In this document: piece after piece, positions 1 to 64,000 of the stretch
Layout: the number at the start of each line of letters is the position of its first letter
Position numbering within the stretch: the stretch's first letter is position 1
NCBI RefSeq assembly: GCF_015711645.1
Contig: NZ_JABTEX010000001.1
Coordinates: 1,488,001-1,552,000 of the forward strand
From: Planomonospora sp. ID82291
Lineage (GTDB): Bacteria > Actinomycetota > Actinomycetes > Streptosporangiales > Streptosporangiaceae
Length of the DNA stretch: 64,000 bases
Direction of reading: 5' to 3'
Program-made: the position numbers and the translations under genes
Notes under the pieces: model-generated
Databases searched by the model: none
The model's input: only the letters and a program-made list of their open reading frames with translations
What the model was told of the DNA's origin: nothing

Positions 1-1515
1 TCTGATGGCCGCGCTCGCCGTGCCGGCGTTCACGGTGCCTTCCGTCACGGTGCCTTCCGTCACGGCGCCGCCGGGGCCGGTTCCCACACCGGCACCGGCG
101 AGCACCGGGGCGTGGACGGTCTCGGTGGGGCGGCCGTGCGTGACGCGGGAGAGCATGACCAGGAAGTAGGCGGCGGTCAGCACGGTGCCGAGGCCGCCGA
201 CGGCCATGAAGGTCAGGAAGAGCGGGCGGGACAGGCCGGGGGCGGGATCGAAGGCGCCGAGGAGGGCGAGCATCTCCCCCCAGAAACCGGCCAGGCCGGG
301 CAGTCCGAGGGAGGCGATGCAGGCGAAGGTCAGCACGGATCCGAGATGCGGCAGCCGGACCAGCAGGCCTCCGCCGAGCGTGGGCATGTCGGCGGTGCCG
401 TACCGCTCCTTGACGGCCCCGGCGACGAAGAACAGCAGGCCGGTGATCAGGCCGTGCGCGATGTTGCCGAACAGCGCGGCGTTCACCCCGACCGGGGTGA
501 GCGTGGCGAAGCCGAGCAGCACGAAGCCCATGTGGCCGATCGAAGAGTAGGCGATCATCCGTTTGAGGTCGCGCTGGGCCAGGCACGCGAGCGCGCCGTA
601 GACGATGCCGACCACCGCGAGGGCACCGAGCCAGGGGGCGACGGCGGCGGCGCCGTCGGGCAGGACCGGGATCGCGATGCGGGCGAAACCGTAGGTGCCC
701 ATCTTGAGCAGCACGCCGGCGAGCAGCACGGAACCGACCGTGGGCGCCTCGGTGTGGGCGTCCGGCAGCCAGGTGTGCAGCGGCCACATCGGGGTCTTGA
801 CCGCCAGCCCGAGGCCGATCGCCAGGAAGGCGGTGATCTGCACCGCCCGGGACATCCCGGTGCCCTGCGCCCCGGCGAGGGCGACCAGGTCCAGCGTGCC
901 GGTCTGCGTCCAGACGAGCAGCACGCCGATGAGGAGCACGACCGAGCCGAGCAGCGTGTAGAGGATGAACTTGGTCGCCGCCGCGCGCCGGGCCCGGCCG
1001 CCCCAGACGGCGATCACGAAGTACATCGGGATGAGGACGATCTCGAAGAAGACGAAGAAGAGCAGCAGGTCGAGTGCGAGGAACGTGCCGATCATGCCGA
1101 CTTCGAGGACCAGCAGGGTGAACACCAGGGCCCGGGGGCGGTTGCCGCCCGGCCGGGGCCGCAGCAGCTGCCCGGGGCCGTCGGACCGGCCCCAGCACAG
1201 GTAGACGAAACAGAGGAAGGTCAGCAGTGCGGTCAGCACGACCAGCGGGAGCGAGATCCCGTCCACGCCCAGGTGGAAGCGGAGGTCCAGGCCGGGGATC
1301 CAGACGAGGTCCGTCGTGAACTGCACGCGGGCGGGATCCGCGTGGTCGAACCCGGCCGCCAGCACCACGGCGAGCAGGAACGTGATCCCGGAGACCGCCA
1401 GTCCGTGCAGTCGCAGCAGCCGCCCCCTGGCCGCCGCGTCCGTCCGGAGCGGCGCCAGCAGCGCGGCGGCACCGGCGAGCGGCACCGCGAGAAGTGCGAT
1501 CGGCACCCAGTTCAT
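1..1515 (-). CDS. nuoM: NADH-quinone oxidoreductase subunit M (NuoM), C-terminus beyond window
   Basis: This is a proton-pumping antiporter-like membrane subunit of respiratory complex I. The minus-strand reading frame opens with ATG at 1515 (MNWVPIALL) and stays open for 505 codons to the window edge, so the stop codon lies outside. The translation is almost entirely hydrophobic segments joined by short loops, as expected for NuoM, whose usual length is about 500 to 530 residues, so little is missing. It lies 112 bases after nuoL in the order expected for a nuo operon. The upstream gap contains imperfect repeats and only a weak ribosome binding site, so the exact start is less certain than the identity. 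nuoN would be expected next, outside the window. Confidence 0.9.
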   Translation of the reverse strand, partial: MNWVPIALLAVPLAGAAALLAPLRTDAAARGRLLRLHGLAVSGITFLLAVVLAAGFDHADPARVQFTTDLVWIPGLDLRFHLGVDGISLPLVVLTALLTFLCFVYLCWGRSDGPGQLLRPRPGGNRPRALVFTLLVLEVGMIGTFLALDLLLFFVFFEIVLIPMYFVIAVWGGRARRAAATKFILYTLLGSVVLLIGVLLVWTQTGTLDLVALAGAQGTGMSRAVQITAFLAIGLGLAVKTPMWPLHTWLPDAHTEAPTVGSVLLAGVLLKMGTYGFARIAIPVLPDGAAAVAPWLGALAVVGIVYGALACLAQRDLKRMIAYSSIGHMGFVLLGFATLTPVGVNAALFGNIAHGLITGLLFFVAGAVKERYGTADMPTLGGGLLVRLPHLGSVLTFACIASLGLPGLAGFWGEMLALLGAFDPAPGLSRPLFLTFMAVGGLGTVLTAAYFLVMLSRVTHGRPTETVHAPVLAGAGVGTGPGGAVTEGTVTEGTVNAGTASAAIR

Positions 1516-1627
1516 CGGCGCACCACCGCCCGGTGGACCCGGGGCGACCCCGCCGCGCCCGGCTCCCGTGGTAGGAGAGAGCCCACCCGTGGCAGGAAGG
1601 AGGGGCTCACCCATGGCAGGAGAGAAT

Positions 1628-3589
1628 TCACCCGAACACCACCGCCCCGACCGCGATGAGCAGGACGCCCGCGAGCAGGCCCGTCAGGTAGAGCTGGAGG
1701 TTGCCGTTCTGCGCCGGCCGCAGCAGGCCGGACAGCCCCAGGGCCGCCCGGCCGGAACCGCGCACCGCGCCGTCCACCGCGCGGTCGTCGGTGCGGACGA
1801 CCAGGCCGGCGAGGGCGAGGAACGGGCCGACGAACAGCGCCCGGTAGGCGGAGTCGACGGAGAAGGCCCGCTCGCAGGCGCCCCGGAAGGGACCGAGCAT
1901 GCGGGCGGGATCGCTCTGCGGATCGCTCCGCCACACGGCGTAGACCGCACCGGCGCCCAGCAGCGTCACCGCGACGCTCAGCGCGGCGGTGCCCCAGTGC
2001 ACCCCGGCCGCACCGGCGAAGCCCAGCAGCAGGGCGGGCACCGCGAGCACCAGGATCGGCCGGCGCATGGTGGCCGGAGCCTCGTGGACGTCGATCACAT
2101 GGGCCGTGCCGGGAGCGGGCTCGGGAAGGGCGACCGCGGGACGCTCCCCGAAGAAGGTGCGCAGCCAGGCGCGGGTGGCGTAGGCGCCGGTCACCGCGAC
2201 CGTGGCCAGGGCGCTGCCGTACAGCAGCAGGGCTGCGGCGTCGCTGAGCGGCCCCTGGGAGACGGCCCGCTCGACGGCGACCAGGACCTCGTCCTTGCTG
2301 AAGAACCCACTGGTCGGGGGGAGTCCCATCAGGGCGGCGAAGCCGACCGTCATCGCGGCGAAGGTGACGGGCAGTTCCCGGCGCAGGCCGCCCATCGCAC
2401 TCATCAGGTTGGAGCCGACCGCGTGGATCACCGCTCCGGCGCAGAGGAAGAGCAGGGCCTTGAAGGCGCCGTGGGTGATCAGGTGGAAGACCGCGGCGCC
2501 GTCGGAGCCCGCGGCCAGCGCCGCCGCCATGTAGGCGAGCTGGCTGATCGTGGAGTAGGCCAGGACCCGTTTGAGGTCGTCCTGGGCGAGGGCCGCGAGG
2601 GCGGCGCCGAGCATGCCGAGGGCGGCCAGGACGGCGAGGACGTTCAGGGTGAGGTCCGCGAGGATGAAGAGCGTGTGGAGCCGGACGACGACGAAGATCC
2701 CGGCGGCGACCATGGTGGCCGCGTGGATGAGCGCGCTGATGGGGGTGGGACCGGCCATCGCGTCGGGAAGCCAGGTGTGCAGCGGGGCTTGGGCGCTCTT
2801 GCCCGCCACCCCGGCGAGGATCAGCAGCGTCGCGGCGGTCAGCGTGCTGACGGGCATCGCCGTGCCCGTGGCTCCCGCATCGACGGGCGAGATGTTCATG
2901 GCCGCGGCGAGGATGTCGTCGATCCTGAAACTGCCGGCGGCCGTGCCGAGGACGAAGACGCCGAACAGGAAGCCGACGTCGCCTATGCGGGTGACCAGGA
3001 ACGCCTTGACCGCCGCCCGGGAGTTGGCGCGGTCCTCCCACCAGTGGCCGATCAGCAGGTAGGAGCAGAGGCCCATGACCTCCCAGCCCACGTAGAGGAC
3101 GAGGAGGTCGGCGGCATAGACGACCAGCAGCATCGCGGCGGTGAACAGGCTGATGAACGCGCTGTAGGACGGGTAGCGGCGGTCGCCGCGCAGATAGCCG
3201 ATCGAGTAGACCTGCACGCAGAGCGCGACGACGGTGACCAGGACCGCGATGGCCGTGGACAGGCCGTCCAGCTGGAGGCCGAGGGAGATCGGCACCGAGC
3301 CCGTGTCCACGACGGTGAGCGTCCCGGTGACGGAGGGGACGTCGGATGCGTCCGCGAAGGGGAACGGCGCTCCCCCGTCGTCGCCGAACCGCGTCCAGTG
3401 GGTGGAGGCCAGCCAGGCCGCGAGAACGGTGGAGCCGGCGGTGGGGACGACGGCGATCCAGGCGGCCCGGCGGTTCGCGGCCGTGTCGGCGGGTCCGCCC
3501 CGGGCGTGCCCCGGCCAGCGCGATCCCAGCAGCGCCACGGCCGCGGACAGGAACGGCAGTGCGACGGCGAGCGCGGCGAGGGTGATCAC
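1628..3589 (-). CDS. nuoL: NADH-quinone oxidoreductase subunit L (NuoL)
   Basis: This is the largest antiporter-like, proton-translocating membrane subunit of complex I. The 653-residue product begins [16 protein letters not shown] and has many transmembrane segments. It has the conserved NuoL core around residues 130 to 250, including [19 protein letters not shown] and [20 protein letters not shown], which carries charged residues of the proton channel. A long C-terminal part contains further hydrophobic segments consistent with the lateral helix region. Its length is normal for the family. The start overlaps the end of nuoK by four bases, which indicates translational coupling in one nuoIJKLM transcript. 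Confidence 0.96.
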
Positions 3590-4083
3590 GGCGTCACCGT
3601 CCCGGGAGTCGTGCCGTCGCGGCCCGGTGCGCCGGCATCGGCGCCGGGGACGGTGACGGGAGAGGTGTGGGAGGCGAGGGGCTCGGGGCGGGGCGCCCCG
3701 GCCGAGGAGGCGTCGGGCGCGGGACCGTCCCCGGAGTCGTCGTCCGGGCCGGAGGCATCGCCCGGGGCGGAGGCGCCGGGTTCGGCCAGGGCGCGCAGGC
3801 GGTCGAGGTCGACGGTCCGGCGGTTGCGGTAGAGGGTGAGGATGATCGCCAGGCCGAGGCCGACCTCGGCGGCGGCGATCACGATGACGAAGAGGGTGAG
3901 GACCTGGCCGCCGTGGAGCCGGTCGCGCAGCCAGACGTCGAAGGCGACCAGGTTGAGGTTGACCGCGTTGAGCATCAGCTCGACGGACATCAGGACGAGG
4001 ATGGTGTTGCGGCGGGCGAGCACGCCGTACACCCCGATGGAGAACAGCAGCGCCGAGACGACCGCCGGATAGACGATGTGCAC
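3586..4083 (-). CDS. nuoK: NADH-quinone oxidoreductase subunit K (NuoK) with extended tail
   Basis: This is a small proton-channel subunit of complex I. Residues 1 to about 100 contain three hydrophobic helices and the conserved NuoK segment [20 protein letters not shown], whose buried glutamate takes part in proton transfer. Typical NuoK is about 100 residues; this one is 165 because of a polar tail rich in Ala, Pro, Gly, Asp and Ser after the last helix. The tail has low complexity and no motif I recognise. The gene lies one base from nuoJ and overlaps nuoL by four bases, so it is cotranslated with its neighbours. The tail of this NuoK and that of NuoI are both unusually long. Confidence 0.95.
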
Positions 4084-4084
4084 G

Positions 4085-4624
4085 TCACTCCCTCCCGCGG
4101 ATGTCGGTGCGGGAGATGACGATGGCGCCGATCAGGGCGGCCAGCAGCAGGACCGAGAGCGCCTCGAAGGGGAGCACCCAGGTGCGGAAGATGCTGGAGC
4201 CGAGCTCGCCCGCCGAACCGCGCCCCGGCTCCAGGGGGGTATAGGCCGTATGGAAGCCGTCGACGACCACGGTGACCAGGACGGCCGCGGTCGCCAGGGC
4301 GACGACCGCGGCGGCGATCCTGTTGCCGCTGTCGAGATCGGCCGCCCTCCCGATCGGGGCGCGGGTGAGCATGATGCCGAACAGGAGCAGGACGACGACG
4401 GCCCCGACGTAGATCAGCACCTGGACCCACGCCACGAACTCGGCCGTCAGGACCAGGTAGCACCCGGCGAGCGCGCCGAAGCAGACGACCAGCCAGAGCG
4501 CCGCGTGGACGAGCTGCCGGGTGGTCACGACCAGCAGCGCCGAGCCGACGGCCAGCACCCCCAAGAGGAGGAAGACGATCTCCTGCCCGGTCGGCGACAG
4601 GTAGGACGGCACCGCTTCCGTCAT
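4085..4624 (-). CDS. nuoJ: NADH-quinone oxidoreductase subunit J (NuoJ)
   Basis: This is a membrane subunit of complex I next to the quinone channel and the E-channel. The ATG at 4624 gives a 179-residue protein starting [11 protein letters not shown]. It has five hydrophobic helices and the typical NuoJ sequence [18 protein letters not shown]-like helix (seen here as [18 protein letters not shown]). I chose this start because it overlaps the nuoI stop in an ATGA junction and matches family length; a longer open frame upstream is only the complement of the repetitive nuoI tail. The gene sits between nuoI and nuoK in canonical order. Confidence 0.95.
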
Positions 4625-5706
4625 GGCTCCTCCTCGCCGCCGCTCGGATCCGTGGGAGAAGCATCCCCCGGTCCGTCCTTCGCCGGAGGTCCGCCGTCCC
4701 GGCCTGTGGACGGACCGCCACCGGACGAGCCCCCTGTGGACGGACCGCCTGTGGACGGACCGCCACCGGACGAGCCCTCTGCGGACGACCCCCCGCCGGA
4801 CGAGCCGCCCGACGGCTGCTCCTTCCCGGGTGGACCTCCCGGCGGCTGCTCCTTCCCGGGGGGATCGTCCTTCTTCGGCAGCGCTCCCGGCGGTCTGATC
4901 GCCCGGACGCTGGCGTGCCCGGCCGACGTCCTGCGGCGCGGCCGTCCCGCCCTCTCCTCCGCCTCCCCCGCGCCCTTCTCCTCTGCGCCGGGGACCGATC
5001 CCGCAGCGGGCTCGGACTCCGCGGCGGCCCCGGGCCGGGCGGCCTCGGACCCTCCGGCGGATTCGGCCCCCGCCGCGGGACCCGGCCGGGCGGACCCGGG
5101 CTCCGCCGCGGACCCGGGCTCCGCCGCGGGCTCGGACCCGGCGGCGGGGTCGACCCGCGGCCGGGACCGGGCGGTCGCGGCGGGCCGGGTCGGGGCCGCG
5201 GGCCGGGCGGGGCGGGAGGCCGCCGCGAGTTCCTTGGGCGGATCGGCGTTGGGCTCGTGGGCGGGCGGCGGAGGAACGGTCTGCACCCAGGCGGCCAGCC
5301 GGTCCCGCTCGTGGACGAGGTTGCGGATGTCGCCGTCGGCGTACTCGAACTCCGGGGACCAGAACAACGCGTCGAAGGGGCAGACCTCGATGCAGATCCC
5401 GCAGTACATGCAGAGGGAGAAGTCGATGGCGAAGCGGTCGAGCACGTTGCGGGCGCGCGGGCGTCCGCCCTCGGGGGCGGGCAGGGTCTCCTTGTGGGAG
5501 TCGATGTAGATGCACCAGTCGGGACACTCGCGCGCGCAGAGCATGCACACCGTGCAGTTCTCCTCGACGAGCGCGATCACCCCCCGGCTCCGCGCCGGCA
5601 GGTCCGGCCTGACCTCGGGGTACTGCTGGGTCACCGACCGGCTCAGCATGTGCCGGAGGGTGACGGACAGCCCCTTCACCAGTCCCACTCCCGGTATTCG
5701 CGCCAC
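4621..5706 (-). CDS. nuoI: NADH-quinone oxidoreductase subunit I (NuoI), 2x[4Fe-4S], with long low-complexity tail
   Basis: This is the peripheral-arm subunit carrying clusters N6a and N6b. The GTG at 5706 gives [13 protein letters not shown], matching the usual N-terminus. Two ferredoxin motifs are complete: [12 protein letters not shown] at residues 51-62 and [12 protein letters not shown] at 99-110. The catalytic part ends near residue 165. About 195 more residues follow of Ala, Pro, Gly, Ser, Glu low-complexity sequence, including repeated PSTGG and GGSSGGG blocks, giving 361 residues against a usual 160 to 220. NuoI is where a ferredoxin-fed complex I would receive or pass electrons when the NuoEFG module is absent, as it is here. 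The gene starts a separate minus-strand transcript whose promoter would lie in 5707-5910. Confidence 0.93.
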
Positions 5707-5910
5707 GTGGACATCATGACGCACCCGGGGTCCCGCGGGAATGCGGCGGTCCGCTCCAAGACGCGGAGGACCGCGCAGGTTCCGTCCACAGATTCCCCGG
5801 GTTGTCCACAACCGTTGTCCACAGCCTGTGTGTTCGAGTTCCCGGGTCCTTCGGGAGATCAACCGGGAGAGGGACTGCACGCGCCCTCAGATGTACGTAT
5901 TGTTCCGGCC
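5707..5910. promoter_or_regulatory. Divergent nuoI / Ser-Thr kinase promoter region with three DnaA-box-like sites
   Basis: This gap separates two divergent genes and must hold both promoters. It contains two exact copies of the actinobacterial DnaA box TTGTCCACA, at 5802-5810 and 5815-5823, and a related CCGTCCACA at 5782-5790, all in the same orientation within 42 bases. No clear -35/-10 pair can be assigned. The kinase ATG at 5911 has no good ribosome binding site directly upstream. Whether DnaA binds here is inference from the motif only. Confidence 0.6.
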
Positions 5911-7299
5911 ATGTCCCAGCAGTACGGCTCCGCCTGGCACCCGTCGCAGAAACCCGCTCCGTCCACCACCGGATGGAGCGTGGTGTGGGCGCTGGTACCC
6001 CTGTTCACCTGCGGCCTCGGCACCCCGTTCATCATGGGCTACGCCGCCCGGCGGCTCCGGAGCGTCCCGCTCGTCTTCGCCACCGTCCTCTACGCCCTCG
6101 GGATAGGCGTCTTCCTCATCGAGGTGCAGATCTACGGGGACACCGACCTGGTCCCGGCCTGGCTGGACGCCATGACGACGGTCGGCCTGCTCGGCTCCTG
6201 GTTCGGCGGCCTCGGTCACGCGCTGATCATCCGCGGCTCGGTCTTCCGGGAGCAGCCCTCCTTCACCGGGGCGCCCTACCACCCGCCGGTCGCCCCTCCG
6301 CCGCACCCGCACGCGCACACCGCCGCTCCTGTGGCTCCCACGGCCCCGCCGTACGGCCGGCCCGCCTATCCGCCGCACCCCGCGCCGCCGCACCACAGCC
6401 CCGCTCCCGGGCCGTACACGGCGGCCCCGCCGTCCGGCCCGCGGCACACGCCGCACACCCAGCACACGCTGTACAGCCCGCAGTCCTCGAACGCGAACGT
6501 GAACCGGACCTTCGCCTCCTCCGACCGGTCCCCCGAGTGGATCGGCCCCTACCGGGTGATCGACACGCTGGGCCAGGGCGGGCAGGGCACGGTCCACCTC
6601 GCGCTCAGCCCGCAGGGCCGGAAGGTGGCGATCAAGGTCCTGCACGAGCGGTTCACCGGCAACCAGGCGGCCCGGGACCGGTTCCTGCGGGAGGTGGAGG
6701 CGACCCGCCGGGTGGCGACCTTCTCCACCGCACGGGTGCTGGACGTGAACATCAACGACGACCAGGCCTACGTGGTCAGCGAGTACGTGGACGGGATGTC
6801 GCTGGAACAGCTCGTCCGCGACCAGGGGCCGCGCGGCGAGGACGGGCTGACCCGGCTCGCCCTGGCCACCGCGGGCGCGCTGGCCGCGATCCACAAGGCG
6901 GGCGTGGTGCACCGGGACTTCAAGCCGGCCAACGTGCTGATCGGCTCCGACGGCCCTCGGGTGATCGACTTCGGCATCGCGCGCGCCCTCGACCAGGTCA
7001 CGGTGACCTCCAGCGTCATGGGCACCCCCGCCTACATGTCCCCCGAGCAGCTCGCCGGCGGGCACGTCGGCCCGGAGACCGACGTCTTCAGCTGGGCGTC
7101 CACCATGATCTACGCCGCCTCCGGCCGCACCGCCTTCGGCTCGGACACCATCCCGGCGATCCTCAACCGGGTGATCAACCACCAGCCGGACCTGTCGGTC
7201 CTGCCCGCCTCCCTGCGCCCGCTGGCCGCCGCCTGCCTGGAGAAGAACCCCGCCAACCGGCCCTCCGCCGCCGACATCATGCTGCGCATCGTCCAGTGA
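5911..7299 (+). CDS. Serine/threonine protein kinase with N-terminal membrane domain
   Basis: This is a Hanks-type kinase of 462 residues. Residues 22 to 110 contain three hydrophobic segments resembling a small membrane domain. A Pro/His/Ala-rich linker follows (about 115 to 205) and then the kinase domain to the C-terminus. Visible catalytic elements are the glycine loop GQGGQGTVHL near 221, the lysine in VAIKVL near 242, HRDFKPANVL near 334, DFGIA near 353 and GTPAYMSPEQL. This topology is reversed relative to PknB-type kinases, where the kinase is N-terminal and a helix precedes an external sensor. The gene is inserted on the opposite strand between nuoI and nuoH, so complex I or respiratory state is a plausible but unproven target or signal. 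It ends 33 bases before the nuoH stop, with a hairpin between. Confidence 0.93.
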   Translation: MSQQYGSAWHPSQKPAPSTTGWSVVWALVPLFTCGLGTPFIMGYAARRLRSVPLVFATVLYALGIGVFLIEVQIYGDTDLVPAWLDAMTTVGLLGSWFGGLGHALIIRGSVFREQPSFTGAPYHPPVAPPPHPHAHTAAPVAPTAPPYGRPAYPPHPAPPHHSPAPGPYTAAPPSGPRHTPHTQHTLYSPQSSNANVNRTFASSDRSPEWIGPYRVIDTLGQGGQGTVHLALSPQGRKVAIKVLHERFTGNQAARDRFLREVEATRRVATFSTARVLDVNINDDQAYVVSEYVDGMSLEQLVRDQGPRGEDGLTRLALATAGALAAIHKAGVVHRDFKPANVLIGSDGPRVIDFGIARALDQVTVTSSVMGTPAYMSPEQLAGGHVGPETDVFSWASTMIYAASGRTAFGSDTIPAILNRVINHQPDLSVLPASLRPLAAACLEKNPANRPSAADIMLRIVQ

Positions 7300-7301
7300 C
7301 G

Positions 7302-7330
7302 CCCCCGCCCGCCGGCCCGGCGGGCGGGGC
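7302..7330. terminator. Bidirectional hairpin between kinase and nuoH
   Basis: The 33-base gap between two convergent stop codons is nearly filled by a perfect inverted repeat with 13-base arms (CCCCGCCCGCCGG and its complement, 7303-7315 and 7317-7329) and one central base. There is no U-run, as is common for actinobacterial terminators. It would end both the kinase transcript and the nuoABCH transcript, so nuoIJKLM needs its own promoter. Confidence 0.7.
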
Positions 7331-7332
7331 GC

Positions 7333-8292
7333 TCACCCGGCCGCGACCCGGACGACCCCGGTGAGCAGGAGCTGGAGCAGCGCCAGCGGCACCAGGCCGG
7401 TCCAGGCGAGCTTCTGCAACTGGTCCTCGCGGAACCGGGGGAAGCTCACCCGGACCCAGATCACCACGAACACCAGGGCGAACACCTTCAGCAGCAGCCA
7501 CACGGGGCCGGGCAGCAGCGGGCCGTGCCAGCCGCCCAGGAAGAGCACGCTCGTGAGCGCCGAGAGCACGATGATCCCGGCGTACTCGGCCAGCATGAAC
7601 AGGGCGAACCGGATCCCGGTGTACTCCGTCATCGGGCCCATGATGATCTCGGACTCGGCGATCGGCATGTCGAACGGCGGGCGGCGCAACTCGGCGAGTC
7701 CCGCCACGAAGAACACCACGCCGCCGACCGCCTGCCAGGGCAGCCACCACCACTGCCAGGCCGCCACGATGCCCGGCAGGGAGAGCGTGCCCGCCGCCAT
7801 CGCGACACTGGAGGCGGCCAGCACCAGCGGCAGCTCGTAGGACATCAGCTGCGCGGCCGAGCGCATCCCGCCCATCAGGGAGTACTTGTTCCCCGACGAC
7901 CACCCGGCCATGATCGAACCGAGCACGCCGACCCCCATCACGGCCAGCACGAAGAACAGCCCGGCGTCCAGGTCCGCCCCGACCAGGCCGGGTCCGATCG
8001 GGATCACGGCCAGCACCACGAGGTACGGCACCAGCGCCACGGCCGGGGCCAGGGCGAAGACCCGGCGGTCGGCCGCGGCCGGGACGACGTCCTCCTTCTG
8101 CAGGAACTTCACCCCGTCGGCGATCAGCTGGGCCCAGCCGTGGAAGCCCCCGGCGTACATCGGCCCGAGCCGGCCCTGCATGTGCGCCATGACCTTGTGC
8201 TCCATCTGGCCGGCGACCAGCGGCAGCACGAGGAAGACCGCGACGATCGCGACCAGCCGGACGGCGGCGTCGAGCACCTCGGCGAGCATCAC
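7333..8292 (-). CDS. nuoH: NADH-quinone oxidoreductase subunit H (NuoH)
   Basis: This is the membrane subunit that forms the quinone channel and couples it to proton pumping. The 319-residue product has about eight hydrophobic helices. It includes the signature loops MQGRLGPMYAGGFHGWAQ near residue 37, LMGGMRSAAQLMSYELPLVL near 140, and RRPPFDMPIAESEIIMG near 205, whose Glu and Arg residues line the quinone cavity. The length is normal for short NuoH forms. The start overlaps the nuoC stop by four bases. In standard operons nuoD, E, F and G separate nuoC from nuoH; here they are missing. Confidence 0.96.
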   Translation of the reverse strand: MMLAEVLDAAVRLVAIVAVFLVLPLVAGQMEHKVMAHMQGRLGPMYAGGFHGWAQLIADGVKFLQKEDVVPAAADRRVFALAPAVALVPYLVVLAVIPIGPGLVGADLDAGLFFVLAVMGVGVLGSIMAGWSSGNKYSLMGGMRSAAQLMSYELPLVLAASSVAMAAGTLSLPGIVAAWQWWWLPWQAVGGVVFFVAGLAELRRPPFDMPIAESEIIMGPMTEYTGIRFALFMLAEYAGIIVLSALTSVLFLGGWHGPLLPGPVWLLLKVFALVFVVIWVRVSFPRFREDQLQKLAWTGLVPLALLQLLLTGVVRVAAG

Positions 8293-8891
8293 GCCTCCGT
8301 CCCGGAACGCCCCTCGGCCCGGCCGCCGGCCCGGCCGTCGCGCGCCCAGTCCGCCGGAACGCCCGGCGGGAGCGTCTTGCGGCGGCTCGGGGAGCCCGCC
8401 GAGTCGCGGTCGGACTCGCCCGGGTCCTTGGCCCCCGGCCAGGCCTTGGCGACCCGCGCGGCCAGCACGAAGTCCTTGCGCAGCGGGAAGCCCTCGAAGC
8501 CGTCCGGCAGCAGCAGCGGGACGAGGTGGGGGTGTCCCTCGAAGACCACGCCGAACATCTCGAAGGTCTCGCGCTCGTGCCAGTTCGCGCCCCGGAACAC
8601 GCCGGTCGCGGTGGGCAGCCGGGGGTCCTCGCGCGGCACCCGGGTGCGCAGCAGCAGGCGCGAGCGGGCGTCCGGGTCGTAGACGCAGGCGACGACCGCG
8701 AAGCCCTCCGGCGGCTCGTCGACCCCGGTCAGCCAGTCGAGGAACACGTGGCCCCCGTCGCGGGCGGCCTCCAGCAGGCCGGTCCAGTCGCCGGGGTCGA
8801 CGTCCGCCGTGGTCTCGCCGTACGACTCCGAGACCCGGACGCGGGAGCCGTACCGCTCCTCGATCGCGGAGACGTCCGCCCGCCCGCTCAC
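8289..8891 (-). CDS. nuoC: NADH-quinone oxidoreductase subunit C (NuoC)
   Basis: This is the 30-kDa peripheral-arm subunit. The GTG at 8891 gives [15 protein letters not shown]. The family core is clear: [13 protein letters not shown] near residue 48, and [20 protein letters not shown] near 102 followed by [16 protein letters not shown]. The 200-residue product ends with a polar Arg/Ser/Gly tail and is not fused to NuoD. It overlaps nuoB by four bases and nuoH by four bases, so the quinone-binding subunit NuoD is not encoded between them and would have to come from another locus. Confidence 0.94.
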
Positions 8892-9415
8892 GCCCGCCCG
8901 CCCGGAGCGGCGTAGCGGTCGCCCAGGTGCTCGGCGGCGATCTTCTCCTGGAGCTTCATGATGCCGTGCAGCAGCGCCTCGGGCCGGGGCGGGCAGCCGG
9001 GGACGTAGACGTCCACCGGGATGATCTGGTCGACGCCCTTGGTCACGCAGTAGGAGTCCCAGTAGGGGCCGCCGGTGTTGGAGCAGGCGCCGAAGGAGAT
9101 GACGTACTTGGGCTCGGGCATCTGCTCGTACAGCCGCTTGACGGCCGGGGCCATCTTGTCGGTGACGGTGCCCGAGACGATCATCAGATCGGCCTGCCGG
9201 GGGCCGTTGGCGAACGGGATCACCCCGAACCTGATGAAGTCGTGCCGGCTCATCGAGGTGGCGATGAACTCGATCGCGCAGCAGGCGAGACCGAAGTTGA
9301 ACGCCCAGAGCGAGTAGCGCCGCCCCCAGTTGAGGATGAAGCGCATGGGCGCGGGGGCCAGTCGCGAGACCGGCCCCACCGCCGGGCGCACGGTGGGCAT
9401 CGGGAGATCCGCCAT
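8888..9415 (-). CDS. nuoB: NADH-quinone oxidoreductase subunit B (NuoB), cluster N2 subunit
   Basis: NuoB carries the terminal [4Fe-4S] cluster N2 that reduces quinone. The 175-residue product contains the tandem cysteines in [14 protein letters not shown] near residue 43 and the remaining ligands in [16 protein letters not shown] near 108 and [16 protein letters not shown] near 137. The ATG at 9415 is preceded by a GGGGGAGGAG ribosome binding site. All cluster ligands are present, so the protein should be functional. It is the second gene of the nuoABCH unit, 22 bases after nuoA. Confidence 0.97.
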
Positions 9416-9437
9416 GGGTCCATTCTCCTCCCCCGGG

Positions 9438-9809
9438 TCACGTCCAGGCGAGTACCCGCTTGCGCCAGGCGTAGAGGATGCCGAGCGCGATGAAGCCGAG
9501 GAAGACGAACATCTCCACCAGCGTGGCCGCGCCGAAGCCGGGCGCGGCGAAGACCGTCGCCCAGGGGAAGAGGAAGACCGCGTCCACCGCGAAGACCACG
9601 TACAGGTAGGTGAAGACGTAGTAGCGCACCTGGGACTGGGCCCAGCCCTCGCCCACCGGGTCGACGCCGCACTCGTAGGTGGTCAGCTTCTCGGCCGTCG
9701 GCCGGTGCGGGCGGAGCAGCCGGTTGACCAGGAGCCCCCCGCCGAAGATCGCCACGCCGATCGCGAGCAGCGCGAAGACCAGCGCGTAGGAACCGAAGTA
9801 GCCGTCCAA
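9438..9809 (-). CDS. nuoA: NADH-quinone oxidoreductase subunit A (NuoA)
   Basis: This is a small membrane subunit of complex I with three hydrophobic helices. The TTG at 9809 is chosen because it follows an AGAGGAG ribosome binding site at good distance and gives a 123-residue protein starting [15 protein letters not shown], the normal length. The family signature [20 protein letters not shown], which forms the loop facing the quinone site, is present near residue 44. It is the first gene of the nuoABCH unit; the promoter should lie in the 170-base gap shared with the divergent deacetylase gene. Confidence 0.94.
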
Positions 9810-9979
9810 TCGATCTCCTCTCGGGGACCCGCCGTACGGAGGTCCCGGGCCCCGGCCGCTGACGGATCCGACATGCCTCGTCACCGGATGGAGCGGTCAA
9901 ACCCGAATTCGCCAAAGCCTGTTCCCCGGTCGTACCAAGAAAAAGTAAACGAGGCCATTCCCCGCCTACGGTGACATCC

Positions 9980-11554
9980 ATGCACAGAATGCGATTCGTC
10001 GGCGGGGTGGCGCTACTCACCGTAGCCATGATCGGTTGCGGCGCCACCACCCCCTCGCACGCGGCGGATCAGCTGATCCCTTCTGAGCCCACGCTCGTCG
10101 AGTACGCCGATCCCGCCAAGGTCCGGGGCCTGACCACGGCCACCGTCACCGACGGCGACTCCGGTGAGCGCACCGTGCACATCGCCTACCCCGTCCTGGC
10201 CGACGCACCCCGCCTCACCGAACGGCTCCGCGCCGTGGTGACCGAGCGGCTCGACCGGTTCACCGCGACCGCCACCCGGCCGCCCGGCCCGGACGGGCGC
10301 GCCCGTCCCGAGCTCAACGTGGACTGGCGGCTGCCCGCCGCGGGCGAGCAGGTCGTCGGGGTGCGGCTGGGCGTCGGCGAGCTCACCCAGTCCGGCTGGC
10401 GCGAGTCCAGGACCACCGTCTGGTACGACCGGGTGGAGGGACGCGCCGTGGACTCCCCCGGCCTGCTCTCCGGCGGTCCCGCGCTGGCCTCGCTGGCCGG
10501 CCTGGTCAGGGCGGAGCTGGCCGGGCGGGGACCCGGCGTGGACGCCGCCGCCGTCCGGGCGGACGCGCGGCTCTTCGACTCCCTCGCCTTCAACCGGCAC
10601 GGCGGGCTCGTCGTGGAGTTCGACGACTACCAGGTGGCCGCCGGCTCGCTCGGCCGGGTGGCGGTCGCCGTACCGGCGGGCAGGACCGCGGGCCTGCTCT
10701 CCCCCACCGGTCTGCGGGCCCAGGCGGCGGCCGTGCGCGCCGGGCGGCCGCCGGGGTCGCCGCCCACCGCCGAGTCCATCAGGGAGACCATCGAGGCCGC
10801 GGCCGCCGGCAGGCCCGCGGCGCGGAGCACCCGGGCGGGCTCCGTGGACTGCGCGGCGGTCACGTGCGTCGCGCTGACCTTCGACGACGGGCCGGGACCG
10901 GCCACCGGCGAGCTGCTGGACGCCCTGGCCGCCGGCGGCGCCAGGGCCACCTTCTTCGTCACCGGCTCCAACGCGGTCGCCCGCCCCGACCTGCTCGGGC
11001 GGATGAGCCGGGAGGGGCACCTGGTGGCCAACCACACCTGGTCCCACCGCGACCTCGCCTCCCTGCCGACGGACAGGGCCGCCCATCAGCTCACCCGGGC
11101 CCAGGAGGCGATCGGCCAGGCGACCGGCCAGGCCCCCACCCTGGCGCGCGCGCCGTACGGCTCGGCCGACGCCGGGGTCGCCGAGGCCGCGCGCGGCCTG
11201 GGCCTGGCGCTGGTCGGCTGGGACGTCGACGCGCTGGACGCGCGCGACCGCGACCCGCGGGCCGTCGCGCGCCGGGCCGTGGCCGGGACGCGGCCGGGGT
11301 CGATCATCCTGATGCACGACGTCCACCGCTCGGCCGTCGAGGCGGTCCCCGAGATCCTGCGGCGGCTGTCGGCGCAGGGCTACGCCTTCGTCACCGTGCC
11401 CGAGCTGTTCGGCCCGGCGGGGACGCGCGCGGGCGAGACGTACCGCTCCGGCCCGGCGGGGACGCGCGCGGGCGAGACGTACCGCTCCGGCCCGGCGGGG
11501 ACGCGCGCGGGCGAGACGTACCGCTCCGGTCCGACCGCCGCGGCCCGGTCATAG
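9980..11554 (+). CDS. Lipoprotein polysaccharide deacetylase (NodB / CE4 family)
   Basis: This secreted enzyme is predicted to remove N-acetyl groups from peptidoglycan or another envelope glycan. A lipoprotein signal (MRFVGGVALLTVAMIGC) is followed by an unassigned region to about residue 290, then a CE4 domain. Metal and catalytic motifs are visible: TFDDGPG near 301, HTWSHRDL near 355, RAPYGSAD near 389 and LMHDVH near 446. Starts at GTG 9971, ATG 9980 and ATG 9989 are all in frame; ribosome binding site evidence is weak and I prefer 9980. The C-terminus ends in three exact 13-residue repeats. It is divergent from nuoA, and its stop codon lies in an inverted repeat. Confidence 0.88.
   Translation: MHRMRFVGGVALLTVAMIGCGATTPSHAADQLIPSEPTLVEYADPAKVRGLTTATVTDGDSGERTVHIAYPVLADAPRLTERLRAVVTERLDRFTATATRPPGPDGRARPELNVDWRLPAAGEQVVGVRLGVGELTQSGWRESRTTVWYDRVEGRAVDSPGLLSGGPALASLAGLVRAELAGRGPGVDAAAVRADARLFDSLAFNRHGGLVVEFDDYQVAAGSLGRVAVAVPAGRTAGLLSPTGLRAQAAAVRAGRPPGSPPTAESIRETIEAAAAGRPAARSTRAGSVDCAAVTCVALTFDDGPGPATGELLDALAAGGARATFFVTGSNAVARPDLLGRMSREGHLVANHTWSHRDLASLPTDRAAHQLTRAQEAIGQATGQAPTLARAPYGSADAGVAEAARGLGLALVGWDVDALDARDRDPRAVARRAVAGTRPGSIILMHDVHRSAVEAVPEILRRLSAQGYAFVTVPELFGPAGTRAGETYRSGPAGTRAGETYRSGPAGTRAGETYRSGPTAAARS
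11411..11527 (+). repeat. Three perfect 39-bp tandem repeats in deacetylase C-terminus
   Basis: Three identical 39-base units begin at 11411, 11450 and 11489. In frame they encode GPAGTRAGETYRS three times, lying after the CE4 domain. Because the unit is a multiple of three, copy number can change without breaking the frame. The identity at nucleotide level indicates recent expansion. Confidence 0.95.
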
Positions 11555-11569
11555 CCGGCGGCTATGACC
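11547..11569. terminator. Perfect palindrome over the deacetylase stop codon (terminator or operator)
   Basis: GGTCATAGCC and GGCTATGACC form perfect 10-base arms around a 3-base centre, overlapping the TAG stop. A further half-site CATAGCC follows at 11571-11577. It could end the deacetylase transcript, or be an operator for the leader and korAB transcript starting just downstream. The extra half-site favours protein binding; the tight loop favours a hairpin. Confidence 0.5.
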
Positions 11570-11614
11570 CCATAGCCGGAAGAGATGGGGGCCCTTCCCG
11601 GGGAGGACATATAG

Positions 11615-11713
11615 TTGGCGATCGTGACCCCTACCGTCCTCTTCGGCCGCCTGCACGTTGACCTGTGCCGGCTCGCCGCCGGGCTGTGTCGGGGCGACCG
11701 TCCGCGATCGTGA
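11615..11713 (+). CDS. Putative Cys-containing leader peptide upstream of korAB
   Basis: This is a 32-residue ORF. TTG at 11615 is placed seven bases after a GGGAGGA ribosome binding site; GTG at 11624 is an alternative. The product contains GRLHVDLCRLAAGLCR, with cysteines at two closely spaced positions. From memory, actinobacteria have many short leader ORFs with an R-H-x-D-L-x-R core and cysteines, often ahead of sulfur genes, and these are thought to act by cysteine-dependent translation or attenuation. It ends 203 bases before korA, whose enzyme needs iron-sulfur clusters. The function as a regulatory uORF is inferred; no specific attenuator fold could be assigned in the GC-rich leader. 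Confidence 0.6.
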   Translation: MAIVTPTVLFGRLHVDLCRLAAGLCRGDRPRS

Positions 11714-11916
11714 TCCGCGCGGCCGCCCCGCGCCGCGGGCGCGACGCCCGAGCCCCCCACGCTCCACCACCGCGGCACGCCGGGGACTGCGACATGCGTC
11801 ACACTCCCACGCCGTGCGGAACGCGAAAGACCACGTGTGGCCCCCGAGGGATCTAGCATGGAAGTAAACATGGTGGCAACAGCAACGGCGCCCTTCGCGT
11901 CGAGGAGGACTGAGCT

Positions 11917-13773
11917 GTGACCAAGCAGGTTCAGCAACTCGACCGCGTGATCATCCGCTTCGCCGGCGACTCCGGCGACGGCATGCAGCTGACGGGTGAT
12001 CGCTTCACCGCGGGCACGGCGGAGTTCGGCAACGACCTGTCGACCCTCCCCAACTTCCCCGCCGAGATCCGCGCCCCCGCAGGGACCCTGCCCGGCGTGT
12101 CGAGTTTCCAGCTGCACTTCGCCGATCACGACATCCTCACCCCCGGTGACGCGCCGAACGTCCTGGTCGCGATGAACCCGGCGGCGCTGAAGGCCAACCT
12201 CGGCGACCTGCCGCGCGGGGCCGACATCATCGCCAACACCGACGAGTTCACCAAGCGCAACCTGCAGAAGGTGGGCTACGCCGCCAGCCCGCTGGAGGAC
12301 GACTCGCTCACCGAGTGGCGCGTCCACCCGGTGCCGCTGACCTCGCTGACGGTCAAGGCCCTGGAGGGCTTCGACCTGTCGAAGAAGGACGCCGAGCGCT
12401 CCAAGAACATGTTCGCCCTCGGCCTGCTCAGCTGGCTCTACCACCGGCCGACCGAGGCGACGATCTCGTTCCTGGAGAACAAGTTCGCCAAGAAGCCCGA
12501 GATCGCCAAGGCCAACATCGCGGCCTTCCAGGCGGGCTGGAACTACGGCGAGACCACCGAGTCCTTCTCGGTCTCCTACGAGGTCAAGCCGGCCCCGCTG
12601 GCGCCGGGCGTCTACCGCAACATCTCCGGCAATCAGGCGCTCGCCTACGGCCTCATCGCCGCCTCCGTGCGCTCGGGTCTCCCGCTGTTCCTCGGGTCCT
12701 ACCCGATCACCCCGGCCAGCGACATCCTGCACGAGCTCTCCCGGCACAAGCACTTCGGCATCCGCACCTTCCAGGCCGAGGACGAGATCGCGGGCGTCGG
12801 CGCGGCGCTCGGCGCGGCCTTCGGCGGCGCGCTGGGCGTGACCACGACCTCCGGTCCGGGCGTGGCGCTGAAGGCCGAGACGGTCGGCCTGGCCGTCATG
12901 ACCGAGCTGCCGCTGATCGTGGTGGACGTGCAGCGCTCGGGCCCGTCGACCGGCATGCCGACCAAGACCGAGCAGACCGACCTGCTGATGGCGATGTACG
13001 GCCGCAACGGCGAGTCTCCGCTGCCGGTCGTCGCGCCGATGTCGCCGAGCGACTGCTTCGACGCCGCCGTCGAGGCCGCCCGCATCGCGGTGAAGTACCG
13101 CACGCCGGTCATGCTGCTGTCGGACGGCTACCTCGCCAACGGCTCGGAGCCGTGGCGGGTGCCGGCCGCCGCCGACCTGCCGGACATCTCCACCGCGTTC
13201 GCCTCCGCGCCGGCCGAGGGCGAGGAGTTCCTGCCCTACCTGCGCGACCCCGAGACCCTCGCCCGGCCGTGGGCCGTCCCGGGCACCCCGGGCCTGGAGC
13301 ACCGGATCGGCGGCATCGAGAAGGCCGACCGCACCGGCAACATCTCCTACGACCCCGGCAACCACGACCGCATGGTCCGGATCCGGCAGGCGAAGATCGA
13401 CGGGATCGCCGAGGACATCCCGCCGCTGGAGGTGGACGACCCCGACGGTCCCGACGGCGGGACCCGGGTGCTGGTGCTGGGCTGGGGCTCCACCTACGGC
13501 CCGATCGCCGCGGCCGTACGGCGGATCCGCAAGTCCGGGGGGAAGGTCGCGCAGGCGCACCTGCGGCACCTCAGCCCGCTGCCCGCCAACACCGGCGAGG
13601 TGCTGACGTCCTACGACAAGGTGCTGCTCCCGGAGATCAACCTCGGCCAGCTCGCGATGCTGCTCCGCGCCCGCTTCCTGGTCGACATCATCAGCTACAA
13701 CCGCGTACGGGGGCTCCCGTTCAAGGCCGAGGAGCTGGCCGACGTGATCCAGGATGTGATCGACAGTGAGTGA
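11917..13773 (+). CDS. korA: 2-oxoacid:ferredoxin oxidoreductase alpha (gamma-alpha fusion) subunit, probable KorA
   Basis: With KorB this enzyme oxidatively decarboxylates a 2-oxoacid, most likely 2-oxoglutarate, to the acyl-CoA while reducing ferredoxin. The 618-residue protein has an N-terminal gamma domain (residues about 9 to 190, starting IIRFAGDSGDGMQLTGDRF) fused to the alpha pyrimidine-binding domain (from about 225, with GSYPITPASDILHEL and MPTKTEQTDLLMAMYGRNGE) and a C-terminal transketolase-like domain. This domain order is that of actinobacterial oxygen-tolerant KorA. The GTG start follows GAGGAGG. It overlaps korB by eight bases. Substrate specificity cannot be proved from sequence alone. 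Confidence 0.93.
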   Translation: MTKQVQQLDRVIIRFAGDSGDGMQLTGDRFTAGTAEFGNDLSTLPNFPAEIRAPAGTLPGVSSFQLHFADHDILTPGDAPNVLVAMNPAALKANLGDLPRGADIIANTDEFTKRNLQKVGYAASPLEDDSLTEWRVHPVPLTSLTVKALEGFDLSKKDAERSKNMFALGLLSWLYHRPTEATISFLENKFAKKPEIAKANIAAFQAGWNYGETTESFSVSYEVKPAPLAPGVYRNISGNQALAYGLIAASVRSGLPLFLGSYPITPASDILHELSRHKHFGIRTFQAEDEIAGVGAALGAAFGGALGVTTTSGPGVALKAETVGLAVMTELPLIVVDVQRSGPSTGMPTKTEQTDLLMAMYGRNGESPLPVVAPMSPSDCFDAAVEAARIAVKYRTPVMLLSDGYLANGSEPWRVPAAADLPDISTAFASAPAEGEEFLPYLRDPETLARPWAVPGTPGLEHRIGGIEKADRTGNISYDPGNHDRMVRIRQAKIDGIAEDIPPLEVDDPDGPDGGTRVLVLGWGSTYGPIAAAVRRIRKSGGKVAQAHLRHLSPLPANTGEVLTSYDKVLLPEINLGQLAMLLRARFLVDIISYNRVRGLPFKAEELADVIQDVIDSE

Positions 13774-14827
13774 GCTTCTCAGCGGCCCCGGCCTCAACGG
13801 CAGGGGACTGGCGCTGGTCCCCAAGTCCGACGCCAAGCAGTCCATGAAGGAGTACAAGTCGGACCAGGAGGTCCGGTGGTGCCCGGGCTGCGGCGACTAC
13901 GCCATCCTGGCCGCGGTCCAGTCGTTCGTCCCGGAGCTCGGCCTCAAGCGCGAGAACATGGTGTTCGTCTCGGGCATCGGCTGCTCCTCCCGGTTCCCGT
14001 ACTACATGAACACCTACGGGTTCCACTCGATCCACGGCCGCGCGCCCGCGATCGCCACCGGCCTGGCCGCCTCCCGGCCCGACCTGAGCGTCTGGGTGAT
14101 CACCGGCGACGGCGACTCGCTCTCCATCGGCGGCAACCACCTGATCCACGCGCTGCGCCGCAACGTCAACCTCAACATCCTGCTGTTCAACAACAGGATC
14201 TACGGTCTGACCAAGGGCCAGTACTCCCCGACCTCCGAGATCGGCAAGGTCACGAAGTCCACCCCGATGGGCTCGCTGGACAAGCCGTTCAACCCGATCT
14301 CGCTGGCGATCGGCGCCGAGGCCTCCTTCGTGGCCCGGACCATCGACTCCGACCGCAAGCACCTGCAGTCGGTGCTGCGCGAGGCCGCCGAGCACAAGGG
14401 CACCTCGCTGGTGGAGATCTACCAGAACTGCAACATCTTCAACGACGGCGCCTTCGACCAGCTGAAGGACCCGGAGCAGCGCGACGACATCACGCTGCGC
14501 CTGGAGCACGGGCAGCCCATCGCCAGCGCCTCCAAGGCCGTGCGCCGGGCGGCCGACGGCGGCATCGAGGTCGTCCCCCGGGCGGAGGTGGCCGAGAACG
14601 AGATCCTCGTCCACGACGCCCACCGCGCCGACCCCTCGCTGGCCTTCGCGCTCTCCCGGCTGGACGAGCCGGCGTTCGCGCACGTCCCGATCGGCGTCTT
14701 CCGCAGCGTCGACCGCCCGTCCTACGACGAGCTGATGTCCGCGCAGCTGGAGGAGGCCGTCGCCCAGCGCGGCCCCGGCAGCCTGGACGACCTGCTCCTG
14801 TCGGGGGACACCTGGCGCATCGGGTAG
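13766..14827 (+). CDS. korB: 2-oxoacid:ferredoxin oxidoreductase beta subunit, probable KorB
   Basis: This is the thiamine diphosphate and iron-sulfur subunit partnering KorA. The 353-residue protein has CPGCGDYAIL at residues 39-48 and GIGCSSRFP near 71, supplying cysteines for the [4Fe-4S] cluster. The ThDP-binding motif GDGDSLSIGGNHLIHALR lies near 114 with NNRIYGLTKGQYSPTS after it. No ferredoxin domain is fused, so a separate ferredoxin must accept the electrons; none is encoded in the window. Translational coupling with korA is shown by the overlapping GTG start at 13766. The gene is followed by a minisatellite and a strong hairpin. Confidence 0.94.
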   Translation: MSELLSGPGLNGRGLALVPKSDAKQSMKEYKSDQEVRWCPGCGDYAILAAVQSFVPELGLKRENMVFVSGIGCSSRFPYYMNTYGFHSIHGRAPAIATGLAASRPDLSVWVITGDGDSLSIGGNHLIHALRRNVNLNILLFNNRIYGLTKGQYSPTSEIGKVTKSTPMGSLDKPFNPISLAIGAEASFVARTIDSDRKHLQSVLREAAEHKGTSLVEIYQNCNIFNDGAFDQLKDPEQRDDITLRLEHGQPIASASKAVRRAADGGIEVVPRAEVAENEILVHDAHRADPSLAFALSRLDEPAFAHVPIGVFRSVDRPSYDELMSAQLEEAVAQRGPGSLDDLLLSGDTWRIG

Positions 14828-14860
14828 GGCGCCGGACGGGCACCCTGCAGAACCCGCGCC

Positions 14861-14950
14861 GGACACGGCCGGACACGGCCGGACACGGCCGGACACGGCC
14901 GGACACGGCCGGACACGGCCGGACACGGCCGGACACGGCCGGACACGGCC
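14861..14950. repeat. Nine perfect 10-bp tandem repeats after korB
   Basis: The unit GGACACGGCC occurs nine times without a mismatch between the korB stop and the terminator. One inverted partial copy (GTGTCCGGCCG) lies beyond the terminator near 15014-15024, so the repeat could extend the terminator stem. The unit length is not a multiple of three and no gene spans it. Confidence 0.97.
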
Positions 14951-14953
14951 AGA

Positions 14954-15002
14954 AACGGTGAAAGGCCCTCCGCGGAGTCTCCGCGGAGGGCCTTTCACCG
15001 TT
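14954..15002. terminator. Strong bidirectional terminator between korB and a convergent gene
   Basis: A perfect inverted repeat with 23-base arms (14954-14976 and 14980-15002) and a 3-base loop lies between convergent genes. The outer bases are AA and TT. Its length, perfection and position between two 3' ends make a bidirectional intrinsic terminator very likely. Confidence 0.9.
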
Positions 15003-15092
15003 CCCTTTCACCGTGTCCGGCCGTACGCGCCCCATCCGGGCGTACGCCGGCGGGGCCGACCGTACGCCCGGCGGGACCGGGCGTAGGGCACG

Positions 15093-18000
15093 TCACTCGG
15101 CGCGTTCCAGCACCAGGCTCCACATCGTGGCCCGCAGGCTCGCCGAGTCGGCCGTGGCCGTGATCCCGCCCCGCGTCCCGGCCGGGGCCTGCGCGCCGCC
15201 GTCGGTCAGCAGACTCGTGATCCGGCCGCTGCCCGTACCCGCCTGGGTGGAACGCACCGTCTCCTCAGCCGGAGCCGTCCACGCCGTGGTCGCCGAGGAC
15301 TTCTCCCCCCAGTACGACACCACCCGGCCACCACCGGCCGGCACCTGCACCTCCGGCGTCGTGTGCTCGGCCCGCGTCACCGTCTCCGACGCACTCGCCT
15401 GCACCGCCACCACATCAGGACCCACCCCCCGATAGGCCACCAGCGTCAGATCCGCCTTCGCCTGCGCCGACAACGTCACCGACAGCACGTCCCCGCCGTC
15501 GTCCGGAGCCGCCGCCTTCTTCCACACCTTCGTCACCACCCCGCCGTTGTCCCGGGTGCCCACCAGCGCCCACCCGGTCACCCCCGCCGGATCCGGCACC
15601 GTCACCGACGAGGAGTTGACCGTCATGAACAGCAGCAGCCCGTCACCACCGGCCACCTGCGCCGGCACCGTCACCGAATGCGCGGCCGCGTTGGCGTTGG
15701 ACCCCGCCGACCCGACGAACTCGATTTTCGCCGACTGCGGGGCGACCGTGAACTGCTTGGTCACGTTGTGCCTGCCGCCGCGGTCGTCCGTGACGGTCAG
15801 CGTGACGGGGTAGGTGCCCGCCGCCGCGTACGTGTGCGACGCGGTCACCCCGGCGGCGGTGGCGCCGTCGCCGAACGCCCACGCGTACGCGGTGATCGAC
15901 CCGTCCTCGTCACCGGACGGGTTGGCGTCGAAGGTGCACTCCAGCTCCGCGCAGCTCGCCGCGAAGTCCGCCACCGGCGGCTGGTTGGCCCCCTCCACCG
16001 TCACCTGCGCCGTCGCCGACCCCGTCGCCCCCCGGTCGTCGGTCACCGTGACCGTCACCGGATAGGTCCCGCTGCGCGGGAAGGCGTGCGTCACCGTCGC
16101 GCCGGAGGCGTTCCCTCCTCCGCCGAACGACCACGCGGTGGAGACGAGCACCCCGTCCGGGTCGTACGAGCCGGTGTTGCGGAAGGTGCAGGTCAGCTCC
16201 TCGCACGCCGACACCAGCTTCGCGACGGGCTTGGCGTTGGACGTCTGGGAACCCTCGGCGGAGTAGAGGAACAGGGCGCGCTGGCGCCAGTCGCGGCCGT
16301 CGGCGCCGGTGCCGCTCAGGGTCTCCGCGGTACCCGCCACGGGCTTGCCATCGACGAAGTCGATCCGCTTGAGCTGGTTGCCGGTCCGGTCGGTGAAGTA
16401 GAGCTTGTCCCCGGACAGGAACATCCCGCCCACCCGGCTGAAGTCGATGCCGGACACGTTCCCGGACACCGTCGTGCGCAGGGCTCCGACGATCTCGCTC
16501 TCGGGGTTGAACCCGCGCGAGTAGAGCGCGGACTGGCCGCTGCGGGTGAAGTAGAGCCGGCCTCCGGCGTAGAACACGCCGGTCATGTTCTGCATGTCGG
16601 CGGCGAAGTCGGTCAGGCCGTTCAGGGCGACCTCGGCGGGCGCGCCGAACGTGGTCCCGTCGAAGGTGCGGCGGTAGAGCCGCCCGTCCGACCAGGGGGT
16701 GTAGAGCCGCCCGCTGAGCATGAAGGCGCCCCGCGCGCCCGACCAGGAGACCCCGCCCGCCGCGACGGACTCGTCCGTACCGAGGGCGGTCCCGTCGTAG
16801 GAGCGGCGCTGCACCAGGTTGTTGGCGATCAGGCCGTATCCGAGCCGGTAGACGTCCGCGGGCAGGCTGCCCGCCGAGACGGGGGCCGGCGCGCCCGCTC
16901 CCGCGACGGGGAGCATGGCCAGACGTCCGTGGTACTCCGAGTTGCCGAGGCGGTCGGTGTCGCTGCCGACCCACAGGCCCTGCGCGGTCGCGGTCAGGTC
17001 GAACACGCCGACCCCGAGCGTCCGGGTCGGGTTCCAGGAGAAGGGCACACCGCTGAGCGGGTCCAGGGCGGCCAGCCCCGGCCGCGAGACCGCGCCCTGG
17101 CCCGCCTTGTCCGCGGCGTAGGGGTTGTTGGCCCAGCGGAAGTGCCCGCCGACGTAGACCGCGTGCGAGGTGACGCCGACCGCGTAGGTCGTGTCGCCAC
17201 CGGTGTAGTTGACCCAGGTGGGGTCGAGGTCGGAACCGCTCGCCGCGGTCTCCCAGCGGGCCTGGGTGTCGCAGAGCTTGGGCGGGCCGCCCGCGTAGGC
17301 GCCCGTCGTCGTCACCACGAAGAACCGGCCGTCGGGCGAGTAGTCCACGTCCCGCATGTAGCTGTCGAAGGAGCTGGAGCAGACCGCCTCGTAGCGGGCG
17401 GTGCGCCAGTCGGCCGGCTCGGCGCTCGCCCCGGTCAGGTCGAGCTGGACGATCTGCCGGCGGCTCTCGCCGTCCACGGTGGCGAAGTTGCCCACCGCCA
17501 CCAGGCGCGACCCGTCCGGCGTGACGTCCATCTTCAGCACGGCCGTGGTGCCGCCGTTCTGCGTGCCGGCGAAGGCCAGGTCCACGAACGGGTCGCGCGC
17601 GCCGGTGTCCGGGTCGAGGGTCGCCAGCGCGGCCTGCGGGGTGCCGCTCACCGTGGCGAAGGCGCCGCCGACGTACAGCCGACCCCCCGCCAGCCGCAGG
17701 TCGTTGACCCGGGCGTCCACCGACGGGGTGAAGCCCGGCAGCGCCTGCCCGTCGGTCACGTCGAGCCGGGTCAGCCTCCGGTTGGTGACCCCGTTGACCT
17801 GGCCGAAGGCGCCGCCGACGTAGACCGACCGGCCGTCGGGGGCCGCCAGCAGGGCCTTCACCTCGCCTTCGACCTGCGGGGTGAACGCGGTGTCGACGGC
17901 GCCGGTGGTGGCGTTGAAGGCGAACAGGCTCTTACGCGGCAGGACGGTCGCGGAGTCGTCCTCCCGAACCTGGGTGAACTCGCCTCCGACGTAGATCTTG

Positions 18001-18182
18001 CCGCCGATCTGCACGACGGCGTTGACCTTGCCGTCCAGGACGTGAGGCGTCCAGTTGACGGGATCGTCGGAGACGACGCGGTCCTGCGGATGTTGCACAG
18101 CGGATGCCGGCCCGCTCCAGAGCAGGGCGAGCGCTGTCGCCAGCACTCCCCCCAGAACGGAGAACTTCCTGCGTCCCCCCAT
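15093..18182 (-). CDS. Secreted beta-propeller / tandem PKD-domain protein (paralog 1)
   Basis: This is a 1029-residue exported protein of unknown binding role. The ATG at 18182 follows an AAGGGG site and gives a signal peptide (MGGRRKFSVLGGVLATALALLWSGPASA). Residues about 30 to 620 contain repeated YVGGxFxxV-type units suggestive of a delta-60/beta-propeller fold. Two PKD domains follow (VTVTVTDDRGATGSATAQV and VTLTVTDDRGG), then a C-terminal domain of about 220 residues beginning IEFVGSAGSNANAAA. It is a tandem paralog of the next upstream gene, equal in length and nearly identical over the C-terminal part. The gene lies beside the exopolysaccharide cluster, which suggests surface or matrix binding; this is inference. 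Confidence 0.85.
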   Translation of the reverse strand: MGGRRKFSVLGGVLATALALLWSGPASAVQHPQDRVVSDDPVNWTPHVLDGKVNAVVQIGGKIYVGGEFTQVREDDSATVLPRKSLFAFNATTGAVDTAFTPQVEGEVKALLAAPDGRSVYVGGAFGQVNGVTNRRLTRLDVTDGQALPGFTPSVDARVNDLRLAGGRLYVGGAFATVSGTPQAALATLDPDTGARDPFVDLAFAGTQNGGTTAVLKMDVTPDGSRLVAVGNFATVDGESRRQIVQLDLTGASAEPADWRTARYEAVCSSSFDSYMRDVDYSPDGRFFVVTTTGAYAGGPPKLCDTQARWETAASGSDLDPTWVNYTGGDTTYAVGVTSHAVYVGGHFRWANNPYAADKAGQGAVSRPGLAALDPLSGVPFSWNPTRTLGVGVFDLTATAQGLWVGSDTDRLGNSEYHGRLAMLPVAGAGAPAPVSAGSLPADVYRLGYGLIANNLVQRRSYDGTALGTDESVAAGGVSWSGARGAFMLSGRLYTPWSDGRLYRRTFDGTTFGAPAEVALNGLTDFAADMQNMTGVFYAGGRLYFTRSGQSALYSRGFNPESEIVGALRTTVSGNVSGIDFSRVGGMFLSGDKLYFTDRTGNQLKRIDFVDGKPVAGTAETLSGTGADGRDWRQRALFLYSAEGSQTSNAKPVAKLVSACEELTCTFRNTGSYDPDGVLVSTAWSFGGGGNASGATVTHAFPRSGTYPVTVTVTDDRGATGSATAQVTVEGANQPPVADFAASCAELECTFDANPSGDEDGSITAYAWAFGDGATAAGVTASHTYAAAGTYPVTLTVTDDRGGRHNVTKQFTVAPQSAKIEFVGSAGSNANAAAHSVTVPAQVAGGDGLLLFMTVNSSSVTVPDPAGVTGWALVGTRDNGGVVTKVWKKAAAPDDGGDVLSVTLSAQAKADLTLVAYRGVGPDVVAVQASASETVTRAEHTTPEVQVPAGGGRVVSYWGEKSSATTAWTAPAEETVRSTQAGTGSGRITSLLTDGGAQAPAGTRGGITATADSASLRATMWSLVLERAE

Positions 18183-18308
18183 GGTGACCCCTTTCAAGGG
18201 TGATGGAAAAAGACCCCCGGGCCATCGGGTGATGGCGCATCACACGCATCAGACGCCACAGGGATAGAACGGGTTCACACGGCTTGCATCACGAAAAAGC
18301 CATGGGAG

Positions 18309-18343
18309 CCGGGCACGGCCGGCCGCCGGTCGGCCGTGCCCGG
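18309..18343 (-). terminator. Hairpin terminator after paralog 2
   Basis: Perfect 13-base arms CCGGGCACGGCCG and complement (18309-18321, 18331-18343) enclose a 9-base loop eight bases past the stop of the upstream paralog. On the minus strand it is followed, after several bases, by a short run of five T. It should separate the two paralogs into independent transcripts or reduce read-through. Confidence 0.75.
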
Positions 18344-18350
18344 GTCGATC

Positions 18351-21300
18351 TCATCCGGCGGGTGCGAGCACCAGGCTCCACATCGTGGCCCGCAGGCTCG
18401 CCGCATCCGCGGTCGCGGTCACCCCGGGACGCGTCCCGGCCGGGGCCTGCGCGCCGCCGTCGGTCAGCAGACTCGTGATCCGGCCGCTGCCCGTACCCGC
18501 CTGGGTGGAACGCACCGTCTCCTCAGCCGGAGCCGTCCACGCCGTGGTCGCCGAGGACTTCTCCCCCCAGTACGACACCACCCGGCCACCACCCGCCGGC
18601 ACCTGCACCTCCGGCGTCGTGTGCTCGGCCCGCGTCACCGTCTCCGACGCACTCGCCTGCACCGCCACCACATCAGGACCCACCCCCCGGTACGCCACCA
18701 GCGTCAGATCCGCCTTCGCCTGCGCCGACAACGTCACCGACAGCACGTCCCCGCCGTCGTCCGGAGCCGCCGCCTTCTTCCACACCTTCGTCACCACCCC
18801 GCCGTTGTCCCGGGTGCCCACCAGCGCCCACCCGGTCACCCCCGCCGGATCCGGCACCGTCACCGACGAGGAGTTGACCGTCATGAACAGCAGCAGCCCG
18901 TCACCACCGGCCACCTGCGCCGGCACCGTCACCGAATGCGCGGTCACGTTGGCGTTGGACCCCGCCGACCCGACGAACTCCACTCCGGTGGAGGGCCGCA
19001 CGACCGCGATGTCCTTGGTCGCCGAGACGGTGACCCCGTGGTCGTCGGTCACCGAGAGCGTGACGGGGTAGGTGCCCGCCGCCGCGTACGTGTGCGACGC
19101 GGTCACCCCGGCGGCGGTGGCGCCGTCGCCGAACGCCCACGCGTACGCGGTGATCGACCCGTCGGGGTCGCTCGACGGGTTGGCGTCGAAGGTGCACTCC
19201 AGCTCCGCGCAGCTCGCCGCGAAGTCCGCCACCGGCGGCTGGTCGGCCCCCTCCACCGTCACCTGCGCCGTCGCCGACCCCGTCGCCCCCCGGTCGTCGG
19301 TCACCGTGACCGTCACCGGATAGGTCCCGCTGCCCGGGAAGGCGTGCGTCACCGTCGCGCCGGAGGCGTTCCCTCCTCCGCCGAACGACCACGCGGTGGA
19401 GACCACCGTGCCGTCGGAGTCACGCGAACCCGTGTTGCGGAAGGTGCAGGTCAGCTCCTCGCACGCCGACACCAGCTCCGCCACCGGAGCGGCGTTCGGC
19501 GCCGCGGTCCCGGCCCCGGCGAACAGGAACAGGCCGCGCTGGCGCCAGTCGACCCCGTCCACGGCCGGACCGCCGAGGACGACGGCCGTACCGGCCACCG
19601 GCGCGCCGTTCACGAAGTCGGCGCGGAGCAGGCGGCCGTCGATCCGGTCCGTGAAGTAGAGCTTGTCCCCGGACAGGAACATCCCGCCCACCCGGCTGAA
19701 GTCGACGCCGGACACGTTGCCGCTCGCGGTGAGGCGCTGGGCCCCGACGATCTCGCTCTCCGCCGTGAAACCCCGGTAGTAGAGCGCGGACTGGCCGCTG
19801 CGGGTGAAGTAGAGCCGGCCTCCGGCGTAGAACACGCCGCTCATGTTCTGCATGTCGGCGGCGAAGTCGGTCAGGCCGTTCAGGGCGACCTCGGCGGGCG
19901 CGCCGAACGTGGTCCCGTCGAAGGTGCGGCGGTAGAGCCGCCCGTCCGACCAGGGGGTGTAGAGCCGCCCGCTGAGCATGAAGGCGCCCCGCGCGCCCGA
20001 CCAGGAGACCCCGCCCGCCGCGACGTCCTGCACGGCGCCGAACCCGGTGCCGTCGTAGGAGCGGCGCCGGACGGTGTCGGTCGGAGTGGCGCCCGCGCCG
20101 AGCTGGTAGACGTCCGCCGGCAGCGCGCCGGCGAACGGCGGCTGCACGGCCGCACCGCCCGACAGCGGGAACATGGCCAGCCGGGCGTGGTACTCCCAGT
20201 TGCCGATGCGGTCGGTGTCGCTGCCGACCCACAGGCCCTGCGCGGTCGCGGTCAGGTCGAACACGCCGACCCCGAGCGTCCGGGTCGGGTTCCAGGTCAG
20301 CGGGATGCCGTTGACCGGGTCGAGGGCCACGAGACCCTGCCGGGCGACGGCCCCGGGGCCCGCGGCGTCCCCTCGGAACGGGTTGTTCGCCCAGCGGAAG
20401 TGCCCGCCGACGTAGACCGCCTGCGGCGTCACGGACACCGCGTAGCTGGTGTCACCTCCGGTGTAGTTGACCCAGGTGGGGTCGAGGTCCGAGCCGGTGG
20501 CGTAGGTCTCCCACCTCGCGTGGGTGTCGCAGAGCTTGGGCGGGCCGCCCGCGTAGGCGCCCGTCGTCGTCACCACGAAGAACCGGCCGTCGGGCGAGTA
20601 GTCCACGTCCCGCATGTAGGTGTTGAAGGAGCTGGAGCAGGCCGCCTCGTAGCGGGCGGTGCGCCAGTCGGCCGGCTCGGCGCTCGCCCCGGTCAGGTCG
20701 AGCTGGACGATCTGCCGGCGGCTCTTGCCGTCCACGGTGGCGAAGTTGCCCACCGCCACCAGGCGCGACCCGTCCGGCGTGACGTCCAGCTTGAGGATCT
20801 GCGTGGTGCCGCCGTTCTGCGTCCCGGCGAAGACCAGGTCCACGAACGGGTCGCGCGCGCCGGTGTCCGGGTCGAGGGTCGCCAGCGCGGCCTGCGGGGT
20901 GCCGCTCACCGTGGCGAAGGCGCCCCCGGCGTACAGCCGGCCCCCCGCCAGCCGCAGGTCGAGCACCCGCGCGTTGAGCGACGGGGCGAAGCCCGGCAGC
21001 GCCTGCCCGTCGGCCACGTCGAGCCGGGTCAGCCTCCGGTTGGTGACCCCGTTGACCTGGCCGAAGGCGCCGCCGACGTAGACCGACCGGCCGTCGGGGG
21101 CCGCCAGCAGCGTCTCGACCTCACCGTTCACGTCGGGCGCGAACGCCGCGTCGAGGCGGCCCGTCGAGGCGTTGAAGGAGAAGAGCCTGTTGCGGGTCTG
21201 CACGGTCTGGGCGTCCCACTCGCGCACCTGCGTGAAGCTGCCGCCCACGAAGATCCGGTTGCCGATCTGCACGACGGCGTTGACCCTGCCGTCGAGGGCG

Positions 21301-21440
21301 TGCGGCGTGAAGTTCGCCGGGTCCGCGGAGACGACCCGGTCCTGCGGGTGCTGCACCGCGAGCGCTGGACCGCTCCAGGCGAGAAGTACCATCGCTGACA
21401 GCACGACCCATACAGCGGAGGCGTGTCGACGTCCCCTCAT
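18351..21440 (-). CDS. Secreted beta-propeller / tandem PKD-domain protein (paralog 2)
   Basis: This is a second copy of the preceding gene type, also 1029 residues. The ATG at 21440 is preceded by GGAGGGG and opens a signal peptide (MRGRRHASAVWVVLSAMVLLAWSGPALA). The order is the same: signal, repeated VGG-type propeller region, two PKD domains, and the same C-terminal domain. It differs from paralog 1 mainly in scattered propeller residues and in the segment between the second PKD and the C-terminal domain. The long stretches of DNA identity at the 3' ends point to gene conversion or recent duplication. A longer upstream reading frame is open, but it lacks a signal peptide at its N-terminus and a good ribosome binding site. 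Confidence 0.85.
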   Translation of the reverse strand: MRGRRHASAVWVVLSAMVLLAWSGPALAVQHPQDRVVSADPANFTPHALDGRVNAVVQIGNRIFVGGSFTQVREWDAQTVQTRNRLFSFNASTGRLDAAFAPDVNGEVETLLAAPDGRSVYVGGAFGQVNGVTNRRLTRLDVADGQALPGFAPSLNARVLDLRLAGGRLYAGGAFATVSGTPQAALATLDPDTGARDPFVDLVFAGTQNGGTTQILKLDVTPDGSRLVAVGNFATVDGKSRRQIVQLDLTGASAEPADWRTARYEAACSSSFNTYMRDVDYSPDGRFFVVTTTGAYAGGPPKLCDTHARWETYATGSDLDPTWVNYTGGDTSYAVSVTPQAVYVGGHFRWANNPFRGDAAGPGAVARQGLVALDPVNGIPLTWNPTRTLGVGVFDLTATAQGLWVGSDTDRIGNWEYHARLAMFPLSGGAAVQPPFAGALPADVYQLGAGATPTDTVRRRSYDGTGFGAVQDVAAGGVSWSGARGAFMLSGRLYTPWSDGRLYRRTFDGTTFGAPAEVALNGLTDFAADMQNMSGVFYAGGRLYFTRSGQSALYYRGFTAESEIVGAQRLTASGNVSGVDFSRVGGMFLSGDKLYFTDRIDGRLLRADFVNGAPVAGTAVVLGGPAVDGVDWRQRGLFLFAGAGTAAPNAAPVAELVSACEELTCTFRNTGSRDSDGTVVSTAWSFGGGGNASGATVTHAFPGSGTYPVTVTVTDDRGATGSATAQVTVEGADQPPVADFAASCAELECTFDANPSSDPDGSITAYAWAFGDGATAAGVTASHTYAAAGTYPVTLSVTDDHGVTVSATKDIAVVRPSTGVEFVGSAGSNANVTAHSVTVPAQVAGGDGLLLFMTVNSSSVTVPDPAGVTGWALVGTRDNGGVVTKVWKKAAAPDDGGDVLSVTLSAQAKADLTLVAYRGVGPDVVAVQASASETVTRAEHTTPEVQVPAGGGRVVSYWGEKSSATTAWTAPAEETVRSTQAGTGSGRITSLLTDGGAQAPAGTRPGVTATADAASLRATMWSLVLAPAG

Positions 21441-21644
21441 TGCCCCTCCAGGGTAAAGAACACATAAACCCCCGACCGTCGGCAGATTATGACATGTCCC
21501 ATGCTTCTCCATACCGCCTGACCCGCACTGATCTCCCAGGTCAGCGGTGACCAGGCGGCTGGCAAGAAAGCCGCGTATCGGCTTCAATATGGACACGTTC
21601 CCGTGAACGGGTTCACCGCGGCGCCCGGAAGGATCTGGTCACAC
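21441..21644. promoter_or_regulatory. Divergent promoter region with three short dyads
   Basis: The gap between divergent paralog 2 and the polymerase-like gene contains three inverted repeats: GGTCA-GCGG-TGACC (21539-21552), AAGCCG-CGTAT-CGGCTT (21568-21584) and CGTTC-CCGT-GAACG (21596-21609). The stretch around 21480-21520 is less GC-rich than its surroundings. Any of these could be an operator controlling the exopolysaccharide cluster; no factor can be named. Confidence 0.4.
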
Positions 21645-23036
21645 ATGTCAGGCACGGCCGGGCCCCCGCCGCCCTCCCGGGCTCCCGCCGCTCCGCCGCC
21701 CCTCTCCCCGCTGACGGTGGAGGGCCGTCAGGCGCGCGGACTGCGGCCGGGCTGGCCGCTCAGCGTGATCTTCCTCGGCTTCCCCCTGTGGTGGGCGACC
21801 GGTTTCAGCGCGTTCATCTTCCTGATCATGAGCGTGCCGATGGTCCTGGAGCTGTGGCGCCGCGGCGCCGTCCGGGTCCCGCGCGGTTTCGCGATGTGGC
21901 TGCTCTTCCTGGTGTGGATGCTGCTCGGCGTCCTCATGCTCTTCGTCGACGCGCCCTACGGCGTCCCCGGCAGCGAACCGAACCGGATCCTGGTCTTCGC
22001 CTACCGCGCCGCCTGGTACTTCGCGATCACGGTCGTCCTGCTCTACGTCGGCAACCTCACGGAGAAGGAGCTGCCGACCGAGCGCGTCGTCCGGCTGCTG
22101 AGCTTCATGTTCGTGGTGACGGTGGGCGGCGGCCTGCTCGGGGTCGTCCTGCCCCACCTCGAATTCCCCTCCCTGCTGGAGCTGGCGCTCCCCAAGTCGC
22201 TCTCGCGCAACGACCTGGTGGCCAGCCTCATCCATCCGAAGGCCGCGACCAGCACCACGTTCCTCGGGTACGAGGAGTCCCGCCCCATCGCGCCGTTCGC
22301 CTACGCCAACTCCTGGGGGGCCAACCTCGCGCTCTTCCTGCCCTTCTTCCTCCTGGCCCACAGCCGCGGGAGCCGCCGGCGCCGCCTCCTCCTGCCGGTC
22401 GTCCTGCTCCTGTGCCTCTGGCCCGTGATCTACTCGCTCAACCGGGGCCTGTGGGGCGTGCTGGGGCTGGGCACCGCGTACATGACCTTCCGCTTCGCCC
22501 GGAAGGGCAACAAGTGGGCGCTGCGCCTGGCCGTGGGCGGCGCGGTGGCCCTCCTGCTCGTGTTCGCCGGCTCACCGCTCAGGACGCTGTTCGAGCAGCG
22601 GCTGGACACCCCGCACAGCAACGAGCGGCGCGGCCAGCTCTACGAGGTGACCGTGGCCAGCACCCTGATCGGATCGCCGGTCGTGGGCTTCGGCTCCACC
22701 CGCGACCTGCAGGGCAGTTTCGCCTCCGTGGGCGGCGGGGAACGGCCCGGCTGCAAGGGCTGCGGCGTCCCGCCCCTCGGCACCCAGGGCAGCCTCTGGT
22801 TCCTGATCTTCTCCCACGGGACGGTCGGCGCGGGACTGTTCCTGGGCTTCATGGTCCGCCGTTTCGCGGCGCACTGGCGCGATCCCGACCGCGTCGCCAT
22901 CGCGGGATGCTGCGTGCTGCTCAGTTTCGCGGTCTTCCTGCTCATCTACGATCTCCTCGACGTCCCGCTGTACACCGTCATGATCGCCCTTGCTCTGATG
23001 TGGCGACGCGAGCGAATGGAGGTGGCGGAGAGGTGA
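21645..23036 (+). CDS. O-antigen ligase / polymerase-like polytopic membrane protein
   Basis: This is a polysaccharide polymerase or ligase candidate of 463 residues. It has about ten to twelve hydrophobic helices, a Pro-rich cytoplasmic N-terminus and a large external loop (roughly residues 315 to 385) with HSNERRGQLYEV and SPVVGFGSTRDL. That loop pattern is typical of Wzy/WaaL-type O-antigen ligase-like proteins. The ATG at 21645 follows GGAAGGA; an upstream GTG at 21603 is in frame. It is the first gene of a tight plus-strand run, overlapping the next gene by four bases. Polymerase and ligase cannot be told apart from sequence. Confidence 0.8.
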   Translation: MSGTAGPPPPSRAPAAPPPLSPLTVEGRQARGLRPGWPLSVIFLGFPLWWATGFSAFIFLIMSVPMVLELWRRGAVRVPRGFAMWLLFLVWMLLGVLMLFVDAPYGVPGSEPNRILVFAYRAAWYFAITVVLLYVGNLTEKELPTERVVRLLSFMFVVTVGGGLLGVVLPHLEFPSLLELALPKSLSRNDLVASLIHPKAATSTTFLGYEESRPIAPFAYANSWGANLALFLPFFLLAHSRGSRRRRLLLPVVLLLCLWPVIYSLNRGLWGVLGLGTAYMTFRFARKGNKWALRLAVGGAVALLLVFAGSPLRTLFEQRLDTPHSNERRGQLYEVTVASTLIGSPVVGFGSTRDLQGSFASVGGGERPGCKGCGVPPLGTQGSLWFLIFSHGTVGAGLFLGFMVRRFAAHWRDPDRVAIAGCCVLLSFAVFLLIYDLLDVPLYTVMIALALMWRRERMEVAER

Positions 23037-24226
23037 GCGAATCCGCCTGGCTGGAAGCGGTCTCCAGGCTCTGGCCCGAGGCCGAGGTCAGCCGCTCGCC
23101 GCGCGGCCGGCGGCCGGGCCCGGCCGCCGGCGACGGGGTCCAGGAGTTCGTCTACCTCCCCGACGCCCGGCGGGCGCGCCTGCTCCTCCCCCTCGGCGCG
23201 CCCCGCGCCGCCGGTACGGCCCTGCGCCGCTACAGCCACGACCTGGGCGTCAAGGCCCGTCTCGGGCGCGGCCTGCTCTCCGCGGCCGTCCGGACCGGGC
23301 TGCCGCAGCGGTTCCTCCCCGACCGCGTGCACGTCCGCGCGCCCGGCGGGGAATCGGTCCAGCACCGGTTGTCGGAGATCCTCGGGCGGCGCGTGGTGGT
23401 CAGCGTCAGCATCGGGAACGCGCGCGCCAACCGCAAACCCGTCCTCCAGGCGATCACTCCGGCCGGCGAGTCCCTCGCGTTCGTGAAGGTGGGTGACACG
23501 GATGTGGCCCGCGACCTGATCCGCGCCGAGACGGCTGCGCTGGAGGAGCTCTCCGTCCTGCGGCCGCCCGGGATCCGCGTGCCGCGGGTGATCCACCACG
23601 AGGACTGGCGCGGTCTGGAACTGCTCGTGATGTCGGCGCTGCCCACGGGGGTGCGCCGCTGGCGACCGTCCGGCGCCGTGCCCGTCGCCGCGATGTCAGG
23701 GCTCTCCGCCGTCGCCGCCGAGGTCCGCCCGCTCGCCGGGAGCCCCTTCCTGGACCGCCTCCGGCGCGTGCCGGCGCAGGTCGGCGATCCCGCCGCCGCC
23801 GTACGGCTGGACGGCCTGCTCGACCACCTGGCGGAGCGGTACGGCGACCTCGACCTGCGCTTCGGCGCCTGGCACGGCGACTGGACGCCGTGGAACATGG
23901 CCTGGCGGCGCGACCTGGTCAACCTGTGGGACTGGGAGCGCTTCGCCCGGGACGCGCCCGCCGGTTTCGACCTGCTGCACTACACCCTCCAGCAGGTCCG
24001 GCCCACCACCTCGTGGACGGCGGACCTGGTCTGGTCCGACGGCGTGCTGGCGGCCCTGGAGCCGTTCGGCGTCGGCGGGAGGGCGGCCCGGGCCACCCTC
24101 GCCCTCTATCTGACCGAGCTGTACGCCCGATACGTCATCGCCGGCCAGGGGAGCATCGGCGAGCCGCTGCGGCCCCAGGCCGACGCCCTGCTCGACCTCC
24201 TCGACCGCAGCCGCTCCCGGATGTAA
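23033..24226 (+). CDS. Phosphotransferase-fold (aminoglycoside phosphotransferase-like) protein
   Basis: This 397-residue protein starts at a GTG overlapping the previous stop (GTGA). The C-terminal part shows a kinase-like fold: HGDWTPWNMAW near residue 282 is the catalytic HGD...N motif and NLWDWERFARD near 302 the metal-binding D-x-E-like segment. The N-terminal 100 residues are not recognisable. Placement in a polysaccharide operon suggests that the acceptor is a sugar or lipid-linked sugar rather than an antibiotic. The substrate is unknown. Confidence 0.75.
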   Translation: MSESAWLEAVSRLWPEAEVSRSPRGRRPGPAAGDGVQEFVYLPDARRARLLLPLGAPRAAGTALRRYSHDLGVKARLGRGLLSAAVRTGLPQRFLPDRVHVRAPGGESVQHRLSEILGRRVVVSVSIGNARANRKPVLQAITPAGESLAFVKVGDTDVARDLIRAETAALEELSVLRPPGIRVPRVIHHEDWRGLELLVMSALPTGVRRWRPSGAVPVAAMSGLSAVAAEVRPLAGSPFLDRLRRVPAQVGDPAAAVRLDGLLDHLAERYGDLDLRFGAWHGDWTPWNMAWRRDLVNLWDWERFARDAPAGFDLLHYTLQQVRPTTSWTADLVWSDGVLAALEPFGVGGRAARATLALYLTELYARYVIAGQGSIGEPLRPQADALLDLLDRSRSRM

Positions 24227-24237
24227 GGAAGGACGCC

Positions 24238-25101
24238 ATGCTCTCACGCCAGTCCGCGCCCCCCGTCGTCAAGCAGGCCGGGCGAGCGGTGACCCGCCAG
24301 GTGGGACGGCTCACCAGCGGGATGCGCATGCTGCCCGACTTCCTGCTCGTGGGCACGCAGCGCGGCGGCACCACGTCCCTGTGGCGGGCCCTGATCGCGC
24401 ACCCCTGCGTCGTGCCGCCGCTGTTCCACAAGGGCGTGCACTACTTCGACGTCGCCTACCCGCGGGGGATGAACTGGTACCGCGGGCACTTCCCGATCCG
24501 CTCGCTGGCGCACCGCCAGGCCGCGGGCGCGCCCGTCGTCACGGGCGAGTCCGCGGGCTACTACATGCACCACCCGCTCTCCGCCGGGCGGATCGCCGCC
24601 GACCTGCCCGGCGTCAAGCTGCTCGCCGTACTGCGGGACCCGGTGGAGCGCGCCTACTCCGCGCACCGGCACGAGCTCTCGCGCGGCTTCGAGACGGAGC
24701 CGTTCGAGCGCGCGATCGAACTGGAGGAGAGCCGGCTGGAGGGCGAGGTGGCGCGGATCACGGCGGACCCCGCCTACGTGAGCCACAGCCACCGCCACCA
24801 CTCCTACGTCGACAGGGGGCGGTACGCCGGCCAGCTCGACCGCCTGTTCGGGCTGTTCGGCAGGGAGCGCGTCCACGTCCTGTTCGCCGAGGACTTCTTC
24901 GCCGACCCGGCGGTCGAGTACGCCCGCATACTGGACTTCCTCGGCCTGCCCCGGTGGTCTCCGGAGGCGTTCGAGCGGCACAACGCCCGGCCGCGCTCTC
25001 CGATGCCCGAATCGCTCCGCACCGAACTGACCGACCGTTTCGCCCCCCACGACGAACGCCTCGCCGGGCTGCTCGGAGTCACCCCGCCATGGCGGAGATG
25101 A
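24238..25101 (+). CDS. Sulfotransferase (PAPS-dependent)
   Basis: Predicted to transfer sulfate from PAPS to a sugar. The 287-residue protein has the 5'-phosphosulfate loop FLLVGTQRGGTTSLWRAL near residue 36 and the 3'-phosphate motif LAVLRDPVERAYSAHRHEL near 130, in the order and spacing of the sulfotransferase family. The ATG at 24238 follows AAGGAAGGA. Located between a phosphotransferase-like gene and a chain-length protein, it implies that the exported polymer or glycolipid is sulfated. The final part SPMPESLRTELTDRFAPHDERL resembles NodH/heparan-type sulfotransferase C-termini. Confidence 0.88.
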   Translation: MLSRQSAPPVVKQAGRAVTRQVGRLTSGMRMLPDFLLVGTQRGGTTSLWRALIAHPCVVPPLFHKGVHYFDVAYPRGMNWYRGHFPIRSLAHRQAAGAPVVTGESAGYYMHHPLSAGRIAADLPGVKLLAVLRDPVERAYSAHRHELSRGFETEPFERAIELEESRLEGEVARITADPAYVSHSHRHHSYVDRGRYAGQLDRLFGLFGRERVHVLFAEDFFADPAVEYARILDFLGLPRWSPEAFERHNARPRSPMPESLRTELTDRFAPHDERLAGLLGVTPPWRR

Positions 25102-25928
25102 GCGGCCGTCCGGATCCGCTCCTGTCGGACTACGTCGGGTTCGCGCGCCGCAACCTCCTCGTCATAGGGATCATGACCATGCTGGGGCTGGCCGCCGGTG
25201 TGGTGCAGGCCCTGCTCGCGCCCGACACCTACACCGCCTCGGCCCAGGTGTTCGCCCCCGCGACGCCGGTGCATCCGGGACTCGAGCGCGAACCGGGCCA
25301 GCGCCTCCCCCGCGAGGTGACGGTGGACACCGAGACGCAGATCCTGCGCTCCAGCGCCGTGATCGGACGGGTCGCCACCGCCCTCGGCGTCAGCCCGGAG
25401 ACCGCCGCGGAGCGACTGGTCGTCACCGTGCCGCCGAACACCCGCGTGCTGACCGTCTCGGTGAGCGGCGCCACCCCCGAGAAGGCGCTCAACGGCGTCG
25501 GCGTGGCCACGGACGCCTACCTGGTCCTGCGCGCGCAGATCGTCGCGGGCGTCCGGCAACGGCACCTGGAGGCGCTGCAGTCGCGCATCGGCGTGCTGGA
25601 GTCCAGGCTGGCCTCCATGACGCAGGGTACGGTGGTCCGCAACACCAGGGCGCGCACCCACCGGCAGTCCCTCGTCCGTCAGATCAACGAGATGGAGCGG
25701 CAGGTCTCCGGGCTGCAGAAGCAGGAGACCAGCAGCGGCGAGATCGTCCGGGCGGCCGTCCGCCCCCGGCGGCCCGACCGGAACAACAACGAGGTCCCGC
25801 CGGTCTCCTACGCGGCGATCGGCCTGCTCGCCGGCATCGGCCTCGGTGTCCGCAGGGACGGCAGGGCGGGGCGCACCCGGCACGATGCGACACCACCCCA
25901 GCCGAGACCCAGGAGAACCGCGGCATGA
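25089..25928 (+). CDS. Wzz-type chain-length determinant / polysaccharide co-polymerase without kinase domain
   Basis: This 279-residue membrane protein has a Wzz N-terminus: a cytoplasmic stretch, a transmembrane helix near residues 20 to 42, and DTYTASAQVFAPA. A periplasmic-type helical region with QSRIGVLESRLASM follows, then a second helix (VSYAAIGLLAGIGLGV) near 238. It then stops in a short Arg-rich tail, with no BY-kinase domain. ATG 25089 has GGAG ten bases upstream; ATG 25098, overlapping the previous stop, is an alternative. The tail after the second helix is short and basic. It is probably one of two co-polymerase subunits in this cluster. Confidence 0.8.
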   Translation: MAEMSGRPDPLLSDYVGFARRNLLVIGIMTMLGLAAGVVQALLAPDTYTASAQVFAPATPVHPGLEREPGQRLPREVTVDTETQILRSSAVIGRVATALGVSPETAAERLVVTVPPNTRVLTVSVSGATPEKALNGVGVATDAYLVLRAQIVAGVRQRHLEALQSRIGVLESRLASMTQGTVVRNTRARTHRQSLVRQINEMERQVSGLQKQETSSGEIVRAAVRPRRPDRNNNEVPPVSYAAIGLLAGIGLGVRRDGRAGRTRHDATPPQPRPRRTAA

Positions 25929-26854
25929 CCGACATCCCCTCCCCAGCGCCGCCGACCGTCTCCGTCGTCGTCGCCACCCGCGACCGCCCTGTGCTGCTCG
26001 CCAAGGCGGTCGAGTCCATCATGGGCCAGGACTACGGGGGCGACATCGAATGCGTGATCGTCTACGACCGGGTCCCGCCGGACGCCTCGATGGAGCGCTC
26101 CGATCCGCACCGTTCGGTCGTGGTGGTCGGCAACGACCGCTCTCCGGGACTGGCGGGCGCGCGCAACAGCGGCGCGCTGCGCAGCCGCGGCGCGCTGCTG
26201 GCCTTCTGCGACGACGACGACGAGTGGCTGCCCGGCAAGCTCTCCGCCCAGGTCGCCCTCCTGGAGTCCCGCCGCGCCGACGTCGCGGTCTCGGGCATCT
26301 ACGTGCTCTTCGACGGCAGATCCACCGCCCGGGTCGCGGACGAGTCCTCGCTCACCGTCCTCGAACTCGCCCGCCGCCGGGTGATGGAGGCGCACCCGTC
26401 CACGGTGCTGGTCCGCCGGGAGGCGTTCTTCGACCGGATCGGACTGGTCGACGAGCGGATTCCGGGAGGCTACGGCGAGGACTACGACTGGATGCTCCGC
26501 GCCGCCGCGGCCGGTCCGATCGCCGCGGTGCAGGAGCCCCTGGTCCGCGTCCTGTGGGGTGCGCAGTCGTTCTTCCAGCGCGACTGGCGCATGGTCGTCG
26601 ACGGGCTGGAGTACCTCGCCGGCAAGCACGAGATCCTGCGCGCGGACCCGCGTGCCTCGGCCAAGCTCACCGGACGCCAGGCGTTCGCGCTCGCCGCGCT
26701 CGGCGAGCGCAGGCAGGCCCGCAGGCTGGCCTGGAGGACCTTCCGCAGCAACTGGCGGCAGCCCCGCTCATATCTGGTGCTGCTGATGACGGCGGGCCTG
26801 CTCCGGCCGGATTTCCTGCTCCGTACGGCCCACTCGCGGGGGCGGGGCATCTAG
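25925..26854 (+). CDS. Family 2 glycosyltransferase
   Basis: This is a cytoplasmic inverting glycosyltransferase of 309 residues. The GT-A fold start VSVVVATRDRPVLLAKAVES is at residues 12-31 and a DxD-type metal site is in AFCDDDDEWLPGK near 95. The acceptor-side motif YGEDYDWMLRAAAAG lies near 183. It overlaps the Wzz-like gene by four bases and is the last gene of this plus-strand unit, followed by a hairpin. It should add one sugar during repeat-unit assembly. Confidence 0.9.
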   Translation: MTDIPSPAPPTVSVVVATRDRPVLLAKAVESIMGQDYGGDIECVIVYDRVPPDASMERSDPHRSVVVVGNDRSPGLAGARNSGALRSRGALLAFCDDDDEWLPGKLSAQVALLESRRADVAVSGIYVLFDGRSTARVADESSLTVLELARRRVMEAHPSTVLVRREAFFDRIGLVDERIPGGYGEDYDWMLRAAAAGPIAAVQEPLVRVLWGAQSFFQRDWRMVVDGLEYLAGKHEILRADPRASAKLTGRQAFALAALGERRQARRLAWRTFRSNWRQPRSYLVLLMTAGLLRPDFLLRTAHSRGRGI

Positions 26855-26868
26855 CCGGGGAAGGAGGA

Positions 26869-26892
26869 CTCCGGCCCTCGGGAGGGCCGGAG
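26869..26892. terminator. Hairpin between convergent glycosyltransferase genes
   Basis: CTCCGGCCCTC (26869-26879) and its complement (26882-26892) form 11-base arms around a 2-base loop, 15 bases after the GT2 stop. It lies between convergent genes and is likely a bidirectional terminator. Confidence 0.65.
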
Positions 26893-26910
26893 CCGGGCAG
26901 GGCCGGAGCC

Positions 26911-26968
26911 GGGAAGGCCTGGTCCGGGGACCGGAGTCCGGGAAGGCCTGGTCCGGGGACCGGAGCTC
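26911..26968. repeat. Two 29-bp tandem repeats
   Basis: Two copies of a 29-base GC-rich unit (26911-26939, 26940-26968) differ only near the end. The second copy reaches into the stop codon of the downstream minus-strand gene. No function is visible. Confidence 0.85.
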
Positions 26969-27503
26969 AGGAGGGCCGGGTCCGGCCGGGCCTGGCCGTC
27001 AGCAGCTCGTCGACCAGGGCGCCGAACCGGCGGACGGTCGCGGCGATCGAGTCGGTCGCCGCCTCGGCGCGGAACGCCTCCGGGTCGTCCAGCGCCCGGT
27101 CGATCCGGTCGCGCAGCCCGGTCTCGTCCTGGGCGAGCGCGATGAGCCCGGAGGCGGACAGCCGGGCGCAGAACCGCTCCTGATGGTCGTCCACGTGTTC
27201 CCCCAGACCGGGTGAGCGCGGGACGACGACGGGGAGCAGACCGCGGCGGCGGCTCTCCGCGATGGTCGTCGGCCCCCCGTGACAGACGACCACCGAGGCC
27301 TGGGCCATGAGGGAGGTGAGTTCGTCGTGGCCGAGGTAGGCGTGGCCTTCCGCGACGCGGGGAGCGGGCGAGTTGCCGTACTGCACGACGCACCTGACGT
27401 CGCGTCCGCGGGCGTCCGCCGCCCAGGCGTCCGCCCACGCGACCAGTCGGGCGAAGGGGTGGTGGTCGGTCCCCACCGAGACGAAGACGAGCCGGCCGGT
27501 CAC
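26967..27503 (-). CDS. Alg13/EpsF-like glycosyltransferase catalytic subunit (GT28 C-terminal domain)
   Basis: This 178-residue protein is the UDP-sugar-binding half of a split glycosyltransferase. It starts at a GTG overlapping the previous stop (GTGA) with VTGRLVFVSVGTDHHPFARL. It carries the nucleotide-sugar signature VVCHGGPTTIAESRRRGLL near residue 74 and PRSPGLGEHVDDHQ near 98. It has no membrane segment and should rely on the neighbouring Alg14-like protein for membrane docking. The pair is analogous to Alg13/Alg14 and to bacterial PssE/PssD, which add the second sugar to a lipid carrier. Confidence 0.88.
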   Translation of the reverse strand: MTGRLVFVSVGTDHHPFARLVAWADAWAADARGRDVRCVVQYGNSPAPRVAEGHAYLGHDELTSLMAQASVVVCHGGPTTIAESRRRGLLPVVVPRSPGLGEHVDDHQERFCARLSASGLIALAQDETGLRDRIDRALDDPEAFRAEAATDSIAATVRRFGALVDELLTARPGRTRPS

Positions 27504-28015
27504 AGCAGCCCTCCGATGACCGTGGCCCCGGGGTAGAAGCGACGCTGCTCCTCCCACTGCACGAGGAAGAGGGTCGTGAAGGGGACACAGAGCCGGCCGG
27601 TCAACGTCGGGCTGTCGAGCCGGTCGTACACCTCGATATAAACCGTGGGGATACGTAAAATTTTGGCAAGAACGAAAAAGGGGAATGCAAGTGCGGCACC
27701 GGTTGAAACGATCAAATCCGGACGCTTCCGCCGGAGCATCCGCCACGCGAGGACGAAGTTCCTCAGCAGGTTCGGCACGTTGCGGGTCGTGGGATGATGT
27801 CCCCAGACGATCTGTTCACCGCTGAGCCGCGAAGACGCGTCGTCGGTCCGGAAGGTGACCCAGGTCCGGTCCCACTCGCGCCACCACGGTTCGAGCGCGT
27901 CCAACTGGGCCAGGTGGCCCCCGCTGGACGCCACCAGCAGGACACTTCTCGCTGCCGTCACCTTGGCCCGTTCCACACCGTGAGGTTGATGTTCGTTCAG
28001 GTAAGAGTAGAACAT
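27500..28015 (-). CDS. Alg14/PssD-like membrane partner of split glycosyltransferase
   Basis: This 171-residue protein is the membrane-anchoring and acceptor-binding half of the split enzyme. The family motif LLVASSGGHLAQLDAL lies near residue 26, and a hydrophobic segment DLIVSTGAALAFPFFVLAKI near 100. Starts are uncertain: ATG 28015 is used, while downstream GTG codons give a shorter protein beginning just before the SSGGH motif. A stretch at about 27640-27720 inside the gene is much richer in A and T than the rest of the window. The gene overlaps its partner by four bases and is divergent from the large Wzz-like gene. Confidence 0.85.
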   Translation of the reverse strand: MFYSYLNEHQPHGVERAKVTAARSVLLVASSGGHLAQLDALEPWWREWDRTWVTFRTDDASSRLSGEQIVWGHHPTTRNVPNLLRNFVLAWRMLRRKRPDLIVSTGAALAFPFFVLAKILRIPTVYIEVYDRLDSPTLTGRLCVPFTTLFLVQWEEQRRFYPGATVIGGLL

Positions 28016-28125
28016 CAGCCATATTCCGGTAAACTTCGGGCGAGTTGGTGGCGTGAAGGTTCATCTGGGGTCGAAGCAGCGTGCGGGGCTCACCCAGCCG
28101 GCACAGATCGATTAGGGGGACCCGC

Positions 28126-29946
28126 GTGGCGGGAGGTCAGGCCACTTCGTTCCGTTCCCAGCTTCTCGCGCAGACACTCCGTTACCGCAAGGCGCTGATC
28201 ATCGTCTGCGCCCTCCTCGGCGCCCTCCTCGGCGCGGGGGCGGCCCAGCTGATGCCGCAGAGCTACAAGGCCTCCACGACCGTGCTCATCATCCCGCTCA
28301 GCGGCAACCCCTACTCCCCCGAGGGCCGGGGCGACGACCTGATCAATCTCGCGAGCGAGACCCAGCTGGTCACCGCCGACACGGTCATGAACCGGGTGGC
28401 CGGCGCCCTCGGCGACGCCGTCGACCGGGCCGCCATCCCCGACCAGGTGACGGTCGAGGTCCCCGCCAACACCCAGACCCTCCTGATCACCTTCACCGCG
28501 AGCGATCCGGTCACCGCGAGCAAAGGCGCGGCCGCGTTCGCCAACAGCTACCTCACGTATCGCAGGAGCCGCTCAGAGTCGATCATCGACGGCAAGATCA
28601 AACAGGTGGAGGAGCAGTCGGCCAAGGTCGACGCCAGCCTTCGCAAGGCCACGAACGACCTGTCCTCCGACAAGCTCTCATCGGCCCGGCGCACCTATCT
28701 GACGCAGCGGGTGACGCAGTTCACCAACCAGCTCGCCGTCCTGGAGGAACAGGCCAACGACCTCGCCAGCACCCCGATCTTCCCCGGGCAGATCATCTCC
28801 TCCGCTCCCGCCTCCAGCGGATCGAGCCTGCTCGGCACACCCGAGCTCGGGGTCGCCGGTCTGCTGGCGGGCCTGCTCGCCGGGCTGGGGCTGGGCATGC
28901 TGCGCGAGCACGGCGACGACCGCCTGCGCGACGCCGAGTCGGTGGAGCGGTACGGCGTGCCGGTCCTGGCCGTCAGGAGCATGCCCGCGCAGCCCTACGA
29001 GCCGCTGACGGACCCGCAGGACGACGAGGATCTCCGCAAGCTCCGGGTGGCGGTGCTGACCAGGATCACCGACATGCCCGCCTCGATGCTCATCGCCGGC
29101 GCCTCCGGAGGCGACCACGCCGCGCGGCTGAGCGCCGACCTGGCCCTCGCCCTGGGCGCGGCCGGAACCGAGACGATCCTCATCGACGCCGACCACACCG
29201 CGACGCCCAGCGCGTCCGCGCTGTTCGGGTCGACCGTCCAGCGAGGACTGACCGACGTCCTGCTCGATCACGACGATCCCCAGTCCCTGCTGCGCCAGAC
29301 CGGCCCGCAGACCCACCTGCTGCCGCAGGGCACGGACCTCAAGAACGCCTCCAGCCACTTCCTCGGCCGCGGGCTCTTCCACACGGTGAACGTGTTCCGG
29401 CACAGCGCCGACCTCGTCATCGTCACCGGTCCTTCGCTCGACAACCCCGACGGCCAGGCCCTGAACATGGTCTCCTACGCCACCCTGCTCGTGATCACCG
29501 CCGGCGTCACGCGGCGGCGGGACGTGCGAGCCGCCTACGCCCAGGCCGAGCACGCCGAAGCGAAGATCATCGGTGCGGTCGTGCTGACCCCGCCGAGCCG
29601 GCGCCGGCTGCGCGCGGCGGCCGGCCGCGAGGTCCCGCGGACCGTCGCGGAGCCGATCATGGTGGACTCCTCATGGGCCGCCGCGGAGCCGATCATGGTG
29701 GAGTCCTCGGTCATGTCCGCGATCACCGCGGCGGAGCCCCGGGACCGGGACGACGAGGCCGAGGTCGTCGTAGAGGACCCGGAGGTCGCCGAGGACGCCG
29801 AGGACGCCGTGGAGGAGACCGCGATCGTGGTGCTCGACCTGCCCGGTTCCGGCCCCGAACCCAAGCCGGTGACCGACGAGGCCCCGACGATGGCCTTCCC
29901 CCGGATCAGCACCGACACGTCCGCCAAAACCGGCCGCTCGAAATGA
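28126..29946 (+). CDS. Wzz/Wzc-like chain-length protein with degenerate BY-kinase domain
   Basis: This 606-residue protein has a Wzz module with helices near residues 22 to 45 and 238 to 262, and a cytoplasmic domain related to bacterial tyrosine autokinases. The P-loop position reads MLIAGASGGDHAARL and lacks the GK-S/T of Walker A, while the Walker A' strand TILIDADHTATPSASALF near 350 is retained. The tail (after about 500) is Asp/Glu-rich and has no tyrosine cluster; it contains the repeated block AEPIMV. It is therefore likely a non-catalytic co-polymerase. The GTG at 28126 follows AGGGGGA. It is the first gene of a plus-strand run to about 35.4 kb. Confidence 0.85.
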   Translation: MAGGQATSFRSQLLAQTLRYRKALIIVCALLGALLGAGAAQLMPQSYKASTTVLIIPLSGNPYSPEGRGDDLINLASETQLVTADTVMNRVAGALGDAVDRAAIPDQVTVEVPANTQTLLITFTASDPVTASKGAAAFANSYLTYRRSRSESIIDGKIKQVEEQSAKVDASLRKATNDLSSDKLSSARRTYLTQRVTQFTNQLAVLEEQANDLASTPIFPGQIISSAPASSGSSLLGTPELGVAGLLAGLLAGLGLGMLREHGDDRLRDAESVERYGVPVLAVRSMPAQPYEPLTDPQDDEDLRKLRVAVLTRITDMPASMLIAGASGGDHAARLSADLALALGAAGTETILIDADHTATPSASALFGSTVQRGLTDVLLDHDDPQSLLRQTGPQTHLLPQGTDLKNASSHFLGRGLFHTVNVFRHSADLVIVTGPSLDNPDGQALNMVSYATLLVITAGVTRRRDVRAAYAQAEHAEAKIIGAVVLTPPSRRRLRAAAGREVPRTVAEPIMVDSSWAAAEPIMVESSVMSAITAAEPRDRDDEAEVVVEDPEVAEDAEDAVEETAIVVLDLPGSGPEPKPVTDEAPTMAFPRISTDTSAKTGRSK

Positions 29947-31484
29947 GCCAGCCCGGCAACCTGGCCTCGATGGCCAGAGGCGGCTCCGTCAACCTCATCG
30001 GCGCCGCGGTGACGGGAACGTCCCAGTTCGCCCTCGTCCTCCTGGTCGCCACCCTGCACTCCGCGGAGCTCAGCGGCGCGTTCTTCGCCGCCACCTCGGT
30101 CTTCCTCATCCTGGGCGCGCTGTGCGAACTGGGCTGCGACGTGGGCCTGCTGCGCTGGGTGCCCCGCCATCTCGCGCTCGGCCGCACCCGCGACGCGGCC
30201 CGCTGCGTGGACGCGGCGCTCGTCCCGGTGGCCGCCGTCTCGGTTCTCGTCGCGGCGGCGCTGTTCGCCTTCGCCCCCTTCCTGGCCGCCGTGCTCGACG
30301 GCGCCCGGACCGGCCAGACGGCGGCCATGCTGCGGGCGCTGGCGGTCTTCCTGCCCGTCATGGCGGCGGCCAACGTGCTGCTGGCGGCCACCCGCGCCCA
30401 CGGGAAGATGCGGCCCACCGTGCTGATCGACCGGATCGGCCGGCCGGTGGCGCAGATCGGCGGCGTCGCGCTGACCCTGGTCCTCGGCGACGGGGCGGCG
30501 CTGCTCACCGCCATGTGGGCCCTGCCGTACCTGCCCGCGCTCGCGGCCGCCGCGTGGTGGTACCGCGGCCTGCGCCGGGCGGTCCCGCCCCAGGAGGAGC
30601 CCCCGGCGGCGGTCCGGGCGCTGGCCGCCGAGTACTGGCGCTTCACCGCGCTGCGGGCGCTGGCCAGGGTCTGCCAGACCGCGCTCCAGCGGGCCGACAT
30701 CGTGATGGTCGCCGCTCTCAGCTCGCCCCGTGACGCGGCGGTCTACACGGTCGCCAGCCGCTTCGTGGTCTTCGGCCAGCTCGGCACCCAGGCCGTGCAG
30801 CAGATCATGCAGCCCGTCGTGAGCCGCCAGCTGGCGCTGGACGACCGGGCGGGAGCCCACCAGACGTTCTCCGTGGCCACGGTGTGGACCGTTCTCCTGA
30901 CCTGGCCGGTCTACGTGACCACCGCCGCCGCCGCGTCCCTGTACCTGTCGCTCTTCGCCGAGGAGTACCACGCGGCGGGGGTCCTGCCCGTGCTGGTCCT
31001 CTCCCTGGCGATGATGTTCGCCACGGCCGCGGGCCCCGTCGACACGATGCTGCTGATGAGCGGCCGGAGCGGCCTGAGCCTGCTGAACACCGCCGCCGCG
31101 CTCGCGATCGACGTGGTCCTCGGGCTGGTGCTCATCCCGAGGTTCGGCGTCCTCGGCGCCGCCGTCAACTGGGCGATCTCCATCGTGCTCCGCAACGTGC
31201 TCTCGTTCGCCCAGGTCAAGGCGGCGACGGGGATGACGCCGCTGAGCCGCGGCCTCGCCTGGGCGACCGGCGCGACGGTCCTCTCCTTCGGAGGACCGCT
31301 GCTCCTCCTGCGCTTCCTCGATGCTTCGACACCTGCGCTCTGCGCCGGCTTGGTCGCGTGCGCCACGATTTATGTCATCCTGCTGTGGAAAATCCGTGAA
31401 CGTGTCTCCCTCACCGCGCTGTCCGCCCTGCTTCGGCGGCGCACCCGCGGGGTCGCCGCGTCTCCGGTGATCGAGGAGGTCTGA
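29943..31484 (+). CDS. Polysaccharide flippase (Wzx / MATE-like exporter)
   Basis: This 513-residue membrane protein with about 12 to 14 helices should flip lipid-linked repeat units across the membrane. The N-terminus GGSVNLIGAAVTGTSQFALVLLVA and the alternation of helices with short basic loops resemble polysaccharide biosynthesis flippases. Its ATG overlaps the previous stop (ATGA). The gene is between a co-polymerase and a methyltransferase gene, as expected for a Wzx/Wzy-dependent pathway. Confidence 0.88.
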   Translation: MSQPGNLASMARGGSVNLIGAAVTGTSQFALVLLVATLHSAELSGAFFAATSVFLILGALCELGCDVGLLRWVPRHLALGRTRDAARCVDAALVPVAAVSVLVAAALFAFAPFLAAVLDGARTGQTAAMLRALAVFLPVMAAANVLLAATRAHGKMRPTVLIDRIGRPVAQIGGVALTLVLGDGAALLTAMWALPYLPALAAAAWWYRGLRRAVPPQEEPPAAVRALAAEYWRFTALRALARVCQTALQRADIVMVAALSSPRDAAVYTVASRFVVFGQLGTQAVQQIMQPVVSRQLALDDRAGAHQTFSVATVWTVLLTWPVYVTTAAAASLYLSLFAEEYHAAGVLPVLVLSLAMMFATAAGPVDTMLLMSGRSGLSLLNTAAALAIDVVLGLVLIPRFGVLGAAVNWAISIVLRNVLSFAQVKAATGMTPLSRGLAWATGATVLSFGGPLLLLRFLDASTPALCAGLVACATIYVILLWKIRERVSLTALSALLRRRTRGVAASPVIEEV

Positions 31485-32785
31485 TGTCGGCTCTGGCCAA
31501 CCTTCGTGCGGTACGGCGGCGCTCACGTGTCGCACTCCGCCGGCTGACGGGGCCGTCGCCGTCGCGCACGCTCGTGTCGGCGGCGAAGTCCCTGCCGATC
31601 CCGGCGAAGGTGCGGGTCCAGCTGTCCACCGCCTTCCTGCGCCGGCGCGGGTCGGTCACCGTCCCCGTCGACCGGTTGCTGCTCGGCGCGCAGAACGGGT
31701 GGACCGCCACCGAGTTCAGCGCCCGGACCGGGGACATGCTCTGGTGCTCCACCCCGGTGTCCGAAGGTCCCCACGTCGCGCTGCTGCGCCTGGCCGACGG
31801 CCGCGAACCGACCGACGCGGAGATCCTCGACAGCCCGTACGGCGCCCTGGCCCGCCGTGCCGTCGCCACCGGCGGCCGGTACTTCTGGGCGACGGACGAC
31901 GCGGGCATCGTGGAGACGGCGCGGGCCTTCCTCGACCGGCACCGCGGAGGCGCGCCGCAGGCGTCCCGGACCTACCAGAGCGGGCCGGACGACCCCATCC
32001 TCGTCGCACCGGTCAAGTGGTCCGGTTACTACCAGGTCCTGGACGGCCACCACCGGCTGGCCAGCGCCGTGCACCGGGGCGAGCGCAGCGCCGAGGTGAC
32101 CGTCAAGCGGTTCCCGGTGACGACCCCGCTCCAGGACCACCTGCTGCGGATGAGCTGGCTCGACGGCACCCGGGAGCTGTACCAGCCGATCGACGCCCCC
32201 GAGCTCGCCGAGAGCTGGCCGACCGTGCGCAAGTGCACCGACCGGCGCGACAAGATGCGCGAGTTCCTGGGGGATCCCGCGGGGCTGAGCTACCTGGACG
32301 TGGCGAGCTGCTACGGCTGGTTCGTCTCCGAGATGGGCGGACTCGGCATGGACGCCCACGGGATCGAGCGCGACCCGCTGGCCGTACCCCTCGGACAGGC
32401 CGTCTACGGCCTGCCCGCAGGGGCGATCGAGACCGGTGACTGCGTGGAGGTCCTGGGCGCGGCCGACCGGACCTGGGACGTGGTCTCCTGCTTCAGCCTC
32501 CTGCACCACTTCGTGCTCGGCCGCGCCTCGGTCGGCCCGGAGGAACTGCTCAGGCTGCTCGACCGGGTCACCGGCCGGGTGCTGTTCCTCGACACCGGCC
32601 AGGAGAACGAGGCCTGGTTCCGGACCTCGCTCGCGGGCTGGAACCCCGCCATGATCGCCGACTTCCTCCGGCGCACCACCACCTTCTCGAAGATCGTCGA
32701 TCTGGGCCCGGACGACGACGCCGTGCCCCCGTACGCCGACAACTACCGGCGCCACCTGTTCGCCTGCGTCCGGGAGGACCGATGA
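31484..32785 (+). CDS. ParB-like nuclease-fold / SAM-methyltransferase fusion protein
   Basis: This 433-residue protein has two recognisable parts. Near residue 185 is [18 protein letters not shown], the DGHHR motif of ParB/Srx-like domains. From about 265 a class I methyltransferase fold is seen: [32 protein letters not shown] (SAM loop and acidic residue), then [15 protein letters not shown]. It may methylate a sugar or lipid of the polymer, with the ParB-like part sensing a nucleotide or substrate; neither is proved. The start overlaps the flippase stop and follows GAGGAGG. The 3' end overlaps the RCC1 gene by four bases. Confidence 0.75.
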
Positions 32786-34095
32786 CGTCCCGCCATATCC
32801 TGCTCGGCGGAGCCGCGGCCCTCCTGCTGCTGCTGTCGGCCTCCTGCGCCGCCTCCGAGACCGCGCGCCCCGCGGCCTCGGAGGATTCCGGGACCCCGTC
32901 GTCCGCGGTGACCGGCGGCGTCTGGGCCACCGGATGGAACGCCGACGGGCAGCTCGGCCACCCCACCGAGGAGATCTCGACCGCTCTGGGGCAGGTCCGG
33001 GGCCTCGACGGCGGGCCCGCGCTCGACCGGATCACCGCGGTGGCCGCCGGCGGCCGGCACTCCCTCGCGCTCCTCGACGACGGCTCCGTGGTCGCCTGGG
33101 GGGCCAACGACTTCGGCCAGCTCGGCGACGGCACCACCACCGGCCGGTCGGCGCCGGTGGCCGTACGCGCCCCGGACGGGCGGGACGGCGAGCTGAGGAA
33201 GGTCGTCGCGCTCTCCGCCAACAGCGACTTCTCCATGGCGCTGCTCGCCGACGGGAAGGTCGTCACCTGGGGCAAGGGCGACGCGGGACAGCGCGGCATC
33301 GGCAGCGAGACCGCACCGCTGACGCCCACCACGGTCCTCGCCCCGGACGGTTCGGGCCCGCTGACCGGGGTCACCGCGATCGCCGCGGACGGACGGACCG
33401 AGCTGGTGCTGCTCGAGGACGGCTCGCTGCTGTCCTGGGGCGCGAACAAGTACGGCATGGTCGGGGACGGCACCACCGAGAACCGCTCGCTCCCCGTCCC
33501 CGTGCGCGGCCTGGACGGCGCCGAGCGGCTGACCGGGGCGACGGCCGTCGCCATGGGCGGGCAGCACGGACTGGCGCTCCTGCAGGACGGCTCGGTCGCC
33601 GCCTGGGGGTACAACGACATGGGCCAGCTCGGCACCGGTGACCACAGGACCCGCATGACCCCGGTGCTGGTCTCCGGTCCCGGCGGTCGCGCCCCGCTGA
33701 GGGGGGTCATCGCGATCTCCTCCGCCGAGAAGCACAACTTCGCCATCCTGAGGGACCACACCGTCGTCTCGTGGGGCAACAACACCGCGGGTCAGCTCGG
33801 TGACAACACCGTGGAACGCCGCACGACGCCCGTTCAGGTCGTCGGCGCCAACGGGGAGGTGCTCCGCGCGGTCCGCAGCGTCTTCGCCGGTGAGGCGTAC
33901 GGCGTGGCGCTCCTCGACGACGACACCATCCGGACCTGGGGGGCGAACGGCAAGGGCCAGCTCGGTTCCGGGGACCGCAATCCCCGCAGCCGCTCGGGCC
34001 CGATCGTCCTGGCCGGCGGCGAGCAGCCGGGCCGGGCCGTCACCGCCGCCGCGGGCGAGCGCCATCTGCTCCTGGTGCTGCAGCAGGCCTACTGA
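32782..34095 (+). CDS. Secreted RCC1-repeat lipoprotein
   Basis: This exported 437-residue protein has a lipoprotein-like signal ending LLLLLSASC. About seven repeats of the RCC1/BNR-type unit follow, each with W-G-x-N...GQLG (for example [40 protein letters not shown]), predicting a seven-bladed propeller. Typical eukaryotic RCC1 is a nuclear exchange factor; bacterial forms are usually surface or secreted proteins of unknown partner. Its ATGA overlap with the methyltransferase gene ties it to the exopolysaccharide unit, so it may bind the polymer. Confidence 0.85.
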
Positions 34096-34110
34096 CAGGA
34101 GGGGCTGAGA

Positions 34111-35442
34111 ATGAGACGTACCGGGTTCGTCGCACTGGCCACGATGGCCGCGATCACGTTCTCCGCCCTCCCCTCCGCCGCGGAGTCCGCCCGGACCGGG
34201 GACGGCCTCCCCGCCGGCCGGGAGGCCGTCCCCGAAGTCGCGGAGCCCGCCCCGGCGTGGGGCCCCGATCCGGCATGGGAGCCCGATCCGGCATGGGAGC
34301 CCGGGACCGCGGAACCGGGAGTCACGGAACCCGGGAGCACGGAACCCGGGAGCACGGAACCCGGAGTCACGGAACCCGGGAGCACGGAGCCCACCGTGGA
34401 TTCCGCTCCGGAACCGGGGCCCTTACCCGAGCCCGTACCGGAGCGGTTCCGCATCCGGGAGCGGAGACTCATGTTCGGCGCGGTCGGACAGTACCGGGAG
34501 GAGATCCTCGACCGGGAACGGGAGCTGGGGCAGCCGCTGGAGGCGGTCCGCGTCTTCAAACGCTGGGACGAGCCCGTCTTCAACGAGCACCAGGTCTGGG
34601 CGCGCGACACCGGCCACACGATCTTCGTCTCCGTCAAGTCGCGCCGCAAGGACGGCAGCGACATCCGCTGGCGCGACATCGCCGACGCGCGACCCGGCAG
34701 CGAACTGCACGCGGACATCGTGCGCCAGGCGCAGGAGCTGCGGGACTTCGGCGCGGTGGTCTACTTCACCTTCAACCACGAGCCGGAGGCGAAGGGCTCC
34801 CGCGCCATGGGCGAAGGGGCGGACTTCGTCGACGCCTGGCGGAAGATCGTCGACGTCCACTGGGCGCACGGCGTCCGCCTGGCCCGCTACGTCTGGACGG
34901 TCACCCCGGTCGCCTTCGACCGCACCGATCACACCTCCGCCGAGCTGTTCTACCCGGGCGACGACTACGTCGACCACATCGCCGCGGACGCCTACAACTT
35001 CTACAACTGCAGCAATCCCGAGGGGAAGTGGCTCGGCTTCGCCGAGGTCGTCGAGGGCCACCGGAGATTCGGCCTGCGCCACCCCGACAAAGGCCTCATG
35101 CTTCTGGAGTGGGGCTCCGTGGAGGACCCGGCGCAGCCGGGCCGGCGGGCCGCGTGGCTCGCCGACGCGGCCCGGACCCTGCTGAGCCCCGGCTACGAGC
35201 AGTACCGCGCGGTCCTGGCCTGGGACGCGCGCAACCTGGACGAGGAGTGGGCCTGCGACTTCGACTACGCCTCGACCGCCGACGCTCTGGCGGCATGGCG
35301 GGCGATGGGGAACCACGCGGCCTTCGGCGCCGGGGAGCCGTGCGAGATCGGCGACTGCGTGCGCCTGACGGACTTCTTCGCCCCGTCCCGCCAGGCCGTG
35401 CGGAGCCGTCCCGCGCGCCGCGGGAGACGGCGGGCGCGCTGA
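34111..35442 (+). CDS. Secreted GH26-like glycoside hydrolase
   Basis: This is a predicted extracellular endo-glycanase of 443 residues. A signal peptide (MRRTGFVALATMAAITFSALPSAA) is followed by a low-complexity Pro/Glu/Gly/Thr region with 5-residue repeats to about residue 110, then a TIM-barrel-like domain. YFTFNHEPEAKGSR near 217 would supply the acid/base glutamate and LMLLEWGSVEDP near 330 the nucleophile, as in family GH26. Basic residues dominate the last 20 positions. It is the last plus-strand gene of the exopolysaccharide cluster and may trim or release the polymer. Confidence 0.8.
   Translation: MRRTGFVALATMAAITFSALPSAAESARTGDGLPAGREAVPEVAEPAPAWGPDPAWEPDPAWEPGTAEPGVTEPGSTEPGSTEPGVTEPGSTEPTVDSAPEPGPLPEPVPERFRIRERRLMFGAVGQYREEILDRERELGQPLEAVRVFKRWDEPVFNEHQVWARDTGHTIFVSVKSRRKDGSDIRWRDIADARPGSELHADIVRQAQELRDFGAVVYFTFNHEPEAKGSRAMGEGADFVDAWRKIVDVHWAHGVRLARYVWTVTPVAFDRTDHTSAELFYPGDDYVDHIAADAYNFYNCSNPEGKWLGFAEVVEGHRRFGLRHPDKGLMLLEWGSVEDPAQPGRRAAWLADAARTLLSPGYEQYRAVLAWDARNLDEEWACDFDYASTADALAAWRAMGNHAAFGAGEPCEIGDCVRLTDFFAPSRQAVRSRPARRGRRRAR
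34312..34386 (+). repeat. Five 15-bp tandem repeats in hydrolase linker
   Basis: Five near-identical 15-base units encode TEPGS/TEPGV repeats in the linker between signal peptide and catalytic domain. Units differ at one or two bases only. The length is a multiple of three, so the frame is kept. Confidence 0.9.
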
Positions 35443-35445
35443 GCG

Positions 35446-35462
35446 CCCGCCTCCGCGGCGGG
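35446..35462. terminator. Short hairpin between convergent genes
   Basis: CCCGCC-TCCGC-GGCGGG lies in the 28-base gap between convergent stop codons. The arms are only six bases, so termination here is plausible but weakly supported. Confidence 0.4.
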
Positions 35463-35470
35463 ACGTCCGG

Positions 35471-36919
35471 TCAGTAGGCCCCGACCCCCCGGATGACCGC
35501 GGACCAGGTCTTCCACAGGATCTGCAGGTCGAGCACGAGGGACCAGTTCTCGACGTATCTGAGGTCCAGCCTCACCGACTCCTCCCAGGTCAGATCGGAG
35601 CGGCCGCTCACCTGCCACAGACCGGTCATGCCGGGGTTGACGAGCAGGCGCCGGCGCACGTCGTCACCGTACTGGGCCACCTCCTCGGGAAGCGGCGGGC
35701 GCGGTCCGACCAGGGACATGTCACCCCGCAGCACGTTCACCAGCTGCGGCAGCTCGTCGAGCGAGTACCGGCGCAGCCAGGCGCCGACGGGGGTGATCCT
35801 TGGATCGTTCCTAATCTTGAAAAGCACCCCCTCCCCCTCGTTGAGGCCGACCAGCCGGGCCTTGACCTGCTCGGCCTCCGGGATCATGGTGCGGAACTTC
35901 AGCACCGTGAACTCCTGGCCGCCCTTGCCGACCCTGGCCTGCCGGAACAGGACCGGGCCGCGGCTGGACACCTTGATGAGGACCGCCACGACGAGGAGGA
36001 GGGGCAGCAGCACCAGCAGCGCCAGCACCGCGCTGACCCTGTCGAAGGCCCCCTTGACCAGCTGGCGGACGCCGTCGAGATCGGGGTGGGCGACGTGCAG
36101 CAGCGGGAGCCCCGCGACGGGGCGGATGTTGATGCGCGGTCCGGCGACCTCCATGAGCGCCGAGGCGACGTAGAGCTCGGTGTCGTCCTCCTCCAGCCGC
36201 CACGCCAGCCGCCGGAGGGCGATTCCGTCGAACTCGGGGCAGGAGAGCACCGCGACCGTGTCCGCCCGGACCTCCCGGACGGTCTCGGGCACGGTGGAGA
36301 AGTCTCCGAGGACGGGGAAACCGTCGAACTGCTGCGGCCGGTCGGAGTCCTTCGAGGGCACGCACGCGGCGACGATCTTCATGCCGTGGTGCGGTTTGCG
36401 GCTCAGCTGCGCGTGGAGTTCGAGGACCGACGTCCAGTGCCCGACCACCACGACCCGGCGCATACAGGCTCCCTCGTAACGGCGGCGGTGCAGTCGCTGG
36501 CGCAGGCCGTACCGGATGAGGACGTTCAGGAAGCCCGCGAGCGGGATTCCGACCACCACATAGCCTCGGGCGATCGGCGTCTGCGTCGCGTAGGCGATGA
36601 TGGCCACCGCCGAGGCGACGCCCAGCGCGGCCCGCAGCACCTTGTGGTACTCCTCGGGTCCCTCGCCGAGGTAACGCTCGTCGTAGACCCCCACGGCGGC
36701 CATGACCAGCGGCCAGACGGCCACCAGCAGGACGGCCAGGGCGACCTCCAGGTAGGTGAGGTAGCCCAGGAACCACCGCGCCGTGACGACGCCGCTCAAG
36801 GAGACGACCGCGCAGGCGACGTCGGCGAAGACCGCTGTCAGGACGTACGACCGCACCCATTCGGCGGGACCCGTGCTCGGCCACGAGGCATCGACTTTTT
36901 CACCAGCAACAACGCTCAT
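35471..36919 (-). CDS. Undecaprenyl-phosphate sugar-1-phosphate transferase (exopolysaccharide initiating enzyme)
   Basis: This enzyme starts polymer synthesis by loading a sugar-phosphate onto undecaprenyl phosphate. The 482-residue protein (ATG 36919, MSVVAGEKVDASWPS) has about four N-terminal helices and a CoA-binding-like middle domain (RRVVVVGHW near 152). A further membrane helix near 295 leads into the bacterial sugar transferase domain to the end, with VLKFRTM, RRYSLDELPQLVNVLRGDMS, VGPRPPLPEEV and NPGMTGLWQVSGRSD. This WbaP/WcaJ-like order is complete. It is convergent with the hydrolase gene and has its own promoter in the 36.9-37.3 kb gap. Confidence 0.93.
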   Translation of the reverse strand: MSVVAGEKVDASWPSTGPAEWVRSYVLTAVFADVACAVVSLSGVVTARWFLGYLTYLEVALAVLLVAVWPLVMAAVGVYDERYLGEGPEEYHKVLRAALGVASAVAIIAYATQTPIARGYVVVGIPLAGFLNVLIRYGLRQRLHRRRYEGACMRRVVVVGHWTSVLELHAQLSRKPHHGMKIVAACVPSKDSDRPQQFDGFPVLGDFSTVPETVREVRADTVAVLSCPEFDGIALRRLAWRLEEDDTELYVASALMEVAGPRINIRPVAGLPLLHVAHPDLDGVRQLVKGAFDRVSAVLALLVLLPLLLVVAVLIKVSSRGPVLFRQARVGKGGQEFTVLKFRTMIPEAEQVKARLVGLNEGEGVLFKIRNDPRITPVGAWLRRYSLDELPQLVNVLRGDMSLVGPRPPLPEEVAQYGDDVRRRLLVNPGMTGLWQVSGRSDLTWEESVRLDLRYVENWSLVLDLQILWKTWSAVIRGVGAY

Positions 36920-37310
36920 ACACCCTCGCCGCGCACTTGATCCACACCATGCACAACAGACGCCGCTGCAGGTGCCGTGGTGCACACCTTACTCAGCCTT
37001 GACACTCATATGCTTCATGATAGGAAACGTAAGTTTTAAGGTGAACTCCACCTACTTGTCCACATCTGGTCACTCTGCTGTGGACATCTCCTGTAGACGG
37101 AGAGCGGCGGATGATCGGAAAAGGACGCGCCGCCTTCCAGCGCTCGGCGTGATTTCCCGTGAAACACGGGGATGCGGTTCCGAGGTGCGGGTCTTCCCCG
37201 GAGGAAGGACAGGGCGCCCTTGGTGACTCTTGCCGTTGACCATCCGCTCCGGAGCCGCTCCACGGGGTCACGTCCGCGTCCGCCCTCCGGCCCGGCCGCA
37301 GGCGCGCGCC
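36920..37310. promoter_or_regulatory. 391-bp gap: promoter of sugar transferase and DnaA-box-like pair
   Basis: No gene is supported here. The segment 36990-37090 is clearly less GC-rich than its neighbours. It holds an exact DnaA-box-like TTGTCCACA at 37056-37064 and, inverted, TGTGGACAT at 37079-37087. A TTGACA lies at 36999-37004 on the plus strand, but no plus-strand gene follows and no convincing -10 is seen. The minus-strand promoter for the sugar transferase must be in this gap. Confidence 0.45.
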
Positions 37311-37661
37311 TCAGTCGTACTCCAGGTCCGGGAGGGCCGACGGCGGCTCGGGACTGCGCCAGACGACGACCGCGGAGTCGTCCGCGGAGTCCACCGCCGC
37401 GCTGAGCCGGTCGACGTCGAAGTCCGGGAGGTAGCGGAGCCGCGCGAGGAACGTGGCGTCCGTCGCCGACCGGGGCACGACGCACCCCTGACCGTCCCGG
37501 TCGAGCAGGATGTACAGGATCTCCGCGTCGTTCTCGCCCGCGATCCGCACCTCGACGACGTCCTCCCATGCGAGGGCGTCGACGCTGCCGTCCGCGTGGT
37601 GACGGGTCACGCCTTCTTCGGTGACGTAGACGTAGGTATCCGGCACTGAGTCGCCGTGCAT
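37311..37661 (-). CDS. Hypothetical protein, 116 aa
   Basis: I do not recognise this family. The ATG at 37661 begins MHGDSVPDTYVYVTEEGVTRHHADGS and gives an acidic soluble protein. Alternating strands (YVYVTEEGV, VVEVRIAGEN, EILYILLDRDGQGCVVP) and a final helix suggest a small beta-barrel, perhaps PH-like. No signal or membrane segment is seen. An upstream in-frame GTG is possible at 37694. The gene stands alone between a sugar transferase and a GntR regulator on the same strand. Confidence 0.6.
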   Translation of the reverse strand: MHGDSVPDTYVYVTEEGVTRHHADGSVDALAWEDVVEVRIAGENDAEILYILLDRDGQGCVVPRSATDATFLARLRYLPDFDVDRLSAAVDSADDSAVVVWRSPEPPSALPDLEYD

Positions 37662-37736
37662 GGCCGCGATTGTGACGACTCCGGGGCTTCCCACGCAATA
37701 GAGCCGCGCGAGCCGGACGGTCGCGGCCGGTTCGGA

Positions 37737-38369
37737 TCACGCCCCGGGGATCGCGCCCCAGCCGTGGTCGAGGTGCGCGACGACCGCCCGGCGGGCGGCC
37801 TCCTCCGGTCCCGCGCCGATCGCGTCGAGCAGATCGCGGTGCTCGGCCACCAGCACGTCCCGGTCGGAATAGGAGTCGCGCAGCCGGACCAGACCCAGCC
37901 GGGTCTCGGCCGCCAGCGCGGTGTAGAGCCGCTCCAGCCGGGGACTGCCCACGGCGACGATCAGGGCCTGGTGCAGCGCCATGTGCTCGGCCACCACATC
38001 GGACCAGGGAGCGTCGCCCGGCAGCGCGGCCATCCGCTCCAGCGCCCCGTCCGCCTCGGCCACCCGCCGCCCGGCCAGCGAGACGGCCGCCAGTTCCTCC
38101 AGCGGGCGCCGGACGAACATCAGGTCGGCCAGGTCCTCACCGGTCACCTCGGCGACCTGGGCGCTGCGATGCCGCTCCCGGCGGAGCAGGCCCTCGTGGA
38201 CCAGGGCGGCCAACGCCTCCCGGACGGTCGGGCGGGCCACCCCGTAGGCGGCCGAGAGCTCCTGTTCGGGCAGGGCCGTACCCGGCGGGATCTCCCCGGA
38301 GAGCACCCGGCGGCGCAGCTCCTCGATGAGCGCGGTGACGGCGGAGACGGGACGCAGGGGGACGGTCAC
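37737..38369 (-). CDS. GntR-family (FadR-type) transcriptional regulator
   Basis: This 210-residue repressor-like protein has an N-terminal winged helix (residues about 8 to 70: LIEELRRRVLSGEIPPGTALPEQELSAAYGVARPTVREAL) and an all-helical FCD ligand domain. The FCD domain has metal-binding-type residues in HMALHQALIVAV, EHRDLLDAIGAG and VVAHLDHGW. It lies nine bases downstream of an EamA transporter gene on the same strand, so the two form an operon. A matching FadR-type operator covers the promoter of that operon at 39274-39284, which implies autoregulation. The ligand, probably the transported compound, is unknown. Confidence 0.92.
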   Translation of the reverse strand: MTVPLRPVSAVTALIEELRRRVLSGEIPPGTALPEQELSAAYGVARPTVREALAALVHEGLLRRERHRSAQVAEVTGEDLADLMFVRRPLEELAAVSLAGRRVAEADGALERMAALPGDAPWSDVVAEHMALHQALIVAVGSPRLERLYTALAAETRLGLVRLRDSYSDRDVLVAEHRDLLDAIGAGPEEAARRAVVAHLDHGWGAIPGA

Positions 38370-38378
38370 ACCGGGAGC

Positions 38379-39266
38379 CTATTGCCAGGGCTCCGGCCCG
38401 GCGGCCCGGACGCCGCCGGCGCGCACGCCGTCGGGGAGGGCCGCGGCGACCAGGCCGGCCCCGAGCAGCAGCAGCCCGGCGGCCGAGACCGGGGTCAGCC
38501 GCTCGCCGAGGACGGCGACGCCGAGCAGGGCGGCGACGGCGGGCTCGGCCAGGGCCAGGGTGGCCGCGGTCGCCACCGGGGTGGTGCGCAGGCCCCTGCC
38601 GTACAGGACGTAGGCCAGGGCGGTGGTGGCGCAGCCGAGGTAGAGCGCGGCGAGCAGGCCGCGCGGCTCGGCGAGCCAGCCGGCGCCCGTCCAGAGCAGG
38701 ACCGGGAGCATGACCAGCCCCGCACCGCCGAAGAGCACGCCCATGACCGCGTCCGAGGAGGCGCCCGCCCCGATCACCCGGGCCGCCGCCACCGCGTAGA
38801 ACGCGTAGAGCAGCCCGCCCAGGAGCGCGAGCAGGACCCCGTCCGCCCGGACCTGCCCTCCCCCGCCGGTGAGCACCGCGCAGCCCGCGACCGCCGCCGC
38901 GGTCGCCCCGGCCCAGCGCCGGGTGGGGGGCACCCGGTCCAGCGCCCAGGAGAGCAGGCCGGTGAAGACCGGTCCGCTGCCGATGGCGACCACCGTGCCG
39001 ACGGCCACACCGGTCCGGCTGATCGCGGCGAAATAGCAGAGCTGGTAGGCGGCCACCCCCAGCGCGGCGGCCGGGAGCAGACCGCGGCGGGGCAGCGCCC
39101 GTACGGCGGAGCGGCCCCCCGCGACGGCGGCGATGGCGGTCAGCACCAGGCCGCCCACCACCAGCCGGGCGGCCGCCACGGAGACCGGGTCCACCCCGGA
39201 GACGAGCAGTCCGGCGGTTCCCGCGGTGCCCCAGAGCACGGCGGCGCCGAGAACGGCGAGCTTCAT
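38379..39266 (-). CDS. EamA/DMT-family transporter
   Basis: This is a ten-helix drug/metabolite transporter of 295 residues made of two EamA repeats. ATG 39266 gives MKLAVLGAAVLWGTAGTAGLL, the usual start of the family; a TTG 18 bases upstream is in frame but lies inside the operator. Typical features are the first helix with G-T-A-G, PAALGVAAYQLCYFAAISRTGVAVGTVVAIGSGPV in the first repeat, and PVATAATLALAEPAVAALLGVAVLGERLTP in the second. It probably exports an amino acid or metabolite. It is cotranscribed with the GntR gene. Confidence 0.92.
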   Translation of the reverse strand: MKLAVLGAAVLWGTAGTAGLLVSGVDPVSVAAARLVVGGLVLTAIAAVAGGRSAVRALPRRGLLPAAALGVAAYQLCYFAAISRTGVAVGTVVAIGSGPVFTGLLSWALDRVPPTRRWAGATAAAVAGCAVLTGGGGQVRADGVLLALLGGLLYAFYAVAAARVIGAGASSDAVMGVLFGGAGLVMLPVLLWTGAGWLAEPRGLLAALYLGCATTALAYVLYGRGLRTTPVATAATLALAEPAVAALLGVAVLGERLTPVSAAGLLLLGAGLVAAALPDGVRAGGVRAAGPEPWQ

Positions 39267-39273
39267 GGCGATA

Positions 39274-39293
39274 TTGTCAGACAACCAGACAAC
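39274..39293. promoter_or_regulatory. FadR-type operator in the EamA-GntR promoter
   Basis: TTGTCAGACAA (39274-39284) is a perfect 5+1+5 palindrome fitting the FadR-subfamily consensus TNGTNNNACNA. Its right half CAGACAAC is repeated directly at 39286-39293. It sits 8 bases upstream of the transporter start codon, over the expected promoter, so the adjacent GntR protein would repress its own operon. Confidence 0.7.
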
Positions 39294-39472
39294 TAAAGTC
39301 CAATCGTCCGCGGTCCGGCCGAAGGCGGTCGGCCTCCCCCCGTTTCCGCCGAATGCGAGGGGGTAGCTTCACCCGCGTGGGACTCCGGGCCACGGGCGCC
39401 GGAGACCACGGCGCTCCCACCGGCGACCTCGTCACCGGTCCTTCGTCATCGACACCCGCGGAGGTGGCCCCG

Positions 39473-39832
39473 TTGTCCAGGGGAACGTTCGAAGAAGGCG
39501 CCGAAGCCGTCTTCCGGCAGAAGATCGGCACCGCCACGCCGCACCGGCTGGACGGCTCGGAGATCACCACCTCGGCCGAGGCCATGACCGCCATCGCCGA
39601 GGCGCTGTCGTTCCCCGACACCTTCGGCAACAACCTCGACGCGCTGTACGACTGCCTGACCGACCTGTCCTGGCTGCCGCCCGGCGAGCACGCGCTCGTC
39701 TGGGCGAAGACCGCGGTCCTGCGGGACGCCGACCGCCCCGCCTACGACGCGATCCGGACCGCGCTCTCGGAGGCCGTGACCGACGACACCCCGGAGAAGG
39801 CCTTCCTCTCCGTCTTCCTGCTGACCGACTGA
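39473..39832 (+). CDS. Barstar-family RNase inhibitor
   Basis: This is a predicted inhibitor of a barnase-type RNase. The TTG at 39473 follows GCGGAGG at eight bases and gives 119 residues; GTG at 39464 is an alternative. The barstar core is clear: an N-terminal strand with HRLDGSEITTSAEAMTAIAEALSFPDTFGNNLDALYDCLTDL, where the FGNNLDALYDCL helix is the inhibitor site, and a C-terminal FLSVFLL strand. No barnase gene is visible nearby, so it may be an orphan immunity protein. The 3' end overlaps a convergent gene by 91 bases. Confidence 0.85.
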   Translation: MSRGTFEEGAEAVFRQKIGTATPHRLDGSEITTSAEAMTAIAEALSFPDTFGNNLDALYDCLTDLSWLPPGEHALVWAKTAVLRDADRPAYDAIRTALSEAVTDDTPEKAFLSVFLLTD

Positions 39833-40083
39833 GCGGTCGCCGCGCAGTGGGCGCAGAAGGCGCCCTCCCGGCCCGCACGACAGGTGCAGGACCACCGCAG
39901 GACCCCGTCGGCCGACTGGAAGTCCACACACGCGGCGTCGTCGTCCACCTCGGCGGTCACCCGCAGCGGACCGAACCTGACCAGCTGCACCGCTCCCGAC
40001 CGTTCGAGTTCGTCGCCCCTGGCCAGTACGGCCTGCGCCGCCCGGGCCAGCTGCGCCGCGGCCAGTTCCGCCATCCCCGTCAT
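39742..40083 (-). CDS. SWIM zinc-finger protein, 113 aa
   Basis: This is a small soluble protein with one SWIM motif: WSCTCRAGREGAFCAHCAA near residue 64 carries the CxC...CxH zinc ligands. The N-terminal half (MTGMAELAAAQLARAAQAVLARGDEL) is helical. The ATG at 40083 follows GGGGAGG. SWIM domains bind nucleic acids or proteins; no specific role can be given. The last 30 residues are encoded opposite the barstar 3' end, an unusually long convergent overlap, so the two transcripts could interfere. Confidence 0.75.
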   Translation of the reverse strand: MTGMAELAAAQLARAAQAVLARGDELERSGAVQLVRFGPLRVTAEVDDDAACVDFQSADGVLRWSCTCRAGREGAFCAHCAATAQSVSRKTERKAFSGVSSVTASESAVRIAS

Positions 40084-40160
40084 GGGCGCCTCCCCTGATC
40101 CTCAGGAAAGACGTGCCCGCGATGCCGGGGGTTCCGCATTACCGCGAGGACACAGAACTT

Positions 40161-40267
40161 TTCTTCTCCCGGTCTTCTCCCGGTCCCCCCCCTGGCCTTC
40201 TCCCGGCCCCTCCCTGGCCTTCTCCCGGCCCCTCCCTGGCCTTCTCCCGGTCTTCTCCCGGTCTTCC
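40161..40267. repeat. Tandem repeat region upstream of Cvn-like kinase
   Basis: Imperfect tandem units of about 22 bases with the core CTCCCTGGCCTTCTCCCGG, flanked by shorter CTTCTCCCGGT units, fill the gap upstream of the sensor kinase gene. The strand is strongly pyrimidine-biased. No gene spans it. It may affect promoter structure but shows no defined motif. Confidence 0.85.
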
Positions 40268-40368
40268 CGCGCGGCCGGAGAAGCGGGTCGTGCGTCCCTG
40301 GCCGCGCGTGCTTCACATTGCTACAGTTTCGCCACCGTTAACCGCGCATATCCACAATGCGAGGTATT

Positions 40369-42612
40369 GTGACCCGCCGCACCTACTCGATCAAGACGAA
40401 GATCTTCACTCTGCTCCTCGTCCCCCTCGTCTCCCTCGTGACGATCTGGGGTTTTGCGGCGGCGATCACCCTGCGGAGCGGCCAGGAGCTCCTCATCGTC
40501 CGCACGATCCACGAACACGTGACGCTTCCCACCCGCGCGTTCAGCACCGCCCTCCAGCACGAGCGGTTGCTGTCCCTGACCTTCCTGGGCGACCCGACCG
40601 CCTCCCGTTCCGCCCTGGACGCCCAGCGGGCCAAGACCGACGCGGCGCGGGAGGAGCTCGACCGGATGTCCGCGGAGGGCGGAGCGGACGTCCCCGGTCC
40701 CCTCCAGGAGCGGGTGGTCCGGCTGCTGAGCGCGGCGGACCGGCTCACCGAGGTCCGCAGCGGCGTCGACACCCGCTCCGCCGGCCGGCTGCGGACCCTC
40801 GACGCCTACAGCGAGGTCGTCCAGCTGGCCTTCGACGTCTACGAGAAGCTCCGGATCTCCGCCGACATCGACCTGGTCGACCAGGTGCGGGCCGCCACCG
40901 TGGTCGGGCGGAGCCGCGAGATGCTGAGCCGGCAGGCCGCGATCATCTCCGGGGTCGTCTCCGCCCGGGCCATCGACGCGCAGGAACGCGCGCGGTTCAC
41001 CGAGCTGACCACCGGCCGCAGGCTGCTCTACTCCATCGGCGTCGAGCAGCTCGACGGGGAGTTCCAGACGTCCTACGCGCGGCTGGCGGCCTCCCCCGCC
41101 TCCTCCGCCTTCGAGCGCGTCGAGAACGCCTTCGGGACCGCGGTCCGGCCCGAAGCCTCCTGGGCGACGGCCGCCGTCGCCCTCTCCGAGACCCTCGACC
41201 GGTTGGCCGGCGACGTCAGCCAGCGCATCACCGACCGCGCCGAGCCGCTGGCCGTCGGGATCCTCGTCCGGATCGGCGTCGCCGGAGGGCTCGGCCTGGT
41301 CGCGGTCGCCGCCTCGATCTTCGTCTCGGTGCGCTTCGGCCGCCGGATCGGCTCCGAGCTCGTCGGCCTCCAGCAGGCGGCCCTCGACCTGGCGGACCGG
41401 CGCCTGCCCGACGTGGTCGCACGGCTGCGCAAGGGCGAGGACGTCTGCCCGGTCTCCGAGTCCCCCGCGCCGCACCACGGCACCACCACCGAGATCGTGA
41501 GCGTCGGCGAGGCGTTCTCCTCGGTGCAGCGCACGGCCGTCGAGGCCGCCGTCGGCCAGGCCGAGATGCGCAAGGGCGTCGGCAAGGTCTTCGTCAACCT
41601 GGCCAGGCGCAGCCAGTCGCTCCTGCACCGGCAGCTCGCCATGCTGGAGACGATGGAGCGGCGGGCCACCGACCCGGAGACCCTGGAGGACCTGTTCGCC
41701 CTCGACCACCTGACCACCCGCATGCGGCGGCACTCCGAAGGACTGATCATCCTGTCCGGCTCGGTGCCCGGCCGCGGCTGGCGGACGCCGGTCGCGATCT
41801 ACGACGTGGTCCGCGCCGCCGTCGAGGAGGTCGAGGACTACCGTCGCGTCACGGTCGAGGTGCCGCACGGTCCTGCGCTCGCCGGCACGGTCGTCACCGA
41901 CGTCGTCCACCTGATCGCCGAACTGGTGGAGAACGCCACGATCTTCTCGCCGCCGAACACCCCGGTGCTCGTGCAGGGCGAGCCGGCCGCCCGGGGATAC
42001 GCGATCGAGGTCGAGGACCGCGGCCTCGGCATGACCTCGGAGGAGATGGCCCAGCTCAACGAGCGCCTGGCGCACCCACCGGAGTTCGACCTGGCCGACA
42101 GCGACCGGCTCGGCCTGTTCGTCGTCGGCAGACTCGCCGCCCGCCACGGCATCCGCGTCTCCCTGCGCCCGTCGCCGTTCGGCGGCACCACCGCGATCGT
42201 GCTCGTCCCGGATGAGCTGGTCGCCGAGATGCCGGAGTCGCCCGCCGACCGGCCGCTCCAGGCGGTCGCCCAGCCGGTCGCCCCGCCGGTCCAGGCCGAG
42301 CGGATGGAACGAGACGAACGGGATGAACGGGCCGGGCGGGCCGAACCGGTTCAGGCCGGTCAGGCCGGTCAGGCCGGTCAGGCCGGTCAGGCCGGTCAGG
42401 CCGGTCAAGGCACCGTCACGGAGAAGGGGCTGCCCAAACGCGTCCGGCGCACCGCGCCCGGGCGGATCCCCCCGCGGCAGGCCGCACCCGACGGCGCGCC
42501 GCAGCGGCCACGGCACCCGGAGGGCGACGGACCACCGGCCGCGCCGAGCCGTGTCCTGACGTCGTTCCGCGAAGGATGGCGCCGCGCCGAGCAGGAGGAC
42601 GAGGGGAAATGA
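40369..42612 (+). CDS. Nitrate/nitrite-sensing-domain histidine kinase, CvnA-like
   Basis: This membrane sensor of 747 residues resembles the kinase of actinomycete conservons. A transmembrane helix lies near residues 12 to 34. An extracellular helical NIT domain follows (about 40 to 290), then a second helix (VGILVRIGVAGGLGLVAVAASIFVSV) and a cytoplasmic kinase core. The core contains LFALDHLTTRMRRHSEGLIIL (likely H-box), HLIAELVENATIFSPP (N-box) and EVEDRGLGMTSEEM (G1-box). The tail has six QAG repeats and is basic. The GTG at 40369 follows GAGG; ATG 40357 is an alternative. It overlaps the next gene by four bases. Confidence 0.87.
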   Translation: MTRRTYSIKTKIFTLLLVPLVSLVTIWGFAAAITLRSGQELLIVRTIHEHVTLPTRAFSTALQHERLLSLTFLGDPTASRSALDAQRAKTDAAREELDRMSAEGGADVPGPLQERVVRLLSAADRLTEVRSGVDTRSAGRLRTLDAYSEVVQLAFDVYEKLRISADIDLVDQVRAATVVGRSREMLSRQAAIISGVVSARAIDAQERARFTELTTGRRLLYSIGVEQLDGEFQTSYARLAASPASSAFERVENAFGTAVRPEASWATAAVALSETLDRLAGDVSQRITDRAEPLAVGILVRIGVAGGLGLVAVAASIFVSVRFGRRIGSELVGLQQAALDLADRRLPDVVARLRKGEDVCPVSESPAPHHGTTTEIVSVGEAFSSVQRTAVEAAVGQAEMRKGVGKVFVNLARRSQSLLHRQLAMLETMERRATDPETLEDLFALDHLTTRMRRHSEGLIILSGSVPGRGWRTPVAIYDVVRAAVEEVEDYRRVTVEVPHGPALAGTVVTDVVHLIAELVENATIFSPPNTPVLVQGEPAARGYAIEVEDRGLGMTSEEMAQLNERLAHPPEFDLADSDRLGLFVVGRLAARHGIRVSLRPSPFGGTTAIVLVPDELVAEMPESPADRPLQAVAQPVAPPVQAERMERDERDERAGRAEPVQAGQAGQAGQAGQAGQAGQGTVTEKGLPKRVRRTAPGRIPPRQAAPDGAPQRPRHPEGDGPPAAPSRVLTSFREGWRRAEQEDEGK
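42352..42405 (+). repeat. Six 9-bp tandem repeats in kinase tail
   Basis: CAGGCCGGT is repeated six times in frame and encodes QAG repeats in the cytoplasmic tail of the sensor kinase. The perfection of the copies suggests slippage and probable length variation between strains. Confidence 0.95.
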
Positions 42613-42962
42613 CGGAGCGCTGGCTCGACCAGGACGCCGGACCGATCATCCGCCCCTACACGGTGACCAGGGGACGGACCCGCCCGACCGGAGCCCGGTT
42701 CGACCTGATCGCCACGGTCTCGGCGACCGGCTCCGCGACCCCCGGCCTCTCGCCGGAGCACCGCAGGGTCCTGGCCGCCTGCCGGCGACCGGTCTCGGTG
42801 GCCGAGCTGGCCTCCGGCACCGGCCTGGCCGTCGGCGTCGTCGGCGTCCTCCTCGGGGACCTGCGCGACGCCGGGCTGGTGACCGTACGGACCTCGTCGG
42901 GCGGGGCGACGCCGCGGGCGGACCTCCTCCGCGACGTCCTGGCCGGGCTGAGGGCCCTCTGA
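42609..42962 (+). CDS. DUF742 protein (CvnC-like)
   Basis: This 117-residue soluble protein matches the conservon C component. It begins MTERWLDQDAGPIIRPYTVTRGRT and has a winged-helix-like core (LSPEHRRVLAACRRPVSVAELASGTGLAVGVVGVLLGDLRDAGLVTV) typical of DUF742. It starts within an ATGA overlap with the CvnA-like kinase gene. In full conservons CvnB (roadblock/LC7) lies between A and C, and CvnD (GTPase) follows; both are missing here, so this is a two-gene remnant or a minimal variant. Confidence 0.87.
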   Translation: MTERWLDQDAGPIIRPYTVTRGRTRPTGARFDLIATVSATGSATPGLSPEHRRVLAACRRPVSVAELASGTGLAVGVVGVLLGDLRDAGLVTVRTSSGGATPRADLLRDVLAGLRAL

Positions 42963-42992
42963 GCCGCCCCCGCGCCGGGAGGCGGCCGACGC

Positions 42993-43484
42993 TCAGTCCG
43001 TGGCCAGCCGGGCGTGCCGCTCCACGTCATGGCGCTCGTCCCCGTACCTGAGCTTGGCCCGCTCGATCCCCTCCACCGCGAACCCCGCCCGCACGGCCAC
43101 CGCGCAGGAGGCGGGGTTGTCCAGCCGGTGCCCCAGTTCGAGGCGGAACAGCCCGCGCTCCGTGAACGCCCACGCGGCCAGCGCCGCCGCCGCCGCGGCG
43201 GCGACGCCCCGGCCCCGGGCGTGCGGCGCGGTCCAGTAGGAGAGCCACCCCGTGTCGTGGGCGTCGATGCCGCTCACCGCGACGTTCCCGACGACCTCGC
43301 CGTCCACCGTGACGGCGAAGGCCTGCGCGTCGTCCCGGAAACCCCAGAACCCCATCCACTCCAGCGCCGCCCGGGGTGTGTCGATCGGCCGGGCCGCCTC
43401 CCGGGCCATGTCCGGCGCGGCGAAGGCCGCGAGCACGACGGGCACGTCATCGGGGTGCCAGCCCCTCAATCTCACCTCGACCAC
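42993..43484 (-). CDS. GNAT N-acetyltransferase (RimJ/RimL-like)
   Basis: This 163-residue acetyltransferase starts at GTG 43484 (VVEVRLRGWHPDDVP). The acetyl-CoA loop is visible as YWTAPHARGRGVAAAAAAALAAWAF near residue 88, followed by LFRLELGHRLDNPASCAVAVRAGF, which is typical of RimJ/RimL-type enzymes acting on amino groups of proteins or small molecules. The start has no clear ribosome binding site, so translation may be weak or leaderless. It is convergent with the CvnC-like gene and divergent from the next GNAT. Confidence 0.85.
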   Translation of the reverse strand: MVEVRLRGWHPDDVPVVLAAFAAPDMAREAARPIDTPRAALEWMGFWGFRDDAQAFAVTVDGEVVGNVAVSGIDAHDTGWLSYWTAPHARGRGVAAAAAAALAAWAFTERGLFRLELGHRLDNPASCAVAVRAGFAVEGIERAKLRYGDERHDVERHARLATD

Positions 43485-43570
43485 GGGGACCGTCCGATCG
43501 GCGACAGAGCAGAATGATGTTCGAGCCGATCTTCTCACATCCCGTCCTTCTCGCACCCCGCCCCATCTTG

Positions 43571-43584
43571 TGAGAGCGCTCCCA
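43571..43584. promoter_or_regulatory. LacI/CebR-type operator upstream of GNAT gene
   Basis: TGAGAGCGCTCCCA differs at one base from TGGGAGCGCTCCCA, the operator recognised by CebR and related actinobacterial LacI-family sugar regulators. It ends 11 bases before the ATG of the plus-strand GNAT gene. No LacI-family gene is in the window, so the repressor would act from elsewhere. Confidence 0.6.
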
Positions 43585-43595
43585 CGCGTCGCATC

Positions 43596-44261
43596 ATGGA
43601 CTCCATGACGACTGTCCGGCCGTACCGGCCCGATGACCGTACCGCCCTCTACGACATCTGCGTGCGCACCGCCCACGAGGGCGGCGACTCACGGCACATC
43701 TACCCCGACCTGGACCTGATGCCGAGCATCTTCGCAGCTCCTTACGCCGAACTGGAGCCCGACCTGACCTTCGTCCTCGACGACGGACAGCGCGCGGTCG
43801 GCTACGTCCTGGGCACCGCCGACACCCCCGCCTTCGTCGACGCCTACCGGTCCTCCTGGCTGCCCCGACTGAGAGAGCGCTTCCCCGCCCTGGACGGGCC
43901 GCCGTCCACGCCGAGCGAGGTGATGATCGACCTGATGTACCGCCCGGAGCGGATGATCGTGCCCGAACTGGCCGGGCACCCGGCGCACCTGCACATCGAC
44001 CTGCTCCCGGACCATCAGCGCAAGGGCCACGGGCGCGCGCTCATGAACGCCTTCCTCGACGCGCTGCACCGCAAGGGCGTCGGGTACGTCCACCTCGGCA
44101 TGGTCACCGCCAACACCGCGGCCCGCGCCTTCTACGACCGGCTCGGCTTCTACGAGATCCCGGTCGCCGACGCCGGACCGCTCACCTACCTCGGCCGGCG
44201 GACGGACCGGAACCGGGGGGTCAGCGGACCGCCAGCCTCGCCAGGCCCGGGTAGTCGGTGA
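43596..44261 (+). CDS. GNAT acetyltransferase (OGA-like acetyltransferase type)
   Basis: This 221-residue protein begins MDSMTTVRPYRPDDRTALYDICVRT. It has the acetyl-CoA motif HLHIDLLPDHQRKGHGRALMNAFLDAL near residue 130 and VTANTAARAFYDRLGFYEIP near 170. The combination HEGGDSRHIYPDLDLMPSIFAAPYAELEPDLTFVL resembles the acetyltransferase-like domain found with O-GlcNAcases. The substrate is unknown. A sugar-type operator overlaps its probable promoter, which supports a link to sugar metabolism. ATG 43605 is an alternative start. The 3' end overlaps the convergent DUF1089 gene by 41 bases. Confidence 0.85.
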   Translation: MDSMTTVRPYRPDDRTALYDICVRTAHEGGDSRHIYPDLDLMPSIFAAPYAELEPDLTFVLDDGQRAVGYVLGTADTPAFVDAYRSSWLPRLRERFPALDGPPSTPSEVMIDLMYRPERMIVPELAGHPAHLHIDLLPDHQRKGHGRALMNAFLDALHRKGVGYVHLGMVTANTAARAFYDRLGFYEIPVADAGPLTYLGRRTDRNRGVSGPPASPGPGSR

Positions 44262-44793
44262 CGATGCCGTCCGCGTCGCAGACGAGGTCGGCGCTGAAGC
44301 CCTCGCTCTCGTAGCGCACCGCGTCCGGTCCGAGGTGCGTGTAGCTCTGCGGGTGGTGGACCACGTGCAGGTGGGGGACCCGGACCAGGGCCATCACGAA
44401 GCCCATCCGGCCCTGGCTCCGCAGCAGGCCGTGGCGGAGCACGGGCATCGTGTTGGTCAGCGGGGACAGGGCCAGATCGCAGTCGAGCGCGTCGTTCAGG
44501 CCCGTCACGTCCCCGCCCGGTTCGGGCCCGTCGAGCTCGCCCTCGCACTTGGTCTCGCACGACCAGATCCCGTCGGTGCCGCGCCGCAGGTCGAGCGCGC
44601 GCGCCCAGCCCGCGCCGTGCGCCCGCACGGTCAGCAGCTCGGTCACGTAATCGGCCGAGGTGCGAAGGGAGTACTCCAGGCGGTAGGGCACCGGATCCGT
44701 CCCGATCGCCACCCCCACCGCCGTCAGCCCCGACGAGAGGTCCACCTCGGCGTACTCGGCCCCCTCGTCCTTCATCCACACGAGCCCGCGCAT
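44221..44793 (-). CDS. DUF1089 family (putative glycolipid-binding) protein
   Basis: This 190-residue cytosolic protein begins MRGLVWMKDEGAEYAEVDLS after a GGAAGGAG site. It shows strand-rich sequence with LDLRRGTDGIWSCETKCEGELDGP and DLALSPLTNTMPVLRHGL, which fits the DUF1089 family, annotated from structure as possibly glycolipid-binding. No catalytic motif is evident. No signal peptide is present, so a cytoplasmic role is likely. Confidence 0.75.
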   Translation of the reverse strand: MRGLVWMKDEGAEYAEVDLSSGLTAVGVAIGTDPVPYRLEYSLRTSADYVTELLTVRAHGAGWARALDLRRGTDGIWSCETKCEGELDGPEPGGDVTGLNDALDCDLALSPLTNTMPVLRHGLLRSQGRMGFVMALVRVPHLHVVHHPQSYTHLGPDAVRYESEGFSADLVCDADGIVTDYPGLARLAVR

Positions 44794-44843
44794 CGCGCTC
44801 TCCTTCCCGCAGAGCCCCCAGCTCCTCCGTGCCCCGCAGAACC

Positions 44844-44942
44844 GGGGCGAACCACGCGCCGGTACGGCTCCGGCCGGGATCACCGCGGAGGCGGGGCGAA
44901 CCACGCGCCGGTACGGCCCGCGGCCGGGATCACCGCGGAGGC
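44844..44942. repeat. Two ~49-bp tandem repeats
   Basis: Two nearly identical copies of a 49- to 50-base unit (starting at 44844 and 44893) lie between the DUF1089 start and the CPBP stop. Each contains CCACGCGCCGGTACGG and GGGATCACCGCGGAGG. A part of the unit (CGGATCAC) recurs once more at the CPBP stop. No gene or structure explains it. Confidence 0.9.
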
Positions 44943-44950
44943 GGGCCGGA

Positions 44951-45817
44951 TCACACCGCGGAACCGACCAGCGGTCGCTCCTCGGTCGCCTCCGCGGCGG
45001 CCGGGACGGCCGCAGCCGCGGGCCTCGCCCGCCAGGCGAGGGGCGCGCGGCGGTGCCGGCGGCGCAGGGTGAGCACGGCGGCCGCCGTCAGGACCGCGAT
45101 CAGGCAGACCAGGTTCACGGAGTAGAGGCCCTCGCCGGGGGTGATCAGCCGCTCGTTGAGCATGTCGTATCCGGCGTGGAAGCCGACCGCGAGCCAGAGC
45201 TCCCCTGTGGTGATCCGGCAGGCGACGAGCACGAGCCCGAACGCCGCCGCCTGCACCACGTAGAGCAGTTTCTCCGGCAGGGAACCGGCTCCGCTCTGGG
45301 AGATGATGTGCAGGGCGCCGAAGAGACCGGCGGTGACCGCGACCGTCGCCCACAGCGGCAGCGACGCGCTGAGGTGCCGGAACAGGTAGCCCCGGAACCA
45401 CAGCTCCTCCGGCACGGCCTGCACCAGCAGGGCCGCCGGCACGATGACCGTCAGCCAGGCCGGAACGCTCGCCAGGGAGGCGTCCGGGTCCCACTCGGCG
45501 GCGCCGAGCGCGACGCAGGCGGCGTTCGCCGCGCAGACCGCGGCGGCTCCCGCCGCCACCCCGAGCAGCGCCCTGGTGATCGACCGGTGGGAGACGGACA
45601 GTCCGAGCTCGGTCCAGGAGCGGCCCTCGACGACCCGCTGCACGCACCAGGTCAGGCCGATCGCGCAGGCGGTCACCCCGGCCCCGGCCGCCAGGTAGAA
45701 CGCGTCCGCCGACATGCCGGGGATCAGCGAGACGAACAGGACGGTGAAGATGGACGCGAAGAGGCCCGCCACGGTCAGAGCGGACCGCCAGACGGGTTCG
45801 AAACGATGGGAGCGCAT
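44951..45817 (-). CDS. CPBP-family intramembrane metalloprotease
   Basis: This 288-residue membrane protein has about eight helices. It has the three CPBP/Abi motifs: EELWFRGYLF near residue 147 (EExxxR), FGALHII near 176 and VGFHAGYDML near 226. These residues form a Rce1-like intramembrane active site. The C-terminus is a basic and Ala-rich cytosolic tail. Bacterial members act in prenyl-protein-like processing, bacteriocin self-immunity or anti-sigma cleavage; the target is not known here. It lies 141 bases downstream of a GH16 gene on the same strand. Confidence 0.9.
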   Translation of the reverse strand: MRSHRFEPVWRSALTVAGLFASIFTVLFVSLIPGMSADAFYLAAGAGVTACAIGLTWCVQRVVEGRSWTELGLSVSHRSITRALLGVAAGAAAVCAANAACVALGAAEWDPDASLASVPAWLTVIVPAALLVQAVPEELWFRGYLFRHLSASLPLWATVAVTAGLFGALHIISQSGAGSLPEKLLYVVQAAAFGLVLVACRITTGELWLAVGFHAGYDMLNERLITPGEGLYSVNLVCLIAVLTAAAVLTLRRRHRRAPLAWRARPAAAAVPAAAEATEERPLVGSAV

Positions 45818-45958
45818 GCGCCAAAGCTAGGAACGGCGGCCGTCCGGACGCATGAGGCGTGGGCATTCCGCACCGTGGCTTGGACCAGGTCTGGCCTCGC
45901 CCATACCGTCCCGTGGCCCGCCTTGGCGATCCCCTGACGCACGGGCCGGGCCGGGTCG

Positions 45959-47173
45959 TCAGCCGCTCATCCGCACGTAGTCCACGGTCATGGTGCTGTC
46001 GAGGTCCACCGCCGGACGGCCCGCCTGCGAACCGACCGCGATGTTCAGGATGACCTCGGCGGACGAGCCGGACGGCACACGGTACGCGAGGACCCGCATG
46101 AGCCTGCCGTCGATGCGGAACCACGCCCGGCCGGACGGGCCCGTGGTCCACCTGACCTCGTACACGTGCCAGCGGGTGGCGTCGACGCCGTACGCCCCTC
46201 CGGCGCCGGAACCGGGGCCGGAGGTGTGGACGTGGTACTCCGGGTCCCAGGCGGCCCCGTTGAGGCCGTTCTCCATCAGGTCGATCTCGCCGTAGTGCGG
46301 CGTCTTCGCCTCCGGCGTGCCGAGCAGCCAGATCGCCGGCCACGCGCCGGCCTGGCGGCGTGACAGCTTCGCCCGGACCCGCAGGGTCCCGCCCGCCCTG
46401 CCGACCCTGGAGACGAGCCGCGCCGAGGTGTACCGCCGCGACACCCCGTCCGCGCCGACGTACTTCTCGCGCCGGGCGTTGATCACGAGGTGGCCGGCGC
46501 CGTCGAGCCGCGCGTTGCGGCCGCCGGCGGTGTAGCACTGCTTCTCGGCCCCGTGCCCCCACCTGCACCCCGTGAGCTGCCTCCACTTCGACGCCGAGGG
46601 CGCGCTCCCGGCGCGGCCGGTGAACTCGTCCCGGAAGGAGCGGGTCCCGGCGGCCGGAACGCCTCCGGCCGCCGGGTCCGCTCCGCCCTCCCCCGCGGGC
46701 CCGTTCCCTGCGGACCCGCCGCCGGCCGTCTGCGGCCAGAGCGGCTCGCCGGTCTCCCCTCCGGACGTCCCCGGCCAGGGGACCGCGCCTGTTCCCGTCC
46801 CGGGCGCCTGGCCCGTCGCACCACCGAACGCGCCTGTCCCGGGCAGCCCGCCCACCGCGTCCCCCGGCGTCCCCGTCCCGGGCAGCCCGCCCACCGCGTC
46901 CCCCGGCGTCCCCGTCCCGGGCAGCCCGCCCACCGCGTCCCCCGGCGTCCCCGTCGCGGGCACCTGGCCCGTCGCACCACCGAACGCGCCCGTCCCGGGC
47001 AGCCCGCCCGGCAGGGGCACCGCACCCGCTCCGCCTCCGGGCGGCCCCGGCCACGGGGGATCGTCCACCCCCGCTCCGGCCTCCACGGGCGCCCCCGCCC
47101 CCAGGAGCAGTACGGCCGCCGCGGTGACCGCGGACCGCCTCCCGGCTCCCCTCAGCCCGTCGGCCACCGTCAT
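45959..47173 (-). CDS. Secreted GH16 family glycoside hydrolase
   Basis: This predicted extracellular endo-beta-glucanase-type enzyme has 404 residues. After a signal peptide (to about residue 32) comes a long Gly/Pro/Thr linker with 13-residue repeats. The GH16 jelly roll occupies about residues 175 to 404. The catalytic motif HYGEIDLMENGLNG near 298 has both glutamates and the aspartate. Substrate-side residues KWRQLTGCRWGHGAEKQCYT suggest the laminarinase-like subgroup. Start ATG 47173 follows GGGAG. A chemically different glycan from that of the exopolysaccharide cluster is possible. Confidence 0.9.
   Translation of the reverse strand: MTVADGLRGAGRRSAVTAAAVLLLGAGAPVEAGAGVDDPPWPGPPGGGAGAVPLPGGLPGTGAFGGATGQVPATGTPGDAVGGLPGTGTPGDAVGGLPGTGTPGDAVGGLPGTGAFGGATGQAPGTGTGAVPWPGTSGGETGEPLWPQTAGGGSAGNGPAGEGGADPAAGGVPAAGTRSFRDEFTGRAGSAPSASKWRQLTGCRWGHGAEKQCYTAGGRNARLDGAGHLVINARREKYVGADGVSRRYTSARLVSRVGRAGGTLRVRAKLSRRQAGAWPAIWLLGTPEAKTPHYGEIDLMENGLNGAAWDPEYHVHTSGPGSGAGGAYGVDATRWHVYEVRWTTGPSGRAWFRIDGRLMRVLAYRVPSGSSAEVILNIAVGSQAGRPAVDLDSTMTVDYVRMSG
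46836..46952 (-). repeat. Three perfect 39-bp repeats in GH16 linker
   Basis: Units starting at 46836, 46875 and 46914 are identical apart from the last base block and encode GTPGDAVGGLPGT-type repeats. The outer linker contains a related half unit (GAFGGATGQ) twice. As in the deacetylase tail, the unit is 39 bases and occurs three times. Confidence 0.93.
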
Positions 47174-47308
47174 CGGACGCGCTCCCGGCGGGGCACTCCG
47201 GGCCGCCGACAGCCGGGCAGCGCCTCGGGCCGCCCCCGCAACGGGCGGTGCGGACGACGCCGCGTGTTCTTCCCCGGTTTCCGTTCCCCGTCCACGACGT
47301 CCCCATCT

Positions 47309-47342
47309 GCAGCAATGTCACCGACAGCAGCAGTTATGTCAC
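47309..47342. promoter_or_regulatory. Two direct repeats 21 bp apart upstream of GH16 gene
   Basis: GCAGCAATGTCAC (47309-47321) and GCAGTTATGTCAC (47330-47342) are direct repeats spaced by two helical turns in the 286-base gap between the GH16 and PadR genes. They may be a pair of activator sites or a promoter element for GH16. The rest of the gap shows nothing clear. Confidence 0.4.
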
Positions 47343-47459
47343 AAAGAGTCACTGCACAAACGCCGAGGGTGCCCAAGTCCGGAAATTCAGGGAGAAGAGA
47401 TAGATCACCCGAAGGGCGGACGTCCCAGGAACGCCGGAGAACGGCCCGGCGGCCCGGTC

Positions 47460-48029
47460 CTACAGCTCGTAGTCCCAGCCGAGCCGGCCCTCGCGGAGGT
47501 CGGCGACGAGCCCCCGGACGTAGTCCAACTCGGCCGCGGTCACGACCTGCCGGTACTCGGACTCCACCAGGAAGAGCCGGGGCAGGAAGGCCGCCCCCTC
47601 GGCCAGATCGGCGTCCAGCGCCGCCGACCGCTCCTCCAGGGAGGCCAGCCGCTCCTCCAGCGCCGCCCGGACCTCGTCGGGCCGGAGCACCGGCAGGAAG
47701 GCGAGCGCCGCGGGGAACTCGGGGAACTCGCGGGCGGGAGCGGAGAGCATCGTCCGCAACCAGCGCCGCAGCGCCTCCCGGCCCGCCGCCGTGAGCTCGT
47801 AGACGGTCCGCTCCGGGCGGCCCTCCTCGCGCAGGGTCTCCCGGACCGCGATCAGCCCGTCACGGAGCAGCCGGTCGATGGTCTGGTAGACGCTGTTGCG
47901 CTGCGCGACGTTGACCACGTCGTCCTTGCGCCGCTCCTTGATCATCTGCTGCATCCGGTAGGCGTGCATGGGCTCCTCGGCGACCAGGGAGAGCAGGGCC
48001 ATCGCCAGGGGAGACCGTCGTGAGGACAT
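47460..48029 (-). CDS. PadR-family transcriptional regulator
   Basis: This 189-residue regulator has an N-terminal winged helix (MSSRRSPLAMALLSLVAEEPMHAYRMQQMI, then NSVYQTIDRLLRDGLIAVRE and RTVYELTAAGREALRRWL) and a C-terminal helical dimerisation region. This is the PadR-s2-like layout. It is divergent from a FAD monooxygenase gene, sharing a short AT-rich gap with CAT-N3-ATG motifs, so it probably represses both genes until an aromatic or drug-like ligand binds. Confidence 0.93.
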   Translation of the reverse strand: MSSRRSPLAMALLSLVAEEPMHAYRMQQMIKERRKDDVVNVAQRNSVYQTIDRLLRDGLIAVRETLREEGRPERTVYELTAAGREALRRWLRTMLSAPAREFPEFPAALAFLPVLRPDEVRAALEERLASLEERSAALDADLAEGAAFLPRLFLVESEYRQVVTAAELDYVRGLVADLREGRLGWDYEL

Positions 48030-48060
48030 GGCGCCATCGTAGAACCGGCCACATTCTAAT

Positions 48061-48084
48061 CATTTTATGTATATTCATCTTATG
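48061..48084. promoter_or_regulatory. AT-rich operator candidate between PadR and monooxygenase genes
   Basis: CATTTTATG (48061-48069) and CATCTTATG (48076-48084) are direct copies of a short palindrome CAT-N3-ATG, 15 bases apart, in an AT-rich stretch unlike the surrounding DNA. The second overlaps the preferred start codon of the monooxygenase. A PadR dimer could bind here and block both promoters. Confidence 0.5.
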
Positions 48085-49263
48085 ACTAATAGAGCAATGA
48101 TCATCGGCGGCGGGATCGCCGGCCCGGTGACGGCGATGGCCCTGCGGCGCGCCGGAATCGACAGCGACGTCTACGAGGCGTACGGCCGCGGCGCCGACGG
48201 CGTCGGCGCCTTCCTCACCCTGGCGGTCAACGGACTGGAGGCCCTGCGCCCGCTCGGCCTGTACGACCTCGTCTGCGACCTGGGCATGGACACGCCGCGG
48301 ATGGAGATGAGCAACGGCAGCGGCAGGCTCCTGGCCTCCGTCCGGCAGCCCGGCCGGACGTTGAAGCGCGCCGACCTCTACCGGGTCCTGCGCGACGAGG
48401 CCGTACGGCGCGGCGTACGCGTCCACTACGGCAAGCGCCTCACCGACGCCGAGGCCACCGCGGACGGGGTGCGGGCGGTCTTCGCCGACGGGAGCGCCGC
48501 CGAGGGCGACCTGCTCGTCGGCGCCGACGGGCTGCGCTCGCGCACCCGCACGATCATCGATCCCGGGGCCCCGCGCGCCCGGCACGTCGGCCTGCTGAAC
48601 ACCGGTGGTCTCGCCCGCGGCGTCACGGTCCCGGGCACGCCGGGGACGAACCACTTCATCTTCGGCCGGAGGTGCTTCTTCGGTTACCTGATCGCCCCCG
48701 GCGGCGAGGTGTGGTGGTTCGCCAACCCGCCGAGCCCCCGGGAGCCGACCCCGGAGGAACTGGCCGCGATCACCCCGGAGCGGTGGCGCGCCCGTCTGGA
48801 GGAGCTGTTCCGGGACGACACCGGGCCGATGCTCGACATCATCGGCGCGACCGAGCACATCCTGCCCGGCTGGAACACCTACGACTTCCCGACCGTGCCG
48901 AAGTGGTCCGACGGACGCATGGTGATCATCGGTGATGCCGCGCACGCGACCTCGCCCTCCTCCGGCCAGGGCGCGTCCATGGCGATCGAGGACGCGGTGG
49001 TGCTGGCCACGTGCCTGCGCGACGTCCCCGGCACCCGCGACGCGTTCGCGGTCTTCGAGCGGCTGCGGAGGGAGCGGGTGGAGCGGGTCGTGGCCCAGGG
49101 CAGGCGCAACGGGAGCGGCAAGGCCCCCGGCGCCGTCAGGGCCTTCCTCCGCGACCTCACCCTGCCCATGATCATGCGGCAGGTGGACAAGAGGAACAGC
49201 CTGGCCTGGATGCACGACCACCGGATCTCCTGGGACGACCGGGTGACCACGGCCGCCGGCTGA
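48082..49263 (+). CDS. FAD-dependent monooxygenase (PHBH/TetX-like)
   Basis: This 393-residue group A flavin hydroxylase starts MTNRAMIIGGGIAGPVTAMALRRAG, with the FAD GxGxxG motif in the first 15 residues. The middle contains EGDLLVGADGLRSRTR near 150 (GD..GADG motif) and the second FAD/ribityl motif RMVIIGDAAHATSPSSGQGASMAIEDAVVLA near 281. It probably hydroxylates a small aromatic or inactivates a drug. ATG 48067 is an alternative start. The divergent PadR repressor suggests induction by the substrate. Confidence 0.93.
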   Translation: MTNRAMIIGGGIAGPVTAMALRRAGIDSDVYEAYGRGADGVGAFLTLAVNGLEALRPLGLYDLVCDLGMDTPRMEMSNGSGRLLASVRQPGRTLKRADLYRVLRDEAVRRGVRVHYGKRLTDAEATADGVRAVFADGSAAEGDLLVGADGLRSRTRTIIDPGAPRARHVGLLNTGGLARGVTVPGTPGTNHFIFGRRCFFGYLIAPGGEVWWFANPPSPREPTPEELAAITPERWRARLEELFRDDTGPMLDIIGATEHILPGWNTYDFPTVPKWSDGRMVIIGDAAHATSPSSGQGASMAIEDAVVLATCLRDVPGTRDAFAVFERLRRERVERVVAQGRRNGSGKAPGAVRAFLRDLTLPMIMRQVDKRNSLAWMHDHRISWDDRVTTAAG

Positions 49264-49264
49264 A

Positions 49265-49310
49265 CCGGCCGGAGCGGCGGCCCCGCGCACAGGGCCGCCG
49301 CTCCGGCCGG
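49265..49310. terminator. Strong terminator after monooxygenase
   Basis: Perfect 19-base arms (49265-49283 and 49292-49310) with an 8-base loop begin one base after the stop codon. Position between convergent genes indicates a bidirectional terminator. Confidence 0.9.
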
Positions 49311-49393
49311 GCACCGTCAGGACCGGCACCGCCAGGACCGGCACCGCCAGAGCGGGCACCGTCAGGACCGGAACCGTCAGAGCGGGTGCCGTC
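49311..49393. repeat. 15-bp tandem repeats, five and a half copies
   Basis: Imperfect copies of GCACCGTCAGGACCG fill the space between the terminator and the stop of the pentapeptide gene. Units vary at one to three bases. No open frame uses them. Confidence 0.9.
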
Positions 49394-50263
49394 TCACCAG
49401 TGGGCGGGCCGGGAGAGCGACGGCGGGATCCTCGTGGCGGCGTCGCCCCTCGCCGCGTCGAGCTGCGCCTGGAGGAGGAAGATGCTCCCGGTGAGGTCGG
49501 CGCCCCGCAGGTCGGCGTCCCGCAGGTCGGCCCCGATGAGGTCGGCCGTCCGCAGATCGGCGCCGCGCAGGTCGGCCCCGATCAGATAGGCCCCCCTCAG
49601 GCTGACGCCCCGCAGATCCGCGCCCTTGAGCTTCGCTCCGATGAGGTCCGCGCCCCGGCGGTCCTTCCTCCGCCCCGCGACCCCCGCCCGCACGAGTTCG
49701 CTCGCGCGCAGCAGCAGGTCGTTGACCCGCCGCCACTGCGCCGCCGTGTCCAGCGTCCGGAAGGAGTCCGGGTCGCCCTGGGTGAGGCGTCCGATCTCGT
49801 CGAACGCGGCGCGGAGCTCGGCGTGCAGCGGGCGGGCCGGTTCCAGCGTCAACGCCTCGTCCAGGTAGCGGAGCAGTTCGTGCAGGTGCCGCATGACCGG
49901 GAAGACCTCGAACATCCGCTTCGCGGTCCCCGGATCCCGCCGCCAGTCCCGCCCGCCGAAGGTGACCTGGGAGACCTTCTGCCCCGCGCCGAAGCAGTCG
50001 TAGACGGTGCAGCCCGTGAAACCCTCCGGCCTCAGCCGGTCGTGGATGCCGCAGCGGAAGTCCTGCCGCAGGTTCGGGCAGGCCCGCCCGGCGGGCTTGT
50101 CGATGGCGAAATCCGCCGAGGCCGCGAAGGCGGGCACGACGCAGCACAGCCCGAAGCAGCTCCCGCAGTCGGCCCGCAACGCGGAACCGCCCCCGCCCGC
50201 GGGACGCTTCGAGGGGTCGCGTGTCTCGGATGCCGCGGACATCCCGGACGTCTCAGAGGACAC
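49394..50263 (-). CDS. Pentapeptide-repeat protein with N-terminal Cys-rich domain
   Basis: This 289-residue soluble protein starts at GTG 50263 after AGGAGAG. The N-terminal part has cysteines arranged CGSCFGLCC, then CPNLRQDFRCGIHDRL and GFTGCTVYDCFGAG, resembling a small metal-binding (YkgJ-like) domain. A helical middle follows. The C-terminal third contains about ten pentapeptide units A-D/K-L-x-x (GADLIGAKLKGADLRGVSL and so on) that form a right-handed quadrilateral helix. Pentapeptide proteins can mimic DNA and protect gyrase; others have unknown targets. This combination is seen in actinomycetes, but its role is not established. Confidence 0.82.
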   Translation of the reverse strand: MSSETSGMSAASETRDPSKRPAGGGGSALRADCGSCFGLCCVVPAFAASADFAIDKPAGRACPNLRQDFRCGIHDRLRPEGFTGCTVYDCFGAGQKVSQVTFGGRDWRRDPGTAKRMFEVFPVMRHLHELLRYLDEALTLEPARPLHAELRAAFDEIGRLTQGDPDSFRTLDTAAQWRRVNDLLLRASELVRAGVAGRRKDRRGADLIGAKLKGADLRGVSLRGAYLIGADLRGADLRTADLIGADLRDADLRGADLTGSIFLLQAQLDAARGDAATRIPPSLSRPAHW

Positions 50264-50677
50264 CGTGCGTGCTCTCCTGTCGTGTCGTGCATCGCCGCCC
50301 GCCGGGGGACGGGTCTCCCGGCCGGTCGGCCCTGCGCAGCCGACCGGCCGCGCGCCTCGGTGAAAGGTACCGCCTCCGCGCCCGTCCCCGCGTCCGGGTC
50401 CGGGCCCGCGCCCGCACGGCACCGGGGTTCCGCACGTCCCCGCCCGCACGGCGCCGGGATTCCGCGCGTCCCCGCCCCCACGGGATCGAGCACCCGTGCA
50501 CGGCCCCGGATCCCGGCCCGATCACCGGAGAGACCGGCGGAGCATCCGATTCAGCGTCGAGTCAAAGAGAGCCCCGAAAGCATTCATATGTGAAGTATGA
50601 GGCGTATGTGCCGTTTTCGCCCTACAAATCCGGAAATAAGGGACATGTCGCAATGTCAACGTACCGAGGAGCGACGA
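50264..50677. other. 414-bp gap with a 32-bp tandem duplication
   Basis: The gap separates the minus-strand pentapeptide gene from the plus-strand SH3-like gene and must hold both promoters. It contains two copies of a 32-base unit at 50409-50440 and 50441-50472 plus part of a third. The 3' section (50560-50670) is much less GC-rich and probably holds the promoter of the secreted protein. No gene is supported. Confidence 0.6.
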
Positions 50678-51013
50678 ATGGTATTCAAGCGACTCGCCGG
50701 CACGTTCGCGGCGGCCGCCATCGCCAGTGGCGGCCTCGTGGCACTCAGCACCGCCGCCGCGACCCCGGCCCAGGCCGAGAAGGTGTGCGCCTACAAGGTG
50801 CGCAACGTCCCCAGCGGCAGTTACCTCAACGTCCACCGCAAGCCGTCGAAGAGCTCCAAGGTGGTCGACCGGATCGACCCGCGCTACGCGGTCGTCGGCC
50901 AGTGCAAACTCGCCACCACGAACTGGCGCCTGGTTCAGGGGCACAAGACCATAACGACGGGCTACGTGCACAAGTCCTACCTGAAGAAGGTCCTGAAGGT
51001 CACGGTTCCCTAG
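50678..51013 (+). CDS. Small secreted SH3-like protein
   Basis: This exported 111-residue protein begins at ATG 50678 after a GAGGAG site, with a signal peptide (MVFKRLAGTFAAAAIASGGLVALSTAAATPAQA). The mature part KVCAYKVRNVPSGSYLNVHRKPSKSSKVVDRIDP is a bacterial SH3-type repeat that often binds cell-wall peptides, with two cysteines (CAY and QCKL) likely to form a disulfide. The C-terminus is basic. There is no enzymatic domain, so it may be a wall-binding or signalling peptide. Confidence 0.87.
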   Translation: MVFKRLAGTFAAAAIASGGLVALSTAAATPAQAEKVCAYKVRNVPSGSYLNVHRKPSKSSKVVDRIDPRYAVVGQCKLATTNWRLVQGHKTITTGYVHKSYLKKVLKVTVP

Positions 51014-51036
51014 CGCTCCCCGTCGACAGGTGGTCA

Positions 51037-51069
51037 CGTGTCGTGGGGCCGGTCCGGCCCCACGACACG
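51037..51069 (+). terminator. Terminator after SH3-like gene
   Basis: Perfect 15-base arms CGTGTCGTGGGGCCG (51037-51051) and complement (51055-51069) enclose a 3-base loop, 24 bases after the stop codon. No T-run follows. A strong intrinsic-type stem for the plus-strand transcript. Confidence 0.85.
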
Positions 51070-51521
51070 ACGGCCCCCGGAGCAGCACGGCCCGCTTCCC
51101 CCGCGAACGCCTCCGTTCCCCCGCGGAGAGCCCGTTCCCCCGCGGAGAGCCCGTTCTCCCGCCGGAATCCGGAGCGGCATTCTCTTTCGCGTCCGCCGAT
51201 GCATTCCCCCGTCCGGCCGGACGCCATTCCCGCGTTTCCGGTGGTCACCGTACGGACATCGCAGTGGTCACCGTACGGACATCGCACCGGAAGGTTCCTC
51301 GGCCCGTCCGCCCGGACCTCCGGCGCGATTCACCGCACGAATCGCCGCACGAATCGCCGTGCGGATCGCCGTGCGATTCACGGGCCGGTGAACCGGTACG
51401 GACATCGCGGTCGCCGCGCCTCCGCGAGCGCCTCCGGTGAGTGCGCGGTCGCGCCGGGCGACACGCGTCCCGTCCTTCAGGCCCCTCCGGAGCGGCACGG
51501 GCTCTCTCGTACGATGGCGGG
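51070..51521. repeat. 452-bp gap with several short direct repeats
   Basis: No gene is supported here. The most precise feature is a perfect 23-base tandem duplication at 51241-51263 and 51264-51286 containing CCGTACGGACATCGCA, with a third partial copy near 51397. Earlier, CCCGCGGAGAGCCCGTTC is repeated near 51120-51160, and a CGAATCGCCG-type unit recurs near 51340-51380. The histidine kinase promoter must lie near the 3' end of the gap. Confidence 0.8.
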
Positions 51522-52676
51522 GTGCTCGCCGCTCCTCGCTCCCTGTGGGACGAGCCCCGTCCCCCCGCCCCTCCCCCACGGGTGTGGCGTGACCGGGTGC
51601 TCGTCGGGGTGCTCGTCCCGGTCGCGGTGCTCGAAGGACTCCTGCGGCCGGACCTGCCGTGGCGGGCCGTCTCGGTGGCCGTCGCCGCCGGGCTGGTGCC
51701 CACCCTGCTGTGGCGCCGGACCAGACCGCTGCTCATGGTCGTGATCTGCTTCCTCGTCACGGGCCTGGCCTCGCTGTCGATCGGCGGCGCCCCCGGAGAG
51801 ATGTACACGATGATGTACCAGCTGATCCTGCCGTACGCGTTGTTCCGGTGGGGATCGGGCCGCGAGGCCGTGATCGGATTAGCGATCATGACCGTCTCGG
51901 CCTCCCTCTCGCTGGTCACCGGCCGCACCGCCGGCGCCGACGCGATCGGCGCGTTCACCGCCCTGTCCGCGACCGTCGCCCTGGGCGGCGCGTTCCGCTA
52001 CCGGGCCCGCGCGAGATCGCGCGAGCTCGACCAGGTCAAGCTGCTCGAACGCGAACAGCTGGCCCGCGACCTGCACGACACCGTCGCCCACCACGTCTCG
52101 GCGATGGCGGTGCGCGCCCAGGCGGGCCTCGCCACCGCGGAGTCACGACCGGACGCCGCGACCGAGGCGCTCCGTGTGATCGAGGCGGAGGCGGCGCGCG
52201 CCCTCGACGAGATGCACGCCCTGGTCCGCGTCCTGCGCCGGGACCGGCCGGACGAGCCGGTGGACCTGTCCCCCGGCCGCCGCATCGCCGACATCGAACG
52301 GCTCGCGGGCCGGAGCCGCTCCGGCCCGTCCGTCGACGTGGAGATCTCCGGCGACCTCGACGGCCTCCCCCCGTCGGTCGAGGCCGCGGTCTACCGCCTC
52401 GCCCAGGAGTCGATCACCAACGCCGTACGGCACGCCCGCCACGCCACGCGCGTCGAGGTCCGCGTCACCGCCGACGACGCCTCGGTGCGCCTGCGCGTGA
52501 GCGACGACGGCGACGGCGACGGCGGTCTCATCCGCCCGGCCGCGTCGCCGGGATACGGGATCATCGGCATGATCGAGCGCGCCCACCTGCTCCGCGGCAC
52601 CTGCGTGGCCGGGCCGGGCCCCGACCGGGGCTGGACCGTGAGCGCCGTGCTGCCCCGGACCGGGGCGGCGACGTGA
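51522..52676 (+). CDS. NarL/DesK-type sensor histidine kinase
   Basis: This 384-residue membrane kinase (GTG 51522) has about five N-terminal helices between residues 20 and 165. A HisKA_3 dimerisation domain follows with EREQLARDLHDTVAHHVSAMAVRAQAG near 182 (phospho-acceptor His in HDTVAHH), then an ATPase domain with AQESITNAVRHARHA near 292 and VSDDGDGDGG near 328. It partners with the overlapping LuxR-type response regulator gene. The N-terminus lacks a large external domain, so it probably senses the membrane or a small ligand. Confidence 0.92.
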   Translation: MLAAPRSLWDEPRPPAPPPRVWRDRVLVGVLVPVAVLEGLLRPDLPWRAVSVAVAAGLVPTLLWRRTRPLLMVVICFLVTGLASLSIGGAPGEMYTMMYQLILPYALFRWGSGREAVIGLAIMTVSASLSLVTGRTAGADAIGAFTALSATVALGGAFRYRARARSRELDQVKLLEREQLARDLHDTVAHHVSAMAVRAQAGLATAESRPDAATEALRVIEAEAARALDEMHALVRVLRRDRPDEPVDLSPGRRIADIERLAGRSRSGPSVDVEISGDLDGLPPSVEAAVYRLAQESITNAVRHARHATRVEVRVTADDASVRLRVSDDGDGDGGLIRPAASPGYGIIGMIERAHLLRGTCVAGPGPDRGWTVSAVLPRTGAAT

Positions 52677-53329
52677 GCATCCGGGTGCTCGTCGCCGACG
52701 ACCAGGAGATCGTCCGCACCGGGCTCACGATGATCCTCGACGCCCAGCCGGGCATCGAGGTCGTCGGCGAGGCCGCCGACGGGCGCCGGGCCGTCGAACT
52801 GGCCCGGCGGCTCCGTCCCGACGTGTGCCTGTTCGACATCCGCATGCCCGGCCTCGACGGCATCGCGGCCACCCGCGCCCTCGCCGGGCCCGGGGTCGCC
52901 GACCCCCTCGCCGTCGTCGTCATCACCACGTTCGACCTCGACGAGTACGTCTACGCCGCACTGCGGGCCGGCGCCCGGGGCTTCCTGCTCAAGAACGCCG
53001 GCGCGGCCCTGCTCTCCCAGGCCGTGCACGCCGCGGCCGGCGGTGAGGCGCTCATCGCGCCGAGCGTCACCGCGCGCCTGCTCGGCGCCTTCGCCCGCAC
53101 CGGGTCCGGGTCGGCTCCGGTGCGGCCCATCGAGGCGCTCACCGGCCGGGAGGAGGAGGTCCTCGCCGCCGTGGCGCGCGGGCGGACCAACAACGAGATC
53201 GCCGACGAGCTCTCCGTCTCCCTCAGCACCGTCAAGACCCACATCGCCAGCCTGATGGCCAAGCTCGGCGCCCGCAACCGCGTCGAGATCGCCATCTGGG
53301 CCTACGAGACCGGCCGCGTCAGGAACTGA
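52673..53329 (+). CDS. LuxR/NarL-type response regulator
   Basis: This 218-residue DNA-binding regulator starts in a GTGA overlap with its kinase. The receiver domain shows VLVADDQEIVRTGLTMIL with acidic residues, the phospho-acceptor Asp in DVCLFDIRMPGLDG near 54, and the conserved Thr and Lys (VVITTF, FLLKNA). The C-terminal helix-turn-helix is EALTGREEEVLAAVARGRTNNEIADELSVSLSTVKTHIASLMAKLGARNR. All active residues are present. Target genes are unknown. Confidence 0.95.
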   Translation: MSIRVLVADDQEIVRTGLTMILDAQPGIEVVGEAADGRRAVELARRLRPDVCLFDIRMPGLDGIAATRALAGPGVADPLAVVVITTFDLDEYVYAALRAGARGFLLKNAGAALLSQAVHAAAGGEALIAPSVTARLLGAFARTGSGSAPVRPIEALTGREEEVLAAVARGRTNNEIADELSVSLSTVKTHIASLMAKLGARNRVEIAIWAYETGRVRN

Positions 53330-53555
53330 ACCGGGCGCGGCGACCGCGACCGGCCACACGGCGACCGTTCGCGCGGCGATGCACGGTGACCGCTCATCGC
53401 CGGAACGGCCCGGCCCGGCCTGGCCGATCGTCCGCCGATCAGGCGTACTTCCGGCCGATGAGCCCTCTGTCCAGGACTTCTACGCTGGCCTCCTCGGCTC
53501 GGGTCGTCCCCGCCGCCATGCGGTGCCCGAGCCCACCGTGGAAGAGGAGAATCCG

Positions 53556-54542
53556 TTGAAGGCGTTCGTCCTGCGCTCGTACGGCTCACCCGACGCCCTG
53601 GAGCTCACCGAGATCGACCGGCCCGTGCCCGCCGCCGACGAGGTGCTGGTCCGGGTGCGCGCCACCTCCGTCCAGCCCTACGACTGGCACCTCATGCGCG
53701 GGGAGCCGTACATCGCCCGTCTGATGGGCGGCGGCCCCGGGCTGCGCAGACCGAAGATCCGCATCCTGGGCGCGGACATCGCCGGGCGGGTCGAGGCGGT
53801 CGGCCGGGACGTGACGGAGTTCCGTCCCGGCGACGAGGTGTACGGCATGCCCAAGCAGGGCGGCTTCGCCGAGTACGCCTGCGTCCGTGCCGGAGACCTG
53901 GCGCCGAAGCCGGAGAGCCTGTCGTTCGTGCAGGCGGCGGCGGTCCCGCTGGCCGCCTGCACCGCCCTGCTGGGCCTGCGCGACGACGGACGGCTCCAGC
54001 CGGGGCAGCACGTCCTCGTCAACGGGGCCTCGGGAGGCGTGGGCACGTTCGCCGTGCAGATCGCCAAGGCGTTCGGCGCACGGGTCACCGGCGTCTGCGG
54101 CACCCGGAACGTGGAACTGGTCCGATCGCTCGGCGCGGACGAGGTCGTCGACTACACCGCGGAGAACTTCACCCGGCACGGGCGGCGCTACGACCTGCTG
54201 CTGGACTGCGCGGGAAGCCGCCCGGCCTCGGCCTGCCGCCGGGCGCTCACTCCCCAGGGGGCCCACGTCATCGTCGGAGGGCCCGGCGGCCGGTGGCTGC
54301 AGCCCATGGGCCACATCATCTCGGCGCTCGCGGCCTCGCCGTTCACGTCCCGGCGGACGGCCCTGACGGACGTGGTCCGCTGTACGGAGAACAAACGGAA
54401 CCTGACGACGCTGACCGGGTTCATCGAGGACGGGCGGCTCACCCCGGTGATCGACCGGATCTACCCGTTCGCGGAGATCCCGGCGGCCGTCGCCTACCAG
54501 GAGCGGGGGCGCGCCACGGGAAAGGTCGTCGTCACGGTCTGA
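53556..54542 (+). CDS. Zinc-less NAD(P)H-quinone oxidoreductase / alcohol dehydrogenase (MDR family)
   Basis: This 328-residue oxidoreductase starts at TTG 53556 after GAGGAG, giving MKAFVLRSYGSPDALEL. It has the GroES-like N-terminal fold (VLVRVRATSVQPYDWHLMRG and ILGADIAGRVEAVG) and a Rossmann fold with the nucleotide loop VLVNGASGGVGTFAVQIAK near 150. Catalytic and structural zinc ligands are absent, as in the quinone reductase branch. GTG 53538 upstream is in frame but lacks a ribosome binding site. It stands alone, followed by a hairpin. Confidence 0.9.
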   Translation: MKAFVLRSYGSPDALELTEIDRPVPAADEVLVRVRATSVQPYDWHLMRGEPYIARLMGGGPGLRRPKIRILGADIAGRVEAVGRDVTEFRPGDEVYGMPKQGGFAEYACVRAGDLAPKPESLSFVQAAAVPLAACTALLGLRDDGRLQPGQHVLVNGASGGVGTFAVQIAKAFGARVTGVCGTRNVELVRSLGADEVVDYTAENFTRHGRRYDLLLDCAGSRPASACRRALTPQGAHVIVGGPGGRWLQPMGHIISALAASPFTSRRTALTDVVRCTENKRNLTTLTGFIEDGRLTPVIDRIYPFAEIPAAVAYQERGRATGKVVVTV

Positions 54543-54545
54543 GGC

Positions 54546-54577
54546 GCCGGGCCCGCCGCATCCGCGACGGGCCCGGC
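54546..54577 (+). terminator. Hairpin after oxidoreductase gene
   Basis: GCCGGGCCCG (54546-54555) and CGGGCCCGGC (54568-54577) form perfect 10-base arms with a 12-base loop, four bases after the stop. A tandem duplication of a 21-base unit (54572-54592, 54593-54613) directly follows. Confidence 0.65.
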
Positions 54578-54613
54578 CGCACGCACGACAAGCCCGGCCG
54601 CACGCACGACAAG
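54572..54613. repeat. Two perfect 21-bp tandem repeats
   Basis: Two identical 21-base copies, containing CGCACGCACGACAAG, and a third partial start follow the terminator. They lie between convergent genes and have no coding role. Confidence 0.9.
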
Positions 54614-54673
54614 CCCGGCCGCGTCCCCGCCGGAGGGATCGGCCCGCAGGTGCTCCCTCCCGTCCCCCGGAGA

Positions 54674-55552
54674 TCAGGCTGGGGTGAGCGGAGCCGACCG
54701 CCGGCTGAGCCGGAGGACGGCCTCGGCCATCCGGGGGTCGGTGGCGGGGCGGAAGGGCGTGACGGGGCGGGCACCGGGTCCGATGACCAGGCCGGTCCGC
54801 CCGTCCAGTGCGGCGTCGGCCGCGGCGGCGATCGACGACCGCGCGGCCGCCGACGCCGAGCCGGACGTCGCGCGCTCGAAGGTGCGGCGGACCAGCGGCC
54901 AGAGCAGCCGCAACCCCGGTGAGACGATCCGGGGCGACCGCATGGTGCCGTCGGTCATCTCGGTCGCCGCACCGCCGGGATCGGCCGCGAAGACCGAGAC
55001 GCCCGTGCCCCGCAGCCGCTGGGCGAGATCCAGCGTGTAGGCGAGGTTCGCGAGCTTCGCCCGGCCGTACCAGTGGAAGCCGTAGTAACCGCCCGGCGGC
55101 TCGACGGCGTCGAAGGAGCGCTTGGCGGTCCGGATCGCGCCCGAGGTGACGTTCACGATCCGGCTCGGCCCTCCGGACCGGAGCGGTTCCAGCAGCAGTT
55201 CGGTCAGCAGGTACGGGGAGAGGTGGTTGACGGCGAACGACGCCTCGATCCCGTCCACCGTCCGCTGCCGGTCCGCGAACATCGCCCCGACGTTGTTGAC
55301 CAGGATGTTCAGCGGCCCCTCCCCGGCGAGCCGGGCGGCGAGCCCCCGGACGGCGTCGAGCGAGGCGAGGTCGGCCGCGACGAACCTCGCCTGCGGCCCG
55401 GTCGCCACCGCGTCGATCCGCTCGACCGCGCGGACACCCCGCTCGGCGTTCCGGCCGACCACGGTCACCGCGTGACCGCGTGCCGCCAGTCCCATCGCGG
55501 TCTCCAGACCGATCCCCCCGGTCCCCGCCGTCACCACAGCCCGTCCGCTCAC
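54674..55552 (-). CDS. Short-chain dehydrogenase/reductase
   Basis: This 292-residue NAD(P)-dependent reductase starts at GTG 55552, eight bases after GAGGAG. It has the cofactor loop VTAGTGGIGLETAMGLAARG in residues 7-26, the NNVGA stabilising motif near 87 and the active-site YGRAK near 152 within YYGFHWYGRAKLANLAY, with an upstream Ser in VTSG. It resembles retinol dehydrogenase/WW-domain-type SDRs. Two palindromes upstream match a TetR-type operator, and the adjacent TetR gene probably controls it. Confidence 0.92.
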   Translation of the reverse strand: MSGRAVVTAGTGGIGLETAMGLAARGHAVTVVGRNAERGVRAVERIDAVATGPQARFVAADLASLDAVRGLAARLAGEGPLNILVNNVGAMFADRQRTVDGIEASFAVNHLSPYLLTELLLEPLRSGGPSRIVNVTSGAIRTAKRSFDAVEPPGGYYGFHWYGRAKLANLAYTLDLAQRLRGTGVSVFAADPGGAATEMTDGTMRSPRIVSPGLRLLWPLVRRTFERATSGSASAAARSSIAAAADAALDGRTGLVIGPGARPVTPFRPATDPRMAEAVLRLSRRSAPLTPA

Positions 55553-55579
55553 GGTTCCGCTCCTCACTGGCCGACCATT

Positions 55580-55638
55580 ACCGGATAACCATCCGGTTCA
55601 CCGCTCGCACCGTAACACAAACGGATGAGTATCCGTTT
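55580..55638. promoter_or_regulatory. Pair of TetR-type operators upstream of SDR gene
   Basis: ACCGGAT-AACC-ATCCGGT (55580-55597) and AAACGGAT-GAGT-ATCCGTTT (55619-55638) are perfect palindromes with a shared CGGAT-N4-ATCCG core. Their centres are 40 bases apart, about four helical turns. They lie in the promoter of the SDR gene and downstream of the TetR gene, which is the likely binding protein. Confidence 0.8.
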
Positions 55639-55731
55639 CATCGAGACGGGCGTGCGGAAAAGAGCAGCCAGGTCGTGGACGCCGGGCTCCGCCTCCGGGT
55701 CACAGGTTCCGGGTCCCGGCCAGGGAGAGTC

Positions 55732-55806
55732 CCGGGAGGTGAGACGCGGGAGATGAGACGCGGGAGGCGAGGCGCGGGAGATGAGACGCGGGAGGCGAGG
55801 TGCGGG
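55732..55806. repeat. 14-bp tandem repeats between TetR gene and SDR promoter
   Basis: Five alternating 14-base units of the types GCGGGAGATGAGAC and GCGGGAGGCGAGGC precede the TetR stop. The alternating pattern suggests that a 28-base double unit was duplicated. No gene spans them. Confidence 0.92.
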
Positions 55807-55813
55807 CCGCCCG

Positions 55814-56389
55814 TCAGCGCGGGGGGCGCAACCCTTCGAGGAGGACGTCGAGATAAGCGTCGGCGCGGTCACCGCCGGAGCGGACCGCGTGCCCGATGCC
55901 GCAGAGCAGTCGGCGGACATCGCCCGCCTCGATGCCCTGCCGGATCGCGCCCGCACGACGGGCGCGGTCGAGCAGCTCCGCGACGGCCCCGTCCAGCTCG
56001 GCCTTCATCGCCGAGGTCTGCGCATCGGCATCACTGGCGGATTCGAGCACCGCTGCGAACCCGGCGTCGTCCAGCATGCGCTCCAGAGTGAAACGCAGGA
56101 GGCGGCGCAGACCCGCCTGGGCGTCCTCGTCGGCCGCCGCGGCCCGCGCCTCGTCGACGAGCCGCTGGAAACGCTCCGCCATCAGCGCTTCCAGCAGCGC
56201 GTGCCGGTTGGGGAAATGCCGGTACACGGTCCCGACGCCCACCCCCGCGAGCCGGGCGATGGTGTTCAGCATGAGCGAGTCGTCACCCGTGGCCAGCTGC
56301 TCACGCGCGACCTGCAGCACCCGTGCGCGGTTGCGCGCGGCGTCCACGCGCAACGCCGCCCCCCGCCCCGCACCGGATGTCACGGGCAC
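55814..56389 (-). CDS. TetR-family transcriptional regulator
   Basis: This 191-residue repressor has an N-terminal helix-turn-helix (ARVLQVAREQLATGDDSLMLNTIARLAGVGVGTVYRHFPNRHALLEAL) and a helical ligand-binding domain with ERMLDDAGFAAVL. Start GTG 56389 is used; GTG 56383 is also possible. It lies upstream of the SDR gene on the same strand. The SDR promoter carries two copies of a palindrome suited to a TetR dimer, so SDR is its probable target. Confidence 0.93.
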   Translation of the reverse strand: MPVTSGAGRGAALRVDAARNRARVLQVAREQLATGDDSLMLNTIARLAGVGVGTVYRHFPNRHALLEALMAERFQRLVDEARAAAADEDAQAGLRRLLRFTLERMLDDAGFAAVLESASDADAQTSAMKAELDGAVAELLDRARRAGAIRQGIEAGDVRRLLCGIGHAVRSGGDRADAYLDVLLEGLRPPR

Positions 56390-56450
56390 AGCCTAACGGC
56401 CCGCCGGCCGGGCACCGCGAGACGCCGAGTCCACCCGTCCGCGGGCGCGA

Positions 56451-56505
56451 CGCCGACCGGACAGGCGACGTCGGTCCCGCCGAGACCGCTGCGGCCGGAG
56501 AGACC
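56451..56505 (-). repeat. msrA-3'-end-like fragment, copy 1
   Basis: Read on the minus strand this segment encodes SGRSGLGGTDVACPVGVAP, which resembles the C-terminus usual for methionine sulfoxide reductase A in actinobacteria. It shares 23 identical consecutive bases with the copy near 57270 and a block GCCGACCGGACAGG with the copy near 59217. It is not part of any credible gene. Confidence 0.6.
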
Positions 56506-56560
56506 ATTGCTCGTGGATTACAGCTTCGGCGTCGATGAGGGCTGCACGCGGCGGGCGTCG

Positions 56561-56815
56561 TCAGCTGAGCCAGAGAACTCGCAGAATGACCACGCGTAAC
56601 TGATCTTCGATGATGAGGTAGACGGCCAGGCCCTCACGGTGGTCACCGAAAGGATGAGCGCGCATGTTCGCGTCCGGTCGTTTCCTGTTGTAGGAGTCAC
56701 CGCTCCACGGGTGGATTTCGAGGAGATCGACGAGGGAGCCGAAGGAGAGCGCTCCTTCCTTGGGAAGGGCCGCGATCTCCAGGGACGCGTTCTCCTCGAC
56801 CTCCACGGTGTACAT
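56561..56815 (-). CDS. RelE/ParE-like toxin of a toxin-antitoxin pair
   Basis: This 84-residue protein begins MYTVEVEENASLEIAALPKEG and has the compact RelE-type pattern with a basic central stretch (YNRKRPDANMRAHPFGDHREGLAVYLIIEDQLRVVILRVLWL), in which the strands YLIIEDQ and VVILRV form the sheet. It starts directly after the stop of the upstream DUF6247 gene, so the pair is translated from one message. RelE toxins cleave mRNA on the ribosome. The family assignment comes from pattern only and the toxin may belong to a neighbouring subfamily. Confidence 0.75.
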   Translation of the reverse strand: MYTVEVEENASLEIAALPKEGALSFGSLVDLLEIHPWSGDSYNRKRPDANMRAHPFGDHREGLAVYLIIEDQLRVVILRVLWLS

Positions 56816-57142
56816 CTACAGGCCCAGGCGCTCTCTGACCTCGGCCCAGGACCGGGTGGGCACGTCTTCGCCGCGGGTGAGCTCAGCTGCGCGCTCGAGC
56901 ATCGCCCGATGTCCCGAGGCGTCGGTCGATGACCAGGCGACCCGCCACCACCGCTCAAGGAACGACGTCACCGCCGTCAGGTCGAGTGTCTCGGTCGCCT
57001 CGGCCATGACGGCCCGGAACTCCCGGTCGAAGTCACCGACCTCTTCGGGCAACAGGGCGGCCCGGATCGCTCGCGGGGTCTTGTCCGGCGCCGGCAGGAA
57101 AGGCGGGGCGTTCGTGGGGCTGTGTGGTTCTGCGGTCATCAT
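56816..57142 (-). CDS. DUF6247-type antitoxin
   Basis: This 108-residue protein starts at ATG 57142 (MMTAEPHSPTNAPP) after a GGAGG site. The core LPAPDKTPRAIRAALLPEEVGDFDREFRAVMAEATETLDLTAVTSFLERWWRVAW is the DUF6247 signature, and these proteins usually precede a small RelE-like toxin gene. The C-terminal section RAMLERAAELTRGEDVPTRSWAEVRERLG would wrap the toxin. Gene order is antitoxin then toxin with no gap. A longer in-frame extension upstream includes the msrA-like fragment near 57265 and is not believed to be translated. Confidence 0.8.
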   Translation of the reverse strand: MMTAEPHSPTNAPPFLPAPDKTPRAIRAALLPEEVGDFDREFRAVMAEATETLDLTAVTSFLERWWRVAWSSTDASGHRAMLERAAELTRGEDVPTRSWAEVRERLGL

Positions 57143-57543
57143 GTCGGTCACCTCCACCCGCCAGGCTAGAGGACGCCGCCGACGCTTGGCAGGCAACCTG
57201 GTAGGCCGGTCGAGCATCGGATCCAGAACGGCGATTCCCCGCTCCACGAACGGGTCGCTTAGCTTGACGTCGGTCCCGCCGAGACCGCAGCTGCCCGGGC
57301 CGATCGGTTCCGGCAGGCTGGTCGGCCGGTTCCGGAGCACACCCTCCGGCTGATGGGCAACGGGCACGAACCGACGATGACAAACAGGCGCAGTCCAGAT
57401 ATGACGGGTGATATAGATTGATCGCCACGTGGAATGATCACAGCTCGCGCCCGCCCGGCCCGCGTTCGCTGCGACCCGGCGACGTCATGTGTCACGTCGG
57501 CGGAAGAGAACGGCATGGCCATGGAGTTGGGGACCGACTGACA
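57143..57543. other. 401-bp gap with msrA-3'-end-like fragment, copy 2
   Basis: No gene is supported. On the minus strand about 57255-57300 encodes SCGLGGTDVKLSDP, close to [13 protein letters not shown] in MsrA; at DNA level about 25 of 30 bases in the core agree with msrA. The gap also holds the promoters of the DUF6247/toxin pair and of the divergent TfoX-like gene. The stretch 57385-57440 is less GC-rich. Confidence 0.55.
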
Positions 57544-57861
57544 ATGAGCCCGGAAGAGGATTTCAAGCAGGTCGGCGCCGAGCTGGCCGACCTGGGTGTG
57601 CGGATCTCCACGATGATGGGGAGACCCGCACTCAAAGATCAGGCCGGGAAGGTGTTCGCGAGCCTGCAGCGTGACGGCGCGATGGTGTTCAGGCTGGTCA
57701 GGGACACCCCCGAACACGCAGCCGCACTCCGACTGGCCGGGGCGTCCCTGTTCGACCCCTCGGGGCAGGGCCGGACGGTGAAGGACTGGGTGGTCGTGCC
57801 CCACTCCTCGGCCGGGGAATGGACGGATCTGGCCGAGGCCGCCCTCAGCCGCCCACGCTGA
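57544..57861 (+). CDS. TfoX/YjbR-like small protein
   Basis: This 105-residue protein begins MSPEEDFKQVGAELADLGVR. The sequence MGRPALKDQAGKVFASLQRDGAMVFRLV and DPSGQGRTVKDWVVVPHSSAGEW matches the TfoX N-terminal/YjbR-like fold often found as stand-alone small proteins in actinomycetes. The role is unknown. The start is chosen because it opens just before the conserved fold; there is no strong ribosome binding site. The gene is divergent from the DUF6247 pair. Confidence 0.65.
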   Translation: MSPEEDFKQVGAELADLGVRISTMMGRPALKDQAGKVFASLQRDGAMVFRLVRDTPEHAAALRLAGASLFDPSGQGRTVKDWVVVPHSSAGEWTDLAEAALSRPR

Positions 57862-57949
57862 CCGGCAGGCCGGGTCGACGGTGCCGCGGCGGGTGCCCGA
57901 TAGGGCGGACCGAGAACGGATGACCGCGCCCTGTGCCAGGGTGGCCGAC

Positions 57950-58348
57950 ATGGTCGCGATCACCGTACGGACCGAGGACGGCCGCCGGCATGTCCGGGTG
58001 GACGCCGGAAGACTCGCCGAGCTGATCGGCCGGCTGGGCGGCCGGAACGACAGGTTCCTGGTCGTCCAGCGGATTCCCGACCTGCCTGAGGTCTTCGTCC
58101 AGGTATGGCACGAGAACGGCGGCGACTATGTACTGGAACACCGTGACGGAGCTCCCGACCGGCACTGTCAGGCGGAGATCTGGTCGGCGGGTGCACCGGA
58201 CGCCCGCGGCTACGTCTACTTCCACAGCCAGTGCACGGACTCGGCCGCGAGGGGGCACGGGCTGGCGCTCCTGTACGACGGGTTCGACGGCTCATCGGAC
58301 ACCACGGCGTCCATCGGCCGGGAGTTCGGCGGAGGCGACACCCCGTAG
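57950..58348 (+). CDS. Hypothetical protein, 132 aa
   Basis: I do not recognise this family. From ATG 57950 it reads MVAITVRTEDGRRHVRVDAGRLAELIGRLGGRNDRFLVVQRIPDLPEVFVQVWHENGG. It looks like an alpha/beta protein with strands FLVVQRI, VFVQVWHE and DYVLEHRDG and a conserved-looking ARGHGLALLYDG helix. ATG 57920 is an alternative start. Similarity in style to immunity proteins is only an impression. Confidence 0.6.
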   Translation: MVAITVRTEDGRRHVRVDAGRLAELIGRLGGRNDRFLVVQRIPDLPEVFVQVWHENGGDYVLEHRDGAPDRHCQAEIWSAGAPDARGYVYFHSQCTDSAARGHGLALLYDGFDGSSDTTASIGREFGGGDTP

Positions 58349-58420
58349 AACCCCCCCCGCCTCTCCTGCGGTTCGCCTCCCGCGATGGTGCCGGAGGCCC
58401 CACTCGGCCCTCGAACCGTC

Positions 58421-58837
58421 TCAGACAGGGACCACCTGCACTGCTTTCCCGCACAGTTTGCCCATGTCGTCCTCGTCAGACGTGAGAACGACGGCAGGAC
58501 GCGCCGAGCACAGGGCGGTGGCCGCGACCACGGCGTCGATGGCGTACTTGTGACCGTGCAGGCCGGCGTCTCGAAGCAGCTCGACGGCTCGCGACGAGAT
58601 GCCCTCGGTCACCGGCTCGATCTTCAGCCGGGACAGGTGCCATCTGAGGCGATCGCTTCTGACGCGGACGTCCTGCGCCTCGATCGGTGTCATGGCGCTG
58701 ACCACGACCCGGAAGTCGTTGTCCTGCGCCTCCCTCACGAACGCGGTCACCCGCTGGTCGGCCTCGCACCACTTCACGAGCCCCTCGCGATCGAGAACGA
58801 CGGTGCCCGCACTCAACCGGCTTCGTGTGCGCGCCAT
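58421..58837 (-). CDS. PIN-domain toxin, VapC-type
   Basis: This 138-residue ribonuclease-type toxin carries the PIN-domain acidic residues: Asp in VVLDREGLVKW near 16, Glu in MTPIEAQD near 53, Asp in AIDAVVAATAL near 99 and TSDEDDMGKLC near 119. VapC toxins cleave tRNA or rRNA. It overlaps the antitoxin gene by 25 bases and shares its promoter. All acidic positions are present, so it may be active. Confidence 0.85.
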   Translation of the reverse strand: MARTRSRLSAGTVVLDREGLVKWCEADQRVTAFVREAQDNDFRVVVSAMTPIEAQDVRVRSDRLRWHLSRLKIEPVTEGISSRAVELLRDAGLHGHKYAIDAVVAATALCSARPAVVLTSDEDDMGKLCGKAVQVVPV

Positions 58838-59124
58838 CCGTCCCCCTCCTGGAGTTCGGGCGCGGATCTGACCCGGCGGAACAATTCCGCCGCCTCGTCG
58901 CGCAAGGACTGCGGGATCGGCCCGGAAGCGGCCTCGTTCGCCTGCAGGGCCTCCTCCAGGAGGTCCCGTTCGATCTGGCGCTCCACAGCGGCATCAACGT
59001 AGGCGGAAAATCCGCGGGCCCCGACTCTCTCTCGGACGGCACGGATGTTGCCCGTTCTCAGAGACACACTGACCTTGGCCGCCGGACCGTCTCCCGGGGC
59101 GAAGTCTCGCTCTGGCATGCTCAT
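58813..59124 (-). CDS. VapB-type antitoxin
   Basis: This 103-residue protein begins MSMPERDFAPGDGPAAKVSVSLRTGNIRAVRERVGARGFSAYVDAAVERQ, a ribbon-helix-helix-like DNA-binding N-terminus. A flexible acidic C-terminus follows that should bind the PIN toxin. The promoter contains a perfect palindrome at 59137-59149, as expected for autorepression. MPERD two codons later is an alternative start. Confidence 0.8.
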   Translation of the reverse strand: MSMPERDFAPGDGPAAKVSVSLRTGNIRAVRERVGARGFSAYVDAAVERQIERDLLEEALQANEAASGPIPQSLRDEAAELFRRVRSAPELQEGDGWRAHEAG

Positions 59125-59136
59125 GAGCTCAGTTTA

Positions 59137-59149
59137 CTACTCGAAGTAG
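59137..59149 (-). promoter_or_regulatory. Palindromic operator of the VapBC-type pair
   Basis: CTACT-CGA-AGTAG is a perfect palindrome 13 bases upstream of the antitoxin start, in an AT-rich stretch. It overlaps the probable -10 region on the minus strand, where VapB-VapC complexes usually bind. Confidence 0.6.
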
Positions 59150-59212
59150 CAAAATACCGGCCCTCGCCCTCGCAAGGACCGGCCGCTACACGTTCTACAC
59201 GCCACCGGACGT

Positions 59213-59296
59213 GAGGCCGACCGGACAGGAGACCGGTCCCACCGAAGGCATGTCCAGGTGACCCCGGTGCCGCAGCAACCGGAGAGCTCTGAAACA
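59213..59296 (-). repeat. msrA-3'-end-like fragments, copy 3 (two partial units)
   Basis: The segment contains GCCGACCGGACAGG as in copy 1, then GAAGGCATGTCC and CCGGTGCCGCAG...ACCGGAGAGCTCTG, which recur in the copy at 61983-62084. It appears to be a hybrid of two partial units. No gene spans it. Confidence 0.55.
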
Positions 59297-59366
59297 AGCG
59301 CCCATGTGACGGATGATCTCAGCAGATCTAGAGTTTCCGGACGTCTCTCACGTGAGGAGCCTCACC

Positions 59367-59849
59367 ATGTTCCCTTCGACGATCCGCACCGCCACTCCTG
59401 ACGATGCCGCCCTCACCGCAGAGCTGAACCGTTTCGTTCAGGACATCCATGCAGAGCATCGACCGGACCTCTTCCGTGACCATCCACCGATCGAAGAGCT
59501 CACTGCAGGCTTCAGGAGCCAGCTTGAACGCGAAGACGTCACGATCTTCATCGCGGAGCGCCCTGACGGCGGAGCGGTCGGATACGCGATGACGATCACC
59601 AATGAGCGAAGCACCAACGCACTCATGCATGCCGACTCGTTCGTCGTCTTGGAGCATTTGGCCGTAGCTCCCGACGTCGCCCGCCATGGAGTTGGAAGGG
59701 CGCTGGTGAACGCCGTCCGCGAGGCGGCCAGGGCAGCAGGGTGCAGGCGCCTGGTCACGGAGGTCTGGGACTTCAACTCCAGGGCATCGGCCTTCTTCGA
59801 GTCCTCCGGATTCGCTCCGATGCACCGGCGGCTTGAGCAGATGCTGTAG
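59367..59849 (+). CDS. GNAT N-acetyltransferase
   Basis: This 160-residue enzyme starts at ATG 59367 after GAGGAG with MFPSTIRTATPDDAALTAELNRFVQDIHAEHRPDLF. The acetyl-CoA motif is HLAVAPDVARHGVGRALVNAVREAARAAGC near 108, followed by VTEVWDFNSRASAFFESSGFAPMHRRLEQ. GNAT genes are frequent in mobile islands. The substrate is unknown. It lies between the VapBC-type pair and a small unknown gene. Confidence 0.88.
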   Translation: MFPSTIRTATPDDAALTAELNRFVQDIHAEHRPDLFRDHPPIEELTAGFRSQLEREDVTIFIAERPDGGAVGYAMTITNERSTNALMHADSFVVLEHLAVAPDVARHGVGRALVNAVREAARAAGCRRLVTEVWDFNSRASAFFESSGFAPMHRRLEQML

Positions 59850-59959
59850 TCGCAGCAGGTACGCCACTGGATCGCCGTTCCAGTCGAGAACGGATGAGAT
59901 CGCCGTCGTTCTCGTGTCCGTTGGTCGCAAGTCGATCTGCAGGTGTCCCGTTGCTCTGC

Positions 59960-60325
59960 TCAACCCCTCGACGCTACAGGCCGATCCGTGGCGACGTCGG
60001 GGTCGATCTGTTCGATGTGGCCGATCGCGACATGGAAACGGCGGGCCTGCAGGTCGACTTCCTGCAGGAGACCGACCATTCGTCTCATGCGCTCACCGAC
60101 CTCGGCCAAACGCGCCTGCGGATCGAGACCATCGGCGGTGTCGCACAGGACGTGCCGCTCCGGCAGAGTCACGGTCTCGGCCTCCACTCGGGCGGCCAGC
60201 GCGGAGACGCCCTGGACCACCTCGCTCAGCACAGCACCGATTTCATGAAGTTCGGCCAGTTCCAGGGGACGTAGCTCTGCGGTCTGGACGAGCTCACCGA
60301 AGCGGGTCAGATTTGAGGTGTCCAT
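59960..60325 (-). CDS. Hypothetical helical protein, 121 aa
   Basis: I do not recognise this family. The sequence MDTSNLTRFGELVQTAELRPLELAELHEIGAVLSEVVQGVSALAARVEAETVTL is strongly helical and may form a coiled coil (VVQGVSALAARVEAE, LAEVGERMRRMVGLLQEVDLQ). A GAAAGG site precedes ATG 60325. No signal or membrane segment is visible. Its place in the small-gene island suggests accessory function, perhaps with a lost partner. Confidence 0.6.
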   Translation of the reverse strand: MDTSNLTRFGELVQTAELRPLELAELHEIGAVLSEVVQGVSALAARVEAETVTLPERHVLCDTADGLDPQARLAEVGERMRRMVGLLQEVDLQARRFHVAIGHIEQIDPDVATDRPVASRG

Positions 60326-60420
60326 CAGCGGGCCTTTCAGGAGGCGGTCGGACGGTGCTCACGATCCTTCGGCATTGAGCAGATGACGGATCTCGACAGT
60401 TCGCGACGAGATTCCCCCGG

Positions 60421-61002
60421 TCACTGACGCACCCGATAGCGCAGGTGGATCACCCGATTGCCCTGGATCACCACATCGGGGTCCTCCAACAGGTGCTGCG
60501 CGTCGACCGGCCCGAAGTAGCGCTTGCCGGACCCGAGCACGACGGGCACGACGTCCATGCGCACCTCGTCGACGAGCCTCGCGGCCAGCATCTGGCCGCC
60601 GACGTCACCGGCGGCGACCTCGACCGTGCGGTCACCCGCGAGCTCCTGCGCCCTGGCCATGGCCGCCTCGACGCCGTCGACGAAGTGGAACGGCGCCTCG
60701 GGGTCCCAGCCCTCGGGCTCCGGCCGGTGCGTCACGACGACCACGTGGTCGATCCCGCCCGGCGGCTTCCCGTCCCAGCCGTCCGTCAGGTCGAAGACGT
60801 GGCGGCCGGCGATCGTGACCCCGATCTGGTCCCAGTACGGCCGGGTGTAGTCGTAGGAGGTCTGTGACACCTTCAGCACGCCGCTCTCGTCCAACGGGAC
60901 GTCACCGCCGGACAACCAGTCGAACAGCGGTCCGGGCCGGTCGTTCTCGTCCGCGATGAAGCCGTCCACCGACACCGAGCCGTACATGACCACCTTGCCC
61001 AC
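60421..61002 (-). CDS. Dihydrofolate reductase-like (RibD C-terminal domain) protein
   Basis: This 193-residue protein of the RibD-C/DHFR-like family starts at GTG 61002 after GAGGAG with MGKVVMYGSVSVDGFIADENDRPGPLFDWL, the usual beginning of YyaP/YwjB-type reductases. DNA-level features include GPVDAQHLLEDPDVVIQGNRVIHLRYRV at the end. It is 65 bases downstream of an AraC-family gene on the same strand and probably regulated by it. Members are often stand-alone reductases of unknown substrate. Confidence 0.88.
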   Translation of the reverse strand: MGKVVMYGSVSVDGFIADENDRPGPLFDWLSGGDVPLDESGVLKVSQTSYDYTRPYWDQIGVTIAGRHVFDLTDGWDGKPPGGIDHVVVVTHRPEPEGWDPEAPFHFVDGVEAAMARAQELAGDRTVEVAAGDVGGQMLAARLVDEVRMDVVPVVLGSGKRYFGPVDAQHLLEDPDVVIQGNRVIHLRYRVRQ

Positions 61003-61067
61003 GGGGCTCTCCTCTGCTTCGGGGTGCCCCAAATTAGCGCGGCGTGCGCTGTCGGTCTTGTAAGAAA

Positions 61068-61907
61068 TCAATCGGTCGGCAGCGGCCAGCCGTCCAGCGC
61101 GTGGCCGGGGTGTTCGCGCAGGAACCGCCGCCGGACCTCGACGTACCGCGTCGGCGTGAGCCCGGTGAACGCCCGGAACTCGTGGCTGAAGTGAGCCTGG
61201 TCGAAGTAGCCTGCGCCACCGGCGAGGTCGCTCCAGTCGACCGGTCCGGCGGGATCGATCGCGAACACGGTGGCGGCGAAGCGGTGGGTGCGGGCCAGCC
61301 GCTTCGGCGTGACGCCGATGAGCTCCTTGAACCGCTGTGCCAGATGAGTGCTGCTGACACCGGCTGCCGCGCTCAGGTCGCCGATCGCCACCGACCCCCC
61401 GGTCGCCGCGATGACGTTGCTCGTACGGCGGACCAGCCCCAGGCCGGCGGTCTCGCGCAACCGCCGCATCAGCTCCTGCTCGAGCAGCGTCAGCATCTGG
61501 TGCGGTCCGTCCGCCGCGGCCAGCCGGTCGCGCAGCTCGGCGATGGCGGGCCGGCCCCAGACCTGCTCCACCGTCACCGGCCGGTCGCACAGCTCGGCCG
61601 CGGGCATCGGCAGGAACGGCGCCGGCCCCCACGGCTTGAAGTGCACGCCGACGGACCGGGTCCCCGGCGGGTAACCGAACTCGAAGGCGCGGGTGGGTGT
61701 GGTGACCACGCAGCCGTCGGCGTACTCGGCCGTCTCGATGTCGGTGCCGGCCCGGATGCGGAACGGCGCCCCGAGGTTGACGATGAGCAACGCCGCCGGC
61801 ATCGGCGGCAGCGTCAGCCGGGCGTACGGCGGCGCGCCCTCCAGGTAGTAGAGGTCGTCGACCAGACCGTCCAGCGGCGGTCGCGGCACTCTGGACACGT
61901 ACTCCAC
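61068..61907 (-). CDS. AraC-family transcriptional regulator
   Basis: This 279-residue regulator starts at GTG 61907 (MEYVSRVPRPPLDGLVDDLYYL). The N-terminal region with ARLTLPPMPAALLIVNLGAPF is a DUF6597-like sensing domain. The C-terminal double helix-turn-helix contains GDLSAAAGVSSTHLAQRFKELIGVTPKRLARTHRF and LAGGAGYFDQAHFSHEFRAFTGLTPTRY, the AraC signature. It probably activates the downstream reductase gene. The start lacks a good ribosome binding site. Confidence 0.92.
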   Translation of the reverse strand: MEYVSRVPRPPLDGLVDDLYYLEGAPPYARLTLPPMPAALLIVNLGAPFRIRAGTDIETAEYADGCVVTTPTRAFEFGYPPGTRSVGVHFKPWGPAPFLPMPAAELCDRPVTVEQVWGRPAIAELRDRLAAADGPHQMLTLLEQELMRRLRETAGLGLVRRTSNVIAATGGSVAIGDLSAAAGVSSTHLAQRFKELIGVTPKRLARTHRFAATVFAIDPAGPVDWSDLAGGAGYFDQAHFSHEFRAFTGLTPTRYVEVRRRFLREHPGHALDGWPLPTD

Positions 61908-61982
61908 ACGTCACAGCATCACCGATACACAGGCCGACCGCCAGGTCGCCGTAGGCCGTCGGTCGCAGACGATGTCATACGA

Positions 61983-62084
61983 GAAGGCATGTCCGTCAGG
62001 CCTCGCCGGAGGTCAGGCCCACCCGGCACGCGACTCCGGTGCCGCCGATGCCGCAGCGACCGGAGAGCTCTGAGACAAGATCCG
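61983..62084 (-). repeat. msrA-3'-end-like fragment, copy 4
   Basis: On the minus strand the segment encodes SELSGRCGIGGTGVACRVGL and ends TSGEA-stop. The CGIGGT core is the same as in MsrA. It shares GAAGGCATGTCC and ACCGGAGAGCTCTG with copy 3. It lies just downstream of the XRE antitoxin gene and could be translated only from an unlikely frame. Confidence 0.6.
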
Positions 62085-62102
62085 GAGTGCTCCTGAAACC
62101 TC

Positions 62103-62402
62103 TCAGGCGGCTGGAGCCTTCGGTGTCAGACGGACCTCGACATCCGCGTCCAGAGCGCGTGCCAGACGCTCCAGAACCGGCAGGGTGGGGATGGTCCCGC
62201 CCGCCTCGAAGCGGGCCACCGCGGACTGGGTCATGCCGACCTCCCGGGCCAGGTCGCTCTGGCTCCACCCCCGCCCCTCGCGCATCGTCCTGACCGTCCT
62301 GCCCAGCTCGTAGGCGATACGTGCGGCCTCATACGCCTCGGCCGCACCCGGCTCGGCCATCCGGCGATCCCTGAGCTCCCGCCAGCTTCCCTGTTCGCTC
62401 AT
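62103..62402 (-). CDS. XRE-family antitoxin (HigA-like)
   Basis: This 99-residue protein has a helix-turn-helix VRTMREGRGWSQSDLAREVGMTQSAVARFEAGGTIPTLPVLERLARALDADVEV near residues 37 to 90. The N-terminal part MSEQGSWRELRDRRMAEPGAAEAYEAARIAYELG is helical and should contact the toxin. Its ATG overlaps the toxin stop by four bases. Gene order toxin then antitoxin is the HigBA arrangement. It probably binds the palindrome over the toxin start. Confidence 0.9.
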   Translation of the reverse strand: MSEQGSWRELRDRRMAEPGAAEAYEAARIAYELGRTVRTMREGRGWSQSDLAREVGMTQSAVARFEAGGTIPTLPVLERLARALDADVEVRLTPKAPAA

Positions 62403-62752
62403 ACCGCTTCTTCCTCGTCAACGGTGTGCGCCGACTCGATGCAACGACGCATGGCCCGCCGAGCCCGATCGATCTCCCGATCATCACGTGCCCGCGTCTT
62501 GTGGAACACGGTCAGAAGCACGATCCGGCGACCGGGCGCGATCCAGTACGTGATCCGCATCGCGAACTCGTCGAGATGGAACCGGAGTTCGCGCAGCTTG
62601 CCGTCCAACTGCTTGGTGTAGGGCTCACCCAACAGAGGCCCCTCTGCCGCAAGAAGGTCGACATAGAAGGCCGCCCTCGCGAACAGCGCTGAAGGCAGGT
62701 CCTCAAGCCGCTTGCGAACTTCTGGCTCCAACTCCACGGTACCCCAGGTCAT
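62399..62752 (-). CDS. RelE/HigB-type toxin (Gp49-like)
   Basis: This 117-residue protein begins MTWGTVELEPEVRKRLEDLPSALFARAAFYVDLLAAEG. The RelE/HigB-like sheet is visible as KLRELRFHLDEFAMRITYWIAPGRRIVLLTVFHKTRARDDREIDRARRAM, which is the phage Gp49-like toxin motif with the basic HKT segment. It forms a unit with the overlapping XRE gene. ATG 62752 is chosen because it fits the motif start and lies directly at the operator. Confidence 0.9.
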   Translation of the reverse strand: MTWGTVELEPEVRKRLEDLPSALFARAAFYVDLLAAEGPLLGEPYTKQLDGKLRELRFHLDEFAMRITYWIAPGRRIVLLTVFHKTRARDDREIDRARRAMRRCIESAHTVDEEEAV

Positions 62753-62766
62753 AGCATTGATGCTAT
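62751..62766 (-). promoter_or_regulatory. Palindromic operator of the HigBA-like pair
   Basis: ATAGCAT-TG-ATGCTAT is a perfect 16-base palindrome that overlaps the toxin start codon. The region is AT-richer than its surroundings. Position and symmetry fit binding by the XRE antitoxin, with autorepression. Confidence 0.7.
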
Positions 62767-62900
62767 AAGGCGCAGTTCTCTCGCACTCTGTTTTCACACG
62801 GATGCGTTGGGTGAACGAGTGCGGTCTCCAACTCCCACCACGGCGATACAAGCCGTACCGGAACGCCCTTCAGAGGAAGCGCAGCGGCACCCAGGTAACC

Positions 62901-63587
62901 CTATTCCTCCGTCACCGTCAGACCCGTCGGGCAGGACCACTCGGAGGGGTCACCCAGCTTGACGTTGGTGCCGCCGATCCCGCAGTAACCCCCAGGGTTC
63001 TTGAAAAGGTACTGCTGGTGATATTCCTCCGCGAAGTAGTACTCACCGGACGGAGCGATCTCCGTCGTGATCGGGCCGTGGCCGGCTTCGGTGAGGACCT
63101 TCTGGTAGGCGTCGCGCGAGGCGAGGGCCGACTTCTCCTGCTCCGGGGAGTGGACGTAGACCGCCGAGCGGTACTGCGTGCCGACGTCGTTGCCCTGGCG
63201 CATGCCCTGAGTCGGGTCGTGGCTCTCCCAGAAGACCCGCAGCAGTTCCTCATATGACACCGCGGCCGGGTCGAAGACGACCCGGACCACCTCGGTGTGG
63301 CCGGTGAGCCCGCTGCAGACCTCCTCGTAGGTCGGGTTGGGGGTGTGGCCGCCCGCGTAGCCGACCGAGGTGGACACGACGCCGGGGGTCTGCCAGAACT
63401 TGCGCTCGGCCCCCCAGAAGCAGCCGAGGCCGAAGTCGGCGATCTCGACGTCACCGGGGTACGGCGGAGCCAGCGGGGCGTCGAGGACCATGTGCCGCGC
63501 GGGCACCGGCATGCGCTCGTCCCGTCCGGGAAGCGCGTTCTCCGGGGACACCATGGACGTCTTCTCCCTGCCGAAGAGCCAGCCCAT
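62901..63587 (-). CDS. msrA: Peptide methionine sulfoxide reductase A (MsrA)
   Basis: This enzyme reduces methionine-S-sulfoxide in proteins. The 228-residue protein starts at ATG 63587 after GGAGGAGG. The catalytic motif [13 protein letters not shown] has the nucleophilic Cys at about 56, and the family segments [51 protein letters not shown] and [24 protein letters not shown] are present, the last with a likely resolving Cys. The tail [12 protein letters not shown] has one more Cys. Four fragments resembling its 3' end occur in the island to the left. It is divergent from the rarD gene. Confidence 0.96.
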
Positions 63588-63723
63588 CGGAACCTCCTCC
63601 TGTCGCCTTACTCCGCTCTGCTCAACCGCGCCGGGCCGCCCGGTGTTCCCGCAACCATTGCTTAACAATCATCTCAGGATCGCTAAATTGTATTAAACGA
63701 GGTAAGCAGCCAAAATAAGTGAC

Positions 63724-64000
63724 ATGCCTGAATCACGCCGCGGGGTCCTGTACGGCATCGCCGCCTACAGCATGTGGGGCCTGTTCCCGCTGTACTGGCC
63801 GCTGCTGAAGCCCTCCAGCGCCCTGGAGATCCTGGCCCACCGCATGGCGTGGTCGCTCGTCGCTGTCGCCTCCATCCTCGTGGTGCGGCGGCACTGGTCG
63901 TGGATCCGGGAGATCGCGCGCACGCCCCGCAAGATCGGCCTGCTCGCCCTCGCCGCGACGATCGTCACCGTCAACTGGGGCGTCTACATCTACGCGGTGA
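63724..64000 (+). CDS. rarD: RarD-like EamA family permease, C-terminus beyond window
   Basis: The plus-strand frame from ATG 63724 gives MPESRRGVLYGIAAYSMWGLFPLYWPLLKPSSALEILAHRMAWSLVAVASILVV and stays open for 92 codons to the window end. GxxxYxxWGxxPxYWxxL and EILAHRMAWS are the N-terminal signature of RarD, a ten-helix member of the EamA superfamily linked with chloramphenicol sensitivity. Two to three hydrophobic helices are seen. The stop lies outside. The promoter should be in the AT-rich gap 63640-63720 shared with msrA. Confidence 0.9.
   Translation, partial: MPESRRGVLYGIAAYSMWGLFPLYWPLLKPSSALEILAHRMAWSLVAVASILVVRRHWSWIREIARTPRKIGLLALAATIVTVNWGVYIYAV

Follow-up and report, generated by a model that had tools for sequence, protein, structure and literature searches.

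A sulfotransferase-containing Wzx/Wzy cluster of Planomonospora points to a probable sulfated surface polysaccharide with PAPS supplied in trans

In Actinoplanes missouriensis, the wps-1 cluster comprises WpsA-K together with the adjacent APS-kinase-family gene AMIS_7390, and loss of wpsG, H, I, J, K or AMIS_7390 disrupts sporangium formation in mutants that grow normally (PMC13390465). Normal sporangia of this species depend on the sulfotransferase WpsH, a kinase, Wzx, Wzy and Wzz. The authors of this 2026 study, who termed the result for the AMIS_7390 mutant unexpected, predicted a sulfated polysaccharide (PMC13390465). The existence of this one prediction matches the statement in the initial annotation of the locus described here that sulfated exopolysaccharides are rarely described in actinomycetes. 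A literature search on Planomonospora polysaccharides returned nothing relevant, its sole match naming the genus once, and among the matches listed for Streptomyces or Nocardiopsis polymers bearing sulfate, none concerned the present system.

Planomonospora is a genus of soil bacteria. The window analysed here, a stretch of 64,000 nucleotides from Planomonospora sp. ID82291, contains a polysaccharide cluster (Table 1) whose first and last genes, starting with the Wzy ATG at 21645 (plus strand) and the priming transferase ATG at 36919 (minus strand), coincide with the span 21645-36919 annotated initially. The genes named at that time are all present, as judged from Pfam matches, homology and predicted folds. 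The accompanying claim that all steps of the pathway are encoded is borne out from priming and assembly through flipping to polymerisation and length control; it does not extend to nucleotide-sugar and PAPS synthesis, for which no genes were found among those of the cluster.

Table 1. Genes of the polysaccharide cluster and the adjoining tandem PKD genes (window coordinates)
Feature	Position	Strand	Supporting match or feature
Secreted beta-propeller/PKD protein, tandem copy 2	15093..18182	-	PKD_4 3e-42, DUF5122
Secreted beta-propeller/PKD protein, tandem copy 1	18351..21356 (start uncertain, could reach 21596)	-	PKD_4 1e-41
P0001, Wzy-type polymerase	21645..23036	+	hydrophobic segments, WpsJ homology
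P0002, APH/FN3K-fold kinase (predicted)	23033..24226	+	predicted fold, catalytic residues
P0003, PAPS-type sulfotransferase (predicted)	24238..25101	+	PF00685 1.5e-10, PF13469 5e-10
P0004, Wzz chain-length protein	25098..25928	+	PF02706 4e-8
P0005, GT2 glycosyltransferase	25925..26854	+	PF00535 2.7e-19
P0006, PssE/Alg13-like glycosyltransferase half	26967..27503	-	Glyco_tran_28_C PF04101 7e-13
P0007, PssD/Alg14-like glycosyltransferase half	27500..28015	-	Alg14 2e-11; NF041549 PssD
P0008, Wzz with degenerate BY-kinase domain	28126..29946	+	PF02706 8e-7
P0009, Wzx flippase	29943..31484	+	MatE 9e-13
P0010, SAM methyltransferase	31484..32785	+	Methyltransf_23 0.0016, below cut-off
P0011, RCC1-repeat lipoprotein	32782..34095	+	RCC1 6e-63
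P0012, secreted GH26-like glycoside hydrolase	34111..35442	+	PF02156 GH26 1.4e-5
P0013, priming polyprenyl-phosphate sugar transferase	35471..36919	-	Bac_transf PF02397 1.6e-69

Pfam and NCBIfam matches identify the priming transferase, Wzx, chain-length protein and glycosyltransferases of a Wzx/Wzy-dependent cluster, with P0013 scoring above the cut-off of TIGR03025 and P0009 representing the sole Wzx of its family found in searches of the genome. The Pfam scan gave no polymerase match for P0001, which is assigned to Wzy by its many hydrophobic segments in hydropathy analysis and its 38% identity to WpsJ, a protein that is itself predicted. P0007 reaches 115.5 bits against the PssD model NF041549 (cut-off 110) and P0006 matches the PssE model with 7e-17, yet below its cut-off; by sequence, they appear to form a split PssD/PssE-type pair. 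P0008 matches TIGR01007 (5e-14, below the model's cut-off). A tyrosine-kinase role was considered for this protein and rejected, as the Walker A motif GxxxxGK[ST], and with it the lysine of BY-kinases, is absent from P0008 and from all 34 homologues longer than 450 residues. P0012 contains the HEPE and EWG motifs, and the N-terminus of P0011 reads as lipobox-like.

The gene order does not reflect a chance grouping, because it is identical in P. parontospora (81-97% identity, the upper value marking the best named match) and in Nonomuraea cavernae (52-80% identity). Homologues of the methyltransferase P0010 share 96% identity in P. parontospora and 64-73% in those A-type loci that have a called one, and PKD tandem copy 1 adjoins Wzy in P. 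parontospora as well. Related loci were counted in two separate sets, with four regions probably common to both. Among 79 called related loci, the kinase adjoins the sulfotransferase in 74, Wzy is found in 77, Wzx in 69, PKD-protein homologues in 60 and GH26 in 49, the last count being potentially low because the reference set lacked the GH26 protein of a paralogous cluster described below. The sulfotransferase, kinase, Wzz and Wzy are kept together over many genera. In the window, the P0003 gene either overlaps its kinase and Wzz neighbours or directly adjoins them, so that, by its layout, the group including Wzy looks like an operon.

Structure-based searches suggest that P0003 is a PAPS-type sulfotransferase with a heparan-sulfate-type fold. 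Its nearest Foldseek matches are the bacterial enzyme 3rnl, heparan sulfate (HS) 3-O-sulfotransferase (3-OST) and NST (TM 0.66-0.70), and it shares the fold and the PAPS-binding loops of heparan sulfate 3-O- and N-sulfotransferases (PDB 1t8t, 6xkg, 1nst) at about 20-24% identity in structural alignments. It is very improbable that P0003 instead tailors a secondary metabolite and is encoded next to polysaccharide genes by chance. Glycopeptide-type and polyketide-type sulfotransferases do belong to the same superfamily; however, the fold of P0003 is less close to those of the glycopeptide enzyme Teg12 (TM 0.31-0.33) and the curacin sulfotransferase (0.48), both its fold and its sequence are closest to polysaccharide sulfotransferases, its adjacency to the kinase and the nearby Wzy persist across genera, and a scan of 19 window proteins from the cluster and its surroundings revealed no PKS or NRPS. 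This possibility was therefore rejected.

P0003 has Gly66 at the position that in HS 3-O-sulfotransferases holds the glutamate base. A KG[VI] sequence occupies this site in 82 of 84 relatives, most of which came from a scan that searched with the KGVH pattern, and in 16/16 relatives found by similarity, an alignment that left out two L045 copies with KEVH or alike. The histidine two residues after Gly66 is kept in 78 of the 84, and the putative WpsH carries KGVH as well. According to a review (PMC11625862), the catalytic base of sulfotransferases is either histidine or glutamate. A different residue, perhaps His68, would have to act as the base in P0003. The loss of the glutamate from P0003 and most relatives examined, along with the lack of PAPS genes in the window cluster, could also mean that the polysaccharide is real but unsulfated, with P0003 having lost sulfate transfer or acting on a lipid or protein. 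We regard this explanation as unlikely, given that the PAPS-binding loops are kept, 45 positions are invariant in 43/43 aligned relatives and, in A. missouriensis, WpsH and the adjacent APS-kinase-family gene are both required for normal sporangia (PMC13390465).

P0002 matched no Pfam or NCBIfam model at E<=0.01, and a PDB sequence search likewise gave no result. Its structure model (pLDDT 91.9), by contrast, retrieves FN3K/APH(3') proteins in Foldseek (1.6e-7 to 4e-6), bearing out the phosphotransferase fold proposed initially by predicted structure rather than by Pfam. P0002 has the fold and kinase motifs of fructosamine-3-kinase and APH(3') kinases (PDB 3jr1, 4ej7), at about 13-15% identity and a query TM of about 0.4, and its model contains an additional N-terminal region of ~110 residues. 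K152, E166, D283, N288 and D300 are invariant in 39/39 sequences of a curated alignment; in a looser set of 76 kinase gene calls, 66 contain both WHGDxxxxN and DWE and 10 contain one of them. P0002 is thus modelled as a kinase of the APH/FN3K fold whose catalytic residues are intact, and it points to a widespread, uncharacterised partner of glycosaminoglycan-type sulfotransferases.

Since the PAPS genes lie on another contig, C8, the window cluster must, judging from gene content, borrow PAPS in trans. C8 carries a paralogous cluster that includes a sulfotransferase of 57% identity together with a kinase, Wzy, Wzz, WecG, a second sulfotransferase, CysD and CysN (both above the model cut-offs), a CysQ-like protein (7e-30, yet below the cut-off of the CysQ model) and the only APS kinase of the genome (1e-56). 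ATP sulfurylase, APS kinase and a candidate PAP phosphatase are thus all available. No Wzx was found in the C8 cluster. A loss of GH26 from this cluster was considered and dismissed, as the gene is present there and overlaps the next one. Other glycan loci also exist in the genome. The genomic CysH contains the CC and CxxC motifs and scores 230 against an APS-reductase model (cut-off 235), compared with 172 against one PAPS-reductase model (cut-off 254), while exceeding the cut-offs of two further models that carry PAPS reductase or CysH in their names. Its motifs and its closeness to the APS-reductase cut-off suggest that this organism can make cysteine without PAPS.

In 34 of 49 related genomes, an APS kinase gene is located <=20 kb from the sulfotransferase gene. 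Such linkage was not seen in eight Micromonospora genomes (seven with the genes on different contigs, one with a distance of 915 kb) and two Actinopolymorpha genomes. In Actinomadura flavalba, a window-type cluster lies within the pth-mfd locus, flanked by SatK on one side and CysN/CysD/CysQ on the other. Based on this linkage, PAPS supply would provide a simple explanation for the phenotype of the AMIS_7390 mutant.

The operon-like layout and its conservation over genera, the heparan-sulfate-type fold and the many relatives that adjoin PAPS-synthesis genes make a sulfated polysaccharide the best reading of the locus, in support of the initial proposal. We consider it probable that the cluster makes such a surface polymer by the Wzx/Wzy route using PAPS supplied in trans, with a likely role in the sporangium or spore matrix. 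What the data show directly is which genes are present, their predicted folds and motifs, and how they are conserved and linked; sulfation, the order of steps, the acceptor and the biological role are inferred. P0013 would prime undecaprenyl phosphate, and P0005 and the PssD/PssE pair would lengthen the lipid-linked saccharide. Inside the cell, the soluble P0003 would move sulfate from PAPS onto the lipid-linked repeat, with the sugar-kinase-like P0002 working alongside; the polymer may be phosphorylated and methylated as well. Wzx would then flip the repeat, Wzy join the units and the Wzz proteins fix the chain length, while the GH26 enzyme, the RCC1 lipoprotein and the PKD proteins would act extracellularly. 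CysD/CysN and the APS kinase of the C8 cluster would make PAPS, and its CysQ-like enzyme would clear PAP.

It is tempting, although rather speculative, to envision that the two clusters are interdependent, with C8 providing PAPS and P0009 serving as flippase for C8, and that phosphorylation of a lipid-linked repeat sugar by P0002 gates sulfation or flipping in the manner of a checkpoint. Sugar kinases act in animal glycosaminoglycan synthesis, and P0002 would, in such a scheme, be their bacterial counterpart.

The likely role in the sporangium or spore matrix is suggested by homology to wps-1. Within the same model, there is an appreciable, if smaller, chance that the product is an anionic, teichuronic-like glycopolymer linked to the wall of vegetative cells. 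This idea would fit the presence of further glycan loci in the genome and of cluster relatives in genera such as Nocardioides, which to our knowledge is not a sporangium former, whereas the normal growth of the A. missouriensis mutants and the action of the homologous cluster in sporangium formation (PMC13390465) argue for the matrix. The 2026 study raised the question of sulfated polysaccharides in actinomycetes, and the linkage of sulfotransferase and PAPS genes now makes it directly testable with few mutants.

Compared with wps-1, as found in the putative A. missouriensis genome, the window cluster contains homologues of WpsH (50%), WpsI (39%), WpsJ (38%), WpsG (40%) and WpsA (41%), the same adjacent sulfotransferase-kinase-Wzy trio, and Wzz- and GH26-type proteins. 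WecG, DUF4262, the APS-kinase gene and WpsB, the second sulfotransferase, have no counterpart in the window cluster, which, unlike wps-1, has its own priming transferase, a PssD/PssE pair, an RCC1 lipoprotein and PKD proteins in tandem. The C8 cluster is closer to wps-1 in gene content. In the 33 kb around the putative wps-1 only SatK was seen, without CysD, CysN or CysQ. Beyond the actinomycetes, the cyanobacterial synechan cluster of Synechocystis provides an example of sulfated exopolysaccharide biosynthesis whose description mentions a sulfotransferase and Wzy (PMC8205485). In Vibrio sp. KMM 8419, the cluster for a sulfated capsule combines cysC, cysN and cysD with sulfotransferases and yields a sulfated glycan; it differs in its Gram-negative host and ABC-transporter (Kps) route, and the authors of its description regard cys genes together with sulfotransferases in a polysaccharide cluster as a hallmark (PMC11641403).

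The window belongs to an actinobacterial genome of 7.58 Mb, and the cluster it contains is securely identified as a polysaccharide cluster. The initial annotation had proposed a Wzx/Wzy-type cluster with a sulfotransferase and a methyltransferase, and all of these genes are present in the order given in the table below, with overlaps of a few bases between several adjacent genes that give the arrangement an operon-like character. The top named match to the sulfotransferase P0003 (97%) comes from Planomonospora parontospora JCM 3093, which shows an identical gene order from the PKD protein to GH26, at 81-97% identity; on this basis the genome is assigned to Planomonospora. The Walker A lysine motif is missing not only from the BY-kinase-like domain of the Wzz protein P0008 but likewise from all 34 long homologues checked.

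Features of the window and of further glycan loci (positions refer to the window unless a locus handle, L, is given)
Feature	Position	Strand	Content
Tandem secreted proteins	15093-21596		two alike, ~1000 aa each; propeller and PKD domains
Window cluster, first block		+	Wzy, kinase, sulfotransferase, Wzz, GT2
Kinase P0002	23033-24226	+	
Sulfotransferase P0003	24238-25101	+	
Window cluster, second block		-	PssE, PssD
Window cluster, third block	after PssD	+	Wzz with kinase-like domain, Wzx, methyltransferase, RCC1 lipoprotein, GH26
BY-kinase-like domain of P0008	28126-29946		without Walker A lysine motif
Priming transferase	opposing GH26 end of window cluster	-	
C8 cluster	between pth and mfd		priming transferase, CysQ-like, CysD, CysN, three sulfotransferases, GT2, WecG, kinase, Wzy, Wzz, GH26, TauE-type transporter, APS kinase
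C8 spacer between ST2 and ST3	L038:10394-10420		25 bases, without Wzx
C8 APS kinase	L038:17019-18314		N-terminal PUA-like piece of ATP sulfurylase; no Pfam match to sulfurylase catalytic domain
Locus on contig C7 of genome G000	L041:6222-19900		three tandem sulfotransferases, TagF-like protein, glycosyltransferases, NeuB-, PseG- and PseF-like genes
Further sulfotransferase, same contig	L042:8945-9835		adjoins GT4-like glycosyltransferase (named by sequence reading)

Sulfation by the window cluster is predicted and likely. P0003 retains the PAPS-binding loops. Among solved structures, it is nearest in sequence to a bacterial sulfotransferase (3rnl; 3e-20), followed by human heparan sulfate 3-O-sulfotransferases at 7e-16 or weaker. 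Its predicted model, confident at pLDDT 91, also resembles this group (TM 0.66-0.70), with curacin and glycopeptide sulfotransferases ranking far below. In heparan sulfate sulfotransferases, a glutamate serves as the base; the alignment places a glycine at this position of P0003, which counts against this reading. KG[VI] occupies the site in 82 of 84 sulfotransferase sequences (one has glutamate, one falls outside the pattern), a set skewed in favour of KG, since KGVH formed part of one of the two patterns scanned for; in a set found by similarity, KG[VI] is present in 16 of 16. The histidine two residues downstream is kept in 78 of the 84, and according to a review, either histidine or glutamate may serve as the sulfotransferase base (PMC11625862). 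Putative WpsH of Actinoplanes missouriensis, which is required in vivo, likewise carries KGVH. Copies with KEVH instead occur at locus L045 (G011:C118), where one kinase gene is followed by three tandem P0003-type sulfotransferases, at least one of them with KEVH. Because a simple hydropathy count yields no hydrophobic segment, P0003 would probably act in the cytoplasm.

The adjacent P0002 matches no Pfam family. The phosphotransferase fold initially assigned to it is borne out by a confident predicted model (pLDDT 91.9), which matches fructosamine-3-kinase and aminoglycoside phosphotransferases. The residues to be expected in the active site, namely lysine, glutamate, aspartates and asparagine, do not vary in any of the 39 relatives aligned, and among 76 automatic gene calls in a looser set, 66 have both kinase motifs and 10 have one. 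Judged from model and motifs, P0002 appears to be an active kinase of small molecules or sugars, whose substrate, we would guess, is a sugar of the polysaccharide repeat. Counting its own, 22 of 40 genomes contain relatives.

The genome's one APS kinase lies on another contig, C8, within the paralogous C8 cluster, whose sulfotransferase and Wzy are 57% and 41% identical to those of the window and whose CysQ-like protein scores below its model's cut-off. CysH, encoded elsewhere, has CC and CxxC motifs; such cysteines mark APS reductases, some of which accept both substrates. It scores just under the cut-off of an APS-reductase model (230 vs 235), misses that of one PAPS-reductase model by a wide margin (172 vs 254) and exceeds those of two other models, one of which is named phosphoadenylyl-sulfate reductase. 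PAPS is therefore probably, though not certainly, made for the sulfotransferases alone.

The best 80 of at least 552 confirmed relatives were taken from a collection scan, and the gene caller recovered the sulfotransferase in 79. Within the stretches retrieved for these 79 loci, the kinase directly adjoins the sulfotransferase in 74, and Wzy (77), Wzx (69), a Wzz-type gene (73) and homologues of the tandem PKD proteins (60) recur; SatK, an APS-kinase-family gene, or CysN/CysD appears in 26, many stretches being ended by contig ends or the 10 kb flank. All 49 whole genomes encode an APS kinase (a single strong copy in 47). In 34 of them it lies no more than 20 kb from the sulfotransferase; in 3 the two are far apart on one contig, and in 12 they are on different contigs. 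Linkage was seen in 20 of 23 Thermomonosporaceae genomes with a window-type cluster, the other three having the genes on different contigs, in 0 of 8 from Micromonospora (seven on different contigs, where assembly breaks are possible, and one at 915 kb) and in 0 of 2 from Actinopolymorpha (0.6 and 0.8 Mb apart). In Actinomadura flavalba, the pth-mfd locus itself houses a window-type cluster, flanked by SatK on one side and by CysN, CysD and CysQ on the other. Relatives at E<=1e-40 occur in 179 of 200 Micromonosporaceae genomes.

In a tree of the 84 sulfotransferases, P0003 pairs with its P. parontospora counterpart (support 100/99), joined more weakly by that of Nonomuraea cavernae (94/49). 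A split (98/94) separates these three, on its Thermomonosporaceae side, from the C8 copy, which lies inside a Streptosporangiaceae group (100/98). Thus, the two clusters would either be old paralogues, or the window cluster would have been acquired. Wzx lies between the sulfotransferases ST2 and ST3 in 11 of 11 named Streptosporangiaceae C8-type loci (one a metagenome bin), and likewise in N. cavernae. Searches of the Planomonospora genome for a second Wzx, using the window and a Planobispora C8-type Wzx as queries, returned only the window's gene, and the C8 polymer may therefore depend on the window's flippase, unless another family serves. Since N. cavernae carries both clusters, each with a Wzx, this loss is not a general outcome of their coexistence.

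The L041 product may perhaps be a sulfated nonulosonic-acid wall polymer, its gene names, except for the sulfotransferases, coming from sequence reading. At L058 (G004:C64), from a different genus, EamA and GntR genes resembling those flanking the window cluster accompany a divergent cluster with a priming transferase, kinase, PssD/E, PKD, a 41%-identical sulfotransferase, Wzx and Wzy, so that the EamA/GntR-flanked site looks like a standing polysaccharide locus.

A study on A. missouriensis describes the homologous cluster wps-1, encoding GT2, two sulfotransferases, WecG, GH26, a methyltransferase, Wzx, a kinase-like protein, Wzy and Wzz (PMC13390465). Its putative WpsH, WpsI, WpsJ and WpsG are 50%, 39%, 38% and 40% identical to their window counterparts. 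As reported there, deletion of wpsG, H, I, J or K yields squashed sporangia, and deletion of wpsB, the other sulfotransferase gene, yields normal-looking sporangia that release fewer spores; loss of the neighbouring AMIS_7390, a member of the family of sulfate adenylyltransferase/APS kinase, causes a severe defect that the authors described as unexpected and discussed in connection with sulfur amino acids (PMC13390465). Because its gene type often neighbours the cluster in the surveyed genomes, we read AMIS_7390 as the PAPS source for wps-1; the 33 kb around putative wps-1 contain SatK, and no CysD, CysN or CysQ was seen there. The same authors treat the sulfated polysaccharide as a prediction still to be verified (PMC13390465), and the open-access literature searched presents the system only as prediction and mutant phenotypes. 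Planomonospora is itself listed, in PMC12691653, among actinomycetes with sporangia whose released spores swim, and a sporangium or spore role of the window polysaccharide is plausible. For the sulfated capsule of Vibrio sp. KMM 8419, cysC, cysN and cysD are reported together with sulfotransferases in the cluster, an arrangement its authors call a "hallmark" (PMC11641403).
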